A stretch of DNA of 64,000 nt from Epilithonimonas lactis (GTDB lineage: Bacteria; Bacteroidota; Bacteroidia; Flavobacteriales; Weeksellaceae): positions 62,001-126,000 of the forward strand of contig NZ_FOFI01000002.1 of assembly GCF_900110605.1 (NCBI RefSeq), read 5' to 3'. Below the pieces are notes generated by a model. That model was not told the DNA's origin. It worked only from the letters and a program-made list of their open reading frames with translations, and searched no databases. Numbering within the stretch: the stretch's first letter is position 1; every line of letters begins with the position of its first letter. The position numbers and the translations under genes were made by a program. This document shows, in pieces, positions 1 to 64,000 of the stretch.

Positions 1-1
1 A

Positions 2-1309
2 GGTTTTTCCAAATTGTCAAAACAGGGAAAAATCGATTGGCTAATCAAAGAATATCTCGACGGAAACAAAGAACACGAAACGGTTCTTACTCAATATTGG
101 AACGAAAATCCAGACCTGCAAAAGCTGCACGACGAATTCTCGGAAAACACAATTTCCAATTTCTTTATGCCTTACGGAATTGCTCCAAACTTCCTGATAG
201 ACGGAAAATTATTGGCACTTCCAATGGCGGTTGAAGAAAGTTCTGTGGTGGCGGCGGCGAGTAAAGCGGCCAAATTCTGGATTGACAAAGGCGGTTTCAA
301 AACGACGATTATCAATACAGAAAAACTGGGTCACACGCATTTTATCTTTAAGACCGAGGCTCATAAACTGTTGCATTTTTTCAATTTCAAACTGAAGAAA
401 AAATTGTTAGAGGCCACGGAAGATATTACCAAAAATATGCGCAACCGTGGTGGCGGAATTCTGAATATCAAACTCATCGACAAAACGGCTGAGCTAGAAG
501 ATTATTTCCAATTGAAAGCGAGTTTTGATACCGTGGATTCTATGGGCGCGAATTTCATTAATTCTTGTCTGGAACAATTCGGCAAAACTTTGAAGGAAGA
601 AGTTGCCAACGAGGAAAGTTTCTCTCAGGAAGAAAAGGATTCGTTGCAAATCGTAATGAATATCCTATCCAATTACACACCAGATTGCATCGTAAGAGCC
701 GAAGTTTCCTGCAAAATTGAAGATTTGAAAGATGACAGCGGGATTTCCAACGAAGAATTTGCGTGGAAATTCAAACGTGCGGTGACAATTGCAGAAATCG
801 AACCTTACAGAGCGACGACGCACAACAAAGGGATTATGAATGGTGTTGATGCTGTGGTCATCGCGACTGGAAATGATTTCCGAGCTACGGAAGCTTGTGC
901 GCACGCTTATGCCGCAAGAAACGGAAAATATTCTTCGTTGACACATTGCACCACAGACAACGGGATTTTCAGATTTTGGATTGACTTGCCGATTTCGGTG
1001 GGTGTAGTTGGTGGTTTGACGAATCTTCATCCATTGGTGAAATTCTCTTTGGCACTTCTTGGAAAGCCATCTGCTCAGGAATTGATGAGTATTTTGGCGG
1101 TTTCAGGTTTGGCGCAGAACTTTGGAGCGCTTCGCTCATTGGTGACAACGGGAATCCAGAAAGGTCATATGAAAATGCATCTTTTCAATATTTTGAATCA
1201 ATTTGGTGCGACAGAAGAGGAGAAACAGCATTTTGTGACCTATTTCAAAGACAAAACGGTGAGCCATCACGAGGTGATTGCGGAATTGGAAAAATTGAGA
1301 AATAGATAG
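2..1309 (+). CDS. mvaA: Hydroxymethylglutaryl-CoA reductase, class II (5' end cut by window)
   Basis: Reduces HMG-CoA to mevalonate for the mevalonate isoprenoid pathway, in the cytosol. Visible motifs are the acidic VEESSVVAAA segment (about residue 73 counting from the TTG at 14), NKGIMNGVDAV with the catalytic Lys, TGNDFRATEA with the catalytic Asp, DLPISVGVVGG, and GIQKGHMKMH with the catalytic His near the C-terminus. This arrangement, with no membrane domain and about 430 residues, is typical of class II enzymes. The frame is open to base 2 (residues GFSKL precede the TTG at 14), so the true start is probably just outside the window and the TTG is not needed. The next small gene starts 4 bases after the stop. 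Confidence 0.93.
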   Translation, partial: GFSKLSKQGKIDWLIKEYLDGNKEHETVLTQYWNENPDLQKLHDEFSENTISNFFMPYGIAPNFLIDGKLLALPMAVEESSVVAAASKAAKFWIDKGGFKTTIINTEKLGHTHFIFKTEAHKLLHFFNFKLKKKLLEATEDITKNMRNRGGGILNIKLIDKTAELEDYFQLKASFDTVDSMGANFINSCLEQFGKTLKEEVANEESFSQEEKDSLQIVMNILSNYTPDCIVRAEVSCKIEDLKDDSGISNEEFAWKFKRAVTIAEIEPYRATTHNKGIMNGVDAVVIATGNDFRATEACAHAYAARNGKYSSLTHCTTDNGIFRFWIDLPISVGVVGGLTNLHPLVKFSLALLGKPSAQELMSILAVSGLAQNFGALRSLVTTGIQKGHMKMHLFNILNQFGATEEEKQHFVTYFKDKTVSHHEVIAELEKLRNR

Positions 1310-1313
1310 ATTT

Positions 1314-1484
1314 ATGTACGGAATTTTATTGTCGTCGTTTATTTTGCTCTTTGGGATATTTTTAAAATTCACAAAGGACCCAGGATTTGCAAATGTCAAG
1401 AGGTTTTCTTGGCTATTCATTGTTTTAGGATTGCTAACAGTTACAGGAAAACTTATTATTTTATATCAAAAAGGAGAATTATAA
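1314..1484 (+). CDS. Small two-helix membrane protein, unknown
   Basis: A 56-residue reading frame from ATG to TAA fits exactly between the HMG-CoA reductase and the DUF423 gene, with 4 and 3 bases of spacing, as in an operon. It has two hydrophobic stretches (about residues 3-17 and 34-50) separated by a short basic loop (KFTKDPG, VKR), which suggests two membrane helices. An AAAGGAG-like stretch near its end could serve as the ribosome binding site of the next gene. I do not recognise a family. The spacing and hydrophobicity support a real gene, but no conserved motif is seen. Confidence 0.6.
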   Translation: MYGILLSSFILLFGIFLKFTKDPGFANVKRFSWLFIVLGLLTVTGKLIILYQKGEL

Positions 1485-1487
1485 ATT

Positions 1488-1874
1488 ATGAAAAACTTAA
1501 CTCTGATCATTGGCGGAATCTACGGTTTGCTATCCGTAGTTCTTGGCGCATTTGGTGCGCACGCCTTCAAAAAAATATTATCAATCGAAAGACTGGAAAG
1601 CTTTGAAACAGGCGTTCGTTATCAAATGTACGCAGCGTTTTTCCTTTTGATTGTCGGTTATATTTTAAAATTCGAAACGACTTCTGAAAAATGGATTTCC
1701 ATCCTGATGATCGCCGGAACTTTTATATTTTCTGTGAGCATTTATTGTCTGGCTTTTCAGGATGTTTGGGGCGTAAATTTGAAATTCCTTGGACCGATCA
1801 CGCCACTTGGAGGTTTGTTTATGATCATCAGTTGGGGAATGTTGATCTGGTATTTTGCTAAGGCTAAATTTTAA
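1488..1874 (+). CDS. DUF423 family membrane protein
   Basis: A 128-residue integral membrane protein with four predicted helices. The N-terminal GGIYGLLSVVLGAFGAHAF, the central YQMYAAFFLL and the C-terminal ITPLGGLFMIISWGML are characteristic of the DUF423 (YgdD/YwdK-like) family, whose length is usually 120-130 residues. The biochemical role of the family is not established. It starts 3 bases after the preceding small membrane gene, so the two are probably co-transcribed. Confidence 0.88.
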   Translation: MKNLTLIIGGIYGLLSVVLGAFGAHAFKKILSIERLESFETGVRYQMYAAFFLLIVGYILKFETTSEKWISILMIAGTFIFSVSIYCLAFQDVWGVNLKFLGPITPLGGLFMIISWGMLIWYFAKAKF

Positions 1875-1883
1875 TCAAACCTC

Positions 1884-2144
1884 ATGTTCTTCATCTTCGG
1901 AATCAAAACCAAACTCGTAGGAAAAGAAGACCGTAAAGTCCTGAAAAATGGCTTTATGGCAAATGCTATTGTGTCGATTTACAAAAATTATTTCGAATTG
2001 TTTTTTATTCCGATTTTTCCATTCAGTAAGAAATACAGCATCTATATTCCACATTCGGATGAGTATTATGAGACCGGATTTGGCTCTTCGGATATGCCGA
2101 AAGAATATCTGGAACTTTGTAAAGAAGTGGGAAGGAACTACTGA
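1884..2144 (+). CDS. Conserved hypothetical protein, 86 residues
   Basis: Starts MFFIFGIKTKL and ends KEVGRNY. It contains one mostly hydrophobic segment with aromatic residues (YFELFFIPIFPFSKKY, about residues 36-51) and a hydrophilic C-terminus. The 'FGIKTKxxG' opening followed by an FFIPxFPxxKKY segment resembles small flavobacterial proteins related to zinc-ribbon proteins, but no cysteine pairs are present here, so metal binding is not supported. It follows the DUF423 gene by 9 bases and probably ends that transcription unit. Function unknown. Confidence 0.65.
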   Translation: MFFIFGIKTKLVGKEDRKVLKNGFMANAIVSIYKNYFELFFIPIFPFSKKYSIYIPHSDEYYETGFGSSDMPKEYLELCKEVGRNY

Positions 2145-2149
2145 AAACC

Positions 2150-2280
2150 CAAGCTGTGTGAGCGATGTTAGCGGAAATCCCGGAATACGCGCTGGCCAGA
2201 GCCAGGGAATGAGGAATTGCAGCGGTCGTAGCGACCCGAGCGGCTGGAACTTAGCGCTGGCGAGGGACACACCCAGATAA
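2150..2280. repeat. Dispersed intergenic repeat, family B (degenerate copy)
   Basis: Lies between the DUF423 unit and sucC. It shares ATTGCAGCGG, GACCCGAGCGG and GGCGAGGGAYACRCCCA with the copy at 41022-41190 and, inverted, with the copy at 63381-63528. It is GC-richer than its surroundings and has no credible coding frame. It looks like a shortened copy of a dispersed, non-coding element. Confidence 0.6.
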
Positions 2281-2335
2281 TAGTGAAAACTGATTTCAAT
2301 CAGACATTTATATAATGTAATTCGTCACTTTTTCT

Positions 2336-2343
2336 TAAATTTG
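2336..2343 (+). promoter_or_regulatory. Candidate -7 promoter element of sucC
   Basis: TAAATTTG matches the Bacteroidetes -7 consensus TAnnTTTG exactly and lies 40 bases before the sucC ATG. No good -33 TTTG is seen at the usual spacing, so the assignment rests on the -7 element and its position. Confidence 0.5.
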
Positions 2344-2382
2344 TGAATCTTATAAAATCTAAAAATTAATCAATAATATATT

Positions 2383-3576
2383 ATGAATCTTCACGAGTAT
2401 CAATCAAAAGAGATTTTAGCAAAATACGGGGTTAATATCCAACGTGGTTTTGTTGCAAACAATGTGGACGAAGCTGTGTCTGCTGCCGAAAAACTTACTG
2501 CTGAAACTGGAGCGCAAGCTTGGGTGGTAAAAGCTCAGATCCACGCTGGTGGTAGAGGAAAAGGTGGCGGTGTAAAGTTCTCTCCAAACATGGACAAACT
2601 TAAAGAAAACGCTGGAAACATCATCGGAATGCAACTGATCACACCTCAGACTTCTGCTGAAGGTAAAAAAGTACATTCTGTTTTGGTAGCTGAAGATGTA
2701 TATTATCCTGGAGAATCTGAAACTAAAGAATTTTATGTTTCTATCCTTCTAGACAGAGCTTTAGGGAAAAACACGATCGTTTATTCTACAGAAGGTGGAA
2801 TGGACATCGAGCACGTTGCAGAAGTTACGCCTCACTTGATCCACAAAGAAGTGATCGACGCGGCTTACGGATTGCAAGGTTTCCAGGCTAGAAAAATTGC
2901 TTTCGGACTTGGTCTTGAAGGGAATGCTTTCAAAGAATTCACAAAATTCATCACGTCTCTTTACAACGCTTACATCGGGATCGATGCCTCTCTTTTCGAG
3001 ATCAACCCGGTTCTTAAGACTTCTGACAACAAGATCATCGCAGTAGATGCAAAAGTAACTTTGGACGACAACTCACTGTTCCGTCACAAAGACCTTGCTG
3101 AATTGAGAGACACAAGAGAAGAAGATCCATTGGACGTAGAAGCTGGTGAAGCTGGTCTTAACTTCGTGAAGTTGGACGGAAACGTGGCTTGTATGGTAAA
3201 CGGAGCTGGTCTTGCAATGGCGACGATGGATATCATCAAATTGTCTGGTGGAAATCCTGCAAACTTCTTGGACGTAGGTGGAACTGCCGATGCACAGAGA
3301 GTTCAGACTGCTTTCGGGATCATCTTGAGAGACCCGAACGTAAAAGCGATCTTGATCAACATCTTCGGAGGGATTGTAAGATGCGACAGAGTGGCGCAAG
3401 GTGTTGTAGACGCTTACCACGCAATGGGAAGCCTTCCAGTGCCATTGATCGTAAGATTGCAAGGAACCAACGCTGTAGAAGCTAAAAAACTAATTGACGA
3501 GTCTGGACTACCTGTTCACTCTGCAATTACTTTGGACGAAGCTGCAAACAAAGTAAAAGAAGTTCTTGCTAGCTAA
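2383..3576 (+). CDS. sucC: Succinyl-CoA synthetase beta subunit (ADP-forming)
   Basis: TCA-cycle enzyme subunit that binds nucleotide and CoA and, with SucD, converts succinyl-CoA to succinate with substrate-level phosphorylation. The 397-residue protein has the N-terminal ATP-grasp signature (MNLHEYQSKEIL; GGRGKGGGVK), EINPVLKT in the ATP-grasp core, and the CoA-ligase domain with FLDVGGTADA and NIFGGIVRCD. The length is normal for the family. SucD is not adjacent, so the gene is monocistronic here, between a -7 promoter element and a strong terminator. Confidence 0.97.
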   Translation: MNLHEYQSKEILAKYGVNIQRGFVANNVDEAVSAAEKLTAETGAQAWVVKAQIHAGGRGKGGGVKFSPNMDKLKENAGNIIGMQLITPQTSAEGKKVHSVLVAEDVYYPGESETKEFYVSILLDRALGKNTIVYSTEGGMDIEHVAEVTPHLIHKEVIDAAYGLQGFQARKIAFGLGLEGNAFKEFTKFITSLYNAYIGIDASLFEINPVLKTSDNKIIAVDAKVTLDDNSLFRHKDLAELRDTREEDPLDVEAGEAGLNFVKLDGNVACMVNGAGLAMATMDIIKLSGGNPANFLDVGGTADAQRVQTAFGIILRDPNVKAILINIFGGIVRCDRVAQGVVDAYHAMGSLPVPLIVRLQGTNAVEAKKLIDESGLPVHSAITLDEAANKVKEVLAS

Positions 3577-3599
3577 GAATTTTTTAAAATAAATATCAG

Positions 3600-3630
3600 A
3601 TCCGTTCAATTTTTTGAGCGGATTTTTTTT
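3600..3630 (+). terminator. Rho-independent terminator of sucC
   Basis: TCCGTTCAA pairs with TTGAGCGGA (one G-T pair) around a T-rich loop, followed by eight T. It starts 24 bases after the sucC stop codon. Confidence 0.85.
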
Positions 3631-3683
3631 GTCTTGATTTGGGCAACTATTTGACATTCATCGAAACCGATTTAGAGTCTTTT

Positions 3684-3790
3684 TATTTGGGCAGCTTTTC
3701 CGCCTTCCACTCCCGCTATTTTTCCCGCCGCATTTCCCGCCGCAAAAAATGAGCTCCGTTCAAGTCGGGCTGCAGCTTCGCGAAATACAA
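3684..3790. repeat. Dispersed intergenic repeat, family A
   Basis: Begins TTTGGGC, continues with CCGCCTTCCACTCCCGCT and later GAGCTCCGTTCAAGTCGGGC then GCTTCGC. The same blocks in the same order occur at 38108-38245 between nrdB and nrdA. No coding frame is convincing. With the inverted repeat at 3813-3896 and the sucC terminator, it fills the 430-base gap between sucC and the DUF2339 gene. Confidence 0.65.
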
Positions 3791-3812
3791 CGTTTGCATA
3801 TAAAAACATTGC

Positions 3813-3896
3813 TTTGTCATTTCGTAGGAAACCCAACGAAGTGTTTCGACGAAGTCAATCTCGACAGCTAAATTTAGATTCCTACGGAATGACAAA
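3813..3896. repeat. Inverted repeat, 18-bp arms
   Basis: Left arm 3813-3830 TTTGTCATTTCGTAGGAA and right arm 3879-3896 are complementary with one mismatch, separated by 48 bases. A diverged relative of the right arm (ATTCCATAGGAATGACAAA) occurs near 38367 next to the other family A repeat, so this is probably part of the same dispersed element. Confidence 0.7.
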
Positions 3897-4006
3897 AAAT
3901 GAAAAGAGTTTTTCAAGTCTTCCTAAACCTCCAAATACTAAGATTTTCAGAATCAAATCACCAAAGCATCTAATTTTAAATTATATTTGTTAGAGAAAGA
4001 ACACTT

Positions 4007-6586
4007 ATGGAAGTAGTATTACTCTTAGCGATTTTGATTTTCACCCTGATCATTTACAATAGAACAAATCAAAAACCCGCAGACCAACAGCAAAACTTCA
4101 AACAACTCAATGACAAGATCGACGATCTCAAAGAACAGATCTCGACCTTGCGATTCATCCTCAACGACCTTTCAAAACCAACATCTAAAGAAGAAAAGCT
4201 TCCGATTTTTGAGGATGAAGAACCTATAACAGTCGTAGAACCAGAAATTGAAGAACCAGTTTTTGAGGAAACAATTATCAAAGAACCGATCATCGAGGAA
4301 CAAGACATTGTAGAAGAAACAATTCCACAAGAAGAAGCACAAATCTCTCAAGTCGCCTTCAGTTCCAACCAAAATCCACTTGAGGTGAAAGAAGAAATTC
4401 TTGAGCATGCAATTCCAGTGATCTCAGAACCGAGCGTTCCAAAAAAATCCTGGATAGAAAACTTCAAAGAGAAAAATCCGGACATCGAGAAATTCATCGG
4501 TGAAAACCTCATCAACAAGATCGGGATCCTGATCTTGGTCCTCGGAATCAGCTTCTTTGTAAAATACGCGATCGACAAAGATTGGATCAACGAACCAGCA
4601 CGTGTCGGCATCGGCATTTTAAGTGGCGCCATCGTGATGGTCATCGCCCACCGATTGAAGAAAAATTACGCCGCGTTCAGTTCCGTTTTTGTGGCCGGCG
4701 CCATCAGTATTTTCTACCTCACGATCGGGATTGCCTTCCACGATTATAAATTATTCAGCCAAACCGTCGCCTTCATAATTATGGTGGTGATCACCATTTT
4801 CAGTGTGCTGGTTTCGGTTTCATATGACAGAAAAGAATTGGCGATCCTCTCCTTGATCGGTGGTTTTGCCGTTCCATTTATGGTCAGTACAGGCGAAGGC
4901 AACTACAAAGTTCTCTTCACCTACATTGCGATCCTGAACATCGGAATGTTGATCATTGCCTATTTCAAAAAGTGGAATCTGGTAACTTTGTTGGCATTTA
5001 TTTTCACGTGTGTCTTGTTCTCCGGATGGTTCGGCGTCGAGTATTCTGATGACAAACTTCCGTATCGTGGTGCATTATTTTTCGCGACCATTTTCTACAT
5101 CATCTTCAGCATTGCAACGGTCATCAACAATATCCGAAACAAAGGTGGATTCACGAAGATGGAATATTTCCTGATGTTGGCCAACACGTTTTTCTATTTC
5201 GGAATGGGCGCAAGCATCATTCAAAGCTGGAAACCTGAGTTCAAAGGGCTTTTCACAATTGCTTTGGCTTTGTACAATTTGGTTTTTGCAATGGTCTTGT
5301 ACCGAAAGTTCGGGATCAACAAGAACGCGATCTACTTTTTGCTGGGATTAGCTTTGACTTTTGTAACGTTGACAATCCCGTTCCAGTTCAATGGAAATTA
5401 CATCACCTTATTCTGGGCCGGTGAAGCGGTTTTGCTGTTGTGGCTTTCTCAGAAATCAAAGATTGCGACTTTCAAATTTGGTGCAATCGTTGTTCAAATC
5501 CTGATGCTTTTCAGTTTGTTCATCGATTGGAATCAGTATTACCACGAGTTTACAGACATTACTTTGAAGCCGTTTTTCAATAAGATCTTCATCACAGGTT
5601 TGGTGGCGTTGGCTTCTTTGGTGGCAACTTATTATTTATTAAAAAAAGAAAAAGAGATCACGCATTACTATTTCCTCGAGATCAATCCGAAGATCTATCG
5701 AAATGCAGCGATCATCTTGTCGGTGATCATTGGTTATTTTGTCGGAATGTTTGAAATATTTTATCAGTCTAATGAATATATTACAAATTATTATTCTGCG
5801 ACATCGCTTCCGGTTCTGTACCATTTTATTTTCAGTGCAGGCTTGATTTTCTTTGTTTTAAAACGGAAAAACAACCTCAATACAAGCTTCGCCATTAGCT
5901 TAGCCGGAATCAATATTTTACTTTATCTCATCATCTATTTCCAACTGACGACGAACGAAATGGTTGAAAACATCACGCAATACACCTCAAACAAAACTGC
6001 TTACTTCACGCATTATTTGTTGTTGATTTGTCTAGGCTATTTCCTTTATATCATCGTTACAAACAGGACAAACAACAAACTTTCAAAATTCCTGAATCAC
6101 AAATTCGCGCTTTGGTTATTGGCATTTTGCGTGGTCTATATTTTGAGCAACGAGGTGATGATCCACAGCTTGATATTCTCTGGCGACATCGTGAATCAGG
6201 CAGAACTGGCGAAAACTTACCCAATGAAAGACGGCCTTTACAATGCTGACAAAGTCTCATTTATCGACAACAAAATCTCATTGGCAAAGATCCAGATCAT
6301 CAAAATTGGTTATCCGATTCTTTGGGGTGTTCTCTCTTTCGTTTTCCTGATTGTCGGGATCAGAACACAGAACAAACCTTTGCGTATTATTTCGCTTTCT
6401 TTATTAGGTTTGACCATTGCAAAACTCTTCCTGTTTGACATTACAAATGTGTCAGAAACGGGGAAAATCATCGCATTCATTTTGCTGGGCGTTCTTATTT
6501 TAATTATCTCATTTGTTTATCAGAAGATCAAAAAACTGGTGATCGATGAGCAACCTCAAAACATAGACAATGAAGACCATATTTAG
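4007..6586 (+). CDS. DUF2339 multi-spanning membrane protein
   Basis: An 859-residue protein. An N-terminal helix (VVLLLAILIFTLIIY) is followed by a coiled-coil-like stretch (about 20-55) and a long Glu-rich linker with repeated EEPV/EEPI units (about 65-115). From residue 160 there are about twenty or more hydrophobic helices. The FIGENLINKIGILILVLGISFFVKYAI segment, followed by an RVGIGILSGA loop, is the typical opening of DUF2339 proteins (that segment spans residues 163-189). The role is unknown in the family. The gene overlaps the next by 17 bases, and that partner looks like DUF3999; these families are often paired. Confidence 0.85.
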   Translation: MEVVLLLAILIFTLIIYNRTNQKPADQQQNFKQLNDKIDDLKEQISTLRFILNDLSKPTSKEEKLPIFEDEEPITVVEPEIEEPVFEETIIKEPIIEEQDIVEETIPQEEAQISQVAFSSNQNPLEVKEEILEHAIPVISEPSVPKKSWIENFKEKNPDIEKFIGENLINKIGILILVLGISFFVKYAIDKDWINEPARVGIGILSGAIVMVIAHRLKKNYAAFSSVFVAGAISIFYLTIGIAFHDYKLFSQTVAFIIMVVITIFSVLVSVSYDRKELAILSLIGGFAVPFMVSTGEGNYKVLFTYIAILNIGMLIIAYFKKWNLVTLLAFIFTCVLFSGWFGVEYSDDKLPYRGALFFATIFYIIFSIATVINNIRNKGGFTKMEYFLMLANTFFYFGMGASIIQSWKPEFKGLFTIALALYNLVFAMVLYRKFGINKNAIYFLLGLALTFVTLTIPFQFNGNYITLFWAGEAVLLLWLSQKSKIATFKFGAIVVQILMLFSLFIDWNQYYHEFTDITLKPFFNKIFITGLVALASLVATYYLLKKEKEITHYYFLEINPKIYRNAAIILSVIIGYFVGMFEIFYQSNEYITNYYSATSLPVLYHFIFSAGLIFFVLKRKNNLNTSFAISLAGINILLYLIIYFQLTTNEMVENITQYTSNKTAYFTHYLLLICLGYFLYIIVTNRTNNKLSKFLNHKFALWLLAFCVVYILSNEVMIHSLIFSGDIVNQAELAKTYPMKDGLYNADKVSFIDNKISLAKIQIIKIGYPILWGVLSFVFLIVGIRTQNKPLRIISLSLLGLTIAKLFLFDITNVSETGKIIAFILLGVLILIISFVYQKIKKLVIDEQPQNIDNEDHI

Positions 6587-7790
6587 CATACTTTTCATTC
6601 TTTTTACATTAAGCTTTTCCTCTGCGCAAAATTACCAAGGGAAGATGAATCCAGTTCCAGAAAGTGGTTTGCATCAGATCTTACTTTCGCCTGAATTGCG
6701 TTCTGCATCTCAAAATAATTTAGATCATCTGAGAATTTTCGATGCGAAAAAAAATGAAGTTCCTTATGTTCTTTTTGAAGGAAGATCTACGGATCTACAA
6801 TATGAGAATTTGAATATTTTATCGAAGAACGCAGTTCCAAATAAAGTCACATCTATCATTGTTGCCAACGAAAAAGCGTTGAACCTAGATCATCTCACTT
6901 TAAAGATCGCCAACACAGATGTTGACAAAACCTACAGCATTAGCGGAAGCAATGACAACTTGGAATGGTTTGGCTTGGTCATTGATCAAAAGATCATAGG
7001 ACTGAACGATGCTGGTGAAAACTTTGTGGAGCGTGATTTTTATTTTCCTTTTAATAATTACAAGTTCTTGAGAATTGATTTTGTTGATAAGAATTCGCTT
7101 CCAATCAATGTTTTGGAAGTTGGGTTGGAGAAAAATTATGCAATAAAAAAATCAAAGATTGAACTTCAACATTTTGAGCAGAAAATCACGACGGATAAAA
7201 AGAATAAACAAACGAAAATTCATATCAGCTTCAAAGATCCTCAGGTGATTGACGCCATCAGTTTTGATATCTCGGCACCAAATTTCTATTTGAGAGATGC
7301 CAAAATTGTCATTAATAAAACCAAAACTCAGAAGAGAGCCGAAGTTGATTATACTGAAACAGTCAGCAATTTTCAACTCAATTCGAAAGTCAAAAACAGC
7401 TTTGAAGTTTCAGAATTGTTTGTCAAGGAATTCACGATTGAAATTGATAATCAAGACAATCCGGAATTGGAAATCAAGAAGATCTCATTGTTTCAAAATC
7501 CAGTGAGCATTTTGGCAGACCTTAAAGCCAATGAAAATTATACTTTTAAAATCGATTCAAAACTTTCTGCACCAGCTTATGATCTGGCACAGTCGGGCAT
7601 TGATTTCAATCAAAGTTATCCACGTGCGACCATTTCAAATTTAGACAAAATCGACAATCCAAAAGATGCTGACTCATCGAAGACCTTTTGGCAAACGCCT
7701 CTGTTCATGTGGCTTTGCATTGGTTTTGCAGTTTTGATCATTGGTTATTTTGCTATGACGATGATCAAGGATCTAAACAAAGAAAATTAA
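6570..7790 (+). CDS. DUF3999-like exported membrane-anchored protein
   Basis: The 406-residue protein starts with a signal peptide (KTIFSILFILFTLSFSSAQ), has a mostly beta-rich periplasmic region of about 350 residues, and ends in one membrane helix (MWLCIGFAVLIIGYFAMTMI) with a short basic tail. The SGSNDNLEWFGLV segment (about residue 129) resembles a galactose-binding-like sandwich. Overlap of 17 bases with the DUF2339 gene and the overall plan suggest a DUF3999 family member. The assignment is by context plus topology and is less certain than that of its partner. The two probably form one envelope complex. Confidence 0.65.
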   Translation: MKTIFSILFILFTLSFSSAQNYQGKMNPVPESGLHQILLSPELRSASQNNLDHLRIFDAKKNEVPYVLFEGRSTDLQYENLNILSKNAVPNKVTSIIVANEKALNLDHLTLKIANTDVDKTYSISGSNDNLEWFGLVIDQKIIGLNDAGENFVERDFYFPFNNYKFLRIDFVDKNSLPINVLEVGLEKNYAIKKSKIELQHFEQKITTDKKNKQTKIHISFKDPQVIDAISFDISAPNFYLRDAKIVINKTKTQKRAEVDYTETVSNFQLNSKVKNSFEVSELFVKEFTIEIDNQDNPELEIKKISLFQNPVSILADLKANENYTFKIDSKLSAPAYDLAQSGIDFNQSYPRATISNLDKIDNPKDADSSKTFWQTPLFMWLCIGFAVLIIGYFAMTMIKDLNKEN

Positions 7791-7794
7791 TTAA

Positions 7795-8673
7795 TTAAAC
7801 CTTGTCGTCCCGGTTGATCTGGTCTTTTGCCGTTTCCTGTGAAGTTGTAACATTGATGCTTGTTGGCGTCACAAGGTTGACTCCTTCTTTCACCAATCTT
7901 TCATTGATCTGCATGATCGCATCACTTTTCAGTTTGCTAAAGTTGTTGCCTTGCTCCAGCCAGAATTTGACCTGAAGATTGAAAACGCCTTGTTTGACAT
8001 TGGTGAATAAAACCTCGGTCGCATCGGTCTTATCGACATGTTCGAGACTTTTTATCTCATCCAAAATTGCCGATTTGGCTTTCTGAATATCTTCACCCAC
8101 AGGAATTTCGAAATCCAAAATGATCCTACGCTGTGGCGAAGCTGTCACATTGAAAAACGGCGCGTTGAAGATGATCTGATTTGGAATATAGACTTTCTTT
8201 CCATCGTCCGTGATCATTTTGGTGGTCAACAATCCGATGTCTTGGACTGTTCCAGAGTTACCGCCAATGGTAACATAATCGCCAATTTTGAAAGCTTTGT
8301 CCACACCCACCAACATTCCGGAAAACATACTCGATACAAGATCTTTCAGCGCAACCCCGGCAATCACCCCTGCAACCCCCAAACTTCCTAAGAATTTGAT
8401 AAAGAACCCGCTGAATCCCATAATTTCCAGTGAGATGAAAGCACCCATTAGAATGATCAGAAATTTGAACACGGAGATCAGTGTAACCACAGATTCGTTT
8501 TTGGTCTTCGGAAAAAATTTGTGGAAGAGTTTTACCGACCAACGGCTGAGATACGTACTGGTCATCAGGAAAAAGAGAAAAACTAAAATCCCAACGATGA
8601 GCCTTGGTGTAATTTCTGCGAAACTAATGTACCATCTTTGAAGGACGGCGTAAACGGTGTGTAAATATTCCAT
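7795..8673 (-). CDS. Small-conductance mechanosensitive channel, MscS family
   Basis: Inner-membrane channel that opens on hypo-osmotic shock. The 292-residue protein has three N-terminal helices (about 22-42, 62-85, 92-112). The pore-lining helix is Gly/Ala-rich (GSLGVAGVIAGVALKDLVSS), followed by the family motif FKIGDYVTIGG and the beta domain with VYIPNQIIFNAPFFN. Length and domain order match E. coli MscS. It is convergent with the DUF3999-like gene, with only 4 bases between stops and no obvious terminator there. Confidence 0.93.
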   Translation of the reverse strand: MEYLHTVYAVLQRWYISFAEITPRLIVGILVFLFFLMTSTYLSRWSVKLFHKFFPKTKNESVVTLISVFKFLIILMGAFISLEIMGFSGFFIKFLGSLGVAGVIAGVALKDLVSSMFSGMLVGVDKAFKIGDYVTIGGNSGTVQDIGLLTTKMITDDGKKVYIPNQIIFNAPFFNVTASPQRRIILDFEIPVGEDIQKAKSAILDEIKSLEHVDKTDATEVLFTNVKQGVFNLQVKFWLEQGNNFSKLKSDAIMQINERLVKEGVNLVTPTSINVTTSQETAKDQINRDDKV

Positions 8674-8687
8674 GCTATGATATTAAT

Positions 8688-8713
8688 AAAAAAAACCGAC
8701 AAAAGCCGGTTTT
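8688..8713 (-). terminator. Terminator of the outer-membrane barrel gene
   Basis: On the minus strand AAACCGGC pairs with GTCGGTTT around a short TTTT loop (one mismatch) and is followed by a run of T. It lies 21 bases past the stop of the gene at 8734-9324. Confidence 0.75.
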
Positions 8714-8733
8714 ATTGTATGTTGAGACTAAAT

Positions 8734-9324
8734 TTATTTAGCTTCGTTTGCAATTCTTTTTGCTTGTCCGCTTGGTAAATAGATACTGAAACCAACGTTG
8801 AAAGTAATTTTGGAAGTCAATCCTTCGTTACCAAAACCAGTTACACCATTATATTTTACTAAGCCTTCAACTCCGATGTTTGGCGTGATGAAGTAAGAAT
8901 AACCAGGTCCAACTCCGAAATCTAAACCGTTAGTAGAGATTCCGTTTTCAACAGAAGTACCACCAACACCTAAGTTACCTTCGAAGAAAAATCTTCCGTG
9001 GTTCAAAAGGTTATCAACTCCCGCTTCTCCTGGTGAGATGAAGTAACGTCCTAAAGCACCAACAGCGTAATTAAATTGAGTTGCCTCACCTTTACCAGGT
9101 TTTGCAAAACCAAGATTAACATATCCACCTAAAGCCACATTATCTTTGATAAAATAAGCTGCTTTTGGCTGAATAGAAAAATCGTAACCAGCACCTGTGT
9201 TTAGTCCGAAGTTACTTGTCACCAAGCTGCTTCCTACCATCCAATTCCCTTCTTGTATTTGAGCATTAGCTGTAGAAAGTAATCCTGCGCCTATTACAAA
9301 TGCTCCCAATAATAATTTTTTCAT
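8734..9324 (-). CDS. Outer-membrane beta-barrel protein
   Basis: A 196-residue protein with a clear signal peptide (MKKLLLGAFVIGAGLLSTANA, cut before QIQEG) and alternating-hydrophobicity strands rich in Gly and aromatic residues, such as YDFSIQPKAAYFIKDNVALG and FNVGFSIYLP. This is typical of small 8-stranded barrels of the OmpW/PorT-like superfamily. It stands alone with its own terminator. The function is not predictable from sequence: structural porin or small transport barrel. Confidence 0.85.
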   Translation of the reverse strand: MKKLLLGAFVIGAGLLSTANAQIQEGNWMVGSSLVTSNFGLNTGAGYDFSIQPKAAYFIKDNVALGGYVNLGFAKPGKGEATQFNYAVGALGRYFISPGEAGVDNLLNHGRFFFEGNLGVGGTSVENGISTNGLDFGVGPGYSYFITPNIGVEGLVKYNGVTGFGNEGLTSKITFNVGFSIYLPSGQAKRIANEAK

Positions 9325-9507
9325 ATGTTCAAAATTTTTCGTTAATAATTATCTTTTCTACATTTTACAAAGGCTGTGCCATTTTAAAAAAATGTGATTT
9401 ATAACAGTTATTGACCTTTTTTAACTAAAATTGGGTATAATTAAAAAATCAATTTTTATAACATATTTAGTACTATAAATTAATATTGAAAGACTTGAGT
9501 GACATTC

Positions 9508-10659
9508 TTACAAAAGTTTGAGATAATCGTCGTAATTTTTTTTTAACGATTCCCAGATTAATTCTTGCTTGAAATCCATAATACTATCTCTTGAATTTTT
9601 TTTCAAATAATGATAGCATTCTTTCTCGAGGATTTTTCCCATCGCAGTTGCGAGTGCTTTTGCGTTTTTGGGTGGGAAGATAAGTCCATTGACACCATTT
9701 TGAACAATCTCATTGCAGCCGTTGATATCAGAGACCAATGCAGGAAGCTCCATGGCCAAAGCTTGCAAAACTACATTTGGAAAGCCTTCCCTATAACTGG
9801 GAAATGCCAAACAATCACTGATTGCCAAATACGGTCGCACATCTACCTGAAATCCGACGGAGATGATGTCGGGATTAATTTCTATTTCATTCAAAACATC
9901 CTGAGATAAAGGATCCAGCTCCTGTTCCAACGGACCGACGAGAAGCAGTTTGAGGGTTTGAGGGTTTGAGGGTTTGAGGGTTTTGAAGGCGGAAACCAAT
10001 TCATTGATCCCTTTGTCCTTCACCAATCTTCCGACGAAAACAAAAACGAAATCATTTTCTGAAATATTCAATTGTTTTTTTAGCTGAAGTTTTGCCTCGT
10101 CACTAATGCAATGTGGATCAAAATGGGTGACGTCTATTCCATTTACGTTGCCGTTGCCAATGATCGTCAATGGTTTATCTGTGATCTTATACCTTATCAG
10201 GTCAGCTTTCACACCTTTACCTTCGGGATAGATGTGGGTCGCAGAATGGCAAAGCACGCAATCCATAAGGATCAGAACTTTTTGCATAAATCCCGACCTG
10301 TATGGAAAGACCAAACCAGTGAACGTATGTATCCTGATGGGAACACCTGCCAATCTCCCTGCAACCATCGACAATAATCCTGCTTTTGGTGTAATGGAAT
10401 GGATAATGTCCGGCCTTTCCTTCTTAAAATACCAATACAACTTTATAAGCGAGATCAAATCTTTGAAAGGCGAGATCTGCCGTTGCATCTCAATGGAATG
10501 GATTTTAACTTTTTCCCTCTGCGCCACCTCATCCAGATCCTTTCCAGAACCAGAGATCGCAGTCACCTCAAAATACTGATCTAGGAAAGACAATTGGCCT
10601 TTCAGCAGAATATTGAGAGAGATTGGAACTGTGGAAATGCGGAAGAGTTTAGGTTTCAT
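9508..10659 (-). CDS. Glycosyltransferase family 4
   Basis: Last gene of the polysaccharide locus. The 383-residue GT-B protein has the N-terminal domain with HSITPKAGLL and FTGLVFPYRSG, and a C-terminal nucleotide-sugar domain with VFVGRLVKDKGINELVSAF, then SYREGFPNVVLQALAMELP carrying the EX7E-type motif. It resembles enzymes that add the first or second sugar to a lipid-linked repeat unit, but the acceptor cannot be read. Four copies of an 8-bp repeat lie inside the gene (9948-9979) and encode TLKPSNPQTLK before LLLVGP. One unit more or less would shift the frame. There is a 32-base gap to the next gene upstream. Confidence 0.92.
   Translation of the reverse strand: MKPKLFRISTVPISLNILLKGQLSFLDQYFEVTAISGSGKDLDEVAQREKVKIHSIEMQRQISPFKDLISLIKLYWYFKKERPDIIHSITPKAGLLSMVAGRLAGVPIRIHTFTGLVFPYRSGFMQKVLILMDCVLCHSATHIYPEGKGVKADLIRYKITDKPLTIIGNGNVNGIDVTHFDPHCISDEAKLQLKKQLNISENDFVFVFVGRLVKDKGINELVSAFKTLKPSNPQTLKLLLVGPLEQELDPLSQDVLNEIEINPDIISVGFQVDVRPYLAISDCLAFPSYREGFPNVVLQALAMELPALVSDINGCNEIVQNGVNGLIFPPKNAKALATAMGKILEKECYHYLKKNSRDSIMDFKQELIWESLKKNYDDYLKLL
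9948..9979. repeat. Four tandem copies of 8-bp GTTTGAGG inside a glycosyltransferase gene
   Basis: Units at 9948, 9956, 9964 and 9972 are identical, followed by the imperfect GTTTTGAAGG. The unit length is not a multiple of three, so slippage would switch the GT4 gene at 9508-10659 off or on. In this sequence the gene is in frame. Confidence 0.95.
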
Positions 10660-10691
10660 TCAGATGAGGCTTTTTTAAGAAACTAAAAAAA

Positions 10692-11675
10692 TTAATTCGC
10701 TTTTTGTTTTTTGTAAACATAGGCAAGAATTTTCGATGATTTTAAAAGTCCAAAAAAACGTATGAAGCTGGCTAATAATTTTGCTTTAGTAGTATATGAA
10801 TAACTTATATTCAACAAGTCTTTATGTTTTTTTAATTCGCTAAATATCAGTTTTCTATTTTCTAAATTTTTATTATTTAGAATCATTATTGCAATGAAAT
10901 ATTGGTATTGTAAAAAGCTTAAAAGTGGGGATTTCTCGGATTTAAGTTTTAATTTCCAACTATCAATCGCATGCAATATTCCTAAAATACTTTTAGAATC
11001 TGGTGTTGCTGTTATAGAATTTTGACGGTTTTTAAGATATACATAAAAAAATTCATTTGTGGCATCTATTTTTTGAGCGTAAATGAATATTGAAATTAGC
11101 CATTCTATATCTTCGGCTTTAACCCCGATTCGAAATTGGATATTATTATTTGTCAATATTGATTTTTTGACGGTTAAAATCCATGCTGCTCCGGGAAACA
11201 TATTATTTTTAAGCAGATATTCTACAATTTCTTTTTTATTTTTTTGAAATATACTTAAATCAAATTCGGTTTTCTTGCTAACAAATTCTTTTCGTTGAGC
11301 ATCAAAATCTTTACACCCAAAAATGAGAATATCACTATTTTTCTTTTCAAGAGCAATGTGCAATTTTTGAAGTGCATCAATATCGTCCCAAAAATCATCA
11401 CTATCTAAAAAAAGTACATATTTCCCCGTAGCTTTCATTAATCCGAAGTTTCTTGCTTCGGATGAACCTCCATTACTTTTATGAATAACTATGATTCTAT
11501 GGTCTTTTTTAGCAAAATTATCTGCAATCACTCCACATTTATCAGGAGAACCATCATTTACTAATATAAGCTCATACTTCAGGAATGTTTGATGAAGTAC
11601 ACTATTAATACACTTTTCTAGAAAATTTTCTACTTTGTAAATTGGTATTATAATACTGAAATAATTATTCCCCAT
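10692..11675 (-). CDS. Glycosyltransferase family 2
   Basis: A 327-residue inverting glycosyltransferase of GT-A fold. It shows SIIIPIYKVENFLEKCINSV, the nucleotide-binding LVNDGSPDKCG, HKSNGGSSEARNFGLM and the metal-binding LFLDSDDFWDD. The region after residue 230 is specific and probably binds the acceptor. It is strongly AT-rich. Its start overlaps the end of the preceding gene by 11 bases, so the two are translationally linked. Confidence 0.9.
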   Translation of the reverse strand: MGNNYFSIIIPIYKVENFLEKCINSVLHQTFLKYELILVNDGSPDKCGVIADNFAKKDHRIIVIHKSNGGSSEARNFGLMKATGKYVLFLDSDDFWDDIDALQKLHIALEKKNSDILIFGCKDFDAQRKEFVSKKTEFDLSIFQKNKKEIVEYLLKNNMFPGAAWILTVKKSILTNNNIQFRIGVKAEDIEWLISIFIYAQKIDATNEFFYVYLKNRQNSITATPDSKSILGILHAIDSWKLKLKSEKSPLLSFLQYQYFIAIMILNNKNLENRKLIFSELKKHKDLLNISYSYTTKAKLLASFIRFFGLLKSSKILAYVYKKQKAN

Positions 11676-12549
11676 CAGTTCTTAATCGTAAATAAAAGTA
11701 TAATAAAAAACCGAAAGGAATTGCTAAAAAAGTTGTGAATCTTTTAGGGGAATCTCTCAATAAATTTTGTTTTGCAAACAAACAACTTGATATATAATGT
11801 ATGGCATTTCGGAAGACAAAACTGTATGGAGCATGAGATAAAGACATTTGTAGTCTTCTTAGCTCAGCAAAACTTTTAGGACTATTTTTATATTGATTCA
11901 GAATATTATTTGCCATACCTGTTTCTTGATAATCGACAAAACAGAGATTTTCGTTCAAAATCAATAATGGGTAGTTTTGGTCAATGATTAAAAATAAATA
12001 TATTGGATTAAAGTTCTTTTCATTTGGGAATACTTTCATAGGGGCAACTTTTTTAAGAAGTTCTGTTCTATGAACCATTTTGGTATCTGCCTGAAAATTG
12101 TATTTTGTCGCAAGCTCTATAATATGTATTTCTTTTTTGGCTGGTAATTGTAGATTTTTTAATGGTTTTCCATCTAATGAATAATCCAAACCTATTATCC
12201 CGGCGTATTTTTCATTTTTATTTTTTGTCCAGAAACTGATAACTTTATGTACAGCGTCAATCGGTGGAAAATCGTCTGAATCAATACACATAAATAATTC
12301 AGTGTTGCATTTTTCGATTCCTAAATTATATGCAGTATGAATGCCTCCATTTTCTTTGGAATGAAACTCAATATTAATTTTATCTTCGGATTTCCATTTT
12401 TGTAAAAGTTCAAGAGTATTATCTTCAGAACCATCATCAACAACCAACCAAATAAAGTCTTGAATACTTTGTTGTAAAAGAGCTTTATACAACCTCGGCA
12501 AAAGATGGACTCTATTATAAGTTGGGGTAAATATTGTGAGTGTTTTCAA
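11665..12549 (-). CDS. Glycosyltransferase family 2
   Basis: A 294-residue GT-A enzyme with TIFTPTYNRVHLLPRLYKAL, LVVDDGSEDNT, ENGGIHTAYNLGI and the DXD-like CIDSDDFPP. The variable C-terminal half has a hydrophobic stretch near the end (TTFLAIPFGFLLYFYLRL) that may associate with the membrane. It overlaps the next gene by 11 bases and follows the previous one by 5 bases. Donor and acceptor are unknown. Confidence 0.9.
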   Translation of the reverse strand: MKTLTIFTPTYNRVHLLPRLYKALLQQSIQDFIWLVVDDGSEDNTLELLQKWKSEDKINIEFHSKENGGIHTAYNLGIEKCNTELFMCIDSDDFPPIDAVHKVISFWTKNKNEKYAGIIGLDYSLDGKPLKNLQLPAKKEIHIIELATKYNFQADTKMVHRTELLKKVAPMKVFPNEKNFNPIYLFLIIDQNYPLLILNENLCFVDYQETGMANNILNQYKNSPKSFAELRRLQMSLSHAPYSFVFRNAIHYISSCLFAKQNLLRDSPKRFTTFLAIPFGFLLYFYLRLRTDGE

Positions 12550-12554
12550 AATAA

Positions 12555-13595
12555 TTATCTGCTATTTTTATTAATAATTCTGTTCATACCGATTAACAAT
12601 AGATATAAAATCAAAACTTGTTTGTATTTTGCTGCCATAAAAAATAATTTCCAGTGAATTGGAAAATATTTGAAATCTAATGTTTTATAAGCTTTTTGGT
12701 ATCTTGGATGATTTAAGTAATTATTCAGATTTTCAAATACAACTCCAATTCCTTCTGTATTATTGATTTCATTCAATCCTATCCCTATAATACTTAGCGC
12801 TATACGATTTTCAAAAGCAGTTATATGTTCATTCGTATTTATAGAAATTGTCTTCAAAATATAATCATATTTTTTCTGCCATTGTTGGAATAGTAGGGGT
12901 CTGTAAGAACTTGTTAGAGATTCTATATTATTTCTTCTGTAATTATATATAGGAATATCCTTGATTAAAATATTATTAGAGTACTCAACATATTGTAAAT
13001 TAAAAAGCAGATCTTCTGTACCTATTTCCTTGTTTGAAACAAATTTAATATTCTTACTTTTTATGATATCTACTTTATAAATTTTCGCCCAGGCCGTTAC
13101 AATACTATCTGCTTGTGAAGGATCTGATAATTCTTTTTCATAAAGACCTAACAAGCGTCTCTTGACTTCGCTAGAATTGTACACACCATCCAGATTCAGA
13201 ATGCGAGGTTCTTTTGTTTTTTCATAACATCGATTATAGCTCACATATACCGCATCATATCCAGTCTCGATTTTTTCAAATAAAGTATCTAAATAATAAT
13301 GCTCCACCCAATCATCGTTATCAATGAAAACTATATATTTCCCTGATGCGATATTAATTCCTACATTACGTGTTTCAGATAAACCCTGATTCTCCTGATT
13401 TAGTATATGCAGATTATGAAGGTTAAATTTTTCTTTTATTTCATAAAGCTTTTTTAAAGTATTATCCTTTGAACCGTCGTTTATTGCAATTATTTCTACA
13501 TTTTCTAATTTAGTGACCAAAATACTTTCAATACATTGTTCAATGTATTTTTCAGCGTTATAGCAAGGGATAACAATGCTTACCTTCATTAACAT
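12555..13595 (-). CDS. Glycosyltransferase family 2
   Basis: A 346-residue GT-A enzyme with VSIVIPCYNAEKYIEQCIES, AINDGSKDNT, NQGLSETRNVGIN and VFIDNDDWVEHY (DXD-type). Translation may start at the third codon (MKVSIV), which is where most relatives begin. The C-terminus has a hydrophobic basic helix (YKQVLILYLLLIGMNRII). The next gene upstream ends 6 bases away. Confidence 0.9.
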   Translation of the reverse strand: MLMKVSIVIPCYNAEKYIEQCIESILVTKLENVEIIAINDGSKDNTLKKLYEIKEKFNLHNLHILNQENQGLSETRNVGINIASGKYIVFIDNDDWVEHYYLDTLFEKIETGYDAVYVSYNRCYEKTKEPRILNLDGVYNSSEVKRRLLGLYEKELSDPSQADSIVTAWAKIYKVDIIKSKNIKFVSNKEIGTEDLLFNLQYVEYSNNILIKDIPIYNYRRNNIESLTSSYRPLLFQQWQKKYDYILKTISINTNEHITAFENRIALSIIGIGLNEINNTEGIGVVFENLNNYLNHPRYQKAYKTLDFKYFPIHWKLFFMAAKYKQVLILYLLLIGMNRIINKNSR

Positions 13596-13601
13596 ATTAT
13601 T

Positions 13602-14609
13602 TTAAAACAAATCGTTTTTAATCAAGAACTTAATACTAATATATCTCTTATAGATATTAATAAGACCTCGCACATTATAGGTATATATTTCTTTCCAAAA
13701 TTTTCCTTTTTGTTTCTTTGCCGTTATTTTTTTTAGATTTTCTTGGTACAGCTTCTGTTTCTCATCATAATTATTCAAACCATATTTTTCAAAAAAATGC
13801 TTTGCATCTTTTTTTGAAAAAGGAATGAAACCATCATTACAGATCAGACTATTCTCGGACAAATCAATATTTTTTTGTATAATTCTGTTTTGCAAATGCA
13901 AATACATAAATTCTCTAACTTCATTGTCCTCAGACAAAACAATAGTTTGTCCATTTTTATAAAGGATAATTTCTGGTAGGGTGTGCTTGCCACTTCCTAC
14001 AGAATAATTATGAAAATTCATATTAACATTCGCTCCTAAATATTTATCATAGAATTTTTTATTTTTTAGTATGACATTCATTCCTATCTCATCAAAATGG
14101 CAAGGATAGGTTGTTTTGCGAACAAAATCAAAATTAAATATCGATGGGTATTCCTGATTCAATTTAGTTCTAAATAAAGAATTAATATCTTGATTGTTTT
14201 TATATACTGAGAAATGACCATGAGGAAAAACCCTATCATATCCTTCATTCAACAAAGGCTCTAAAAACTTGTCTATATCTCCAAAAATAATATCTACGTC
14301 CGAATGTCCCCAATATGCATAATTTGCTATATATTCCTGAAAAAGATAACCATATGTAGGCTTATAATCGCACAACTTGTATGGCCGACTTATGTAGGTA
14401 TCACTTCCTAACTTGTTTTTTATTAAGCTTTGTAACTCAGAAAATTTTAAGTAAAACATTTTAAAATTTGGTGGAAAATCATACGTTGTATGGTCATCTG
14501 TAAATAAAAAGAAATCAATCAGTTCAATATTCTTGCAAGAATCTAAAAATGCAGAAAACCAATTAGGAAGCACGCCAAAATAAGGAATAATTACAGCAAC
14601 TTTTTTCAT
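13602..14609 (-). CDS. DUF6625-like glycosyltransferase-type protein
   Basis: A 335-residue protein opening KKVAVIIPYFGVLPNWF, then FFLFTDD, the basic-aromatic RPYKLCDYKPTYGYLF and YWGHSDVDIIFGDIDKF. The HSDVDIIFGD segment looks like a DXD metal site of a GT-A-fold enzyme. I associate this pattern with the DUF6625 family of polysaccharide loci. A glycosyltransferase role is an inference. The start overlaps the stop of the EpsG-type gene by 4 bases (ATGA), indicating translational coupling. Confidence 0.75.
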   Translation of the reverse strand: MKKVAVIIPYFGVLPNWFSAFLDSCKNIELIDFFLFTDDHTTYDFPPNFKMFYLKFSELQSLIKNKLGSDTYISRPYKLCDYKPTYGYLFQEYIANYAYWGHSDVDIIFGDIDKFLEPLLNEGYDRVFPHGHFSVYKNNQDINSLFRTKLNQEYPSIFNFDFVRKTTYPCHFDEIGMNVILKNKKFYDKYLGANVNMNFHNYSVGSGKHTLPEIILYKNGQTIVLSEDNEVREFMYLHLQNRIIQKNIDLSENSLICNDGFIPFSKKDAKHFFEKYGLNNYDEKQKLYQENLKKITAKKQKGKFWKEIYTYNVRGLINIYKRYISIKFLIKNDLF

Positions 14610-15700
14610 AGTAAAACAACATTCATATAAAACGTAAACATAAAATACAGAAACATCACAATCCCAAAAATCTTATACTGATCCTCCCATATTTTGTATC
14701 GAAACATTGGATATGCGATTACTACAGGCATCAAAAACCACGATAAATAAGCAAAACGATTACTGAATGAAGCGGTAATCACAAGAATCCAAAAAGCATT
14801 GGCAACAATGTATATTCCGAATAAATGGATGTAAAAAATATCAGTGATTTTTTTCTTAAAAATAAAATACCATCCTGCAAAAACTGCAAAAGCACTATAC
14901 ATCAAAAAATCCCATCGAAAACCAATTTTTGAAAACTGAACATTATACTCTGCTTCCCCACCTGTGAGATATCCTTGCGTTCTATCTTCGAACCCTAGTG
15001 TTGAAAAAAATGTAGTCCATGAACTTCCTCCTGCTAAAGATAGCGGAATTGCAGCCAACCAAATGTAAAGATAAATTCTAGGATTTTTATAAATTCCTGC
15101 AACAAAAAAAGCCGCAATTGGAATAATGAGTGATGCATGCATGAAATATGACACTAAAAAGCAAACATACATCCACCATTTCCTCTCATAAAAGTAGAGG
15201 CCCAATACAAAGAAAGCAGTTCCTAAACCATTTCTCAAACCATTTACACCGTAAGTCCAAAATGAAAATGATCCTAAAAACATAAACATTGCAAAAAACC
15301 AATATCTTCCAAAATATTTTCGAGAAAACAAAAAACAAGGCAATACATATAAAACATCCACCAGCTGGAAAAAACCACGTACTGACATAAACTTACTGCA
15401 AAAAATCATCAAATAATTGAAAAGATAGTCTTTTTCAACCTTCATTTCTTTTCCCTGTAAAAGCAGTTTGTAAGCGCTATCATAGTTCACAGTGTCACCA
15501 AATCTACCGCTCACTTGCCTTTGCCCAATATATAACGTAAATAAGATGACAACAAAATATCCAAAATAATTAAAAAAATTAATACTCTGCTCATCCCGAA
15601 CATCATACATCAGCGAATGGAATAACATTAGAACCGCTATGAAAAGCAAAGCGTAGTACTGAATATTCGTGTAAAATTCTACCGGGACAAAATCAAACAT
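14606..15700 (-). CDS. EpsG-type polysaccharide polymerase
   Basis: A 364-residue membrane protein with about ten hydrophobic helices. The family features are the N-terminal GQRQVSGRFGDTVNYDSAY segment, the central FWTYGVNGLRNGLGTAFFVLG with the conserved Arg-Asn, and FMHASLIIP with its His. EpsG proteins are the Wzy-like polymerases that join lipid-linked repeat units outside the inner membrane. It overlaps its neighbours by 4 and 8 bases. A Wzy-like polymerase usually works with a Wzx flippase, but none is seen in this locus. Confidence 0.85.
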   Translation of the reverse strand: MFDFVPVEFYTNIQYYALLFIAVLMLFHSLMYDVRDEQSINFFNYFGYFVVILFTLYIGQRQVSGRFGDTVNYDSAYKLLLQGKEMKVEKDYLFNYLMIFCSKFMSVRGFFQLVDVLYVLPCFLFSRKYFGRYWFFAMFMFLGSFSFWTYGVNGLRNGLGTAFFVLGLYFYERKWWMYVCFLVSYFMHASLIIPIAAFFVAGIYKNPRIYLYIWLAAIPLSLAGGSSWTTFFSTLGFEDRTQGYLTGGEAEYNVQFSKIGFRWDFLMYSAFAVFAGWYFIFKKKITDIFYIHLFGIYIVANAFWILVITASFSNRFAYLSWFLMPVVIAYPMFRYKIWEDQYKIFGIVMFLYFMFTFYMNVVLL

Positions 15701-16808
15701 TTCGCAAATTTAGCAATTCGCACCACTTCTTCATTACTTTGGTATTGCTGAAACGAAAAGAATGTTCTTTTGCATTTTTTCCTATCCTTTTTCTAAGTAT
15801 TTCATCATTCATCAATACCATCATTTTATCTGCCAAATCCCTAGGATCTTTATGTTTTACAAGAAATCCGTCTTCTTTATCTTCTATGATGTGTCTGGGT
15901 CCATTCGGGCAATCATAAGAAACAATAGGTAAACCTACGGACAAAGCTTCCAAAAGAACTGTTGGAAAACATTCTGTTTCAGAACTCATGGCGTAGATGC
16001 TGTAATCCAGCATTTCCTTTGGCAAATCCGAAACATTTCCTTTGAAAATTATTTTTTTTCCAAGATTCAGATTTTCAATTAATTCTTCCAGCATTTCTTT
16101 TGTTCCAGAATAATTCTCACCATAAATGTGAAGTTCCCAATCGGGAAATCTATGGTTAATGATTTCCCAAGCTTTGATCAATTCATCAAAACCTTTCACT
16201 GGCGCAATACGCCCCGCGGCCATGACTTTTTTATTTGTCAACTCGCAGGCAAAAACTGGAATCTCAACAGGATTTGGAATGACCACGCCATTTTTTGAGG
16301 CAAGATATTTTTCTTCATCTTTGTTCAAGACAACAATGTGATCATATTTTTTATCTATTATATCATCCAACCAAAATTTAATTTTTTTGACAAAAGAGGC
16401 GGATTGTCTTTCCTCTTTCTCATAAAAGCGAGAGCTATGTCGTTCTTTTATTTTCTTCGATTTTTGATGAATGAAGGGCAACCAATAGTGGTCAAAGTTA
16501 TAATTTGGAGAAATAATCACGTCAGGATCTAAAGTCTCGAACAGTTTTTGCTGCTGTTTAAAATGTTGAAATAATTTAAAAAAATTGCTGCGAGAAAAGT
16601 AACTTTTTGACCGGTCATAATTAATCCCTAAATCAAGCAATTGTATTTTAGAATCTAAATGATAACGTGTCAAATTCCCTTGTTGCTCGGTGGTGACAAT
16701 ACAAACCTCGACACCAGGAATATTGGCGAAGTAATTGGCTTTGGTTGCCATCACTTTTTCGATTCCACCGTGAAGATAAATTTGATCGGTATTGAAAACA
16801 ATTGTCAT
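15693..16808 (-). CDS. Glycosyltransferase family 4
   Basis: A 371-residue GT-B enzyme. The N-terminus carries QIYLHGGIEKVMATKANYF, the middle RHSSRFYEKEE, and the C-terminal half AAGRIAPVKGFDELIKAW, SSETECFPTVLLEALSVGLP (EX7E region) and NGPRHIIEDKEDGFLV. It is a clear paralogue of the next gene upstream (16811-17878), with the same motifs in the same order, suggesting duplication inside the locus. It overlaps the EpsG-type gene by 8 bases. Confidence 0.93.
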   Translation of the reverse strand: MTIVFNTDQIYLHGGIEKVMATKANYFANIPGVEVCIVTTEQQGNLTRYHLDSKIQLLDLGINYDRSKSYFSRSNFFKLFQHFKQQQKLFETLDPDVIISPNYNFDHYWLPFIHQKSKKIKERHSSRFYEKEERQSASFVKKIKFWLDDIIDKKYDHIVVLNKDEEKYLASKNGVVIPNPVEIPVFACELTNKKVMAAGRIAPVKGFDELIKAWEIINHRFPDWELHIYGENYSGTKEMLEELIENLNLGKKIIFKGNVSDLPKEMLDYSIYAMSSETECFPTVLLEALSVGLPIVSYDCPNGPRHIIEDKEDGFLVKHKDPRDLADKMMVLMNDEILRKRIGKNAKEHSFRFSNTKVMKKWCELLNLRNV

Positions 16809-16810
16809 TA

Positions 16811-17878
16811 TTACAAGCTTTTAAAAAGTTGGTGCCATTGTCCGACAATCATGTTTGGATGATATCTTTGTGCATCGTTTTGGGATTGCTGTCCGAGCTT
16901 CCTTCTCAGACCATCATCAGTCATTAGTTTGATCAATTTTTCCTGGAAGGCTTTATCATCTTCTGCTTGAACCAAGTATCCGTTTTTCTCGTGGTCGATA
17001 ATATCTCCCGGACCAGAAGGGCAGTCAAAGGCAACACACGGCACGCCACATTCCATGGCTTCGATCAGCACCATTCCGAAACCTTCTGAGCGGGAGGGCA
17101 AGACCAAAATCGAGGATTTTAAATATTCTTCTTTAATATTTTTTACTGGTTGATGAAACTTAATTTTTTCCAGTTTCATCTGTTTTGATAGATCTACAAA
17201 CGTATTTTCTTTATCAATTTTTCCGAAGATCTCCAACTTCCAATCGGGAAAAATGGGTTGTACGTTTTTCCAAATCTTCAGAAGCAAATCGTAACCTTTG
17301 TTGTATGAATGGCTGCCAACAGCGATAATTCTTTTTTGAAGCAAATCGTTTGTTTCGTGATTTTCGAAACTTAAAGGATTGGGAATTGCAATCACGTTGG
17401 GATTACGCCATTCCGAAATATTACCTTTTGTAAGAACTACAAATTTATCAAACTTAGAAACCTGACTTTTCATTAATTTCTGAAGAAACTTTCCTTTCCA
17501 AGACGAGCTTGTATTTAGATGAATGGAAGCGTGGCGTTCATAAATGATTTTAGCTTTCGTCTTTAAAAATCGTGGTACAAAAAAGCCTTTCACGCCATCA
17601 TCACACACTGAAATAACATCTGGATCGATTTGATTTATCATTTCTTGAATTCCATTTTTATAGGAAATTAAATAGTTTAATGGATTTCCGACAACATCAA
17701 TGGAATGAAAATTTATTTTGGAACTGAACTCGTAAAACGGATTTTGATGCGCATTATTCAAACCCAAAATATGAATTTCATAATCATACTTTTCAGCCAA
17801 AATTGATGCTTTCACGGAAAGAACCCTTTCCAAACCGCCTGCTCCGTTGATGCCATTTGTGATGTATAGGAGTTTCAT
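16811..17878 (-). CDS. Glycosyltransferase family 4
   Basis: A 355-residue GT-B enzyme with GINGAGGLERVLSVKASIL, IYERHASIHLN, AVGSHSYNKGYDLLLKIW, PSRSEGFGMVLIEAMECGVP (EX7E region) and CPSGPGDIIDHEKNGYLV. It is paralogous to the following gene, from which it is separated by 2 bases. The ATG overlaps the upstream acyltransferase stop by 4 bases (ATGA). The sugar transferred is unknown. Confidence 0.93.
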   Translation of the reverse strand: MKLLYITNGINGAGGLERVLSVKASILAEKYDYEIHILGLNNAHQNPFYEFSSKINFHSIDVVGNPLNYLISYKNGIQEMINQIDPDVISVCDDGVKGFFVPRFLKTKAKIIYERHASIHLNTSSSWKGKFLQKLMKSQVSKFDKFVVLTKGNISEWRNPNVIAIPNPLSFENHETNDLLQKRIIAVGSHSYNKGYDLLLKIWKNVQPIFPDWKLEIFGKIDKENTFVDLSKQMKLEKIKFHQPVKNIKEEYLKSSILVLPSRSEGFGMVLIEAMECGVPCVAFDCPSGPGDIIDHEKNGYLVQAEDDKAFQEKLIKLMTDDGLRRKLGQQSQNDAQRYHPNMIVGQWHQLFKSL

Positions 17879-18900
17879 ATGATTCTTTGGATTTTTTCTT
17901 TAATAAAATTAATAACGTACGAACTCGCCAAACACATCATTACTAAGGCTAAAAAAATAACAGGAACGTACTTAAATCCATACACAATTCCAGGAAAAAA
18001 TATCATATAAAAAAACATATGCACCAACCAAATATTGGTAGCATGAGGAGCAAAATAATCTAAGAATCTGGTTACAAAATCAGGCAATTTGATTTGTAAA
18101 AATAAGAATATAAAAGCTAGACCTGTGAAAGGCGCGACAACAAAATTGGGAACCAGCCCATGAAAAACAATCAGCCCAACGATTAAAATGAGTGCTAAAA
18201 CATTTTTGAACTTAACTAAATTGAAAATTTCTTTAATCACCTTATTCCATTGATATTTTAAAGCAAACGCTCCCATCATAAATTGAAAAAGGGTACAAAA
18301 ATAAAGTGCAGTTTGCCTATGAAACCAACTGAGGACAGCGTTTGTAAATACATCTGTTTTATAAATCCTAAAGTAAAATGCAATGAGGTAACCTAAAAAC
18401 AAAAACATGAACAAAAATATTGGATTGGACCTTTCGAATATTCTAAACCAAAAAGACGATGTCATAACGAAAAGGACGTAGGTAGTGAAAAACCACCAAG
18501 CACCGTTGTAACTTGGATTGATTGCGATGAAATTCAGGAAGAATTTTGAAATACTTCCCGGATATCCGTCTTTATTTAAAATTAAACCTAGCAGAACCGC
18601 GAACACAATCAAGATAATCCAATAATTGATGTAGAGTTTTTTCAGTCTTTTATAATTGTCATCTTGATACTCTTTTTTGTTTTGTATATATTTAAAATAC
18701 AAACCATAGCCTGAAACAAATGCAAAAATCGGAACACAGGCATCACAAAATAGGGAAAGATAATAAGAAATCGGCTGTTTGCCCACAAACAACATCGGTC
18801 GAAATACGCCTGTAAAATCTCTATTAAAGAGATGCAGAAAAAGCATCATCAAAATAGCGATGGATTTTAGCTGGTTGGATTTTTGGAGAGTGATGGGCAT
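17875..18900 (-). CDS. Acyltransferase 3 family membrane protein
   Basis: A 341-residue protein with about ten membrane helices. The N-terminal QLKSIAILMMLFLHLFNRDF has the conserved helix with His of acyltransferase 3 (PF01757) enzymes. The loop VPIFAFVSGYGLYFKY and the terminal NIWLVHMFFYM are also typical. Enzymes of this family O-acetylate or otherwise acylate sugars of surface polysaccharides from the membrane. It is coupled by a 4-base overlap to the GT4 gene downstream. A second, truncated family member lies at 20874. Confidence 0.88.
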   Translation of the reverse strand: MPITLQKSNQLKSIAILMMLFLHLFNRDFTGVFRPMLFVGKQPISYYLSLFCDACVPIFAFVSGYGLYFKYIQNKKEYQDDNYKRLKKLYINYWIILIVFAVLLGLILNKDGYPGSISKFFLNFIAINPSYNGAWWFFTTYVLFVMTSSFWFRIFERSNPIFLFMFLFLGYLIAFYFRIYKTDVFTNAVLSWFHRQTALYFCTLFQFMMGAFALKYQWNKVIKEIFNLVKFKNVLALILIVGLIVFHGLVPNFVVAPFTGLAFIFLFLQIKLPDFVTRFLDYFAPHATNIWLVHMFFYMIFFPGIVYGFKYVPVIFLALVMMCLASSYVINFIKEKIQRII

Positions 18901-18901
18901 T

Positions 18902-19882
18902 TTATTTTCTTATAATCTGTATGAGCCAATTAGTAACAAATGGATTTATATTTAATGCTATTTTTACGAATTTCATTTTACCATTAGTAGTAGCTTTTAA
19001 TGGATAAGAATCATTAGATTTTAGTAATTTAATAATTCTTTGCATCATTTTATTATCATACTTGAAAAAAGTCAAATGAAACAAAATAATTGTATGTAGA
19101 GATTCAATTTTTTTTTGAATTCCTATATTTAATTTCTGTTGATTCTTCAAATCTATGCTTTGTATTTCCAATGATTTTTTTACTTGTATAATTGAATTAA
19201 AATAATTCAATCTTTTTATATTATCTGTGGAATTAGTAAACGAATTAGGATGTTGTACATAATAATATAAATTTCTATGTAAAAAAGACAATCTTTTAAT
19301 ATTGTACATTATTTTGGGTAGAATCTCAGAGTCCTGCATGTTGATTCTTTCTCTAAAATAGATTCTATTATTTATAAAAATACTTTTTTTAAAGATGAAT
19401 ATCCAGGTATAATTTTTTTCATAATATTTATAGTAATAATTCTCTCCTGTGAATATTTCACTTTTATTTTCGAGTGATTCTTGAAATAAACTATCTTGAG
19501 TAATATTCTTGTTTGAAACTACATTATAATCTAAAACACAACAATCTAAATTCCTGTCGTTTAGAAAATTTGTTATTTGGATAAGGCAATTTTCTTTTAT
19601 ATAATCATCGCCGTCAATAAACCATACATAGTCACCTTTTGCTTCTAATAAACCTGTATTTCTGGTTGCTCCTAAGCCGGAATTTTTTTGTTTTATGATT
19701 TTTAAATTACTGAAATCTGATTTTGATTTTTCCAAAATTAGTGCTGTATCATCCGTGGAACCATCATCTACAACAATAACTTCAAATGAATTATTGGATA
19801 GATCTTGATGTAGACAAGAAAGTATGCACTTTTCAATAAATGACTCAACATTATAGGCTGCAATTATTAGTGATATTTTCAT
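18902..19882 (-). CDS. Glycosyltransferase family 2
   Basis: A GT-A enzyme of 326 residues from the preferred start MKISLIIAAYNVESFIEKC. This ATG overlaps the upstream stop as ATGA (19879-19882). An alternative ATG at 19903 would add seven residues and a 25-base overlap. Motifs are VVDDGSTDDT, NSGLGATRNTGLLEAKGDY and WFIDGDDYI. The C-terminal half is unusually rich in Asn, Lys and Ile, and AT content is very high, suggesting transfer from an AT-rich source. It ends 1 base before the acyltransferase gene. Confidence 0.9.
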   Translation of the reverse strand: MKISLIIAAYNVESFIEKCILSCLHQDLSNNSFEVIVVDDGSTDDTALILEKSKSDFSNLKIIKQKNSGLGATRNTGLLEAKGDYVWFIDGDDYIKENCLIQITNFLNDRNLDCCVLDYNVVSNKNITQDSLFQESLENKSEIFTGENYYYKYYEKNYTWIFIFKKSIFINNRIYFRERINMQDSEILPKIMYNIKRLSFLHRNLYYYVQHPNSFTNSTDNIKRLNYFNSIIQVKKSLEIQSIDLKNQQKLNIGIQKKIESLHTIILFHLTFFKYDNKMMQRIIKLLKSNDSYPLKATTNGKMKFVKIALNINPFVTNWLIQIIRK

Positions 19883-20865
19883 TTTTTGATTCTTAACGAC
19901 CATAATACATATAAAAAATATGTGATCTTTTTCAAATTTATATTAACTGACAGCTTAATAATTTTTGTGTGTAAATTATTAGCTTGATAATTTTTCATAC
20001 AATTTATAAAAGTGTCATCTTTCAATATGTTTTTCACAATTTTTTTTTGTCTAAATTCTATTCCTTGTAGTATAAATTCATTTGTATGATTTATAAATGT
20101 AGTATCCCAATCGGAATAATTAATTTCAAATAATAATGTTTTATTGTATTCCAAAAGTTTGTATCTCGTAGTCAAAAAGTCCTGATACTGACTACTTCTA
20201 AAAGATTTCATAATACTATTTTCAGAAAATGTATTATATATGTATCCCATATTATCAATCGCAAAACAAGATTCTGCTTTGCTAAAAGCCTCAAAATTAA
20301 ACCAGTAATCTTCTGCTCTGATTCTTTGTTCATCAATTAGAAGTTCATTTCTTTTGATAAAAGATTTTTTATAAATTTTATTAAATAAGGAAGCTAAATT
20401 ACCAAGATATGAAGTATAGTATTGTTTTATTACTAAATCTTTTATTTCATTTTTATTTATGATTCTATTCTTGGGCAAAGTATTTAAAATGACATTACTA
20501 CTTTTAATTTCTTTAATATTGCTGATAATAATGTCTGCATTAGAAGAAATAGAAGCTTGAATCATTTTTTCAAAAAAATCAATTTCTACATAATCGTCAG
20601 CGTCTACAAAACCTATATAGTCTCCTGTAGTGTTTAACATACCATAATTTCTTGCCTTTGCAGGTCCACCATTGGATTGCTCTAAAATTTTTATCCGGTG
20701 ATCATAAGTAGCGAATTGTCGACAAATTTCTATAGAGCTATCAGTACTTCCGTCATTAATTAAAATGATTTCTAAGTTTGCATAGGATTGCTGTACTAAA
20801 CTTTCCAAGCACTTCTCTATATATTTTTCGGCATTATATATTGGAACTATAATTGAGAGTTTCAT
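19879..20865 (-). CDS. Glycosyltransferase family 2
   Basis: A 328-residue GT-A enzyme with LSIIVPIYNAEKYIEKCLES, LINDGSTDSSIEI, NGGPAKARNYGMLNTTGDY and FVDADDYVEIDFF. It ends in a hydrophobic stretch (KKITYFLYVLWSLRI). It is coupled to the next gene by ATGA and follows the truncated acyltransferase by 8 bases. Confidence 0.91.
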   Translation of the reverse strand: MKLSIIVPIYNAEKYIEKCLESLVQQSYANLEIILINDGSTDSSIEICRQFATYDHRIKILEQSNGGPAKARNYGMLNTTGDYIGFVDADDYVEIDFFEKMIQASISSNADIIISNIKEIKSSNVILNTLPKNRIINKNEIKDLVIKQYYTSYLGNLASLFNKIYKKSFIKRNELLIDEQRIRAEDYWFNFEAFSKAESCFAIDNMGYIYNTFSENSIMKSFRSSQYQDFLTTRYKLLEYNKTLLFEINYSDWDTTFINHTNEFILQGIEFRQKKIVKNILKDDTFINCMKNYQANNLHTKIIKLSVNINLKKITYFLYVLWSLRIKK

Positions 20866-20873
20866 AAGGTGTT

Positions 20874-21245
20874 CTAAATAATCTTACGTTTAATAAAACT
20901 GAATGTATTTGATATTATTATATTGGAGAAAAGATGACTATTTGGTGAAAAAGTATAGGTAGGGCAAATCAACATTCCCGGAATAAGTCTACCAAACCTC
21001 TTTTTAAGAAAGACAAAGATAGAATCGCAATTTTGTAATGTTAGCATTATTACAACACCTGAAATAATAAAGAAGAGTTCAACACCCAGATACTCAAATT
21101 TTAAGAATTCTGAAGTATTCACAACATAAGTATAATGATTTCCGTAAAACCTGCTGTAGTAATGGTACAACATCACCATTATAACAGCCACAACTCGAAG
21201 ACTATCCATTATTTCAATTCTGCTATCTATAGCTTTATTATGCAT
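20874..21245 (-). pseudogene. Truncated acyltransferase 3 (N-terminal third only)
   Basis: The 123-residue frame begins like a normal acyltransferase 3 protein: EIMDSLRVVAVIMVMLYHYY (catalytic His helix), then EYLGVELFFIISGVVIMLTL and LKKRFGRLIPGMLIC. It stops after about 123 residues where family members run to about 340-380. The remaining helices are absent, since the next gene begins 8 bases beyond the stop. The most likely history is a deletion joining the 5' part to the following glycosyltransferase. It lacks most of the membrane domain and is unlikely to be active. Confidence 0.75.
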
Positions 21246-21258
21246 TGAATATTTTGTA

Positions 21259-22155
21259 TTATTCTATCTTAGTTAATATGGTCTGCTCATACAGGGTGTC
21301 AATGGATTTAGAATCATTTTCACTTATGCCTCTATTATATTCATTTACCGATTTTCCTTTAATCCCAACTTTTTCCGTCGCATTCATTAGAAACCACATG
21401 TATTCTACATCAATATGTCCTACATCTAATGCCCAAAAATTTTCTTGTGATAAATCATATGCTAATACTGTAGCTGTAGGACCTAGCGCTAAAAGAATCA
21501 ACTTGTTTTTCCCATATTTCTTAACGGATTCAAAAATATCTTGATAATTACTGAAAGCGTTTTTTGATGGGCATAATATTCTGCTGATGCTATTAGCATT
21601 AGCAAAAAGATTGTTTCCCACACCCAGTTTTGTTTCCACACCTTCCACTATTAGGATGTCCTGATTTTCCCAAATAGACTTTAATTTATTTACCTTTTTT
21701 AATACATTCAAATGGGATTTGTCTTTATACATCATATAAAATCTTGTCACATTTGTATCGCCAAAAACTTTATTTGTGGGAATTTTCTTAAGGATTTTTT
21801 TTGCATAAGCTAAATTGAATCCATACCAAAAAATTTTTGACTCAACTCTTAGCTCTGAGATTTTCCCAAAGGTGTTAGGTAAAGAAACCAACAATTTGTC
21901 TCCTTGATGATTTATGACTTCGGATAATCTTAAAGATAATTCATAATCAAGCTTTTGGAAACCGATACCTTCGCCTTCTAACAATAGAATACAAATTTCG
22001 CCATCTCCAAAACGGGCTAATGATTTTTTGTTACGTATTATCTCTTCTACGGTTTGATCAAAAGAAAGAATCGTTGGTTTCTTGCCAAATAATAGAAAAG
22101 GCAGATACCGCATAATGAGGTAATACTTTATGAGATATTTTTTAATCATAATCAA
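21259..22155 (-). CDS. GT-D fold glycosyltransferase (SP_1767/DUF1792-like)
   Basis: A 298-residue protein with the family hallmark SLARFGDGEICILL near residue 45, then LVSLPNTFGKISEL, TNVTRFYMMYKD, ILIVEGVETKLGVGNNLF, LLALGPTATVLAYDL and ALDVGHIDVEYMWF. These match the GT-D enzymes first described for a streptococcal adhesin glycosylation protein. Here it probably adds a sugar, perhaps glucose, to the repeat unit. The first and third codons are both ATG. It abuts the upstream gene with no gap. Confidence 0.85.
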   Translation of the reverse strand: MIMIKKYLIKYYLIMRYLPFLLFGKKPTILSFDQTVEEIIRNKKSLARFGDGEICILLLEGEGIGFQKLDYELSLRLSEVINHQGDKLLVSLPNTFGKISELRVESKIFWYGFNLAYAKKILKKIPTNKVFGDTNVTRFYMMYKDKSHLNVLKKVNKLKSIWENQDILIVEGVETKLGVGNNLFANANSISRILCPSKNAFSNYQDIFESVKKYGKNKLILLALGPTATVLAYDLSQENFWALDVGHIDVEYMWFLMNATEKVGIKGKSVNEYNRGISENDSKSIDTLYEQTILTKIE

Positions 22156-23085
22156 TTACAACAGTGCAAATAGTGAGGGAAAATAATTATAGAGTATTTT
22201 ATAAACTATAATTCCCCGAGAATCATCATTCAGGAATTTTAAATTTTTAAAGATTGACTTAGTTTTTCCTATTATTTTCTTCTGTTTTTTAGTGGAGTAA
22301 TTTAATTTTTTCATACCACTTTTCATATTTCCTATGTATACGAATACATTTTTCCACATATATGTTTTTGTAAATGAATTTTCCATAAAACATTTGTACG
22401 CCTGCAATAGTGTGATATAGCAGAGAAGCTTTTCTTCAGAAAATGGTTTTGTCATTGCAGAATTTTCCCGTTCTCTGTAGAAGTATAGTTGTTCATTTAT
22501 TTGAACTATTGATTCAGCTTTAGCAAAGATGTCTAAATTGAAAATTTCATCTTCGAAATATGGTTGTGCTGGAAAAGAGATATCAAATTGTCTGATCATT
22601 TTTCTTTTATAAACATAACACCATACGTTTGGACGGAAATAACCAAGTGTTGATGTGTAATTTTCTATTGAAGTTCTTTCTATTTCTATCGGGGCAATTG
22701 TTTCTTTAAAAGTCTTATCGCTTTCTAAATACTTGATATGTGAAAACACTAACAATTCCGGCTCTTGCCGTCTCAAAGTTTCATTAATAATTTCAACTGC
22801 GTTATATGAAATCCAATCATCTGGGTCTATGAACCACAAGTATTCTCCATTTGCCTTTTCAATTCCAAGATTACGAGCGGAGGATACGCCACCATTCTTT
22901 TTATGAAACGTTTTTATTCGAGAGTCTATTTCAAGATAGTGCTCACAAATTCTTCCACTATTGTCCGTAGAACCATCATTGATTAAGAGAATTTCAACAT
23001 CATCGTCTGAATTACAAAGAATAGAGTCAATACACTGATTCAAATATTGCTCAACATTATAGACGGGAATTATTATACTAAGCAT
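22156..23085 (-). CDS. Glycosyltransferase family 2
   Basis: A 309-residue GT-A enzyme with LSIIIPVYNVEQYLNQCIDS, LINDGSTDNSGRICEHY, NGGVSSARNLGIEKANGEY and WFIDPDDWISY. The C-terminus is basic (KKLNYSTKKQKKIIGKTK). The 91-base gap before it (23086-23176) holds no gene. Confidence 0.91.
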   Translation of the reverse strand: MLSIIIPVYNVEQYLNQCIDSILCNSDDDVEILLINDGSTDNSGRICEHYLEIDSRIKTFHKKNGGVSSARNLGIEKANGEYLWFIDPDDWISYNAVEIINETLRRQEPELLVFSHIKYLESDKTFKETIAPIEIERTSIENYTSTLGYFRPNVWCYVYKRKMIRQFDISFPAQPYFEDEIFNLDIFAKAESIVQINEQLYFYRERENSAMTKPFSEEKLLCYITLLQAYKCFMENSFTKTYMWKNVFVYIGNMKSGMKKLNYSTKKQKKIIGKTKSIFKNLKFLNDDSRGIIVYKILYNYFPSLFALL

Positions 23086-23176
23086 TGTTACAATTTATCA
23101 ATTAGTCGGGGCAATCTATATTGCAAACTGATTTTAATTTTGGCATATCTATTACGTCTATCATTCTGTAATTTCA

Positions 23177-24097
23177 TCATTTCATTAACTTATATAATAA
23201 GTAAATAATTTCCTTTGCATTATAATGTTTCTTGAGATACAATTGCAGTATCCAATAAGGTTTTTTTAAGATTTCCTTTTTCACGTTCTTATCAAATGAA
23301 AAAGAATAAAAGGCATGAATGGTCTTTTTCAGTAGATTTAGTTTTGTGTTATTCACAAAGGCTCTATTCATTATTACTTTTCCAAATTCGATTCTTTTAA
23401 TGTGTGCTTCTTTTGCATCATAGTAATTTTGTAGGCTGTAATTTTTTGTGATACTTGCGCCATGTTTCCTGTAGAAATAAAGTTTAACATCAGTATAAAC
23501 AATTGTTTTTTTACCATCATAAATCTCATGAAAAACAAATTCATCTTCATGAAGCTTTCCTAAAGGAAATCGCAATTTCTCAAAGATACTTTTGTGATAG
23601 ATTTTATTCCACATAACTACATTCTGCGGAACCCATTTCGGGTCATACAACATTCCTAAAAATTCATTGCCTGTGAAAATCTCAACTTCAGTTTCGTATA
23701 AATCATAGTTTAAATCAGAACTATCGGTAAATGATTGAAAATTACAACAACTTATCAATGCGTTGTTGGAAATAAGGTTTTGAAACAAAACATTGATAAA
23801 TTCTACATGGAGGATATCATCAGAATCAACAAATGAAATGTATTCTCCTTTGCAAACTTGTATTCCGGTGTTTCGTGCATCCGAAAGCCCTCCATTTTTT
23901 TTATGAATAACTTTGATTCTATCATCACATTTAGCATATTCATCACAAATTTCACCACCACCATCTGTAGAACCATCATTTACAAGTATAATTTCTAATT
24001 GCTTGTATGTTTGGTTTAAAATTGAATCAATGCAATCCTGCAAATATAACTCAACATTGTATACAGGAACAATAATTGAGATGACATGACCTTTCAT
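23177..24097 (-). CDS. Glycosyltransferase family 2
   Basis: A 306-residue GT-A enzyme with ISIIVPVYNVELYLQDCIDS, LVNDGSTDGGGEICDEY, HKKNGGLSDARNTGIQVCKG and FVDSDDILHVEF. The PLGKLHEDEFVFHEIYDG segment in the middle is common in EpsJ-like enzymes and likely lines the acceptor site. It starts 1 base after the upstream stop. Confidence 0.92.
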   Translation of the reverse strand: MKGHVISIIVPVYNVELYLQDCIDSILNQTYKQLEIILVNDGSTDGGGEICDEYAKCDDRIKVIHKKNGGLSDARNTGIQVCKGEYISFVDSDDILHVEFINVLFQNLISNNALISCCNFQSFTDSSDLNYDLYETEVEIFTGNEFLGMLYDPKWVPQNVVMWNKIYHKSIFEKLRFPLGKLHEDEFVFHEIYDGKKTIVYTDVKLYFYRKHGASITKNYSLQNYYDAKEAHIKRIEFGKVIMNRAFVNNTKLNLLKKTIHAFYSFSFDKNVKKEILKKPYWILQLYLKKHYNAKEIIYLLYKLMK

Positions 24098-24098
24098 C

Positions 24099-25031
24099 TT
24101 AAAAAATTTTTAAATATCCAAAAAATTCGTTCAGCCTCAGTTTAATTTTTTGCTTTGATGTAAATTGCTGAGAATATTTTTTTTTAAGCCTCTTCATATC
24201 TTCTTTTGTAATACTTTTTCTGATATTGCAAAGTTGTTTGTAGTGAGTGTAATAAGTATTATGTCGACTGAAATATGCTTTATCGGCAAGTAAATGATTA
24301 AAATATCTCAGAGCATCAAATTCTTCAAAGTATCTAATTCCAGATTTTGTGGATTTAGAGGTAACATCTTTATCATGTTTTCTAAAATAAGAAATTATTT
24401 TTCCACAAACCGCTACATCTCCCATCAGTGATAGTTCTACCCAAAAAATCCAATCACCGCAAAATTTATATTTTAGATACTCAGAAGAGAGTTTATAATA
24501 GTATTTTCTCCGAAAAATTGCTTGGCTTGCGTTCCATATTCCATTGTAAGGCAGCATTTTTTTCTTTATAAATAATAATCCGTCCAAATTATAAAATAGG
24601 GCATCGCCATTATACGAAGCATAACATGACTTTTTTGCTTCGTTGATGATATACGCCTGAGCAAAGCTTATTACTGTTTCAGAATTTACATTATCAGATT
24701 CCAAGACATTGTCCAGAAATACAGCTTCACACCAATCATCACTTTCTGCAATCCAAATCCATTCACCTATTGCGAGGTCAATACCTTTTTTCCATTGCTT
24801 GAAAGTGCTCCCAGAATTTTTTTCATTATATATAATATGAGAAATCTTCGGGTGATTCCTGTAACTTTCTATTATTTCTCTGCTATTATCCAAAGAACAG
24901 TCATCCAAAATAATGACTTCAAAATCTTGAAAAGTTTGGTCCAAGACAGAGTCTATGCGTTGCTTAAGAAAAGGTGCATGATTGTAATTTGGTATTATGA
25001 TGGAGACAAGGGGCATTTTATTGATTGTCAA
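24099..25031 (-). CDS. Glycosyltransferase family 2
   Basis: A 310-residue GT-A enzyme with VSIIIPNYNHAPFLKQRIDS, LDDCSLDNSREII, KNSGSTFKQWKKGIDLA and WIAESDDWCEAVFL as the DXD region. The middle FCGDWIFWVELSLMGDVAVC is typical of the subgroup that follows WbsX-like proteins. It overlaps the WbsX-like gene by 14 bases. Confidence 0.91.
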   Translation of the reverse strand: MTINKMPLVSIIIPNYNHAPFLKQRIDSVLDQTFQDFEVIILDDCSLDNSREIIESYRNHPKISHIIYNEKNSGSTFKQWKKGIDLAIGEWIWIAESDDWCEAVFLDNVLESDNVNSETVISFAQAYIINEAKKSCYASYNGDALFYNLDGLLFIKKKMLPYNGIWNASQAIFRRKYYYKLSSEYLKYKFCGDWIFWVELSLMGDVAVCGKIISYFRKHDKDVTSKSTKSGIRYFEEFDALRYFNHLLADKAYFSRHNTYYTHYKQLCNIRKSITKEDMKRLKKKYSQQFTSKQKIKLRLNEFFGYLKIF

Positions 25032-26097
25032 ATTTTTCTTTTGTAACTTCTAAATATCTCCTTCCCCACTTTTGACAAGGCTCAAGATGGTTGCCTTCTG
25101 CCCATTCGTTCCATGCATTAATAAAAACATATTTTTCATCGGACTCTATCATTCGATATCTGTTGATGATATTTTCTAGCCAGGTTCCATACAGTTCTGG
25201 TGTCGAACCGTCAATTACAAGAGCATTTTCCGTGCGTCTTGCAGAATTGTCCCACATAGGCGTAATACCTGGAAAAATTCCCTTATCAAATGTTTGATTA
25301 TCAAATGCCTTCTGTGAGAAATCCTTATAAGTAATTACTCTATTATCAAAAAGGAAAGTCCGTTTGCCAAAGAATTTCCTCTCTACTCTTTCTTTATAAT
25401 TTGGGATTTTCACATCTAATTTCAAATTATAATTTGGTTGAAAATCGATTGCCACATCAAACAATTTCGTGTTTTCATTATCATTAAATGTTGAATGCGT
25501 GATATAAGCAAGAAAAAATTCCTCTTGGAATTCGTCTCTTGCAATCTCTTTCCAAAGATTTATGGTCTTTTCAAGATCTGGAAAATTGGCTGGTCTGTAG
25601 ATTGCAAAAAATATTTTTTTCTCAACCCTGATATACCTGGGATCATTAAAAACATTAGCCAATAAATATCTAATATGTGCCGCATCATCTTCCAGATTAT
25701 ATTTTTGCTCTATCAAAACCTCCTTATCTTTACCATCCCACGCTCTGGTCCAATTCTCGTTGGCCCAACATAACATGAATGGAAGATTTTCTTTGGGATT
25801 TTCAAGCTTTCGATCAACAGGCTCATTCATAAGTCTTTTCCCATTGAACCAATAATGATAATAGCAAAAGCCAAAAATTCCATATTCTTTTGCCAAAGCT
25901 TCCTGGGCAAGCCTTGCCTCTTCTAATCTTAAATCATAGAATCCCAAATCGGATGGAAGATGAGGCTGGTAGTGTCCTTCAAAAAGCGGTTTTGCTTTCG
26001 TCACATTGGTCCATTCTGTAAAGCCTTTTCCCCACCATTCATCGTTCTCTTGAAAAGGATGAAACTGCGGAAGGTGAATTGCTATGGGTTTAATCAT
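25018..26097 (-). CDS. WbsX-like / glycoside hydrolase family 99-like protein
   Basis: A 359-residue protein with PIAIHLPQFHPFQENDEWWG, GFTEWTNVTKAKPLF, GFCYYHYWFNGKRLM, FMLCWANENWTRAWDG and a terminal INAWNEWAEGNHLEP. These are the signatures of the WbsX family (PF14307), a GH99-like barrel found in O-antigen and capsule loci. It is usually annotated as a glycosyltransferase or hydrolase acting on the polysaccharide. Which reaction it catalyses is not proven. Coupled by 4 bases to the methyltransferase upstream. Confidence 0.9.
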   Translation of the reverse strand: MIKPIAIHLPQFHPFQENDEWWGKGFTEWTNVTKAKPLFEGHYQPHLPSDLGFYDLRLEEARLAQEALAKEYGIFGFCYYHYWFNGKRLMNEPVDRKLENPKENLPFMLCWANENWTRAWDGKDKEVLIEQKYNLEDDAAHIRYLLANVFNDPRYIRVEKKIFFAIYRPANFPDLEKTINLWKEIARDEFQEEFFLAYITHSTFNDNENTKLFDVAIDFQPNYNLKLDVKIPNYKERVERKFFGKRTFLFDNRVITYKDFSQKAFDNQTFDKGIFPGITPMWDNSARRTENALVIDGSTPELYGTWLENIINRYRMIESDEKYVFINAWNEWAEGNHLEPCQKWGRRYLEVTKEKFDNQ

Positions 26098-26948
26098 TTT
26101 TTAAGAAATCTAAAAGTTTTCACTATAGTCTTAGCTATTTTATATGTTGTACTGTTAAGTAAATCTTGGAGTTCTTTTTCTAATTGATTCTCCCTTTTAG
26201 TAATTACTTGTACACCATTAAATAATGAAAGATTATTGAAATCATGGATATTAAAATGTTTAGCAGAGAAAACAGCAAGATTGAAATAAGGCTTATTATA
26301 AAATTGATCCTCCTTGAGCCCTTTTTGAATTTCGTAATGATCTCCATCAAATTCATTGAAGTTTAACTTTTCAGATGCATCAAATGGAGAAATTAGTGAC
26401 CCTGCGACGAATCTCTGTTTAGAATAAACTGAAAATGGAAAATATTTACCTACTGTAGTTTTAAGTTCATTTAGTGTTAACTCCTTTACATGAAAAGGAT
26501 TATTGGGATCTCTTTGACTGTATATCGATTTTTCAGGTGATGAAAGAAATACAATTCCATCTTCGGTAAGAACTCTTTTAAATTCTTTCAGCATTTGGTC
26601 ATGATCTACCAAATGCTCAATTGTCTCAAATGAGATAATGATTTCAACAGACTTATCTGGAAGCGGAATTTTTTCAACAGACCCTTGTAAAAATTGAAGA
26701 TTTTTATGCAATGAATACTTTTTCTGTGCATGATTTACACTTTTTTCATCTATATCAACTCCAAAAGTTTTTTTTGAAAATTTACTAATTAAAGCACTTC
26801 CATAGCCTTCACCAGATGCTATATCAAGAACAATTTTGTTTTTACATATTTGTTGTGCAATGGCATATCTATGGAGGTGTTCAATCGTACCAAAACTTGT
26901 ATTAATATTAGTAACTAGGCGTTCTCCTGTCCATTCTAAATCATCCAT
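26094..26948 (-). CDS. Class I SAM-dependent methyltransferase
   Basis: A 284-residue Rossmann-fold enzyme. Motif I is VLDIASGEGYGSALI, followed by the acidic GVDIDEKSV, EKIPLPDKSVEIIISFETIE and a post-motif HLVDHDQMLKEFKRVL. The C-terminal 60 residues end in a basic amphipathic helix (YKIAKTIVKTFRFLKK). It lies directly after wzt. In ABC-type loci a methyltransferase next to Wzt can cap the glycan and signal chain termination, so a role in chain-end methylation is plausible but not shown. Confidence 0.88.
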   Translation of the reverse strand: MDDLEWTGERLVTNINTSFGTIEHLHRYAIAQQICKNKIVLDIASGEGYGSALISKFSKKTFGVDIDEKSVNHAQKKYSLHKNLQFLQGSVEKIPLPDKSVEIIISFETIEHLVDHDQMLKEFKRVLTEDGIVFLSSPEKSIYSQRDPNNPFHVKELTLNELKTTVGKYFPFSVYSKQRFVAGSLISPFDASEKLNFNEFDGDHYEIQKGLKEDQFYNKPYFNLAVFSAKHFNIHDFNNLSLFNGVQVITKRENQLEKELQDLLNSTTYKIAKTIVKTFRFLKK

Positions 26949-26952
26949 AATC

Positions 26953-28224
26953 TTAAATCCAATTTAAATTTTGTTTTATTATTCCCGGTATTTTAAATTC
27001 GTAACCTTCGATATGCAGATCATCGACTATACTAAATCCGCCCAAATTTAGCTCATGAAATATTACAGTAAAAGGATTATACTTCATAACAGCAAAGCTA
27101 AAGTTATAATTCCCCTCCGAAAGTAAGCCTCCTTGAATTATTATAGTTCTAGAGAAAATACCATTGGAGTTATTTCCTTTTAATTGATCCGCCGTTAAAT
27201 CATGAGAACTCAGGATGTGGATATCGAAATTATTGTATAAGTTAAATCCGTGTGTATAAGGCTCAGTATCTCCAAGATTCATGTATGTCAATCTAATTCT
27301 TATTTCTTGTGATGAAAGAAAATCAATTTGATGTTCATTTTTATCATTCAGAATTTCAAGTTCGAGTATCTTGAATTGCTCTGAACCCGGAGCTTTTTCT
27401 AACGACCATTTTTGATGTGAGGATTCGCTTTCTTTATGAAGATAATTTTGGATAACTTTTTCCATCGTATTTAAAGTTGATAAATTCCCATTCTCTAACA
27501 AAATCCCCTTATTGCACAAACTCTGCACCGCGCCCATATTATGACTCACAAACAAAACCGTCCTTCCTTCGCCTTTCGAAACATCGCCCATTTTTCCCAG
27601 GCATTTTTTCTGGAACTCGGCATCACCAACGGCTAGAACCTCATCTACGATCAAGATCTCAGATTCTAAATGTGCCGCAACAGCGAAAGCCAAACGAACA
27701 TACATTCCGGAAGAATATCGTTTTACAGGCGTGTCGATGTAGCGCTCCACGCCGGAGAAATCTACAATTTCATCAAATTTTCTTTTGATCTCGTGTTTGC
27801 GCATTCCGAGGATGGCACCGTTGAGAAATATGTTTTCGCGGCCTGTCATTTCCGGGTTGAAACCCGTGCCAACTTCCAAAAGTGACGCAATTCTGCCATC
27901 CACTTCGAAATGACCTGTGGTTGGTTTTGTAACACGGCTCAATAATTTTAACAAGGTGGATTTTCCCGCACCATTTCTGCCAATGATTCCAACGGCATCG
28001 CCTTTTTCGATTTCGAAATTAATGTCTTTCAACGACCATACGTAATCGCTTTCTCCTTTTTGAGAACGGTCGTTGCTTTCACCAATCTTTAGAAAAGGGT
28101 CTTCCTTTCCTCGCAATCTTGCCCAAAATCGGTTCAGGTCATGAGAAATTGTCCCAGTTCCTACTTCTCCAAGACGATATTGTTTGGAGATATTTTCAGC
28201 TTTTATGGCAATATTTTTATTCAT
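26953..28224 (-). CDS. wzt: Polysaccharide ABC exporter ATP-binding protein with C-terminal binding domain
   Basis: A 423-residue ATPase. Walker A is GIIGRNGAGKSTLLKLL, the ABC signature VKRYSSGMYVRLAFA, Walker B EILIVDEVLAVGD and the switch His in LFVSHNMGAV. About 150 extra residues follow (270-423) with beta-rich segments, as in the Wzt C-terminal domain that recognises the modified end of the glycan. It pairs with the permease encoded next to it (2-base gap). The role is export of undecaprenyl-linked polysaccharide across the inner membrane. Confidence 0.93.
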   Translation of the reverse strand: MNKNIAIKAENISKQYRLGEVGTGTISHDLNRFWARLRGKEDPFLKIGESNDRSQKGESDYVWSLKDINFEIEKGDAVGIIGRNGAGKSTLLKLLSRVTKPTTGHFEVDGRIASLLEVGTGFNPEMTGRENIFLNGAILGMRKHEIKRKFDEIVDFSGVERYIDTPVKRYSSGMYVRLAFAVAAHLESEILIVDEVLAVGDAEFQKKCLGKMGDVSKGEGRTVLFVSHNMGAVQSLCNKGILLENGNLSTLNTMEKVIQNYLHKESESSHQKWSLEKAPGSEQFKILELEILNDKNEHQIDFLSSQEIRIRLTYMNLGDTEPYTHGFNLYNNFDIHILSSHDLTADQLKGNNSNGIFSRTIIIQGGLLSEGNYNFSFAVMKYNPFTVIFHELNLGGFSIVDDLHIEGYEFKIPGIIKQNLNWI

Positions 28225-28226
28225 TT

Positions 28227-29075
28227 TTATACGGTGTCCATAAAGGTTTTTTCGACTCTATTAAAAATCACTGTTCCCGCAATCAATATGATAAAAATGA
28301 TCACAGAGCTTATCAAAATACTTTCGACACTGAAACTTCCGGTTCCCAAGTAAGCATATCTGAAACATTCAAACAATGGTGACAAAGGATTGATGACCGC
28401 TAAAAACTTAAAATTGTCTGGCAAAGAAGAAATTGGATAGACCACTGGCGTGATGTACATGAAAAGCTGGATCCCAAATGTTAGAAGAAAGATCAGATCT
28501 TTGTATTTCGTTGTCAAAGAAGAGAAGATCATTCCCATTCCTAAAGCGAAGATTGCCATTAAAAATATTAAAAATGGTGTAAATAATATCCAAATATTTG
28601 GCTTGATAGAATCCGTAAAAATTACATAGTACAGTAGTACAACAATGAAAATCCCAAATTGCACCAAAAATTTCATCAAAGATGAACTCACAATTGCAAG
28701 CGGCATGATCAATCTCGGAAAATATACTTTCCCGAACATATTTGCATTGTCTTTAAAAACGGTGGAAGTTTTAGTTAAACTCTCCGAAAAATAATTCCAG
28801 ATAGTGATTCCCGAAAGATAGAACAGCACCTGAGGAATTCCATCAGTAGAAAGTTTTGCAATATTTCCAAATAGGATGATAAAGATCAAAGTCGTCAACA
28901 AAGGTTGTACTATAAACCAAAGCGGTCCTAAGATGGTCTGTTTGTAGAAGGTAATAAAATCCCTTTTCACAAACATTTGCAAAAGGTCCCGATAATGCCA
29001 AACTTCTTTTAAATTTAATGAAAAAACCGAGGTCTTGGAATCTATTTTATAATAATTATTAGGCTTTTCCATCAA
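28227..29075 (-). CDS. wzm: Polysaccharide ABC exporter permease
   Basis: A 282-residue ABC-2 type permease with six hydrophobic helices. It has the cytoplasmic VWHYRDLLQMFVKRDFITFYKQ entry segment (that segment is residues 25-46), LGPLWFIVQPLLTTLIFII and YLSGITIWNYFSESL, all typical of Wzm/RfbD proteins. It overlaps the 3' end of the wzc gene by 17 bases and is followed by wzt, so exporter and co-polymerase genes are in one operon. Confidence 0.93.
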   Translation of the reverse strand: MMEKPNNYYKIDSKTSVFSLNLKEVWHYRDLLQMFVKRDFITFYKQTILGPLWFIVQPLLTTLIFIILFGNIAKLSTDGIPQVLFYLSGITIWNYFSESLTKTSTVFKDNANMFGKVYFPRLIMPLAIVSSSLMKFLVQFGIFIVVLLYYVIFTDSIKPNIWILFTPFLIFLMAIFALGMGMIFSSLTTKYKDLIFLLTFGIQLFMYITPVVYPISSLPDNFKFLAVINPLSPLFECFRYAYLGTGSFSVESILISSVIIFIILIAGTVIFNRVEKTFMDTV

Positions 29076-31395
29076 ACATTTTTTTTATCCCTTTCTTTTT
29101 CTCGTTATATGAGTAATACCCATATCCATACTTATTCCCATACCTGGTGTTCTGCGGTTGCACGTTGTTCAGGATGAAGGACATATTTTTTGCGTCGTGT
29201 GTGCGTTGGAATTCTTCTGCAAAATCAAGCATATCGTTCTCTGTGTAGTCGGATTTGACGATGTACAGAATCACGTCGGCACTGCCCATGAGATGCAGTG
29301 TATCGCTTACCAACATTACTGGTGCAGAATCTAAAATAATGTATTGATATTGGTTTTTAAGCTGCTGGATCATAGCATCAAATTTCGGCATATCCAAAAG
29401 GTCGTTCGGATTTGGCGCAATGGCGCCACTGAAAAGGACATCCAAGTTGTGATGAAGTCCAGAAGGAATGATGAATTTCTCCGGCGAATGGTCATTAGAG
29501 ATCAAATAATCTGTCAGTCCTGGTTTCTGGCCTTTCACGAAGCGATGCAACTGTGGATTCCTGATATCCGCGCCAATGATCAATACTTTGGATGCTCCAG
29601 CTAACGTCAGTGCTGTATTCATCGCAATTGTGGTCTTACCTTCTCCTTTGATGGATGAGGTGATGAGAATGACATTGCCTTTCCTTACTTCTTGTTTTGG
29701 TTTGATGATAAATTTGAGATTGGAGGTCAAGATCCGGAAAGATTCTGCAAAGACAGAGAAATCACTGGTCTCGATCAATGTTTCTTCTCCGTTTTTCACA
29801 GGTATTTCTGCTATGACGGCGGCATTTGGAATGCGGGACTGAATCTCTTCTTTCGTATGCACCTTTGTATCCAATGTGTACTTTCCGAAAAGCCATAGAA
29901 CCGGTAGTAAAAAACCTAGAGCCAATGCACCCGTGATCATTTGCTTTTGGTTCGGCTCCACAATTCCCAGTGTGTAGGCTGGATTTAGGATTTTTGCTTT
30001 CGGCGCATCTACAGCTAGTGTGATAGCATTCTCTTCTCTTTTTTGCAGTAGATATAGGTACAATTGCTCCTTGAGGTTCTGTTGTCTTTCAATACTTCGG
30101 AACACTTTTTCCTGTGTCGGATAGTTGTTGATCTTTGACCGGTCCGCATTCAATTGTCCATTGATCTGTGCAATTTGATCTTGCAGGGTATATTTGGATT
30201 CCTGCAGGTTCTGCCGGATGAGGCCACGAAGTTCAGAAATATCCTTATTCATCTGAATGACAGAAGGATTGAGTTGGGTCGCTTGTTTTAGCGTTTTATT
30301 TCTGGTCAACAACAGGTCGTTGTATTTTGAAATATATTCCTCCGTCACTGTGGACAATCCAATGTTGGAAGGAAGCAATTTCTCTGTAGAACTGGAATTA
30401 AATATAGAATTGACCATATCCAGTTTTGTCGCATATTGCAGGATCTGCTTCGTATTCTCATTGGAATTTGCCAAAGCCATGTTGGCCTGTGCTTCCAGAT
30501 CGGTGATCTTGTTTTGTTTTTTAAAGCTCTCTTTTTCGCCCTCTATTCCCGAAAGGTCTTGCGTAATGATATCCAATCTTCTGTTGATGAAGTCCTGTGT
30601 ATTTTGTGCTTCTTGATTTCTGTCTTGTACACCTTCGATATTGTATTGCTTGGTGATCTCGTTCAGAATATTTTCTGATTTTTCCGGGATTGCGCCTTTG
30701 ATGGTGATATCCATCAGCAGACCTTTATTCTCAGGAAGACTTACATTGACCCAGCTTTCCAGCGTTGAGACCCAAGATGATGTACTGCGAAATACCACTT
30801 TCACAGGAGATGTGTCAATTCCTGTTTTGCGAGATAATACCACTGTCCCAAAAGGAAGTTCAATCACTTCTCCAAATTGAAACTGGGATTTCCCTGCCAA
30901 CAAAGGACCTTCCGAAAGCGTGAAAGCATTACCATTGGCTGGCGTAATAATATAAGTTGCGGAAACGAATTTCTTATCCTTAAATTCTAGAACTTTACCT
31001 GAATATGGCGCTTGTGGATACATTTCCAGTTCCTTGATCTTTCCCAAGGCGTAGAAACTTACATTCAAATTCAGACTGTCCACCACTCTTGCCAATATTG
31101 GTTTTGATAGGATCGCGGTGGCCTCACTTTGTAGTTCCTCATTGCCGTGCACGCCTACTCCCAAAGTTTGCAAATCGCTGAGTGCGGCGCTTCCCTTACC
31201 TTTCGTTTCAGGAAACTGAATGGTCGTCTTGGAGAGATATTGCGGCGTCGTGTAGCGTAAATAAACTTTTGCAGCTGTATAGAAAACAAGCATGCTCAAA
31301 AGGATCCAATACCAGTTTTTCAAATACCGGTTTAGTTCTTTTTTAATATTTATCTTCTTACCACTTTTTAGCGGCGTGCTATCTAGTAATTCCAT
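29059..31395 (-). CDS. wzc: Wzc-type tyrosine kinase / polysaccharide co-polymerase
   Basis: A 778-residue inner-membrane protein. An N-terminal helix (about 30-47) and a second helix near 490 (MITGALALGFLLPVLWLFGK) bracket a large periplasmic coiled-coil region. The cytoplasmic kinase has Walker A SSIKGEGKTT (about 577-586), ADIRNPQL as Walker A' and YIILDSAPV as Walker B. A Tyr-rich tail (RYGNKYGYGYYSY) is the autophosphorylation cluster. It should control chain length and assembly with Wza. No partner phosphatase gene (wzb) is nearby. Confidence 0.93.
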   Translation of the reverse strand: MELLDSTPLKSGKKINIKKELNRYLKNWYWILLSMLVFYTAAKVYLRYTTPQYLSKTTIQFPETKGKGSAALSDLQTLGVGVHGNEELQSEATAILSKPILARVVDSLNLNVSFYALGKIKELEMYPQAPYSGKVLEFKDKKFVSATYIITPANGNAFTLSEGPLLAGKSQFQFGEVIELPFGTVVLSRKTGIDTSPVKVVFRSTSSWVSTLESWVNVSLPENKGLLMDITIKGAIPEKSENILNEITKQYNIEGVQDRNQEAQNTQDFINRRLDIITQDLSGIEGEKESFKKQNKITDLEAQANMALANSNENTKQILQYATKLDMVNSIFNSSSTEKLLPSNIGLSTVTEEYISKYNDLLLTRNKTLKQATQLNPSVIQMNKDISELRGLIRQNLQESKYTLQDQIAQINGQLNADRSKINNYPTQEKVFRSIERQQNLKEQLYLYLLQKREENAITLAVDAPKAKILNPAYTLGIVEPNQKQMITGALALGFLLPVLWLFGKYTLDTKVHTKEEIQSRIPNAAVIAEIPVKNGEETLIETSDFSVFAESFRILTSNLKFIIKPKQEVRKGNVILITSSIKGEGKTTIAMNTALTLAGASKVLIIGADIRNPQLHRFVKGQKPGLTDYLISNDHSPEKFIIPSGLHHNLDVLFSGAIAPNPNDLLDMPKFDAMIQQLKNQYQYIILDSAPVMLVSDTLHLMGSADVILYIVKSDYTENDMLDFAEEFQRTHDAKNMSFILNNVQPQNTRYGNKYGYGYYSYNEKKKGIKKMFDGKA

Positions 31396-31399
31396 GATT

Positions 31400-32182
31400 T
31401 TATCGACTTACGGCAATAATTAATGATACAATTCCCAATATGGTCCCGCCTAGCTGTAGGATCAAATTTCGATTTGGGTTCGTCGTATTGGCCGCGATCT
31501 GTGCATTCTTGTCTGGTTCTACGAAAAGAATGTCATTCTGTTGTAAGTAATAGTAAGGCGAATTCACAATGCTTGCATCAGAAAAATCCAAGTTGACCAA
31601 GACATCTTTTTGAGCTTCCTCGGAGTATCTCAAAAGTTTCACATTGGTTCTGTCTGCAGCTGGACTCATGTCTCCTGCAAGCGCTATGGCTTGGAACAGA
31701 TTGAGCTTTTCCTTATTGGTCGTCTTCTGCCCTGGACTTGCTACTGCGCCTAATACGCTGATGCTGAAATTGGTCAATTTCACATCCACTCTTGGGTCGG
31801 TGAGGTATACTTTTAATCGTTCCTCTAGATCTTGTTCCAATTGTTGCTTCGTCATACCGAGGCAATATACTTTTCCTAAAACTGGCATCACCACATAGCC
31901 ATCCGCTGACACTAAGTACTGACCAGCAGCACTCTCAGAATCACCATTGGCAGGATTGCTTGTTGCAGCCATGCTGGAAAGGTTGAAAGGCTTTACCGCT
32001 ATCTCGTCAAAAGCGGATACTTTGATATCCAAAACATCCGCTTCCTTTATTTTTAGTCCTGTATATCTGGCTTGTGCAACTTCTTGCTCGAAGTTGTGGT
32101 TGCTCATATAGATCATATTCTTTTTAGGCTTGCAAGAAAAAGCTAATAAAAATAAAACCAATAAAAATATTTGTTTACTCAT
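31400..32182 (-). CDS. wza: Wza-type polysaccharide export lipoprotein
   Basis: First gene of the 9.5-32.2 kb locus. The 260-residue protein has a lipoprotein signal peptide ending LLAFSC (Cys 17). The polysaccharide export domain (about 40-135) includes KEADVLDIKVSAFDE and YLVSADGYVVMPVLGKVYC, and an SLBB-type domain has ISVLGAVASPGQ. A C-terminal hydrophobic helix (LILQLGGTILGIVSLIIAV) is present, as in many Bacteroidetes homologues. It would form the outer-membrane exit pore working with Wzc, 4 bases downstream. Confidence 0.92.
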   Translation of the reverse strand: MSKQIFLLVLFLLAFSCKPKKNMIYMSNHNFEQEVAQARYTGLKIKEADVLDIKVSAFDEIAVKPFNLSSMAATSNPANGDSESAAGQYLVSADGYVVMPVLGKVYCLGMTKQQLEQDLEERLKVYLTDPRVDVKLTNFSISVLGAVASPGQKTTNKEKLNLFQAIALAGDMSPAADRTNVKLLRYSEEAQKDVLVNLDFSDASIVNSPYYYLQQNDILFVEPDKNAQIAANTTNPNRNLILQLGGTILGIVSLIIAVSR

Positions 32183-32230
32183 TTTTAAGTTTCTAAAAAG
32201 GCAAAAACTCTTATTGCGTTGTTTTGAGTG

Positions 32231-32887
32231 TTAATCTGTGCTTCCTAAGTAATAGCTAAGACCCAACGCAAAAAACCTGTTGTAAGTAGCTTGTGGTTTG
32301 AAGTCAGGGTATATTTTTGACAATCCTCTATCGAATCTCACAAAAACTTCCACGTTGTCACTTACTTTCGCTCCCGCTTTCACAGAGATACCGTAGCCAA
32401 ATGACTTAGGTTTCTGACCTAGGCCAAAGATGTTGGGATCAAAGCCAGCTGCAGTTGCTTCTGCCAAAGCATTTCCCTCATCGGTCTTCTCGCTGACAAG
32501 AAATTCGAGTTTTGGACCGAACATCAAATAGATATCACCTTTGTAGCCATGGTTTCTGAGATAATATTTTAAATAAAGAGGCACGCCAACATACACGTTG
32601 CTGTACTTTTGATAATCTCTCTTATCCTCGTCCCAGTCTGCTTTTTCTCCGAGTGTGTAAACCTCCAACTGTGGTGTGAAGTACAACCAAGCCGAGTCAT
32701 AAACATCATTTGTCACCAAAGAAAAATCTGCAAACACACCAATATTTCCACCAAAATCACCTTTGGAAACACCATGTATTCCCGCTATTGAACCCTTGTG
32801 AACACTACCTGTCAATCCATATTTTACAGATTGTGCATTCGTCAAACCAAACAATAATAAGGAATATATGATAATAAGTTTTTTCAT
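32231..32887 (-). CDS. PorT-like outer-membrane beta-barrel protein
   Basis: A 218-residue protein from the ATG at 32887 (MKKLIIIYSLLLFGLTNAQ signal peptide). An upstream ATG at 33010 would overlap recX and add 41 non-signal residues, so it is rejected. Barrel-like strands include WLYFTPQLEVYTLG, GDIYLMFGPKLEFLVS and a terminal FFALGLSYYLG ending in aromatic residues. It has no link to polysaccharide export beyond position. Confidence 0.85.
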   Translation of the reverse strand: MKKLIIIYSLLLFGLTNAQSVKYGLTGSVHKGSIAGIHGVSKGDFGGNIGVFADFSLVTNDVYDSAWLYFTPQLEVYTLGEKADWDEDKRDYQKYSNVYVGVPLYLKYYLRNHGYKGDIYLMFGPKLEFLVSEKTDEGNALAEATAAGFDPNIFGLGQKPKSFGYGISVKAGAKVSDNVEVFVRFDRGLSKIYPDFKPQATYNRFFALGLSYYLGSTD

Positions 32888-32996
32888 GAATTTAAAGGTT
32901 GCTATAATTTGCGACGAAATTAAGGATTTTTTATTTATTATGCCGAAATAATTTGATTTTGCTAAATTACTAGACACATTTGAGTTACGCAGCTCC

Positions 32997-33467
32997 CTAA
33001 TCATTGGCATTGGTAATCATATCTAAAATTGCTTCATATTCATAACCTTTGGACATCAAATGTCTGATGGTTTTGCTTTTTTTCTGATAATCCTTCAAAC
33101 CTTTTTGCGTAGATATATAATTTTGAAAAAGCTTGTTGAGGGTTTTCTCGTAATCTTCGTCATAGATCTCATCCATAGAATTTGATATCAATTTTTCATT
33201 GATCCCTTTTTGCTTGAGATTCATCCTGATCTTGTTCCGTCCCCAATGTTTGATGTAGAACTTCCCGCGAATATAACTTCTCGTGAAACGTTCTTCATTC
33301 AAATAATTTTCTTTCATCAAATAGATAAAGATCTCATCCTTCGCTTCTGGGATCAGTAAAAAATCTCTCATCTTCTGCTCTACTTCAGCATGACAACGGT
33401 CTTGATAAACACAATAATTGACCATTTTCTGTTTGATCTCGTCAAAAGTGTAGGATTTCTTTTCCAT
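32997..33467 (-). CDS. recX: Regulatory protein RecX
   Basis: A 156-residue helical protein, the usual RecX length. It shows three helix-repeat units with CHAEVEQKMRDFLL, YLNEERFTRSYIRGKFYIKH and WGRNKIRMNLKQKGI, then IRHLMSKGYEYEAIL near the C-terminus. RecX limits RecA filament extension. The gene is not next to recA here. It sits 23 bases past the glyA terminator. Confidence 0.92.
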   Translation of the reverse strand: MEKKSYTFDEIKQKMVNYCVYQDRCHAEVEQKMRDFLLIPEAKDEIFIYLMKENYLNEERFTRSYIRGKFYIKHWGRNKIRMNLKQKGINEKLISNSMDEIYDEDYEKTLNKLFQNYISTQKGLKDYQKKSKTIRHLMSKGYEYEAILDMITNAND

Positions 33468-33479
33468 TGGTATTCAAAC

Positions 33480-33512
33480 AAAAAAGAATGAACGAAATTG
33501 TCCATTCTTTTA
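33480..33512 (-). terminator. Terminator of glyA
   Basis: On the minus strand AAAAGAATG and CATTCTTTT form a 9-bp stem with a 12-base loop, followed by further T. It lies 23 bases past the glyA stop and separates glyA from recX. Confidence 0.8.
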
Positions 33513-33533
33513 TTATAAAAATTGATTATTTTA

Positions 33534-34802
33534 TTAATAGTTGAAAAGCGCGTGGCCTTCCATCAATTCGTTTACTTTCTTTCTTACAGAAGTTAGAACC
33601 TCATCGTTTGAGATATTATCAACCACTTCAGAAATTAAATTGGCAATGGTTGTCATATCGTTTTCTTTCAAACCTCTTGTTGTGATGGCTGCAGTTCCCA
33701 ATCTGATTCCAGACGTTGTGAAAGGTGATTTGTCATCAAACGGCACCATATTTTTGTTACAAGTGATGTCCGCTTTTACCAATGCCTTCTCTGTTTCCTT
33801 TCCGTTCACATTTTTATTTCTTAAATCGATCAACATCAAGTGATTGTCCGTTCCGCCACTTACGATCTCGAATCCATTATCAACCATTGATTTTGACAAA
33901 GCCTGCGCATTAGCCTTCACTTGCTTAGCATAAACCTCGAATTTAGAATCAATTGCTTCTGCAAATGCCACCGCTTTCGCCCCGATCACATGCTCTAATG
34001 GACCACCTTGAATCCCTGGAAAAACGGCGCTGTCCAAGACGGCACTCATCAACTTGGTTTCACCCTTTGGTGTTTTATGTCCGTATGTATTTTCGAAATC
34101 TTTGCCCAACATGATCATTCCTCCTCTTGGACCTCTCAAGGTTTTGTGAGTCGTAGTCGTCACGACGTGGCAATGTGCAAAAGGATCATTTAGCAAACCT
34201 TTAGCAACCAAACCAGCGGGATGTGCAATGTCTGCCCAGAGCGTCGCACCGATCTCGTCCGCCACTTCTCTGAATTTTGCATAATCCAAATCTCTAGAGT
34301 AAGCTGAGAATCCTGCGATCAGCATCTTTGGTCTTTCTCTCAAAGCCACTTCTCTCATTTGGTCGTAGTCGATCAAACCAGTTTCTCTTTGAACACCGTA
34401 CGAACAAACTTCGTATTGGATTCCAGAGAAATTAACCGCAGAACCGTGCGTCAAATGTCCTCCCATAGAAAGGTCCATTCCCATCACTTTGTCACCTGGC
34501 TTCAGGATTGAAAGATAGATCGCCGCGTTGGCCTGAGAACCAGAATGTGGCTGAACATTCACATAATCGACACCAAAAAGTTCTTTCGCTCTGTCGATTG
34601 CCAATTGCTCCACTTGGTCCACTACTTCGCAACCGCCATAATAACGTCTGCCAGGATAGCCTTCTGCATATTTGTTGGTTAATACACTTCCCATCGCTTT
34701 CATCACATTTTCGGAAACAAAATTTTCCGAAGCGATCAATTCGATTCCGTGGGTTTGTCTTTCTCTTTCTTTTTCAATGAGGTCAAAGATCGGGTCTTGC
34801 AT
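33534..34802 (-). CDS. glyA: Serine hydroxymethyltransferase
   Basis: PLP enzyme that interconverts serine and glycine with tetrahydrofolate, feeding one-carbon metabolism. The 422-residue protein has [14 protein letters not shown] [63 protein letters not shown] and the PLP-Lys motif [16 protein letters not shown]. All are conserved and length is normal. It is a single-gene unit with its own -7 element and terminator. Confidence 0.97.
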
Positions 34803-34819
34803 TTTAGATTTATTTTTGT

Positions 34820-34827
34820 CAAAAATA
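34820..34827 (-). promoter_or_regulatory. Candidate -7 promoter element of glyA
   Basis: The minus strand reads TATTTTTG, matching TAnnTTTG, 18 bases before the glyA ATG. No clear -33 TTTG is seen. Confidence 0.4.
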
Positions 34828-34963
34828 AGAAATTCTGAAGATATTTTTATAACTTTCGCCGATTAACATTTACTTAATATCATCGACATCTTTTGGAAAT
34901 CCGAACCTCGATTAATTAAGATGGTATAAAATTAGACCTTAAAAAACAATAAATATCTACAAT

Positions 34964-35260
34964 ATGAATTCTAAGAAAAAATATAAAAAAGAGCTTCTGA
35001 AATCTTTAAAATATATGGAAGCGGCGGAAAGCACTTCTCTGAAAGTAATGACCAACCTAATGCTTCTAAAAGAGTTGAAGGAAAACAACATCAGTTTCAA
35101 GAAAGGCGATGTCTTTTCTTTTGAAGACAACATCTTCGACTACAGCGAGGACAAAAACGTCCGCATCCTTGCCAAACTTCGCAAGAAGACAATGAAGGCA
35201 ATGAACAAACTCGTTGAAAATAACAATTTCAAGGACAAGGAGCTTAAGTTTTTGGCTTAA
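34964..35260 (+). CDS. Small charged protein, unknown
   Basis: A 98-residue protein, Lys- and Glu-rich, predicted mostly helical. The N-terminus is strongly basic (MNSKKKYKKELLKSLKYME) and a second basic helix lies near the end (ILAKLRKKTMKAMNKLVENN). No cysteines, signal peptide or membrane helix. Codon use is like neighbouring chromosomal genes and a good terminator follows, so it is probably a real gene. I do not recognise the family. Confidence 0.65.
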   Translation: MNSKKKYKKELLKSLKYMEAAESTSLKVMTNLMLLKELKENNISFKKGDVFSFEDNIFDYSEDKNVRILAKLRKKTMKAMNKLVENNNFKDKELKFLA

Positions 35261-35310
35261 GCTTTTTTGGTCTTCGAGAGCCTAAGACTGACAATGCTGG
35301 ATTAATAAAC

Positions 35311-35358
35311 CACCCCGACAAAAATTCAAAGAATTTTCGTCGCCCCTCCAAAGGAGGG
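35311..35358. repeat. Intergenic palindromic repeat
   Basis: CACCCC precedes GACAAAAATTC (35317-35327), which pairs with GAATTTTCGTC (35331-35341) with one mismatch. CCCTCC then pairs with GGAGGG around AAA (35344-35358). The combination looks like a dispersed intergenic element of flavobacteria rather than a gene-specific site. Confidence 0.55.
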
Positions 35359-35378
35359 AAATTTTTGGAGAAAAAAAT

Positions 35379-35408
35379 AATTCCCTTCAGCTCGAAGGGA
35401 ATTTTTAT
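35379..35408. terminator. Bidirectional terminator
   Basis: AATTCCCTTC and GAAGGGAATT form a perfect 10-bp stem with a 5-base loop, flanked by T-run on the right and A-run on the left. It serves the plus-strand gene at 34964 and the minus-strand DUF72 gene at 35424. Confidence 0.85.
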
Positions 35409-35423
35409 TTTCGTTAATATCAT

Positions 35424-36311
35424 TTAAAACAAAGTCGGCTGACCATCTGCCATTACAGGAATGTGAATATCCGTTTTCCAATCTTCATTCATCTTTTGAA
35501 TCAAGTGGGAAGATAATAGTGGTGATGCTTTTTCGATATTTTGATGAACAAAGAAGTACAAATTCTGCAATCCTTCTTTTTTCCATTTGGTCAATCTTTT
35601 CAGCCAATCCTCCAATCTTTCGTAATCACTTTCGGCGTTTGCACCAACGTAACGGATGAAAGCATTTGGCGTCGTCAATCGCATATGCAACATATCTCTT
35701 CTGCCCGCTGTATCGACGATGATATTGGTAATGTTATTCATTTCAAACAATTCACAAACGGTATTGAAAACCTCTTCGTCCATAAACCATTCGGTATTTC
35801 TGAGTTCAATGGCCAAAGGCGCTTCTTTTGGCCAATCTTGTACGAATTTCTCCAATCGCTCATAGTCTTTCGGCTTGAAGTTATCGTGAAGCTGCAGAAA
35901 AACCATTCCTAATTTCTCATCAAAATTCAAAACTGCTGAAGCGAATTGTGTCACCACATCTGTGATATTCAGCAATCTTCGGAAGTGGGAAACGGTGTTG
36001 GTGATCTTCGGGAAGAACTTGAAATCTTTTGGTGTTTTCTCTTTCCAAGTTTGGACTTGTTCGGCAGTTGGCATTCCATAGAACGTTGCATTCAACTCAA
36101 TCGAATTGAATTGTGTGGAATAATAGGTCAACTCATCTTTTGTTCCTTTCGGATAGAATCCTTTGAGGTCGGTCTTGTTCCACTTTGCACAGCCAATCGA
36201 AATATTCTCAAGCCCTTTTTTATTCTGCTCGAGAATGAATTTGGTTTGAGGATGGTCTTTTGGCAATGTAAAATCTATCTGCGAAGGATCTGGGACTTGT
36301 CCGAATTTCAT
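35424..36311 (-). CDS. DUF72 domain protein
   Basis: A 295-residue TIM-barrel-like protein of the DUF72 (YecE) family. It shows ISIGCAKWNKTDLKGFYP, YYSTQFNSIELNATFYGMP, FKFFPKITNTVSHFRRLL, MVFLQLHDNFKP, IELRNTEWF, IRYVGAN and LYFFVHQNIEKASPLL. Function of the family is not established. It is monocistronic between two terminators. Confidence 0.9.
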   Translation of the reverse strand: MKFGQVPDPSQIDFTLPKDHPQTKFILEQNKKGLENISIGCAKWNKTDLKGFYPKGTKDELTYYSTQFNSIELNATFYGMPTAEQVQTWKEKTPKDFKFFPKITNTVSHFRRLLNITDVVTQFASAVLNFDEKLGMVFLQLHDNFKPKDYERLEKFVQDWPKEAPLAIELRNTEWFMDEEVFNTVCELFEMNNITNIIVDTAGRRDMLHMRLTTPNAFIRYVGANAESDYERLEDWLKRLTKWKKEGLQNLYFFVHQNIEKASPLLSSHLIQKMNEDWKTDIHIPVMADGQPTLF

Positions 36312-36346
36312 TGGAATTGAATTTAAAGTTCGAGGTTTAAAGTTAA

Positions 36347-36376
36347 CAAAAAAACCACAGAAAATTCTGTGGTTTC
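36347..36376 (-). terminator. Terminator of nrdA
   Basis: AAACCACAGAA and TTCTGTGGTTT form an 11-bp stem with almost no loop beyond two A, followed on the minus strand by T. It lies 26 bases after the nrdA stop. Confidence 0.85.
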
Positions 36377-36401
36377 AATTATTAATTCTATTTATATGCA
36401 A

Positions 36402-38060
36402 TTAAGCTTCACAAGCCGAGCAAGTCACAAAGTTGACCATCATTTCTTTTGAAACCGATGAACTTCTTTGGTAATACAACGTTTTCACACCTTTCTTCCA
36501 AGCTTCGATCATCACGTAGTTCACGTCTTTCACTGGCATTGTAGAAGGAATCTGCAAATTAAGCGATTGCGCCTGATCGATATATTGCTGTCTTTGAGCC
36601 GCCTGAGAAACGATCTCCATTGGAGAGATTTCTCTGAACGTTTTGAATACCGCTTTTTCCTCATCAGACAAACCTTCAAGATGTTGTACAGAACCGTGGT
36701 TCAACATGATCGTTCTCCAAGTTTCTTCGTTGTCCAAACCTTTTTCATCAAGCAATTTTGCCAAATATTTGTTCTTACGCATAAAGTTTCCTTTTGCCAG
36801 ACCAGCTTTGTAATAGTTAGAAGCAAACGGCTCGATTCCAGGAGAAGTTTGTCCAAGGATCGCAGAACTTGAAGTGGTTGGTGCAATCGCCATCAACGTC
36901 GTGTTTCTCAATCCGTAACCTTTCAACATATCTGGTTCGCCGTAGATGTTCGCCAACTCTTTGGAAGCAATCTCAGACTGTTCTTTGATGTGACGGAACG
37001 CTCTCGCATTGAACTGAGTCGCCTCGAAACTTTCGAACGGGATCATATTTTTCTGCAAATAAGAATGGTATCCTAAAACGCCCAAACCTAAAGCTCTGTG
37101 ACGCATTGCAAAGTTTCTAGCTGAAGTCAGGTAATAATTCCCTTCAGTTTTATCAATGAATTCTGAAAGAACCGCGTCTAGGAAATAGATTGCCAATTTT
37201 ACAGCATTCGTATCTTTCCACTCGTCGTACAATTCCAGGTTCATAGAAGACAGACAACAGATGAAAGATTCGTTGGCTGTAGAAGGCAACATGATCTCGG
37301 AACAAAGGTTACTTGCGTTCACCATCAATCCAGAATCTTTGTAGACCTGAGGCTTGTTTCTGTTCACATTATCCGTGAAGAAGATGTAAGGCAAACCTTT
37401 TTGCTGGCGGCTTTCCAAAACTCTTGCCCAGATTTTACGCTTGTCTGCATCACCGTCGATCATATCCTGCATCCAGTAATCCGGAACGCAGATCCCTGTA
37501 AACAAGTTTTGGATCGGACTTCCAATATCTTTGATACTCAAGAATTCCTCAATATCACCGTGGTCGATGTCAAGATACGCTGCAAACGCACCTCTTCTCA
37601 CGCCACCTTGCGACACGACATCCATCGCAGTGTCATATAATTTCATAAAAGAAACCGCTCCGGAAGATTTTCCGTTGTCTGTCACCGCAGTTCCTCTATT
37701 TCTCAATTCTCCAAAATAACCGGACGTTCCACCACCGATCTTCGTCTGCATGATCACCTCTCCCAACTTGTGCGTGATGCCTTCGATATTATCCGGAACG
37801 TGAACGTTGAAACAAGAGATCGGCAAACCACGTTGTGTTCCCATATTCGCCCAAACAGGAGATGAGAAACTGATCCAGCCTTTCACGATCATTTCCTTGA
37901 AAGCCGGTTGCAATTCAGGTTTGTAAAGACGTTTTGCTGCCGCCGTTGTGATACGGTCGATCGCGCCATCTACAGTCTCACCTTTCAAAAGGTAACCTCT
38001 GTTCAACATTTGCTCAGACTCTTCGTTGAGCCACCAGATATCTATATTTTCGTCCATCAT
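36402..38060 (-). CDS. nrdA: Ribonucleoside-diphosphate reductase alpha subunit, compact form
   Basis: Catalytic subunit for dNTP synthesis. The 552-residue protein has RGLPISCFNV (first redox Cys), GGGTSGYFGELRNRG, NLCSEIMLPS (radical Cys), TLMAIAPTTSSSAILGQTSP, LYYQRS (radical-transfer Tyr pair) and the C-terminal CSACEA thiol pair. It lacks the N-terminal ATP-cone of classical NrdA (about 760 residues in E. coli). NrdB here lacks the cone too. The set resembles the compact flavobacterial enzymes that pair with class Id NrdB. A family A repeat separates it from nrdB. Confidence 0.95.
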   Translation of the reverse strand: MMDENIDIWWLNEESEQMLNRGYLLKGETVDGAIDRITTAAAKRLYKPELQPAFKEMIVKGWISFSSPVWANMGTQRGLPISCFNVHVPDNIEGITHKLGEVIMQTKIGGGTSGYFGELRNRGTAVTDNGKSSGAVSFMKLYDTAMDVVSQGGVRRGAFAAYLDIDHGDIEEFLSIKDIGSPIQNLFTGICVPDYWMQDMIDGDADKRKIWARVLESRQQKGLPYIFFTDNVNRNKPQVYKDSGLMVNASNLCSEIMLPSTANESFICCLSSMNLELYDEWKDTNAVKLAIYFLDAVLSEFIDKTEGNYYLTSARNFAMRHRALGLGVLGYHSYLQKNMIPFESFEATQFNARAFRHIKEQSEIASKELANIYGEPDMLKGYGLRNTTLMAIAPTTSSSAILGQTSPGIEPFASNYYKAGLAKGNFMRKNKYLAKLLDEKGLDNEETWRTIMLNHGSVQHLEGLSDEEKAVFKTFREISPMEIVSQAAQRQQYIDQAQSLNLQIPSTMPVKDVNYVMIEAWKKGVKTLYYQRSSSVSKEMMVNFVTCSACEA

Positions 38061-38107
38061 AACTTTTATATTTTGCTTATTGTATTGGCTTATTGTTTTT
38101 TAAATCA

Positions 38108-38245
38108 TTTTTTGGGCGCCTATTTCCGTCTTCCGTTCCCGCTTTTTTCTGTCATTGCTTACGACGTGAGGTCATCCGTTTGAACATTTCCACATCGCAA
38201 TGCCAGAAAAAGAGCTCCACTCAAGCCGGGGCGCGCTTCGCCATT
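38108..38245. repeat. Dispersed intergenic repeat, family A
   Basis: Begins TTTGGGCGCC, then CCGTCTTCCGTTCCCGCT, and later AAAAAGAGCTCCACTCAAG, CGGGGCGCGCTTCGCC. It matches the copy at 3684-3790 in block order, with a longer middle segment. It occupies most of the 376-base gap between nrdB and nrdA; the rest of that gap shows nothing gene-like. Confidence 0.65.
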
Positions 38246-38436
38246 TTTGACGATTTCACATAAAAAAGAAAACTCCAAGAATTATAAATCGTTCTCAAAA
38301 TTTTCTTTTTCACACCTTTCTCAGCCTGAAACTTTGAAAGGATTTTTTATTCAGTTTTGCAATTCCATAGGAATGACAAATATTATGTTCTTGTTTAATT
38401 TCTTCCAGCTTCAGACATCCAGCTTCCTGTCCTTAA

Positions 38437-39411
38437 TTAAAACAAATCGTTCGCTGTAATACTTTTATCGTGTTTTGTATAATCTACCGGACGTTTTGCG
38501 AAGAAATCATCCATAGAGTTGGCGAAAACCTCTTCTTCGAACCAAACCATTGGTTTGTAATCTTCTTGGGAAACGTTGTATCTTGTTTTCACCCCGATTT
38601 TCTTCAAAGAATCATCTACTCTGTATTTCATAAAATCAAGAAGATTCTTTTTGGACACTTTCTGCAATTCACCTTGCTCGAAGATCCAATCCAAAATGTT
38701 AGATTCCATCTCGATAGATTCATCTACCAGATCATAGATCGCTTCGATGTCCTCATCTGTCAACAGGTCAGGTTGTTCTTCACGGATCTTGTTGATCAAA
38801 TAGATTCCGCCATTGGCGTGGATCTGCTCATCTACAGAAGTCCAAGCGATGATGTTGGACACATTTTTCATATAACCTTGGAATCTTGTAAACGACAAAA
38901 TGATCGCAAACTGACTGAACAACGAAACATTCTCAATCAAAATACTGAAAAGCAACAATGAGGAAACGTAAGCTTTCGGGTCTTGGGAATTGGCGTTCTT
39001 CAACATTTTTCCAAGATATTCGATCCTGTCTTTTACAGCTGGTACGTTTACTACTTCCAAGAAGTCATCATTGTAACCCAACACTTCCAACAATCTGGAG
39101 TAAGCTTCGGAATGGCGGAATTCGCATTCAGCGAAAGTTGCGCCTAGACCGTTGAGTTCCGGCTTCGGAAGGTGATCATAAAGATTTCCCCAGAAGGTCT
39201 TTACATTGACCTCGATCTGAGCGATTGCCAGCAAAGCATTCTTCACGGCGTTTTTCTCGTGAGGCTCCAGCTGGGAATGGAAATCCTGAACATCGGCTGT
39301 GAAATCCACTTCGGAATGCACCCAATAAGACTTGTTGATAGCCTCTACAAATTGCATTACTTCTGGATATTCAAAAGGTTTGTAGCTTATTCTTTTATCG
39401 AAAATTCCCAT
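38437..39411 (-). CDS. nrdB: Ribonucleotide reductase beta subunit, probable class Id
   Basis: A 324-residue radical-generating subunit with di-metal ligands in AIAQIEVNVKTF, ECEFRHSEAYSRLLEVLG (ExxH, with Tyr four residues after the His), LIENVSLF and DEQIHANGG. It ends WFEEEVFANSMDDFFAKRP and a conserved tail. Length, opening (MGIFDKRISYKPFEYPE) and motifs are close to what I recall of the Flavobacterium johnsoniae class Id protein, which uses a dimanganese cofactor activated by superoxide. The subclass is an inference. No ATP-cone is present. Confidence 0.95.
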   Translation of the reverse strand: MGIFDKRISYKPFEYPEVMQFVEAINKSYWVHSEVDFTADVQDFHSQLEPHEKNAVKNALLAIAQIEVNVKTFWGNLYDHLPKPELNGLGATFAECEFRHSEAYSRLLEVLGYNDDFLEVVNVPAVKDRIEYLGKMLKNANSQDPKAYVSSLLLFSILIENVSLFSQFAIILSFTRFQGYMKNVSNIIAWTSVDEQIHANGGIYLINKIREEQPDLLTDEDIEAIYDLVDESIEMESNILDWIFEQGELQKVSKKNLLDFMKYRVDDSLKKIGVKTRYNVSQEDYKPMVWFEEEVFANSMDDFFAKRPVDYTKHDKSITANDLF

Positions 39412-39517
39412 TATCAGCCGTATTTATTAGTTTATTAAAAATTCTATGAAAAGATAGTGATCAGCAACAGAATATTTCCAGTTTGGAAACGCGTTACTTT
39501 TATCTTTTAAGTGAATA

Positions 39518-39525
39518 CAAAAATA
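39518..39525 (-). promoter_or_regulatory. Candidate -7 promoter element of nrdB
   Basis: Minus strand TATTTTTG matches TAnnTTTG about 107 bases before the nrdB ATG. A TTTG 26 bases further upstream (39552-39555) is a little far for a -33 element. The rest of the 377-base gap (39412-39788) shows only a short GGAATTCC palindrome and no gene. Confidence 0.4.
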
Positions 39526-39788
39526 GAAATTGAAGTCTATACATGAAAGGGCAAAATGTCGAAATGAGTCAAAAAACTGACAATCATCAGCAAAAGTTTT
39601 CCACATTATGTTAAAAGGTGGATGGATAGGGAATTCCTTATAAATTGGAATCCAATATGACTGTTAATTTGTCAAACTAAATTTAAACAGACATCAATTA
39701 AATTCAGTAATAATGGTTGATAACAGCTAAACATTAGGATTGAGAATTTCCGACGCTATATTAACAAAGCTTAATTTGATTAAAAATA

Positions 39789-40604
39789 TTAACCTTCGGA
39801 AACTTTCTTGGAAAAGTTGTGCGTCTTGATGTATTCCGCAAACACCTGCTTGAGTTGGGATTCTATCGCCACCTTGTTGAAATTGTTCCTATAATTCTTG
39901 GAAAGTTCTTTCTGCTCATCCGCATAAGCCAGGAAAATATCGAAGTCATATTCGTCTAAACCGTAATCTGTGTAATAGTCAATATTGACGACCGCTTTCA
40001 CGCGTTTGTAGAATTCTTGTTTCTCCGTATAGTTGGCTGAGGTTTTTGGCGACTGTGTGGCCTTACCGACCAATTTGCCAATCGCACCGGCCAGTTTCAC
40101 CATATCCATTTGTCCTGCCAAAAGATTAGGTTGCTGGAAAGAGGAAGGCACTTTTGCTGACGGCCCAACCTCGTTTGGAGGTGTCCGCATATAATTGTTC
40201 ATTGCCATATTGAGCGCTGTGACCTTTGGCGGTGGATTGAGTCGTGAGACATCTTTTTTCAGGATCCCGGTTGGGCGGAAGGTGAGTTTGACCTCTTCTA
40301 TTTCCAGTGGGATTGTGAACAATTTGACGTCTAAGCTTTTTGAGAAATTCTCGACATTTACAATCAGGTTTTTACGTTCATAGCCCTGTCGTGCTATCCT
40401 TAGTTCGTCGGAAGCTTTTGCAGCGATAACAAAGTTTCCCATAAAATCTGAGACCACGACTTGGTCTGTTCTGATATTGACGATGCTGGCATTGGGAAGT
40501 TTGTCGCCATTCTCATTGGAGATGTTTCCCATCACATATTCTGATTGGGAAAATGCCTTGATAGAGAAGAGAAATATAAAAAGTGATAGTAATTTGATTT
40601 TCAC
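39789..40604 (-). CDS. Exported protein with carboxypeptidase-like regulatory domain
   Basis: A 271-residue protein with a signal peptide (KIKLLSLFIFLFSIKAFSQ). A CarboxypepD_reg-like beta domain covers about residues 21-100 (GNISNENGDKLPNASIVNI, VVVSDFMGNFVIAA, ELRIARQGYERKNL). The rest is helical and hydrophilic and contains no TonB-dependent receptor barrel. This group of stand-alone exported proteins is common in Bacteroidetes, function unknown. Confidence 0.85.
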   Translation of the reverse strand: MKIKLLSLFIFLFSIKAFSQSEYVMGNISNENGDKLPNASIVNIRTDQVVVSDFMGNFVIAAKASDELRIARQGYERKNLIVNVENFSKSLDVKLFTIPLEIEEVKLTFRPTGILKKDVSRLNPPPKVTALNMAMNNYMRTPPNEVGPSAKVPSSFQQPNLLAGQMDMVKLAGAIGKLVGKATQSPKTSANYTEKQEFYKRVKAVVNIDYYTDYGLDEYDFDIFLAYADEQKELSKNYRNNFNKVAIESQLKQVFAEYIKTHNFSKKVSEG

Positions 40605-40844
40605 GGACTGTACGTTTTGTGCAAAATTAATTCTAATTGAGGCTGTTATTATGTGAAGGTGATTTTTGGAACGGTAGTTTAACCGACTTTAAGGAGTTTT
40701 GTGATTTTTTTAGAAATTGTGTGATTTGGTTTTGTTAATTTAATTTGGAAATATTTTTGAACGAGTTAAAATATTTTGAACGCAAAGCCCGCAAAGATTT
40801 TTTTGATTATTGTTGAAAACATTTTTAAGGCTCGCAAAGACGTA

Positions 40845-40934
40845 AAACTTATCAAAGGTCGCAAGGATAATTTAAGGTATTCGCAAAGATACTTCGACAG
40901 GCTAAGCATAAACTTCAAACTTATCAAAGGTCGC
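40845..40934. repeat. 18-bp direct repeats, 72 bases apart
   Basis: AAACTTATCAAAGGTCGC occurs at 40845-40862 and 40917-40934. Around them are several CGCAAAG words (40780-40895). The region 40605-41020 has no credible gene and looks like decayed repeat DNA. Confidence 0.7.
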
Positions 40935-41021
40935 GAAGTAAAAAAAAGGTTTTTGTCCGTTTAAGTTTCTTAATATTCCGATTTTTTGGGTGAAGTTCTA
41001 AATATGACAAATCTTGGATTT

Positions 41022-41190
41022 TTGCGAAGCTGCGTAAGGGATGGTAGTGGAAATCCTTTTTGTCTTTATCAAATCGTCTTTCGCAGACCAATGTTGAATG
41101 ACAAAAAGATTGCAGCGGACAGCCCGACCCGAGCGGTTGGCCCTTCGAGAGCCTCAGGATGACAGCGGTGGCGAGGGATACGCCCAAATC
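41022..41190. repeat. Dispersed intergenic repeat, family B (full copy)
   Basis: Reads (on the minus strand) GGGCGTATCCCTCGCCACCG, CGGGTCGGGCTGTCCGCTGC, AATCTTTTTGTC, a loop of about 38 bases, GACAAAAAGGATTTCC and CCATCCCTTACGC. The CTTTTTGTC and GACAAAAAG arms are inverted. The same architecture occurs at 63381-63528 in the other orientation and, shortened, at 2150-2280. Confidence 0.75.
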
Positions 41191-41266
41191 ATAAATGATG
41201 AGTGACGAATGATAAACGATGAATTATAAGTGGTGATTTGAATTGCATTGGTAAATTAATTTTTTG

Positions 41267-41274
41267 TAAATTTG
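41267..41274 (+). promoter_or_regulatory. Candidate promoter of ssrA
   Basis: TAAATTTG matches the -7 consensus 19 bases before the first base of mature tmRNA, with a TTG 21 bases upstream at 41243-41245 as a possible -33 element. Confidence 0.6.
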
Positions 41275-41292
41275 TAGTCTTATTTTAAAATT

Positions 41293-41688
41293 GGGGTTGA
41301 CTGGTTTCGACAGCAAGGCCAATGGGTAAGTAAGCATGCAGAGAACCGTAGCGCGATCTCTTAAATCCCTTGCTACACACTTTTAACTGGCAACGAAGAG
41401 TTCGCTCTTGCAGCTTAATCCGAAGCTTAGTAGGATCCAGCGCTTTCCCGAAGATAGTAAGGAAGCAAGATGTCTCACAAACGCTCTGTTCTGCGGCGTT
41501 TGATTCTGGGGCATAGCAATGCAGAAATAAGGTTTTGGGAACTTCGACCAAAATTCGAAAATTTTAGAAGATAAGGTTTAGGTTGGGTGTTTGCTCTCTG
41601 CCTGAGCTCGAAAATCAATAGCGAAATAAGCATGTAGAAATCTTATGTATTGCTTGTTTGGACGAGGGTTCGAATCCCTCCAACTCCA
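41293..41688 (+). ncRNA. ssrA: Transfer-messenger RNA (tmRNA)
   Basis: Rescues stalled ribosomes. The 5' end GGGGTTGACTGG TTTCGACA is the universal tmRNA start, and GGGGTTG pairs with CAACTCC at 41681-41687 to form the acceptor stem. The T-arm is GAGGGTTCGAATCCCTC. The tag frame at 41389-41418 is inside. CCA is not encoded (discriminator A is followed by CGC). The 3' end is the attachment site of the islands downstream and remains a functional sequence after integration. Confidence 0.97.
41389..41418 (+). other. tmRNA tag peptide reading frame (GNEEFALAA)
   Basis: GGC AAC GAA GAG TTC GCT CTT GCA GCT TAA encodes GNEEFALAA. It ends in the ALAA degron recognised by ClpXP-type proteases in other bacteria. 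The resume codon is taken as GGC from this ending and the length; the exact first codon is inferred. Confidence 0.85.
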
Positions 41689-41689
41689 C
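41675..41689. repeat. attL core in the 3' end of ssrA
   Basis: TCCCTCCAACTCCAC. It is repeated exactly at 57211-57225, and its last 13 bases at 53183-53195, the three boundaries of the two tandem islands. Confidence 0.85.
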
Positions 41690-41691
41690 GC

Positions 41692-41726
41692 AAAACCCTG
41701 TAAATTGTTAATTTACAGGGTTTTTT
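41692..41726 (+). terminator. Terminator after ssrA
   Basis: AAAACCCTGTAAATT and AATTTACAGGGTTTT form a 15-bp stem with a 3-base loop and a T run. It lies on the island side of the attL core, so the element appears to supply ssrA with a new terminator. Confidence 0.92.
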
Positions 41727-41732
41727 ATTCCA

Positions 41733-41756
41733 AGGTGCTAGTTTAGGTGCTAGTTT
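41733..41756. repeat. Tandem 12-bp repeat near attL, possible integrase arm sites
   Basis: AGGTGCTAGTTT occurs twice in tandem. Closely related copies lie at 53044-53067 at the other end of island 1, directly before the integrase start codon. The location at both ends suggests binding sites for the integrase. Confidence 0.7.
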
Positions 41757-41863
41757 TAAATAATTTCTTTTTGAAAAAAACTTTAAACCAATAATTATTA
41801 CTACTTAAAGAAAATTGTTTTTCTACTATACATATCTCTTAAAGTATTTCTACCTTAGCAACA

Positions 41864-42295
41864 TCACTCAAAAGCCATTCTCAATGGCATCTTAAAAGTA
41901 GAACGAACATAATCCCCATCCATTTTACCTGGAATCCATTTCATTTTAATCGATTTAACTGCAGCTATAACCGAAGAATTAAATTGTGCATTTTTTCCTT
42001 CAGATTTTAGATCAGTCACTGTTCCATCTTTTTCAATAGTAAAACTCAGTTCACTTGATACTATTCCTTTAGCTTCGATTTTAGAAAGATCCAGATTCTC
42101 AGTAAACTTCTTCCTGAATGCATTAATTCCTCCTGGAAACTCCGGCGCTTGTTCTACCTCATTGTAAATTTTGTTGTTATCCGTTTTTGATTCTTTTGTA
42201 TTTTGGGGATATGTTTGAACTCCAGTTGTGGGCAGTTCCTGAGCATAGGAAATGATTGATAAAAGCAATCCTATAAGTGTTATTTTTATTTTCAT
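41864..42295 (-). CDS. Exported TonB C-terminal domain protein
   Basis: A 143-residue protein with a signal peptide (KITLIGLLLSIISYAQE) rather than a membrane anchor. The TonB-C-like domain covers about residues 48-143, with APEFPGGINAFRKKFTENLD, SSELSFTIEKDGTVTD and KWIPGKMDGDYVRSTFKMP. Such short exported relatives are common in Bacteroidetes. Whether it energises receptors is doubtful without an N-terminal anchor and Pro-rich linker. Cargo of island 1. Confidence 0.85.
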   Translation of the reverse strand: MKIKITLIGLLLSIISYAQELPTTGVQTYPQNTKESKTDNNKIYNEVEQAPEFPGGINAFRKKFTENLDLSKIEAKGIVSSELSFTIEKDGTVTDLKSEGKNAQFNSSVIAAVKSIKMKWIPGKMDGDYVRSTFKMPLRMAFE

Positions 42296-42489
42296 TTAAA
42301 TAATTTTTACAAGTAATTGATCGTTTTGTGAGACTGATTACTTATTTTTTTATCAATATTACTAAGTAAAAAATTGCAAGATTACAAAATACATATATTT
42401 CGAACTTGGCTAAATTAATATTTTTTAATACTAATTATCGATTTTCTAAATTTAATCTTACAGTTTCATTTTTAGCACTATTTTAGTAT

Positions 42490-43350
42490 ATGGAAAAAAT
42501 GTTAAATCATATCAGACAGATATCTTATCCTATAAATGCACAACGATATGAGTATGAATACGAAGTTAACTCCTCACCTTTGGGCAGAAATGATTTTTAT
42601 AAGATTTGGCTTATTCAAAGCGATACAAGACTTCATTTTAACGACAGGTCAGTATATATCAATAAGCCTGCAATTTTCTTCAGTAATCCTAATGTTCCTT
42701 ATGGTTATGATATTTTAAGTGAGCAGCAGAAAGGATACTATTGTGTTTTTAAAAAAGAATATCTAAATATTTTGGCACTGAAAGAAAATGCAATGGGTTC
42801 ACCTATTTTTAATGCAGACAATGTTGATATTTTTTTTCCTGAACCAAAACAGCTTGAAACGATTATAAACATATATAATTTATTAATTAATGAACTTAAC
42901 ACCGATTTTTCATTTAAGGAAGAAGTTGTTAAATATTACATATATCTTCTGATTTATGAGGGTCTTAAAATTCAGAATAATAAAGCCTTACCATCAAAAA
43001 ACTCTGTAAAAAGGATTGCTTATCAATTTTTGGAATTGCTTGAAAGGCAATTCCCGTTACAATCGCCCAATCAATACCTTAAGTTGCGTATGGCTTCCGA
43101 TTATGCATCATTATTAAATATTCACGTGAATTCACTCAATAAAGCTGTAAAAGAAATCACCGGAAAAACTACCACTCAGCACATTTCTGAAAGAATTTTA
43201 AATGAAGCAAAAGCACTATTGAAATATAGCGGCTGGAATATATCCGACATCGCATACGCACTGGGTTTCTCTTACTCCAATCATTTTGATACTTATTTTA
43301 AAAAAAGAGAAGGCATAACTCCTTCTGAATATAGAAAAATCAACATTTGA
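42490..43350 (+). CDS. AraC family transcriptional regulator
   Basis: A 286-residue protein with an N-terminal cupin-like sensing half (about 1-160) and two C-terminal helix-turn-helix units: YASLLNIHVNSLNKAVKEIT and NISDIAYALGFSYSNHFDTY, followed by KKREGITPSEYRK. The second HTH with GFSYSNHF is the AraC signature. It is 79 bases upstream of the SDR gene in the same direction and probably controls it. Confidence 0.93.
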   Translation: MEKMLNHIRQISYPINAQRYEYEYEVNSSPLGRNDFYKIWLIQSDTRLHFNDRSVYINKPAIFFSNPNVPYGYDILSEQQKGYYCVFKKEYLNILALKENAMGSPIFNADNVDIFFPEPKQLETIINIYNLLINELNTDFSFKEEVVKYYIYLLIYEGLKIQNNKALPSKNSVKRIAYQFLELLERQFPLQSPNQYLKLRMASDYASLLNIHVNSLNKAVKEITGKTTTQHISERILNEAKALLKYSGWNISDIAYALGFSYSNHFDTYFKKREGITPSEYRKINI

Positions 43351-43401
43351 ATTTTGTAGTTATTGCAGTGAAAAATATACTTTCTTGAGTCGCCTTATCT
43401 G

Positions 43402-43409
43402 TAATTTTG
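43402..43409 (+). promoter_or_regulatory. Candidate -7 promoter element of the SDR gene
   Basis: TAATTTTG matches TAnnTTTG, 20 bases before the SDR ATG. TTTC at 43381-43384 lies 17 bases upstream as a weak -33 element. Confidence 0.5.
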
Positions 43410-43429
43410 TAATCAAATAAATAAAAAAA

Positions 43430-44326
43430 ATGTGGACAATAGAAAATATTCCTAATCAATCAGATAAAACTGCCATTGTTACAGGAGCCAACGCAGGTAT
43501 AGGATATCAAACAGCATTGGCTCTTTATGAAAAGGGTGCTGATGTGATCATCGCTGCCAGAGATGAAGATAAAATGAAAATGGCTGTTGAAAAAATTAGT
43601 AAAATATCTGGAAATGGCAGTATTTCCTATATGGTTTTGGATTTAGGAAATCTAAAATCTGTTTCCGATTTTGCATCTGATTTTAAAAGCAAATACAAAA
43701 AATTAGATCTTCTGATAAATAATGCCGGAGTAATGGTTCCTCCAGCAGGAAAAACCGTAGATGGATTTGAACTTCAGTTTGGTATTAATTTTATTGGCCA
43801 CTTTGCATTAACCTGCTACTTATATCCTTTATTAAAAGATACTAAAGACAGCAGAGTTGTAACACTTAGCAGCGGTGCTCATAAATTGACTGATACTATC
43901 GATTTTGAAAATGTCCGATTGGAAAAACCTTATGATGCAAGATCTTCATACGCAATGAGTAAGTTGGCTGATATAACTTTCGCTATTGAGCTACAGAGAA
44001 GAATTAATACGAAAGGAGATCACATTATTTCAGTATCATCTCATCCTGGAGTTACTAGAACCGATCTTCAAAGACATCTTGATAATCTTGAAGAAAGATT
44101 TGCAGCATACCCCGCAGTCATGGAGGCACCCCAAGGAGCATTGTCAACTTTATATGCAGCTACTTCCCCGGATATTACAGGTGGAGAGTATTATGGTCCT
44201 GATGGTGAAGGAGAATTCTCTGGATTTCCAGCAAAAGCCTCCATCGGTGAAAATGCAAAGGATCCAAACTTAGGAGAAAAATTGTGGCGTTTTGCAGAAA
44301 ATAGTACTAATCTATTTTTTCCGTAA
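43430..44326 (+). CDS. Short-chain dehydrogenase/reductase
   Basis: A 298-residue Rossmann-fold oxidoreductase of the retinol-dehydrogenase-like group. The nucleotide motif is TGANAGIGYQTAL, with AARDEDK after beta 2, VLDLGNLKSV, LLINNAGVMVPP, the catalytic Ser in VVTLSSGAHK and the active-site SYAMSKLADITF (YxxxK). The Arg after beta 2 points to NADP. The substrate is unknown. AraC plus SDR is a common stress or aldehyde-reduction module, and here it is island cargo. Confidence 0.93.
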   Translation: MWTIENIPNQSDKTAIVTGANAGIGYQTALALYEKGADVIIAARDEDKMKMAVEKISKISGNGSISYMVLDLGNLKSVSDFASDFKSKYKKLDLLINNAGVMVPPAGKTVDGFELQFGINFIGHFALTCYLYPLLKDTKDSRVVTLSSGAHKLTDTIDFENVRLEKPYDARSSYAMSKLADITFAIELQRRINTKGDHIISVSSHPGVTRTDLQRHLDNLEERFAAYPAVMEAPQGALSTLYAATSPDITGGEYYGPDGEGEFSGFPAKASIGENAKDPNLGEKLWRFAENSTNLFFP

Positions 44327-44395
44327 GCCTTAAATAATCTGTTCTAACTATATCGTAATCTAAAATTTATCGATATTGTTACATCCTGAAATAGT

Positions 44396-44426
44396 AAAAA
44401 AAAACGTTTTTTGAGACGTTTTTTTA
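44396..44426 (+). terminator. Terminator of the SDR gene
   Basis: AAAAAACGT pairs with ACGTTTTTT (9 bp) around TTTTTGAG, followed by T. It lies about 70 bases past the SDR stop. Confidence 0.75.
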
Positions 44427-44517
44427 TGTTTACAAAATCGGATAACACCAAACATTCAGCAAACAAATTTTCTAGGATTACAAGTAAGTATTAAGCATCT
44501 TTGGATTGGCGAACTTT

Positions 44518-45074
44518 TTACTTTTTAATGCCCATTTTTTTAATTTCTTCGTCCGTATGATGATCAAGAATTTTAGCATACCTGTAAAAAGTTGCTCTGG
44601 TCAATCCGAAGGGCTTATAAATATCTTCCGGACGTTTAGTGACATCTTTGTATATAGTGCGCAGAAGTAGTAGTTTAGAAATTGTTTCTTTAGTATAACC
44701 CTTAGGTCTACCTCCCAATCTACCTCTTGCTCTTGCAGATTGTAAACCAGCATTTGTTCTTTCTCTAATTAATTCTCTTTCATATTCAGCCAAAGAAGCC
44801 ATTAAATTTAAGAAAAGTCTCCCATTAATAGTTGAAGTATCAACACCATCTACAAGACCTTTTATGATAATTCCTTTATCGCTTAAACTTAAAACAAGAT
44901 CAATAATGTTTTTTTAAGCTTCGACCTAATCGATCAAGCCGCCAAACATAGAGTTCGTCACTTTCTCTAAACTGCTCAATCATTTTATCAAGTTCCGGGC
45001 GATTTTTTGTTGCACCCGAAATTTTCTCCTGATAAATTTTTTCACAGCCTGCTTTTTCTAAGGCTTCAATTTGT
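44518..45074 (-). pseudogene. Serine recombinase (resolvase/invertase), frameshifted and N-truncated
   Basis: Reading on the minus strand, QIEALEKAGCEKIYQEKISG and ELYVWRLDRLGRSLK are in one frame, and NIIDLVLSLSDKGIIIKGLV, SLAEYERELIRERT and the HTH end (FGLTRATFYRYAKIL) are in another. The break is a run of seven A at 44911-44917; six A would restore a continuous protein. The first 20-25 residues with the catalytic Ser are missing, and a TAA precedes QIEAL in frame. The gene therefore cannot make an active recombinase. Confidence 0.85.
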
Positions 45075-45085
45075 TAAAGGTGTCA

Positions 45086-45178
45086 TCAATCAATCCAGCG
45101 AGATTGCCTGCTTAATTGGTTGCTTCCTTGCTTTCCTGCATCCTTGCTATCTTGAATTCTTGCTTCCTTGATTGCCAT
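45086..45178 (-). other. Short degenerate-repeat segment with a 30-residue frame
   Basis: Between the relaxase and the resolvase remnant. The minus strand has a run of GGAAGCAAG/AGCAAGGAT-like words at about 9-base intervals. It encodes a frame beginning MAIKEARIQDSKDAGK, with a stop 30 residues later, rich in Lys, Gln and Ser. It may be the remnant of a longer coding repeat or a minisatellite. No function can be assigned. Confidence 0.35.
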
Positions 45179-45215
45179 CAATCAAAAGAGATTACTCTGC
45201 AATACCTTACGATTA

Positions 45216-46376
45216 TTAGAGTCTTTTTCTCTTTCTTTTATTTTGAATTGGAATATCCTCAGCCTCATAATTGGTACTGTTATTACCGAATTGCAACAGA
45301 GAGAAGAGCTGATTTGTGATCTCAGTATCTTTAAAAATCTCATTGAAGGCTGAAAATGGAACCGTATTTTCCTGTGAAATTTTTTGTGCGATTTTTTCCA
45401 TTTCTGATATCAACTTTTGTCTATCTGTTCTATCCAGGTGTGGATTTCTAAATCTTGAAAATTTGATTTCCCTCTCAACAATATTAATAACAGAATCCAG
45501 ATATTTTTTCTTTTCAGAAGCAAAAACTGTCGGATTGGTCAATAGTACAGCGTTTTTGTTTTTGGATAGATGCACCTGTTTTTTTAAATCACCAACCTTT
45601 GTATTGAGCTCAGTAATTTGCTTCGACTTAGATTCCAACTCCGTTTTATTTTTTAGAAGTATGCTTTTGTATGTTCGAAATGCTTTTTCATAATTGTCAA
45701 TGGTCTTGTCAGTCTTAATTTTTTTAAAACCTAGAAAATCATTTTCCTTGACAACCAGCTCCTCCGATTTTGTAGAACCCATCTCAGATCTCATCGTTTC
45801 ATATCTTTCTTCCAACACTTTGAGATCTTCTTCTTTCTGCTGAATCTTAAACTCAATCGCTTCCAATCTTCCTCTGGAACCGGAAATACCTCTTTCCATA
45901 TTCAGGCATTCTGCTGTCAGATCCTGCATTTTTGAATAATGAAATGATTGGTGTTTAAGTGTTTTGCCAGTATTCAGATCCTGCCAGTCAGCTACCAAAT
46001 GAGCGTGGTAATTGGGTTTCCATTCTTTCGTATCTTTATCGGTATGCCCTTCATCTTTATGAATAGTAATTTGAAAAACACGGATGCTCAATTCTTCTTC
46101 CAGTCTCTTGGCTAGGTTTTGAAGCTCCAGCATCGTTGTATCTTCTTTGATCACGACAACCGCTTCCCGAACAGGCATTGCATTCTTCTGTAATTTTCTT
46201 CCTGACTTTTCTTTGCAATACGCTTCGATCTTTTGAATCCTGTCAGCTATTTTCTGTTCCATCCAATATTCATTCTTTGGCGTCAGATCTTTACGGATAT
46301 AATCGAAAGTTTTCTTCCTGAAATTATGGGTTTCAGAATCGGATTTAACTTCTTTGAAATTAATAGAAGTCTTCAT
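45216..46376 (-). CDS. MobV-like relaxase / mobilization protein
   Basis: A 386-residue protein. The N-terminal 150 residues hold the relaxase signatures: FQITIHKDEGH (His 106, Glu 109, His 111) and PNYHAHLVADW (HxH at 124 and 126), as in Pre/MobV enzymes that nick oriT. The conserved KMQDLTAECLNMERG helix follows. Residues 170-300 are strongly coiled-coil, and the C-terminus is basic (QNKRKRKRL). It would nick and lead a single strand for transfer through a helper secretion system. Confidence 0.85.
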   Translation of the reverse strand: MKTSINFKEVKSDSETHNFRKKTFDYIRKDLTPKNEYWMEQKIADRIQKIEAYCKEKSGRKLQKNAMPVREAVVVIKEDTTMLELQNLAKRLEEELSIRVFQITIHKDEGHTDKDTKEWKPNYHAHLVADWQDLNTGKTLKHQSFHYSKMQDLTAECLNMERGISGSRGRLEAIEFKIQQKEEDLKVLEERYETMRSEMGSTKSEELVVKENDFLGFKKIKTDKTIDNYEKAFRTYKSILLKNKTELESKSKQITELNTKVGDLKKQVHLSKNKNAVLLTNPTVFASEKKKYLDSVINIVEREIKFSRFRNPHLDRTDRQKLISEMEKIAQKISQENTVPFSAFNEIFKDTEITNQLFSLLQFGNNSTNYEAEDIPIQNKRKRKRL

Positions 46377-46439
46377 TGCTTTTACATCTTTGTTGTTTTA
46401 CAGTTTTATGCTTTTATTTCTTTGTTTGAAGTTGTTGTA

Positions 46440-46640
46440 GTTATATTACTCAGCTTTACATTTTACCTGTGTTTATTTTACACAACTTCCATTAGAATGA
46501 TCTAGGTCTTTTTTACACAGGTTCAATAAGCTAACCTGATATTATTTTACTCAGGTTAAGCCTCGCAGAGCGTCTTAGAAACTTTGTTGGGAGGCACGAC
46601 CTTCAAAGTTGCGAATGCGCTCCTAACTTCTGCGTGTAGT
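46440..46640. other. Inverted-repeat region upstream of the relaxase gene, possible oriT
   Basis: Non-coding region between the relaxase and primase genes. ACCTGTGT (46465-46472) is complementary to ACACAGGT (46515-46522). CAGGTT (46518-46523) pairs with AACCTG (46533-46538), which pairs again with CAGGTT (46552-46557). TTTTAC precedes several copies. A GGAG/CTCC flanked block follows at 46590-46623. The place next to the relaxase and the nested palindromes suggest oriT or relaxase promoter control; the nick site is not identified. Confidence 0.5.
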
Positions 46641-46664
46641 TGGTAAAAAATACAGCACGCTTGA

Positions 46665-47648
46665 TCACCGTTTCCTTTTAAATCCATTTGATCTTTTGAT
46701 CTCCTGCCCCTGATTTCTAACTTCTTGTTTATCCTGTACTGGAAATTTTTCAGATTGTTCAGCTGCCTTATTTGATAGATTATTTTTCATTCTGTGTATC
46801 AAAAATTCGTTGAGATCTTTATGGTTTGAATAGATACCTGAATGGTCTTTTGCTTCCGGAAAAGATCTTATAATCTCAGATCTGCATTTAATTCCCGCAG
46901 TATCGTTGTCCAGAAAAAGATGGATATCAGGATAGTTTTTCAGATGTTCTAAGGATTTATTTAAAAGAGCAATGGAATTCATCACAAGAATATCTCCTGC
47001 AAAAGACTTTTGCAATTCAATAAAAGACAGTGCATCCATAAAACCTTCAAAAACCGCTACACCTTTGACATCTCTATCTTGAATATTTGATATATTCTGA
47101 CCATTGCTGCTGAGATTTATTAGTGAACAATCCTTTTTCAATAATGAACTTTTGTAAAAAGCATTACGCAATTCAAAACCGCCAGATAAGTTCTCAAAAC
47201 CAATGGCGTAGAGTTTCTTGCTTCCTATGGTAAATCGTACTTCTTTTATGTAATCATAGACTTTAGGACTTAATGCTCGTCCCTTCAAATATTGTTTCAG
47301 GTTAAGATTCTGGAGATCGAGTATTTCATCGATTTTGTAATTTGGTTCAAGCTTTTTGATCTGTTGTTGCTGATGAAAAGAAGAAAAATTTTGCTTCGCT
47401 GCCCAATCCAGAACTTCATTGACCGAAGTGTTCAAATATTTTTTCATAAAATCGGTGTTGTTACCACCTAGACCCTCTGAGTGAAGATACCAGGCATTGA
47501 TTCTTTTATCCAATTTAAAAGAGGCTTGGGATTCGCTGGCAAAGGGGTTGAGATACCAAGCTTCTTTTTCATTTTGTTTAGTTGGAAGGTGTCCGAGAGA
47601 AAGGAGGACTTCTTCCAACGATATGCTGTTGAATTGATTGCAGTTCAT
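46665..47648 (-). CDS. Toprim domain DNA primase-like protein
   Basis: A 327-residue protein. The N-terminal 90 residues resemble a CHC2-type primase zinc-finger region, but lack the usual cysteines (LPTKQNEKEAWYLNPFASES, NAWYLHSEGLGGNNTDF). The Toprim domain follows, with GVAVFEGFMDALSF (catalytic Glu) and HLFLDNDTAGIKC (DxD). This layout is common in mobile elements of Bacteroidetes. It likely primes replication after transfer, together with the primase-helicase encoded upstream. The tail is basic (KRSNGFKRKR). Confidence 0.85.
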   Translation of the reverse strand: MNCNQFNSISLEEVLLSLGHLPTKQNEKEAWYLNPFASESQASFKLDKRINAWYLHSEGLGGNNTDFMKKYLNTSVNEVLDWAAKQNFSSFHQQQQIKKLEPNYKIDEILDLQNLNLKQYLKGRALSPKVYDYIKEVRFTIGSKKLYAIGFENLSGGFELRNAFYKSSLLKKDCSLINLSSNGQNISNIQDRDVKGVAVFEGFMDALSFIELQKSFAGDILVMNSIALLNKSLEHLKNYPDIHLFLDNDTAGIKCRSEIIRSFPEAKDHSGIYSNHKDLNEFLIHRMKNNLSNKAAEQSEKFPVQDKQEVRNQGQEIKRSNGFKRKR

Positions 47649-47740
47649 TTTTTTTTGATTTTTATTGTTTTTAGTAATACTCAGTCTGCATCCTGTTGTT
47701 GATAGTGGATGAGTTTGTTTTTAAGTAATTTTTGATGAAT

Positions 47741-47885
47741 TGATGAGAAATTCCTATAAGGGACTGATTAATAATAAATTAAAGTCTCATCAAAGTCTCA
47801 TCATCTCATCAAATATGAAATATTCTTCTCATCATCCTCTCATCAAAAACCAAGGTTGAAAAATTTGATGAGGCTTTTGATGAGA
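47741..47885. repeat. Iteron-like cluster of TCTCATCA
   Basis: Five exact direct copies start at 47785, 47796, 47804, 47827 and 47838. Exact inverted copies (TGATGAGA) lie at 47741 and 47878 and a near copy at 47866. Two neighbouring pairs are 11 bases apart, about one helical turn. The cluster lies in the gap between the primase and primase-helicase genes. It resembles an iteron origin or an operator array for the replication genes. Confidence 0.8.
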
Positions 47886-47916
47886 TGTAACTAATTGATT
47901 TTAATTTAATTACCAA

Positions 47917-49155
47917 TTAATTCATCATTTCATCAAATCTTTGAAGAATAAAATTCCTTTCAACTGTAAAATAACGCCCTGTTTTGTTCTGTTGGAAAAA
48001 ACTTAAACCATAATCGAGGTCGTATTTGATATAGGACAAAGAATTACTTTGAGGTTCGAGTTTCCAGTTCTCTTTCAAGATTTTTCGGACATCATTTACC
48101 GTCCAATATTGTTTGCTGAACATCTTGCCGAGCATATTGAAAATATCCTGAGGAATACAATGGATCTTGCAATCTTCATTACTTTCGAAAAACTCATATA
48201 AAAGCTCGATGATCTTGGATTCCAGTTTATTGTTGTTCTTCCAAACCAATCTTTGGAGAGCCTTTGTTCTGATCTGTGAATCCGTGAACCACATCCTTGT
48301 CTGCTTACGACTGTGGAAAGGTCTTTGCATTAAGTATCGAAGAAAATAAGGAATCTCTCTGTTGAGATTTTTTAGAAATTCGGTGTTCTCGCTTTTGATT
48401 GATCTAACTTTGATAATCCAGAACCGAATTTCATTTTCATCGATCTGAATGAAGTTGTCTTCATTATTGGAACAGAGAATGAATTTGCCAAAGAATTCTA
48501 CCTCTTCACGGTCTTTTCCTTTGGCTTCCTTCTTGTCTTTGTCGGTGGTGGAAAGGTATTTTAAGCGTTCCGTAATTTCCTTTTTGTCGAAGAATACTTC
48601 ATCAATAGCTACTATCAGCATCGAAGTCCAATCTGAATTAAACTGACTGCTGAATGAGTCTCCTTTGATGTAGGTCATATTTAATCCAAAGATGGATTTC
48701 AGCCATTTGATGAAAGTAGATTTTCCAGTGGATCTTTCTTTACTTACCAAGCAGAGAATCGGAAGTATCTGTGTTGGATATTCGAGCAATATCTTGATGT
48801 AATCTAAACCTAACTCCAATTGCTCTCCGAAAATATGTTCCATAAATTTTAGTGAGAATGGAATTTTGTTTTCTAAAGTTTCAGGACTTATACTTTCATT
48901 GATTGGTTGATAAGGAATCTCATTGTAAATATTATAGAATCCGTCGATAATCTGCTTATAGTTAAGATGAGAAGGAATACAGCAGAACCCATCATACTTT
49001 GAAACTTTAGAAACGTAGATTTTTCCGTGGTCGCCAATTATCGTTTCACGGTTCCAGCGCACCAAAATTGAAATCTTGTCTCCTGAGATCAATGGCTTCT
49101 CAATAGTTTTATAATAGGTTGTGCCTACTCTGAGATATGGGATTTTTTCACTCAT
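47917..49155 (-). CDS. Primase-helicase family ATPase (mobile-element replication)
   Basis: A 412-residue P-loop ATPase with Walker A LVSKERSTGKSTF (about 137-147), Walker B MLIVAIDEVFF (Asp 185, Glu 186) and a sensor-like FILCSNNEDN. The C-terminus from 310 looks like a winged helix. This matches the DUF5906-type primase-helicase of islands and phages, a superfamily 3-like helicase. It would unwind DNA for replication of the excised element. The iteron cluster lies just downstream of its stop. Confidence 0.85.
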   Translation of the reverse strand: MSEKIPYLRVGTTYYKTIEKPLISGDKISILVRWNRETIIGDHGKIYVSKVSKYDGFCCIPSHLNYKQIIDGFYNIYNEIPYQPINESISPETLENKIPFSLKFMEHIFGEQLELGLDYIKILLEYPTQILPILCLVSKERSTGKSTFIKWLKSIFGLNMTYIKGDSFSSQFNSDWTSMLIVAIDEVFFDKKEITERLKYLSTTDKDKKEAKGKDREEVEFFGKFILCSNNEDNFIQIDENEIRFWIIKVRSIKSENTEFLKNLNREIPYFLRYLMQRPFHSRKQTRMWFTDSQIRTKALQRLVWKNNNKLESKIIELLYEFFESNEDCKIHCIPQDIFNMLGKMFSKQYWTVNDVRKILKENWKLEPQSNSLSYIKYDLDYGLSFFQQNKTGRYFTVERNFILQRFDEMMN

Positions 49156-49229
49156 ATTTTAAAGGTTTGATTCTGTACAGGAAGTTGTACAGAAAGGTGA
49201 ATTAGAATGCTTGATAAATAAAGCCTTAT

Positions 49230-49508
49230 TTATCTTCTGTACTTAAGCGATTTGACTTCGTTTAAAGCATCCATCAGATCAAAATGATTGACCCTGTAGA
49301 ATCTTCCGATTTGTTCCGCTTTAATGTTACCTTTTAAAATGTGTGAGCGTACGGTTTGATAATCGAGTTTTAGAATTTCTGAGCACTCTTTGATAGAGTA
49401 TAGTTTCTTTTTCAACTCAACTTCAGGTTCTTTTTTGAGAGAATAAAGTAAGTCTTTCACTTCCCCTAATTCGTCAAGAATGGTTTGGAATGGATTTGTT
49501 GTCTGCAT
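49230..49508 (-). CDS. Helix-turn-helix DNA-binding protein (excisionase-like)
   Basis: A 92-residue protein. An N-terminal helical segment (about 1-34) precedes a winged-helix domain of the MerR/excisionase type: LYSIKECSEILKLDYQTVRS followed by ILKGNIKAEQIGRFYRVNHFDLMDAL. Proteins of this form next to replication genes of islands act as excisionase or as regulators of the replication genes. It is 74 bases upstream of the primase-helicase in the same direction. Confidence 0.85.
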   Translation of the reverse strand: MQTTNPFQTILDELGEVKDLLYSLKKEPEVELKKKLYSIKECSEILKLDYQTVRSHILKGNIKAEQIGRFYRVNHFDLMDALNEVKSLKYRR

Positions 49509-49770
49509 AATCTGTGATATTTAATTGCAGACAAAATTGTATGATTTGAATAACTAACGATGCAATTCTACTCAATTGCGTAAAGTTTAATAATTGATAT
49601 TAAATAAGTTAAATAGTCCCATTATATTTACATACTTCAAAACTCAGTCGCAAATTGATCACATGTGGAATAAGAACTATTTAAACAACTCTCAGTCTAC
49701 CATCAGCACTAGTATAAATTGGATTAAGAACAATCCTTTCTTATGAAAATCTATTTTTATTATTATAATT

Positions 49771-49778
49771 TAAATTTG
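49771..49778 (+). promoter_or_regulatory. Candidate -7 promoter element before the XRE remnant
   Basis: TAAATTTG matches TAnnTTTG and lies about 25 bases before the first recognisable codons of the broken regulator gene at 49795. Confidence 0.45.
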
Positions 49779-49794
49779 TTACTGTTAAAGCAGT

Positions 49795-50160
49795 AAGATA
49801 AATATTGCAAACAATACAAAAGCTATTAGAGAACGCAAACGAATGTCGCAGAACGAACTTTTTTTCCAATGTCGCATTTAGCGCACCGATGTAAAGCCGC
49901 AAAGAAACTGGCAAGGCAGATCCATCTTTCTTAATTTGAAAAAATCGCACAAGATCTTAGTGTAAAACTGTCTGATTTTTTCGATACAGAAAATAATGCG
50001 GAAAATATTAATTCTCTGGATGGATCTGTGATAGAAAAAGTAAAAATGATTGATGCTCTTGACCAAGAGGAATAGAAACCATCTTTAGAACCGTAGATGC
50101 TTTGATAAGAAAGAAAAGAATAAAGGATGCACTTCTAATGTACTAAAGTATGTACAATAA
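49795..50160 (+). pseudogene. XRE/Cro-C1 HTH regulator, broken by frameshifts
   Basis: Three pieces in different frames add up to a typical XRE protein: KAIRERKRMSQNELFFQC, then IAQDLSVKLSDFFDTENNAE through VEKV-type VIEKVKMIDALDQEE, then IFRTVDALIRKKRIKDALL and VLKYVQ at the stop. Breaks are an in-frame stop after the first HTH helices, six A where seven are needed near 49936, a stop after DQEE and another shift near 50140. It has decayed too far to be made as one protein. It is the likely former repressor of island 1. Confidence 0.8.
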
Positions 50161-50196
50161 TAAATAAGCCAACTGAATTGAGTTGGCTTATTTATT
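50161..50196. terminator. Strong bidirectional terminator
   Basis: AAATAAGCCAACT and AGTTGGCTTATTT form a perfect 13-bp stem with the loop GAATTG, flanked by A and T runs. It lies between the XRE remnant and the convergent gene at 50215. Confidence 0.85.
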
Positions 50197-50214
50197 TAAA
50201 TCTGATTTTTATTT

Positions 50215-50493
50215 CTATTTTTTTATTCTATTCATAAAAGGAAAAGTTTCGTTGTATTCTACCAAAACAGTATCACCGACTTTATATTTTTCATCGTAAC
50301 TTGGATTAGAATAATCTTTACCATTTATTGAAAACTTATAATAATAATTAAATGCACCTGTTATGAAACCTCTCCTTAATGCATCTTTTTCTTTTACAAC
50401 TAATCCGTATGTCGTTTGTGTTGAAACAACAGATAATATAGGCCTAAATATTAATACATTTCTATTAAGAAAAATAATTATTAGGAAAATCAA
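50215..50493 (-). CDS. Membrane-anchored small protein, probable N-terminal frameshift
   Basis: The 92-residue frame has an N-terminal membrane helix (MIFLIIIFLNRNVLIF) and a beta-rich outer part with KFSINGKDYSNPSYDEKYKVG and DTVLVEYNETFPFMNRIKK. The second half resembles DUF3592-like proteins. Its only in-frame start is a TTG at 50493. An ATG at 50519 (MNKK) would give a normal signal anchor if the seven-A run at 50507-50513 had eight A. The protein is either frameshifted or made from the TTG. Confidence 0.6.
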   Translation of the reverse strand: MIFLIIIFLNRNVLIFRPILSVVSTQTTYGLVVKEKDALRRGFITGAFNYYYKFSINGKDYSNPSYDEKYKVGDTVLVEYNETFPFMNRIKK

Positions 50494-50540
50494 AACTAAA
50501 AGATTCTTTTTTTATTCATTTGTTTTATCTTTTAATTTAT

Positions 50541-50654
50541 CTACATTAGAAAATCCTGTGTGGAGGACTTGATGTCTTTCTGCCATACCACTTGCTGTGC
50601 AGATATACCTGCGGCAGTATATAGAAATACCGCACTCATGTAGAGTTTTTTCAC
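50541..50654 (-). pseudogene. 5' fragment of an exported protein gene
   Basis: A GTG start, a signal peptide (KKLYMSAVFLYTAAGISAQ) and VVWQKDIKSSTQDFL, then a stop. This opening matches, as I recall, the start of large exported proteins found beside Rhs-type genes in Chryseobacterium. Only 37 residues remain. It is a relic left by rearrangement inside island 1. Confidence 0.55.
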
Positions 50655-51050
50655 GATTTTAGTTTAATTTAATAATGTGCGAATTTAATTTTTTAACAAA
50701 ATTTATCTCTTCATTACAGAGAATTAATATGAATATTATCATATCATTGTGACAAATTTATACAGCCATAACGACAAATCTTGACGTATAATAAAAAAAT
50801 TGCAAAATGAAAGATTATGAAATAGAAGATATTAAATGACAAAAAACAAATATGAATTTAATGTAGATTAAATTTCTAGTTAGATCATGAAAGAATTTGA
50901 GATAAAAGCAAAAAATGAATACCGAAAATCATATTATTCTAAAAAATAGAACAAAAGAAAACTTGATTCTAACTCCCTCTTGAATATACGATTTCCTTGA
51001 CTAACATCGCTCACAGATAAATAATAACACAATCAATAAATTACTGATTC
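50655..51050. other. AT-rich gap without a recognisable gene
   Basis: About 400 bases. One CAAATTTA (50753-50760) reads TAAATTTG on the minus strand and could be an old promoter for the exported-protein fragment. Short frames are interrupted by stops in all phases. No hairpin of note was seen. Confidence 0.5.
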
Positions 51051-51785
51051 CTAAATATTTATATTAAACAACTTAGATAATTCTTGATAAATAATTTCTT
51101 CAAAGTCACTTGGTTTGACTGTAATTGCTCTTGAAAATGTTCCTTTATCAAATTTGGTATTATATTCGTTTTCCATAGCCTCAATAATTGTGGTATCTTG
51201 AAAATCTGGATTAATGATGTGATTGTCTTTTAGAAAACGGTGAATTCTTATAAATGATGATTTTTGATCTACCATCAAATTGTGATTTTCATCGATGAAT
51301 TTTTTGCCTTTTAAAAATCCGATGAAAATTTTAGAACTTTTATCACCAATCATAATATCTGATAAGCAAATTTCCCTATTAGTTTTACTTTCTAAGACGA
51401 AATAGAGAAAAAGTGTAGTTTCGGCACCATTTAAAAAATTCCCCTGCAACTTCATCAGATTACTTGAGCTTAGAAGACTTGTAGATTCTTTTTTGTATTG
51501 ATCTAAACAATAACGAATCTTCTCTTCAAAATTATGATTTCTTGATGTATCAATATCTTTGAAATGGAAGCTAAAAAAATTCTCTAAATTTTCATATTTA
51601 ATCAAAAACTCATTCCTCAATTTTTCATTGAGAGCGATTTTAGAGGATTTTTGTTTGGCTTTTTCAATTCTTCTCTGTAACAGCTTCTGAATTTTGTGTC
51701 CTCTCATCCAGTAATATATCATCATAGGATAGCCTACAAATTCTTCCCAAAAATTCCAACGTCCGTAAAGCTTTTTTTTATCCAT
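51051..51785 (-). CDS. Unknown island protein next to the integrase
   Basis: A 244-residue protein, Lys-rich and largely helical. After an aromatic N-terminus (WNFWEEFVGYPMMIYYWMRG) comes a basic helix (KIQKLLQRRIEKAKQKSSK) and a long hydrophilic region without cysteine pairs. The region 180-244 (FIRIHRFLKDNHII, GTFSRAITVKPSDFEE) looks compact. It is not a family I recognise. It starts 15 bases after the integrase stop and is probably co-transcribed with it, so a role in excision control is possible but unproven. Confidence 0.7.
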   Translation of the reverse strand: MDKKKLYGRWNFWEEFVGYPMMIYYWMRGHKIQKLLQRRIEKAKQKSSKIALNEKLRNEFLIKYENLENFFSFHFKDIDTSRNHNFEEKIRYCLDQYKKESTSLLSSSNLMKLQGNFLNGAETTLFLYFVLESKTNREICLSDIMIGDKSSKIFIGFLKGKKFIDENHNLMVDQKSSFIRIHRFLKDNHIINPDFQDTTIIEAMENEYNTKFDKGTFSRAITVKPSDFEEIIYQELSKLFNINI

Positions 51786-51800
51786 AATCTAAATTAGTGA

Positions 51801-53042
51801 TTATTGAAAAACCTCATTCATATAGTTGATCTTATCATCTTCGCTAGGTCTGTAATAAGCATTAAAGACCTCCAAACTAGTATGACCAGTATAACTCATA
51901 ATTACTTTATCCGGAACTCGTTTGTTCTTCATTATCGTGATGAAACTTCTTCTTGCTGTATGTGAAGAAATTCTTGTCCAAAATTCAGCTTTTTGATCAA
52001 CCAGTTCATCGCCATATTTCATAGTCTTCTTTATTTCATCAGTAAACTCTAGCTTTTTAAAAACCTCCTTAATATACTCATTCATCTTCTGATTTGTGAT
52101 ACTAGGCAGGTTATAATCATACTTTTCGAGTATTGATTTAGAAATACTGTTTAAAGGAATTGCTAGGTTTTTAGATTTACTTTTTAAATCGATAACTCGT
52201 ATGAAATTACCATCAACATCACTTTTTGAAATCGTGCTATAATTGCCAAACCTCATTCCTGTAGTGCATCCAAAAACAAAAAGGTCACGTACCCTTTCCA
52301 ATCTTTTGTTATCACTGAAGTCATAATTGTATATGAGCTCAACTTGTTCATAATTTAAAGCTATTTCATCAGTTGTGAATTTCGCAGGTTTTTTAAAAGT
52401 AATAAAATTGTTATTGTACGTATATTTTTTATTGAGAGCCCAAAGAAGGAAAGTTTTAAGCAAACCGACATTTCTATGTAATGTATTTGCAGAATGCTTT
52501 TTTTCTTCAATACAATACTTTAAAAACCTATTGTAAAGTTTATCATCAAATTTTCCCAGAGTAATCTTAACTTTACAATTGCTCTCAAAATCTTCTAGGA
52601 GATTCTTATTGCATTTGTAACGCTTTAAAGTAGAATTTGAAATTGAATTCCCAGTATAGTCATTTTCTTTCTCATCTAAAAACTCCTGATAAATTCTAAA
52701 GAAATCACTTTTAACAGTAATTTTTTTGAACTTTTCATCAAATCTTTGTTTAAGAATATCGACGGTAAGTTCTTCATTTATGTTCTTATATCGATTAACG
52801 ATCTCTGTAAAGAAACTGCTGTATCGATTTAATTGCATTTTGACGCTTCGATGAATTTCTGCCCTTTTAGTCCTTCCGTTTATGTCATTTGGTTGTCTGC
52901 CCTCAAAATCCCATTCGCTTGGTTTTATTTTCTCACCCGTAGAATAGATGAAATTCTTATTTTCATTGTTGAAAAAAGAACGAAAATAAATCAGAGATTC
53001 TTTTGTACCATTGGGTTGCTTGAGCTTGAAAGTATAATTCAT
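51801..53042 (-). CDS. Tyrosine site-specific integrase of island 1
   Basis: A 413-residue recombinase with the Bacteroidetes arrangement: an N-terminal arm-binding domain (KIKPSEWDFEGRQPND), a SAM-like core-binding domain (about 110-210) and a catalytic domain. Catalytic residues are Arg in GCTTGMRFGNY, HxxR in SSHTARRSF (His 361, Arg 364), His 387 in YTGHTS and Tyr 396 in FNAYY. It should join and excise the element at the 3' end of ssrA. Repeats before its start (53044-53067) recur near attL. Confidence 0.95.
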   Translation of the reverse strand: MNYTFKLKQPNGTKESLIYFRSFFNNENKNFIYSTGEKIKPSEWDFEGRQPNDINGRTKRAEIHRSVKMQLNRYSSFFTEIVNRYKNINEELTVDILKQRFDEKFKKITVKSDFFRIYQEFLDEKENDYTGNSISNSTLKRYKCNKNLLEDFESNCKVKITLGKFDDKLYNRFLKYCIEEKKHSANTLHRNVGLLKTFLLWALNKKYTYNNNFITFKKPAKFTTDEIALNYEQVELIYNYDFSDNKRLERVRDLFVFGCTTGMRFGNYSTISKSDVDGNFIRVIDLKSKSKNLAIPLNSISKSILEKYDYNLPSITNQKMNEYIKEVFKKLEFTDEIKKTMKYGDELVDQKAEFWTRISSHTARRSFITIMKNKRVPDKVIMSYTGHTSLEVFNAYYRPSEDDKINYMNEVFQ

Positions 53043-53043
53043 C

Positions 53044-53067
53044 AGGTGCCAGTTTAGGTGCTACTTC
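53044..53067. repeat. Tandem 12-bp repeats near the right end of island 1
   Basis: AGGTGCCAGTTT followed by AGGTGCTACTTC, related to the AGGTGCTAGTTT pair at 41733-41756 and in the same orientation. The first overlaps the integrase translation start region. They may be integrase arm sites and also allow autoregulation. Confidence 0.65.
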
Positions 53068-53182
53068 TTCTATATTTAGACATAAAAACTAAGTATATTA
53101 GCTTATATAAATATAGTTAAAATACTGATAAATAGACACATTATATATTTTAAATTATGTTAAAACATAATAGGTTCAAAAA

Positions 53183-53195
53183 CCTCCAACTCCAC
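53183..53195. repeat. Middle attachment core between the islands
   Basis: CCTCCAACTCCAC, identical to the last 13 bases of the ssrA core. The preceding bases AGGTTCAAAAA are a diverged version of the tmRNA T-loop GGGTTCGAATC. Confidence 0.85.
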
Positions 53196-53207
53196 ACCCC
53201 ACACAAC

Positions 53208-53235
53208 AAAGGCACTCTTTCAAGTGCCTTTTTTT
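53208..53235 (+). terminator. Terminator just right of the middle core
   Basis: AAAGGCACT and AGTGCCTTT form a 9-bp stem with a 6-base loop followed by a T run. The place, 12 bases past the attachment core, is where an ssrA terminator would be before island 1 arrived. Confidence 0.8.
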
Positions 53236-53351
53236 ATTTATTTTTCATTTCAAAAAACAACATCAACTACCTGTTAATCAGCATCAATACAGTGGTTTAT
53301 TGTTGTATAATATTTGCTTCCGTTTAAAGAAATCCTCGTAGATTACATAAT

Positions 53352-53429
53352 ATGGACAAAAACCTTCAAGAAATGAATTCCAAAATGAAAAATGGATTAG
53401 CTGCAATTAGGGCAGCTGGGATGATTTAA
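53352..53429 (+). CDS. Possible 25-residue peptide
   Basis: ATG-initiated frame MDKNLQEMNSKMKNGL and a short Ala-rich end, followed 22 bases later by a terminator. No ribosome binding site or relative is known to me, so this may be chance or the remnant of a longer gene. Confidence 0.25.
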   Translation: MDKNLQEMNSKMKNGLAAIRAAGMI

Positions 53430-53450
53430 GGTTGCATCTTAGGAAAATAA

Positions 53451-53480
53451 AAAAAACCTCTCAGAAATGGGAGGTTTTAT
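53451..53480 (+). terminator. Terminator
   Basis: AAAACCTC and GAGGTTTT form a stem extended by weaker pairs toward the loop, with T on the right. It follows the possible small peptide frame. Confidence 0.65.
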
Positions 53481-53636
53481 TAATTATCAAAGAATCCGAA
53501 TTTTTTGATTGAAATAATTATTAAATCTTCTTGGGAGTCAAAATTTTGTTTTATTCTTGACATCTTTTGGTGTTTAAAAACTAAATTATTAGATAATTTT
53601 TATTTTAATAAATAATATTGATTCATTTAAACTAAA

Positions 53637-53676
53637 TAGTTATAAATCTTGCTAAAGTAGTTATAAATCTTGCTAA
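53637..53676. repeat. 19-bp direct repeat with 21-bp period
   Basis: TAGTTATAAATCTTGCTAA at 53637-53655 and 53658-53676. The CTTGCT word recurs as CTTGCTTA in the next 90 bases and upstream of the Schlafen-like gene (55289-55323), also with a 21-base period. Confidence 0.8.
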
Positions 53677-53749
53677 CAATAATTAAGCAACTCACTGTAA
53701 ACCACTTACGCCACCTACAACCTCTTGCTTATAATTGCTTAAATATTGC

Positions 53750-55207
53750 TTATTGCTTTTTAAATCGATACACTGCGTTTTTATCTCGTTGTTTTTCGGA
53801 TAGTCTATCTAGCATACCATCATCTATCATTTTATTTAAATAAGTACGTACAGTATTTTCATTTATATTGATATAATCCACTATTTCCCCTAAAGTAGCA
53901 GTATGTCTAATAAATAAAAATAACAATATCCTCCGCTGTGTTTCATTGTATTTTTTCCAGTCTTTTTCAATCTTTTCCATTACTGTATCATGAATAGTCT
54001 TTGAATGACGGCTAATTCTATTTCTTAATACTAAATAAACATTTCCGTTTTTTTCGCTGTATTCAGGAACTGAAAGCATTGATTTTTCCATAGACTCATA
54101 AATTCTAGAAACACCTTCATTCAATTGACGTACATACCCAAGGTCTTCCAGTACTCTGGCTATTCTAGGATTTCTTGCAAAACGTTCCGATTTTATATTC
54201 TCAATTGTTACCTGAGCCGGTAAAGGTCCGCTATTGCTTATTTCTAGACGATCATCAAAGTGTTTTATGTATATTGCATTACCCTGAACATTATAGGAGC
54301 GGTGACAAAGCGCATTTACAATACCTTCAAGCCAAGCTTCCTCAGGATATTCTGGAACTTTAACAAATCGGCCTGTATCAATATCTAAAAAGTAATAGTC
54401 TTTAAAAGAAGCTTTTAAAAACAGTTTAATTTCTTCTAGTAGCCGAGGTATATTATTTTCAAAACGCTCGTCTTTAATTACATTATGACTCGATCCAGTT
54501 AGTGCAGTGATTCCTTCGTAACGAATATAACGCATTGATGCAGAAGGAATATATTTTTCAGGGTCGTTGGCAAATAACAGTACTGCAGCATTTTTAAACA
54601 GGTGTACATCTTCCTTCTTCTGCGTCAAGTGTCGCTTAGTCAGAAGATCATAAGCATCACCTTTATAATTCAATTTTTGTCTGTATTCCTCTAGTAATTC
54701 TTGATCGAAGTCATCAATATCAAAATTTTTTGAGCTTTCCTCTTCAAAACGTCTTATAGATTTATCGTATTCAAGCTTCTTAATTCTGTCTCGATCCAAA
54801 AGCCGATTTGTATCTAATACTCTCAAATACACATTATCGCTATCTTTTTGACAAAACACTCTTTCTAAATCTTGTTCTACATGAAATAGAAATATTAATT
54901 TATCATCTATTTCTATTTCTTCCAATTGGATATTACAGGGAGGCTTGATAAAGTCAAAGGCTAGCTTACGATAAGAATCAATTTTATCTCCCAAAGTATT
55001 CAAATCCTCAATTGCCCCATTATCGGCTACACCAAAAACTAAAATTCCGCCGTCTGCGTTTAACATACCGATTAATTCTTCAGCTATTTTTGCTGGCTTA
55101 ATATCCTTTTCACCTAAGCCCTTTCTTTCAAAGTATTGATTTTCTCTTTGTGTTTGTAAATATTCTAGAGTAACTATTGTATTTATTTTGGAAATAGGAG
55201 TATTCAT
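53750..55207 (-). CDS. Schlafen/AlbA_2 ATP-binding transcriptional regulator-like protein
   Basis: From the ATG at 55207 (MNTPISK) the protein has 485 residues. An AlbA_2 domain covers roughly 10-140 (FERKG, AEELIGMLNADGGILVFGVADN). A GHKL-type ATPase region follows in the middle (AWLEGIVNALCHRSY, DDRLEISNSGPLP), and a winged helix at the end (TLGEIVDYININENTVRTYL). This is the architecture of RecG-like or Schlafen-type regulators. An ATG at 55267 would add 20 residues that look non-native. The gene is isolated and flanked by matching repeats on both sides. Confidence 0.85.
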   Translation of the reverse strand: MNTPISKINTIVTLEYLQTQRENQYFERKGLGEKDIKPAKIAEELIGMLNADGGILVFGVADNGAIEDLNTLGDKIDSYRKLAFDFIKPPCNIQLEEIEIDDKLIFLFHVEQDLERVFCQKDSDNVYLRVLDTNRLLDRDRIKKLEYDKSIRRFEEESSKNFDIDDFDQELLEEYRQKLNYKGDAYDLLTKRHLTQKKEDVHLFKNAAVLLFANDPEKYIPSASMRYIRYEGITALTGSSHNVIKDERFENNIPRLLEEIKLFLKASFKDYYFLDIDTGRFVKVPEYPEEAWLEGIVNALCHRSYNVQGNAIYIKHFDDRLEISNSGPLPAQVTIENIKSERFARNPRIARVLEDLGYVRQLNEGVSRIYESMEKSMLSVPEYSEKNGNVYLVLRNRISRHSKTIHDTVMEKIEKDWKKYNETQRRILLFLFIRHTATLGEIVDYININENTVRTYLNKMIDDGMLDRLSEKQRDKNAVYRFKKQ

Positions 55208-55288
55208 TTTACACTTGCTTATTTTAGTAATAATCTTGTTTATTAATTTTAAACTATTGAAATTCAATAATTCTACTGTCTTCTCGGC

Positions 55289-55323
55289 GCCTTGCTTAAA
55301 TTGAAATAAGCCTTGCTTAAATT
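55289..55323. repeat. Two 14-bp direct repeats upstream of the Schlafen-like gene
   Basis: GCCTTGCTTAAATT at 55289-55302 and 55310-55323, period 21. A third CTTGCTTA lies at 55213, next to the start codon at 55207. They may be operator sites for the gene product or a regulator. Confidence 0.75.
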
Positions 55324-55398
55324 TCCTTAAAAATAGTAAAAATCATCAAACTATCACTAAGCTCAAAAATTACAAAGTAATCGCTTAAAAACTAACCA

Positions 55399-55671
55399 AT
55401 GGATTTACAAAAATTTTTAGCAGCGCCAACCGACAAAATGAGTAGCCGTGAGATTGCTCAATTGACTGGAAAAGAACATCAGCACGTACTTCGCGATTGT
55501 GATAAACTCAATGAAAATTACATCAAATTAGATCTATCCACAATTGGACAGACCTCTTATAAAGATTCTGCTAACCGTGACCAACGTAAATTCCTTCTTA
55601 CCAAAATGCAGACAATGGACCTAATGACCGGATATAACATCGAGTTACGGGAATCTTCGCAACGCTTTTAA
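55399..55671 (+). CDS. Rha-type phage regulatory domain, C-truncated
   Basis: A 90-residue frame with KMSSREIAQLTGKEHQHVLR, a Rha N-terminal domain, and FLLTKMQTMDLMTGYNIELR. Intact relatives continue with KVNRRWxELE after ELR, but here the frame ends ESSQRF. The C-terminal part of phage-type Rha regulators is missing, probably by frameshift or deletion. DNA binding through the N-terminal wing is still possible. Confidence 0.7.
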   Translation: MDLQKFLAAPTDKMSSREIAQLTGKEHQHVLRDCDKLNENYIKLDLSTIGQTSYKDSANRDQRKFLLTKMQTMDLMTGYNIELRESSQRF

Positions 55672-55727
55672 GTATAATTTATCAAGAATGAAACAATCGA
55701 GGGATTTGGCAGGATAAAAATTTAGCT

Positions 55728-55835
55728 ATGGAATTTTTAAATGCAACTCGGGATTGCAATATAAAATCAGGAGAGGAAAAAGATACTATTGAGATTGTGT
55801 GTAAAAAATGTGATGTTGAGTTGGTAGAAAATTAG
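55728..55835 (+). CDS. Possible 35-residue protein with a CxxC
   Basis: Frame MEFLNATRDCNIKS ending CKKCDVELVEN. It lies 56 bases after the Rha fragment. The CKKC pair could bind a metal, but the frame is short and unrecognised. It may belong to the decayed Rha region. Confidence 0.3.
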   Translation: MEFLNATRDCNIKSGEEKDTIEIVCKKCDVELVEN

Positions 55836-55876
55836 ATCAAATCCTTTTTACCATTTACAAAACAATTCCATTTATG

Positions 55877-55884
55877 TACATTTG
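55877..55884 (+). promoter_or_regulatory. Candidate -7 promoter element
   Basis: TACATTTG matches TAnnTTTG, 17 bases before the ATG of the unknown gene at 55902. Confidence 0.55.
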
Positions 55885-55901
55885 TAATAAAAATAGAAAT
55901 T

Positions 55902-56315
55902 ATGAAAGTGAAATTTGGAGAAAATATCGTAGTCAATTACGATGGTATTTTAATAAACGATAATTATCTGATAGAATTTTCCCGCTTATGGGAAACACGT
56001 GATTTTGATGGAGTATTATTATGGGATTGGATGCTTCACATTACAGAAAAAGAATGGGTAAACTCAACAAACATTGGTGACTTTAATACTGCATTTTTCT
56101 TCGCACAAGATTTATTTATAAAAAATAAGCCACTTCATATAATTGATGCTTCTACTTTACAGACGATTTATATTCAACAACAAAAATTGCATGCAAAAGA
56201 TGCTTTCTTAGCGAAGCGATCAGAGGCTGAAAGACCAGGTGTAATAAATGTAGTAGACATTTTTGAAGATTATAACGAAAATGATTTTGAATTATTAAAA
56301 GTTGAACTTTTTTAA
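55902..56315 (+). CDS. Unknown 137-residue island protein
   Basis: A soluble, acidic protein with no signal peptide or membrane helix. It is rich in Trp, Phe and Asp (FSRLWETRDFDGVLLWDWML; NTAFFFAQDLFIKNKPLH) and ends FEDYNENDFELLKVELF. It has its own -7 element. I do not recognise the family. The size, acidity and solo position in an island would fit an immunity or anti-defence protein, but nothing in the sequence proves this. Confidence 0.65.
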   Translation: MKVKFGENIVVNYDGILINDNYLIEFSRLWETRDFDGVLLWDWMLHITEKEWVNSTNIGDFNTAFFFAQDLFIKNKPLHIIDASTLQTIYIQQQKLHAKDAFLAKRSEAERPGVINVVDIFEDYNENDFELLKVELF

Positions 56316-56490
56316 AGCATCAAGATTATCCTCAATCCAATAAGGCAAACTCGCAGAATTCGAAACACGCTCTTTGTATTGACTGTGAAAGGAAATGAAA
56401 ATCAAATTTCGGATAATAAGTAATCGGTTTTAAGGGAAACCGTAAAGAATATTGGAATAAAATCTATTACTTTGAAATTAAATAATCAAA

Positions 56491-57052
56491 ATGAAAAATG
56501 TATTACTATTATTTATTATTAATTCATCATTATTTTTTGCACAGTCATTGCCTAGAATCGAAAATGATACGTTATACACCACATCTGGCTACAAATTGTA
56601 TCCTAAACTAGAAGTTAGATAGGTGTTGGTACAATGCCGGACGGGGATTTTAAGTACATAAGAACAAATTCGGCATCACTTTTTAATTACACTTCGACTA
56701 CTGGCTACCAAGGTTTAGCAAACCAGGCCAATTCCCTTCCAAGAAACAATTCTGGATTGAAGTACGTTATTAAAAAAGTAGAAGAAAGAGGTTCTAAAAG
56801 AGAGGGTTTAATTACTATGTCGTTCTAAAAAATGTGATTGCATACGAAGTTGATGTTGAAAATGCGATAAGAACAGGAGAACTTGAATTGCCTGAGAAAT
56901 TAAGAAAAACCATTCCCACAAACGACACTGGTAAAATGCCGACGACTGATAAATATGACAAATTAAAAAAGCTCAAGGAATTATTGGATTCTGGAATTCT
57001 CACACAAGAAGAATTTAAGACTGAGAAAGACAAAGTAATTGCAGAAAATTAA
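56491..57052 (+). pseudogene. Exported SHOCT-domain protein, two frameshifts
   Basis: Frame pieces join to a protein with a signal peptide (KNVLLLLFIINSSLFFAQ), a middle region (MPDGDFKYIRTNSAS, LKYVIKKVEERGSKREG) and a C-terminal SHOCT motif (KLKKLKELLDSGILTQEEFK). The first break is near 56619 (AGATAGG where AGAATAGG restores frame) and the second near 56808 (GGTTTAAT where GGTTTTAAT restores frame). Both are single-base losses in homopolymers. Confidence 0.85.
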
Positions 57053-57210
57053 ATAATGTAGAAAATGAAGCTTTGAAAACAACTTTTATTTTCTGACAAC
57101 TGAAATTATCCTCTTCAAAGCAATTTTGGTGATTTTAAAAAAAATTCATCTACTACAAAAAATTACAACAAATACTGCTTAATTAATTGATTTTCAAACA
57201 ATAAACATAG

Positions 57211-57225
57211 TCCCTCCAACTCCAC
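57211..57225. repeat. Right attachment core of the island pair
   Basis: TCCCTCCAACTCCAC, identical over 15 bases to the ssrA 3' end at 41675-41689. This is the boundary with the chromosome on the right. Confidence 0.85.
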
Positions 57226-57260
57226 TTTACATGAAAGGATTTGAATCCTTTTGACAACAA

Positions 57261-57296
57261 AAACACTCTTTATCAATGATTTAGAGTGTTTTTTAT
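57261..57296 (+). terminator. Terminator right of island 2
   Basis: AAACACTCT and AGAGTGTTT form a 9-bp stem with a 13-base loop and a T run. It may be the original chromosomal ssrA terminator, 36 bases beyond the right core. Confidence 0.75.
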
Positions 57297-57372
57297 TTTT
57301 CATCTACTTCCATTGATTGTCTTTGAATGTCATTTTGGTGGTAACAAATGTGGTAGCATAACATTTTCATTT

Positions 57373-57405
57373 TTTGTTGAAAATGAAATTAATAGATTAA
57401 ATTTA
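57373..57405 (+). promoter_or_regulatory. Candidate promoter of the RsbQ-like hydrolase gene
   Basis: TTTG (57373-57376) and TAAATTTA (57398-57405, one base off TAnnTTTG) are 21 bases apart. Transcription would begin about 57412, leaving a very short leader before the TTG at 57421. Confidence 0.45.
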
Positions 57406-57420
57406 CCGAAATTAAGTGTT

Positions 57421-58218
57421 TTGAGTGCAATTAAAAGGAATAACGTTGTCGTAAGTGGAAGTGGCGAAAATGCAATGATGTTTGCGCATGGTTTCGGTTG
57501 CGATCAGAACATGTGGCGTTATGTCTATCCATCTTTTCAGGAAGATCATAAGATTGTACTGTTCGATCACGTTGGTGCGGGAAACTCTGATATTTCTGCC
57601 TATTCTTTCAAAAAATATGATAAACTCGAGGGCTATGCTGAAGATATTGTAGAAATTGCCAGAGAATTAAACCTTAAAAATGCAATTTTTGTCGGACATT
57701 CCGTGAGTGCTGTGATGGGAATCATTGCAGCTGATATGGCGCCTGATATTTTCAAAAGTCTAATTCTCATCAGCCCTTCTCCATCTTATATTAATGATGA
57801 GGATTATGTTGGCGGGTTCAGCAAGTCGGAAATTAACGAATTACTTGAGTCTTTGAACAACAACCATCTTGGCTGGTCCATGGCTATGGCTCCAGTTATA
57901 ATGGGCAATCCAGATAGAGCAGAGCTTGGAAATGAACTTACAAACAGTTTCTGCAAAACGGATCCCGAAATAGCTAAACATTTTGCAAAAACTACTTTTT
58001 TGACGGATAAGCGCGATATATTGAAACATACAAAAATCCCTGTTCTCATCCTTCAATGCAGCAGTGATGTGATAGCACCTGTGGAAGTAGGCCATTATAT
58101 GCACGATCAAATCCCCGACAGTAAATTGGTAGTAATGAAGGCTACCGGACATTGTCCGAATTTAAGTGCTCCCGAAGAAACCATCTCTGCCATTAGCAAT
58201 TTTTTAAATGATCAATAA
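57421..58218 (+). CDS. RsbQ-like alpha/beta hydrolase
   Basis: A 265-residue hydrolase from the TTG at 57421. RsbQ-type proteins begin at this place (SAIKRNNVVVSGSGENAMMF). The GTG at 57286 lies inside a terminator stem. Motifs: FAHGFGCDQNMWRYV, LFDHVGAGNSD, nucleophile elbow FVGHSVSAVMG (Ser 94), SSDVIAP (Asp 216) and TGHCPN (His 244). RsbQ and its plant relatives D14/KAI2 use this triad to process a small hydrophobic ligand. It overlaps the PAS kinase gene by 11 bases. Confidence 0.88.
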   Translation: MSAIKRNNVVVSGSGENAMMFAHGFGCDQNMWRYVYPSFQEDHKIVLFDHVGAGNSDISAYSFKKYDKLEGYAEDIVEIARELNLKNAIFVGHSVSAVMGIIAADMAPDIFKSLILISPSPSYINDEDYVGGFSKSEINELLESLNNNHLGWSMAMAPVIMGNPDRAELGNELTNSFCKTDPEIAKHFAKTTFLTDKRDILKHTKIPVLILQCSSDVIAPVEVGHYMHDQIPDSKLVVMKATGHCPNLSAPEETISAISNFLNDQ

Positions 58219-59314
58219 CCAAGCAAACTCTTTCCCTGAAGATTTTGACGATTTTTTTGAATCGTCCTTAAGTGGTTTTATCATTACAGATGGCGAAGGA
58301 AAGATCATAAGAATTAATAGACGTGCGACAAATTGGCTCAATAGTGACCCTGAAAAATTTCTGGGAAAACGTTTTTCTGATGTCCTTTCAATAGGCGGAA
58401 AAATCTATTTTGAAACACATCTTTGGCCTCTGCTTCGTATGCAGGGATACTTTGATGAGGTAGCGGTAGAACTTGTAGATTCAGGAAGTGGAAAAATTCC
58501 AATTTATATAAATGGCTACGAAAGAAGAGACGACAACAGTAAGCCAACATTTATGTGCTTTACTTTGTTCCGAGCTGCAGACAGGCGATTATATGAGCAG
58601 AATCTTCAAATAGCAACACAACTTGCCGAAACAAATTTGAATATCGAAAAACAAAATGCCATAATCCGTGAACAGTTTATTGCAGTATTAGGCCATGATT
58701 TACGAAATCCACTTAGCGGTATCATGAGCGCCACCCAATTACTCGAAAGATTGGACTTAGGTGATCGTGAAAAGAAAATGGTCAATATTTTGAAAACCAG
58801 CTCCAAAAGGATGCACGAAATGATCGATAATATTATGGATCTTGCGCGCGGACGCTTGGGTGGCGGAATTACCATAACTCCAGTACCTGTAGATTTGGAA
58901 GAGCTGCTTGATCAGGTAAGTGGGGAATTAAAAGTGACATGGCCAGAAAAAATAATTGAATCCGATTTTAACATTCATAATCTCGTAGATTGCGACCCAG
59001 CAAGGATGTCCCAATTGGTTTCCAATCTGCTTGCAAATGCTATCACGCATGGCGCTCCTGATAAACCTGTCCATTTTAAAGCTGAAGTACGAGGTGACTT
59101 CTGGGAAATATCTGTAACCAATCAAGGTCTGCCAATTCCAAAAGATGCTCTGCAAAATCTATTTCATCCTTTTCATAGAGAAGATTCTCACTCCAGCCAC
59201 AACGGCTTAGGTTTGGGACTATATATCGCTTCCGAAATTGCAAAAGCTCATGATGCAACCCTTACTGCTACATCTGACGAGCAGCAGACTTGTTTCACAT
59301 TTCAAAAAAAATAA
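58208..59314 (+). CDS. PAS-domain sensor histidine kinase
   Basis: A 368-residue soluble kinase without membrane helices. The PAS domain covers about 18-125, with FIITDGEGKIIRINRRATNW and GGKIYFETHLWPLLRMQG, a form also found in RsbP. A short coiled coil leads to the HisKA helix with AVLGHDLRNPLSG (His 163). The HATPase has NLLANAITHGAP (N box), and GLGLGLYIASEIAKAH (G2). The 11-base overlap with the hydrolase suggests it senses the hydrolase's product. No response regulator gene is adjacent. Confidence 0.92.
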   Translation: MINNQANSFPEDFDDFFESSLSGFIITDGEGKIIRINRRATNWLNSDPEKFLGKRFSDVLSIGGKIYFETHLWPLLRMQGYFDEVAVELVDSGSGKIPIYINGYERRDDNSKPTFMCFTLFRAADRRLYEQNLQIATQLAETNLNIEKQNAIIREQFIAVLGHDLRNPLSGIMSATQLLERLDLGDREKKMVNILKTSSKRMHEMIDNIMDLARGRLGGGITITPVPVDLEELLDQVSGELKVTWPEKIIESDFNIHNLVDCDPARMSQLVSNLLANAITHGAPDKPVHFKAEVRGDFWEISVTNQGLPIPKDALQNLFHPFHREDSHSSHNGLGLGLYIASEIAKAHDATLTATSDEQQTCFTFQKK

Positions 59315-59360
59315 CCTGCTGAATCAGCAAGTCATTTCTTGTATTTTTTATTTAAACTGA

Positions 59361-60353
59361 TTATTTCCTCGAAGAACTATTCTTAATAATCATATAAGAC
59401 AATCCCAATCCAATACCTGCCAACAAGGCCAACTTCGTCTTTCTGCTCGGAACTGGCAAACTGGTTTCGACATAGATTCTGTGGGGTTTTGGAGATGGCC
59501 ACATAATGTTTCCAGGGGTTGGGTCTGCATTTTTGATTTTCATCATTGTGCGCATTGCTGCAGACGCAGTATTCATAATTGTTTTTGGGAATATCCCGTA
59601 GAGATTTTTGATGATAAGCGATTGGATGTCTGGAAACAATCCTTTTCTTGGATTTTTTGCCAATTCAACAATTTTTGCGGCTGTGTCCCTTGGGTCGGCT
59701 GCGAAAGGTGGTACTTTGAAATCCAATCCAGAGAATTTTGCAGAGTGTGCATTTCCTGTCGAACGTTGGATTTGAGGAAATAGATTGCAGATATGAACAT
59801 TAGCAAAATCAGAAATTTCACCTTGTAAACCTTCCATCATCCCACGGATTCCGAATTTTGTGGAGGAATAAACCGCACTGTAAGGCGCCGGCATAAATCC
59901 ACCAATCGAAACATTGTTAATTAAAATCCCTTCCTCTTGTTTTTTGAAAATCGGTAGAACGCTATACGCGCCGTGCATATAACCGAAAAGATTAGTTTTA
60001 ATGACCTGCTCGTTGATTTCCATTGGGATTTCTTCGAATTTTCCGCTGGACATCACGCCGGCATTATTCACCCAAATATCAATTCTTCCATTGAATTGCA
60101 AAGCCTCTTCTGCTAGTTTTTGTACTTCTTCTGCTACAGAAACATCGGTTTGAACGCCTAATGCGATAGCACCCAAATCTCTACACAGACTTACTGTTTC
60201 GTCCAAAGCTTCCTTTCCTCGCGACGCAATTACGACATTACAACCTTCCAATGCAAATGCTTCCGCGGTCGCTCTTCCCACGCCACTGCTTCCGCCTGTG
60301 ATGACGACTGTTTTTCCTGCTAGACTTTTTTCTATAATATGATTTGATTCCAT
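59361..60353 (-). CDS. Short-chain dehydrogenase with C-terminal membrane helix
   Basis: A 330-residue SDR with VVITGGSSGVGRATAEAF, IASRGKEALDE (NADP-type Arg), VQTDVSV, IWVNNAGVMSSGKFEE, INNVSIGGFMP and the active-site YSAVYSSTKFGIRG. After residue 255 come a basic segment and a hydrophobic stretch (TKLALLAGIGLGLSYMII) near the C-terminus that may anchor it in the membrane. The substrate is unknown. It is convergent with the kinase gene. Confidence 0.92.
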   Translation of the reverse strand: MESNHIIEKSLAGKTVVITGGSSGVGRATAEAFALEGCNVVIASRGKEALDETVSLCRDLGAIALGVQTDVSVAEEVQKLAEEALQFNGRIDIWVNNAGVMSSGKFEEIPMEINEQVIKTNLFGYMHGAYSVLPIFKKQEEGILINNVSIGGFMPAPYSAVYSSTKFGIRGMMEGLQGEISDFANVHICNLFPQIQRSTGNAHSAKFSGLDFKVPPFAADPRDTAAKIVELAKNPRKGLFPDIQSLIIKNLYGIFPKTIMNTASAAMRTMMKIKNADPTPGNIMWPSPKPHRIYVETSLPVPSRKTKLALLAGIGLGLSYMIIKNSSSRK

Positions 60354-60507
60354 AGTCTTGATTTTGAAAATTTATTTTAATTAATAAAAATTTATAACTC
60401 ATTAGCAATCAATTCTAATACCATACGACAAAGCCCAAATATTAAAACCCACAAAAACAAGCTTTTAAAAAAAAGGCACAGAATATGTATAGTGTAAAAT
60501 CAAATAA

Positions 60508-60696
<189 letters not shown>

Positions 60697-60742
60697 ATCT
60701 ATCCCCACTGCATTTGCAAAACTACTGTAAATGAAAAAATTT

Positions 60743-60769
60743 AAAACCCACTTCTCTGTGGGTTTTTTT
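60743..60769 (+). terminator. Terminator after the Lmo0937-like gene
   Basis: AAAACCCAC pairs with GTGGGTTTT around TTCTCT (9 bp), followed by T. Confidence 0.88.
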
Positions 60770-60828
60770 ATTGTCTTAATTTTATTGAGTTCTGACTTTT
60801 ATCATCAGTCACTCAAAAGATAATGCTT

Positions 60829-60836
60829 TATATTTG
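60829..60836 (+). promoter_or_regulatory. Candidate -7 promoter element of the CNGKC gene
   Basis: TATATTTG matches TAnnTTTG and lies 15 bases before the TTG start at 60852, which supports that start. Confidence 0.5.
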
Positions 60837-60851
60837 TATTAATATTCAGCA

Positions 60852-61220
60852 TTGAAAAGTCTATTTACCTTTTTCATCATCCTCACCATCGCATTGCGCC
60901 CGCTAGTGCCATTGATGGATTATGCGGTAAATTATGATTTCATCAATAAAAATCTTTGCGAAAACAAAGCGAAACCAGAATTGCTTTGCAACGGTAAATG
61001 TTATTTGAAAAAGGAAATTGCAAAGACCTCAACAGACCAATCTAAAAATGATTCCCGAATCAACATTTGCGCTCTGGCAGACATTTTTATCATTAATGAC
61101 GCCTTTGTTTTTTCATCTAATGATTTTAATATAAAAGAAAACCTGAAAATCAATTCCGAGTTTTCTAATTCTTATAATTTCTCTCTATTCTCAAAAATTT
61201 TCCATCCGCCGTTGGTTTGA
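60852..61220 (+). CDS. Exported small protein with CNGKC motif, unknown (copy 1)
   Basis: 122 residues from a TTG start. An N-terminal hydrophobic segment (SLFTFFIILTIALRPLVPL) is followed by YAVNYDFINKNLCENKAKPE, then LLCNGKCYLKKEIAK, and it ends FSKIFHPPLV. It is clearly paralogous to the gene at 62999: Cys at the LC, CNGKC, and the final His/Arg-Pro-Pro are shared. Three cysteines after the membrane segment suggest metal or redox chemistry in the periplasm. It lies upstream of YHS, SCO and SOD genes. I do not recognise a named family. Confidence 0.75.
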   Translation: MKSLFTFFIILTIALRPLVPLMDYAVNYDFINKNLCENKAKPELLCNGKCYLKKEIAKTSTDQSKNDSRINICALADIFIINDAFVFSSNDFNIKENLKINSEFSNSYNFSLFSKIFHPPLV

Positions 61221-61294
61221 TTTTAATGATTCAATTCTCCTCTACAAGAGTAATTTTTAAATTTTATTAAGATTAAGATTAAAATCAACATCAA

Positions 61295-61570
61295 ATGAAA
61301 ACATTCATTTTAACGATACTTCTTTCTGTATCTGCATTTTCCTGCGCTCAGGAAACACCAAAAGTCAAACACGTTTCGAAGATGAAACCTGCGACCGACC
61401 TTAAAAATGTGAAAGTCGTCAACGCCGAAGACCCAATCTGCAAAATGAAAACAGCAGATTATCTGAAAGATACCGCAGACTACAAAGGAAAAAAGTACGG
61501 TTTTTGCAGTGACCATTGCAAAGCGGAATTCAAAAAGAATCCTGAGAAATATGCCCAAAATGCGAAGTAA
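61295..61570 (+). CDS. YHS domain lipoprotein
   Basis: A 91-residue protein with a lipoprotein signal (LLSVSAFSC, Cys 17). A YHS domain fills residues 45-88: DPICKMKTADYLKD, YKGKKYGFCSDHCKAEFKKN. The Cys residues of CKM and FCSDHC are the metal-binding positions, as in copper- and heavy-metal-linked YHS proteins. It overlaps the SCO gene by 11 bases or more. A role as a periplasmic copper carrier is an inference. Confidence 0.9.
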   Translation: MKTFILTILLSVSAFSCAQETPKVKHVSKMKPATDLKNVKVVNAEDPICKMKTADYLKDTADYKGKKYGFCSDHCKAEFKKNPEKYAQNAK

Positions 61571-62246
61571 CAAAAAAGCAAAGCAGAATCCGAAGAGCAA
61601 AATTATCATTCCGATTGTCGTTCTGGCTTTGATTTTTGTGACAATTGGCGCCGGAATGAGCTATTTCAAAAAGAGCCTTTTCACCGTGATGAAAGTTCCT
61701 GATTTTGAACTAACGAATCAAAACAATCAGAAAATCAGCAACAAAGATATGCTTGGCAAAGTCTATCTGGTAGAGTTTTTCTTCAGCAAATGCCCAACGA
61801 TTTGTCCCGTGATGAATTCCAATATGAAACACATCGAGGAAACCATCAACGACAAGAATTTCGGAATCATTTCCATCAGCATCGACCCAACGAATGACAC
61901 GCCGGAAGTATTAAAAAACCACGCCAGAATGCTTGGAACCAAATCGCCGAACTGGCATTTCTTAACAGGAAACCGGGATTACATCGATAACTTGGCAGAC
62001 CAATTCAATATCTATGTCGGCGATAAGGAAGACCAATCGGAAAGCCTGAACCACAGCGGAATGATTGCCCTCGTTGACCAAGAAGGAAATCTCCGTTCCA
62101 GATTTGATGAGAACAACAGCCCGATTTTATACTACTCTGGCTTGAATTATGAAGACCCAGAAGGTAAGACAACTTCGCTCACAGGAAAATACCATCCCGA
62201 CCGTGAGAAGTTGATAGAAGACATTCGAAAATTATTAAAACAATAA
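61560..62246 (+). CDS. SCO family copper chaperone
   Basis: 228 residues from the ATG at 61560 (MRSNKKAKQ); ATGs at 61551 and 61509 also exist, overlapping the YHS gene more. One N-terminal membrane helix (IIIPIVVLALIFVTIGAGM) precedes a thioredoxin-like domain with VEFFFSKCPTICPVM (CxxxC), IDPTNDTPEVL and the His in LNHSGMIAL. SCO proteins deliver copper to the CuA site of cytochrome oxidase or act as thiol oxidoreductases. No oxidase genes are in the window. Confidence 0.93.
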   Translation: MRSNKKAKQNPKSKIIIPIVVLALIFVTIGAGMSYFKKSLFTVMKVPDFELTNQNNQKISNKDMLGKVYLVEFFFSKCPTICPVMNSNMKHIEETINDKNFGIISISIDPTNDTPEVLKNHARMLGTKSPNWHFLTGNRDYIDNLADQFNIYVGDKEDQSESLNHSGMIALVDQEGNLRSRFDENNSPILYYSGLNYEDPEGKTTSLTGKYHPDREKLIEDIRKLLKQ

Positions 62247-62322
62247 AATGCTGATGGCGGTTGGCTTTTTGCTACTAGCTTTTTGCATTTAAAAATTTAA
62301 ATATTAATCTAAATCCAATATT

Positions 62323-62991
62323 ATGAAAATCAAGAAATTATTTCTCGCAAGTGCGCTTTCTGTAGCCACTTTTGCGACGGCACAATTTAAACAAACACCT
62401 TTGCCTTACGCCTACAATGCTTTGGAAGGTTCGATTGACGCAGAGACAATGGAAATCCACTATTCCAAGCACGCCGCGACCTACGTTTCCAATCTGAACA
62501 AGGCCGTCGCCGGAACACCATTGGAAAAAGAAAGCATCACCAAAATCCTTTCCCACATTTCCAAAGAAAGTCCAGCCGTGAGAAACAACGCCGGTGGACA
62601 CTACAACCACGAATTGTTCTGGACTGTTCTAACACCTGAGAAAAACACGCAACCATCAGCAAAGTTGACGAAAGCCATCAACGAATCTTTCGGAAGTTTG
62701 GACGCTTTGAAAGAAAAATTGAGCAAAGCTGGCGCAGACCGTTTCGGTTCTGGTTGGGCTTGGTTGGTCGTGACGGCTGACAAAAAACTGGCAGTCACTT
62801 CCAGCGGAAATCAGGACAATCCATTGATGGATATTGCCGAGGTCAAAGGAACGCCAATCTTGGGCATCGATGTTTGGGAACACGCGTATTACCTGAAATA
62901 TCAGAACAAAAGAGCCGATTATTTGACCGCTTTCTGGAACGTGACCAACTGGAAAGAAGTGAGCAAACGCTACGAAGAAGCCACAAAATAA
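62323..62991 (+). CDS. Exported Fe/Mn superoxide dismutase
   Basis: A 222-residue protein with a signal peptide ([19 protein letters not shown]), unusual for a Fe/Mn SOD, which is normally cytoplasmic. The mature part begins [16 protein letters not shown]. Metal ligands are in [13 protein letters not shown] (His 46 region), [10 protein letters not shown] (His 96), and [13 protein letters not shown] (Asp 183, His 187). The Gln in GNQDNPLM is at the place typical of Mn-type enzymes. It lies 76 bases after the SCO gene. It would remove superoxide in the periplasm or outside. Confidence 0.93.
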
Positions 62992-62998
62992 GCCCTCC

Positions 62999-63364
62999 TT
63001 GAAATTAATTTGCAACATATTCCTCATCCTTTATCTGGTGTGCAAACCCGCATTTCCACTGGCGGAATATGTTGTAAATTATAATCAAATCCAAGTGCTC
63101 TGCGTCAACAAAGCGCGACCAGAACTCAATTGCAACGGAAAATGCTACCTCGGTAAAGAACTCGCAAAATCAACCGAATCCGATAATTCACCGCTTTCCA
63201 AAGGCAAAAATCAAGTCCAAAAAGTATTGGATTTCTACATTCCGACTGAGATTTTCAAAGCCTCAATCGAACACAATTTTTCCCTCCTAAACCTGACTTT
63301 CACATACAAAACAGGTTACACCTTCCTCTTTCTGAGCCACATTTTCAGACCACCAATTTTTTAG
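62999..63364 (+). CDS. Exported small protein with CNGKC motif, unknown (copy 2)
   Basis: 121 residues from a TTG start, 7 bases after the SOD stop, so in the same operon. A hydrophobic segment (ICNIFLILYLVCKPAFPL) is followed by YVVNYNQIQVLCVNKARPEL, then NCNGKCYLGKELAK, and it ends FLSHIFRPPIF. It matches copy 1 over the N-terminal half and the last ten residues, with a diverged middle. The shared cysteines are at LC and CNGKC. The position between a superoxide dismutase and an MbnP-like lipoprotein suggests metal handling in the envelope. Confidence 0.78.
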   Translation: MKLICNIFLILYLVCKPAFPLAEYVVNYNQIQVLCVNKARPELNCNGKCYLGKELAKSTESDNSPLSKGKNQVQKVLDFYIPTEIFKASIEHNFSLLNLTFTYKTGYTFLFLSHIFRPPIF

Positions 63365-63380
63365 TTGAACATATCAATCA

Positions 63381-63528
63381 TTTGGGCGATTCCCTCTCCA
63401 AAGCTAAGGCCTTAGCTCGGGTCGGGCTGTCCGCTACTATCTTTTTGTCTTGCCACATGAGTCTATAAAACGACGTTTGGTCAAAAGACAAAAAGGATAT
63501 CCGCTATCATCCCTATCGCGGGATTCGG
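63381..63528. repeat. Dispersed intergenic repeat, family B (full copy)
   Basis: TTTGGGCGATTCCCTC, CGGGTCGGGCTGTCCGCT, ATCTTTTTGTCTT, a 38-base loop, then AAGACAAAAAGGAT and CCGCTATCATCCC. It is inverted relative to the copy at 41022-41190 and has the same internal inverted arms. Confidence 0.75.
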
Positions 63529-63561
63529 TATAAAATCAACGTTTCAACTAAAAAATCAACA

Positions 63562-64000
63562 ATGAAAATTTACAAATTTTTATCACTAATTCTTATTGCC
63601 TTTACCTTAATCACAATCTCATCCTGTTCCAACAACGAAGATGACGACATTCCAAACACAGAACCCGGAAATCTCCAACTCAAATTCGAAAACGGATTCA
63701 ACAATCTTGGAAACATCGTCCTGAATCAAACCACGCAAACTTCATCCAGCGGACAAAAACACCAATTTTCTACTTTGAAATATGTCATCAGCAACATTTC
63801 CCTCATCGATGAGAACGGCAACGAGTTCAAATACCATTACAACAATCCTGACAAAGGCGCCTTCATCATCAATCAAGCCGATGCAAAAGGCGGAATCGTT
63901 TATGCTAACCTCACAGAAATCCCAAAAGGAAACTACAGGAAAATCAAACTCGGATTGGGAATCAGCCCAACGGCATATTTGATTGGACAAGACGGACAAG
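63562..64000 (+). CDS. MbnP-like lipoprotein (3' end cut by window)
   Basis: A lipoprotein signal (SLILIAFTLITISSC, Cys 22) is followed by an acidic linker and LQLKFENGFNNLG, LKYVISNISLIDENGNEF, GAFIINQADAKGG and KIKLGLGISPTAYL. These resemble MbnP-type copper-associated periplasmic proteins, in which KYVISNI-type and GLGIS segments are common. The frame continues past base 64000. MbnP is often followed by a di-heme peroxidase (MbnH), which would be just outside the window. Confidence 0.75.
   Translation, partial: MKIYKFLSLILIAFTLITISSCSNNEDDDIPNTEPGNLQLKFENGFNNLGNIVLNQTTQTSSSGQKHQFSTLKYVISNISLIDENGNEFKYHYNNPDKGAFIINQADAKGGIVYANLTEIPKGNYRKIKLGLGISPTAYLIGQDGQ

Follow-up and report, generated by a model that had tools for sequence, protein, structure and literature searches.

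Mobile elements of different families in tandem at the 3′ end of ssrA in Epilithonimonas lactis: an apparently complete island beside a decayed one

Tandem islands downstream of ssrA, the tmRNA gene, have been described in Dehalococcoides, where several of them are bounded by short copies of the ssrA 3′ end and some are without integration genes; cis-mobilizable elements and accretion have been proposed there (PMC3146451, accessible part). For Flavobacteriia-type genomes, no description of ssrA tandem islands was found in the literature, as judged by titles and the start of abstracts: in the accessible parts of PMC9366087 and PMC5458099, tmRNA comes up only within counts of genes or in legends to figures, and the nearest experimental work concerns a tRNA-Arg island in Riemerella (PMC6764341, accessible part). 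A literature search for arm-type sites in Bacteroides gave nothing relevant. The stretch analysed here, 64,000 nucleotides of contig NZ_FOFI01000002.1 of E. lactis, is called the window, and its features are collected in Table 1. In the main reading, to which a probability of about 0.88 is given, it would hold several kinds of mobile element stacked at one landing site, the 13-bp 3′ end of ssrA, namely an apparently complete A-type element next to the gene (island 1, 41690-53195), a B-type remnant pushed outward (island 2, 53196-57225) and, beyond it, the tip of a D-type element.

Table 1. Features of the ssrA stack, in window coordinates
Position	Strand	Feature	Basis
41293..41689	+	ssrA, the tmRNA gene; integration target whose final 13-15 bases form the shared core	ARAGORN; Rfam RF00023
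41675..41689	+	Core repeat copy 1, left boundary of island 1	
41690..41726	+	Terminator-like hairpin, island 1 left end, immediately 3′ of ssrA	
41734..41752	+	GGTGCTA-N5-GGTGCTA, repeat pair at the end distant from int; putative arm-type integrase sites	
41864..44326	-, +, +	Island 1 cargo: TonB_C-like protein, AraC regulator, short-chain dehydrogenase	Pfam; TonB_C below cut-off
44518..44802	-	Serine resolvase/invertase, C-terminal fragment (remnant)	Pfam PF00239 positions 117-144 of 145; NCBIfam below cut-off
45216..46376	-	Putative MobV/Pre-type relaxase (mobilization protein)	Names of homologs
46665..47648	-	Toprim/DnaG-like primase	PF13155; dnaG below cut-off
47917..49155	-	DUF5906/P4-type primase-helicase-like protein	PF19263; TIGR01613 below cut-off
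49230..49508	-	HTH_17/excisionase-like small protein	PF12728; TIGR01764 just below cut-off
51051..51785	-	244-aa protein without assigned function, adjoining int	
51801..53042	-	Tyrosine integrase of family A	PF00589 and PF13102
53045..53063	+	GGTGCCA-N5-GGTGCTA, repeat pair on the integrase side; putative arm-type sites	
53183..53195	+	Core repeat copy 2, between islands 1 and 2	
53196..53333	+	B-type left tip with hairpin	
53750..55267	-	AlbA/Schlafen + HATPase_c_4 (RecG-C-terminal-like) protein, 505 aa, open	PF04326 and PF13749; PADLOC matches
55399..55671	+	Phage pRha/anti-repressor gene, N-terminal piece, 90 aa, truncated	PF09669; PHROG
55902..56315	+	137-aa protein without family match	
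56428..57225	+	B-type right end	
56491-57052		Broken SHOCT-domain gene within B-type right end	
57211..57225	+	Core repeat copy 3, right boundary of island 2	
57226..57358	+	Left tip of third, D-type element; pair GGTAACA-N5-GGTAGCA at 57340-57358	
57286..59314	+	Alpha/beta hydrolase and PAS histidine kinase	

The target is marked by a short core. The 15-mer TCCCTCCAACTCCAC has exact copies at the tmRNA 3′ end and at 57211-57225, and its last 13 bases are found again at 53183-53195, just as a preliminary description of this DNA had it. The 4.09-Mb genome has three forward copies of the 13-mer CCTCCAACTCCAC, all of them at the ssrA stack, and no reverse copy, and the reversed pattern of the 13-mer, used as a control, is absent genome-wide; chance repeats are rejected on these counts. 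With up to two mismatches allowed, four matches to the 15-mer are found in the window versus 0.04 expected. The fourth, with two mismatches at 3166 on the minus strand, has no role in the ssrA stack. A displaced copy of the ssrA 3′ end is present at the far boundary, as looked for in integrative islands, and the G+C content is 0.32 in the segment left of the middle core, 0.31 in the right segment, and 0.395 and 0.388 in the left and right flanks.

Occupancy of the site varies among relatives. The gene upstream of ssrA is identical in kind in all eight compared, and an SDR gene (59361-60353 in the window) serves as the downstream marker. The site is empty in G020 and in G012, a partial draft that is 73% complete: ssrA is followed by the SDR gene and the core has one copy per genome. 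Between ssrA and the SDR gene, A is present without B in G013 (27.5 kb, with the D tip) and in G015 (22.9 kb), and G004 holds a full-length B; in the seven-genome comparison of this place, the right segment as such (53196-57225) was seen only in the window. These states bear out two tandem islands, the right one without an integrase, as first proposed. That proposal would have fallen had related strains without the integrase carried the same genes in place; the gene set of 41.7-57.2 kb is absent from the stretches downstream of ssrA in 22 other genomes of the genus, stretches of 0.3 to 38.5 kb that are not all long enough to span such an island (for 11 of the 23 genus genomes, the comparison covers just the sequence read behind ssrA).

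Island 1 is a member of a widespread integrative family and is an apparently complete, probably mobilizable element. It encodes its own site-specific recombinase, a tyrosine integrase recognised by profile match and without a match in a PDB search. No T4SS families were found among its 11 proteins scanned (the larger ORFs); by these proteins it has an integrase and no complete T4SS, as expected of an IME. The mobilization gene is called a putative relaxase because some of its 2369 homologs bear such names (among 120 listed, a few are ‘Mobilization protein’ or ‘Plasmid recombination protein/enzyme’ and most are ‘hypothetical’); it has no relaxase match in Pfam, NCBIfam or PDB, the PDB search giving two chance-level matches only. 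An integrase and mobilization genes on the left and no integrase on the right had been noted earlier; the left part indeed has the tyrosine integrase and this putative mobilization gene, and in the proteins of the right segment that were scanned no integrase turned up. Two primase-like genes lie between the putative relaxase and the integrase; NBU1 has a primase gene.

Integrases of family A occur in 45 of 296 genomes of the bacterial family (E-values no higher than 1e-120); that of the window is counted among them, and the others are 73-99% identical to it. Homologs of the 244-aa protein adjoining the integrase gene are also found in the A elements of G004, G013, G015, G017, G071, G215 and G289. 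Both ends of island 1 bear the paired repeat GGTGCYA-N5-GGTGCYA; genome-wide there are three such pairs, these two included. The third lies on contig C8, where inspection of the surroundings revealed no recognised island adjoining it. Among 32 named A-integrase loci examined, 8 without an exact core beside the integrase were left out, and in 24 of the remaining 24 the pair adjoins the core. A hairpin similar to that behind ssrA is found at other type-A left ends, which were themselves selected by hairpin. In G019, a single core is flanked by the right end of an A element on one side and the left end of an A element on the other, an arrangement that looks as expected of attP.

Island 2 is, to judge from its two ends, a copy of a different element, B, with internal parts deleted. 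The full-length B of G004 (16,984 bp) lies immediately at ssrA and has its own integrase, 25.7% identical to the A integrase. At the left of island 2, ~138 bp of the B left end are kept, 84.6% identical to the G004 copy from the third base after the core, and the homology ends before the left repeat copies and integrase of B; at the right, 0.8 kb are kept, 89.4% identical and running through the core, with two B-type repeat copies near the outer core. Both ends are kept, and no DNA match to the integrase, primase and DUF6371 genes of the G004 element was found in island 2. The left repeat copies of B were not found in it either, though both cores are kept, and the surroundings of the outer core (57211-57225) showed no A-type repeat. 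The middle 3.1 kb have a single collinear match to G004 B (~40 bases) and two further short, non-collinear ones; hence part of this middle may have arrived separately. No recognised relaxase was found in 10 of the 15 larger ORFs of G004 B that were scanned, and the same 10 proteins include a tape-measure-like one, so the parent of island 2 may not be an IME or ICE. In G004, ssrA is followed by the full-length B with its integrase, then by a core and the A left end, at which the contig stops; this order is the reverse of that in the window. Another contig carries the A integrase, core and SDR gene, A being split over two contigs.

The stack does not simply give way to chromosome at 57226. The next 133 bp (57226-57358) match, at 89.5% identity, the left end of the D-type element, represented in G003 by a copy of 26.5 kb, so a third, older relic probably follows island 2, and the stack probably extends to ~59.3 kb. 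Plain chromosome from 57226 onward was dropped as a description of the right flank, as in both G003 and G009 these 133 bp form the left end of another element that carries an integrase. The far boundary of this unit is uncertain because it has no right-hand core. The hydrolase and PAS kinase genes, possible leftover cargo of it, are at this place in 3 of 7 genomes read to the SDR gene (the window, G010 and G013) and absent from G004, G012, G015 and G020. G010 was also considered as an empty site; it has instead a shortened D tip, the first 79-89 bases without the pair. The right limit of the 41.7-57.2 kb given at the outset is corrected in this respect.

The order of events can be pictured as follows. 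A B-type element would have landed first at ssrA, using its own distantly related integrase, and would then have lost this integrase and much of its interior while its outer ends were kept. Island 1 would have arrived at ssrA later, its integrase joining the attP core of the circle to ssrA, restoring the tmRNA 3′ end, supplying a new terminator-like hairpin behind the gene and displacing island 2 outward; the D-type tip is probably still older. Separate or joint excision of the two islands had been envisaged. Excision of island 1 alone is plausible, as it has its own integrase and its own pairs at both ends. With the genes present here, joint excision, or that of island 2, looks unlikely: the outer end has no A pairs, the B left repeats are gone and the genome has no close B-type integrase (the nearest relative is 29% identical). 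Island 2 would stay put unless its damaged ends could serve an integrase from elsewhere.

Other readings place the boundaries or the mobility elsewhere. That ssrA and a single flank enclose the two parts, and that joint transfer of such tandems has been described (PMC5704250, accessible part), would suit a single composite island of 15.5 kb that entered whole, with the middle repeat as an internal relic of an older fusion; this is improbable in view of the opposite order of the matching elements in G004, the presence of A without B in G013 and G015, and an outer right end with B-type and not A-type repeats. Somewhat better placed, yet still unlikely, is a working cis-mobilizable island 2 that leaves with island 1 via recombination between the two outermost cores. 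It has a core on each side, integrase-less ssrA islands of Dehalococcoides were proposed to move so (PMC3146451, accessible part), and in G215 a first unit of 10.3 kb with an A left end and cores is placed ahead of an A element, tblastn searches with the integrases of types A, B and C having found none in this unit; the A-type repeat not found near the outer core, the absent B left repeats and the distant integrase relative weigh against it. Hardly credible is an ordinary chromosomal right segment, with the repeats at 53183 and 57211 put down to chance or to an unrelated origin: the repeats are short (13-15 bases), yet the genome-wide core counts, the coincidence of the island 2 ends with those of a full-length element in G004 and the restriction of the segment to the window among seven genomes all speak against it.

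Beyond the accreted stack itself, a broader view is offered tentatively, at slightly below even odds. The ssrA 3′ end would be a docking bay shared within the bacterial family by at least four tyrosine-integrase types, with the 13-bp core used in both polarities and stacking in either order, each element bringing its own ssrA terminator and its own label of repeats, spaced mostly by 12 bp (candidate motifs GGTGCTA, ACTACAAA, GTTGGTACAA and GGTAGCA); the labels would decide which units leave, and if so, loss of one label would strand a unit in the stack. The end repeats offer a testable rule to tell which of the stacked units is able to leave. The natural states of this one site form an unusually full set (an empty target, A without B, B followed by A, A followed by a decayed B, and a third relic), so that steps of tandem accretion and decay can be read directly.

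Compared with known systems, the window resembles the Dehalococcoides loci in its tandem islands bounded by copies of the ssrA 3′ end, whereas those involve a serine recombinase and a 20-bp repeat and the window has several distantly related tyrosine integrase types, a 13-bp core and a host among the Bacteroidota (PMC3146451, accessible part). It shares with IME-CIME accretion tandems a decayed element that keeps its att sites beside a later arrival, and distantly related integrases with the same site preference; unlike these, island 2 is without one set of end repeats and its parent was possibly not an IME or ICE (PMC5704250, accessible part). The same text describes NBU1, NBU2 and related Bacteroides IMEs, which like island 1 have a tyrosine integrase, an RNA-gene 3′ end as target and a mobilization gene (putative in island 1), whereas their target is tRNA-Leu or tRNA-Ser and their relaxase is MobP, as against ssrA and a relaxase that is MobV-like by homolog names (PMC5704250). 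Islands at tRNA and tmRNA genes in Islander likewise restore the target gene and leave the displaced fragment at the far end, and tandems are recognised there; a tandem is called only if every member has an integrase (PMC4383910, accessible part), so island 2 would not be called, and any island finder requiring an integrase per unit would miss it. Tandem accretion at a tmRNA gene is thus already known, and the window is a clear further example.

The insertions behind the tmRNA gene (ssrA) are delimited by three copies of a 13-bp core, the 3′ end of this gene. The repeats reported in the preliminary description, where two tandem islands had been proposed, were recovered: 57211-57225 is an exact copy of the last 15 bases of ssrA, and 53183-53195 repeats its last 13. 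Over the 4.09-Mb genome, the core has no other copy, all three lying at the ssrA site in a single orientation, and a reversed-pattern control of the 13-mer gave 0 occurrences. The G+C content is 0.32 in island 1 and 0.31 in island 2 versus 0.395 and 0.388 in the flanks. In an even sample of 296 family genomes, taken from a larger group, and counting copies at any position, the 13-mer is present in 232 and reaches at least three copies in 21 (table counted by eye). All 8 relatives tested (G003, G004, G009, G010, G012, G013, G015 and G020) carry the gene that lies upstream of ssrA. Two Flavo-1 RNA matches (Rfam RF01705) lie at 41024-41133, just upstream of ssrA, and at 63416-63535.

Coordinates of the tmRNA gene and of the two islands (window positions)
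Feature	Position
tmRNA gene (ssrA)	41293-41689
Island 1	41690-53195
Tyrosine integrase of island 1	51801-53042
Island 2	53196-57225

Island 1, an element of type A, encodes beside its integrase gene a 244-aa companion of unassigned function, together with an excisionase-like HTH protein, a DUF5906 primase-helicase-like protein, a Toprim primase and a putative relaxase (Mob); its cargo consists of an AraC regulator, a short-chain dehydrogenase, a TonB_C-like protein and a resolvase fragment. A-like integrases occur in 45/296 family genomes, the window's own included (E up to 1e-120); the others of the 45 are 73-99% identical to that of the window, and 2/45 matches contain a stop. Named records with such integrases include Chryseobacterium, Soonwooa, Kaistella, Elizabethkingia and Epilithonimonas. 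At the DNA level, the closest of 42 loci is that of genome G289 (95.7% identity over the integrase gene). G017 and G289 likewise have the full set of Mob, Toprim, DUF5906, HTH and integrase genes; for G276, the fetched stretch contains the first four, the A integrase match coming from the separate search of family genomes. In the stretches read of G013, G015 and G004, the window's Mob gene had no tblastn match, and in G013 and G015 other ORFs separate the cargo from the Toprim gene. The second element on contig C16 of G004 (end of locus L095 plus L114), of A type, has cargo resembling metal-efflux genes, as judged from ORF starts. In a Flavobacteriia MAG, a 221-base 3′ part of ssrA (L038:5772-5992, ~80% identical) lies 4 kb past an A right end.

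The ends of A elements are conserved in layout. At the left end, the core is followed by a hairpin and by a repeat pair ~45 bases from the core; among 12 left ends chosen by their hairpin, both repeats are present in 10, nine with GGTGCYA and G021 with GGCGCYA, the exceptions being the second unit of G004 (one repeat) and G016 (none). On the right, the two repeats are 127 and 139 bases away from the core in 21/24 loci and at most 10 bases off these positions in the other three, the 24 being those with an exact core beside the integrase among 32 named loci. The pattern GGTGCYA-N5-GGTGCYA occurs three times in the whole genome, twice at the ends of island 1 and once on contig C8, where no island was recognised around it. 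In G019, which has an A integrase far from ssrA, one core copy away from ssrA (L150, G019:C1:870192) has an A right end on one side and an A left end on the other, an attP-like junction within the chromosome, as expected of attP.

Island 2, described earlier as devoid of integrase, is a decayed element of type B. Its reference is found in G004, where a 16,984-bp B element directly follows ssrA; the tyrosine integrase that it encodes shares 25.7% identity with that of A. Next come a core and an A-type left end, and a second contig of this genome carries the A integrase together with a core and the common downstream SDR gene (59361-60353 in the window). Island 2 matches bases 3 to 137 of this B element on the left (84.6%) and its last 810 bases, core included, on the right (89.4%); the interior has one collinear match of ~40 bases (B position 13174) and two more short, non-collinear ones. 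At the DNA level, nothing in island 2 matches the integrase, D5-like primase, DUF6371 and tape-measure-like genes of G004 B; the SHOCT-domain gene, open in G004 (187 aa), is broken in the window, and the phage pRha gene of island 2 is shortened to 90 aa. The repeated motif of B elements, ACTACAAA, forms a 12-bp-spaced pair at each end of the G262 element, with one inverted left copy; in G004, there is a pair on the right, with a mismatch in one of its copies, and on the left three isolated copies, one inverted and one mismatched. Island 2 keeps the right pair (spacing 13, one mismatch) and none of the left copies. No close B-type integrase exists in the window's genome, the nearest protein being 29% identical. 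The B-type element of G262 (16.4 kb, integrase 75.6% identical) lies behind a first unit of 26 kb. The full-length G004 element (L095:1112-18095), which besides integrase, primase and DUF6371 encodes a 1285-aa protein with matches to tail tape-measure families, is possibly phage-satellite-like. The AlbA/Schlafen-HATPase protein of island 2 (53750-55267) matches PADLOC profiles, the best being pAgo (6e-42), perhaps through a shared domain.

Beyond 57225, the sequence up to 59345 probably represents an older unit, the third of the stack, now without integrase and right core. Positions 57226-57358 share 89.5% identity with the left end of a 26.5-kb element of type D in G003, whose integrase frame starts 265 bases from the core. 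In the window, G013, G003 and G009, a distance of 115 or 116 bases separates the D pair, GGTARCA-N5-GGTAGCA, from the core. The pair recurs near the right core of the G003 element and has a single occurrence in the window's genome; it is absent from the D tip of G010. Hydrolase and histidine kinase (PAS) genes (57286-59314), which the window shares with G010 and G013 and which are absent at this place in G012, G020, G015 and G004, may be cargo of this third unit; the one further match between their segment and the D elements in G003 and G009 is 34 bases long.

Among 23 genus genomes, the state of the site could be read in 12. The site is empty in G012 (73% complete) and G020, with ssrA then SDR and one core copy per genome. 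G010 has neither A nor B, its shortened D tip being followed by hydrolase, kinase and SDR genes; its extra core copy, on another contig and away from ssrA (L146, G010:C6:25799), has TTGTTCCC repeats nearby that perhaps mark a further integrase type. G013 and G015 have A without B, the window's genome has A then decayed B, and G004 has B then A. G003 shows a 16.8-kb element with GTTGGTACAA pairs, then D, and G009 a 12.1-kb element, then a D left end. An A-type left end with a second core at 18.1, 7.8 and 2.35 kb is seen in G017, G008 and G021, respectively; the A integrase match of G008 is partial and contains a stop, and none was found in G021.

The sequences imply that, on integration, strands are exchanged inside the core at the tmRNA 3′ end, so that the gene is made whole again and acquires a new hairpin downstream. 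The 76 bases after core copies 1, 2 and 3 fold with -23.2, -11.9 and -20.7 kcal/mol. Type A has its integrase gene at the right end, oriented leftward; types B and D have theirs at the left end, oriented rightward. Sites of tyrosine integrases have a known layout that includes arm-type sites; given this layout and their own position and conservation, the end repeats are putative arm-type sites. Concerning excision, for which both separate and joint exit had been suggested as possible, island 1 is therefore expected to excise alone, leaving island 2 stranded.

Dehalococcoides carries tandem islands at ssrA, of which some have integration genes and others lack them (PMC3146451). For IMEs/CIMEs, a route in three steps has been described, with integration, then decay, then a second integration (PMC5704250). 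The stack is of the same kind, here with tyrosine integrases and in an Epilithonimonas-like host, and is a fresh case of known tandem accretion.
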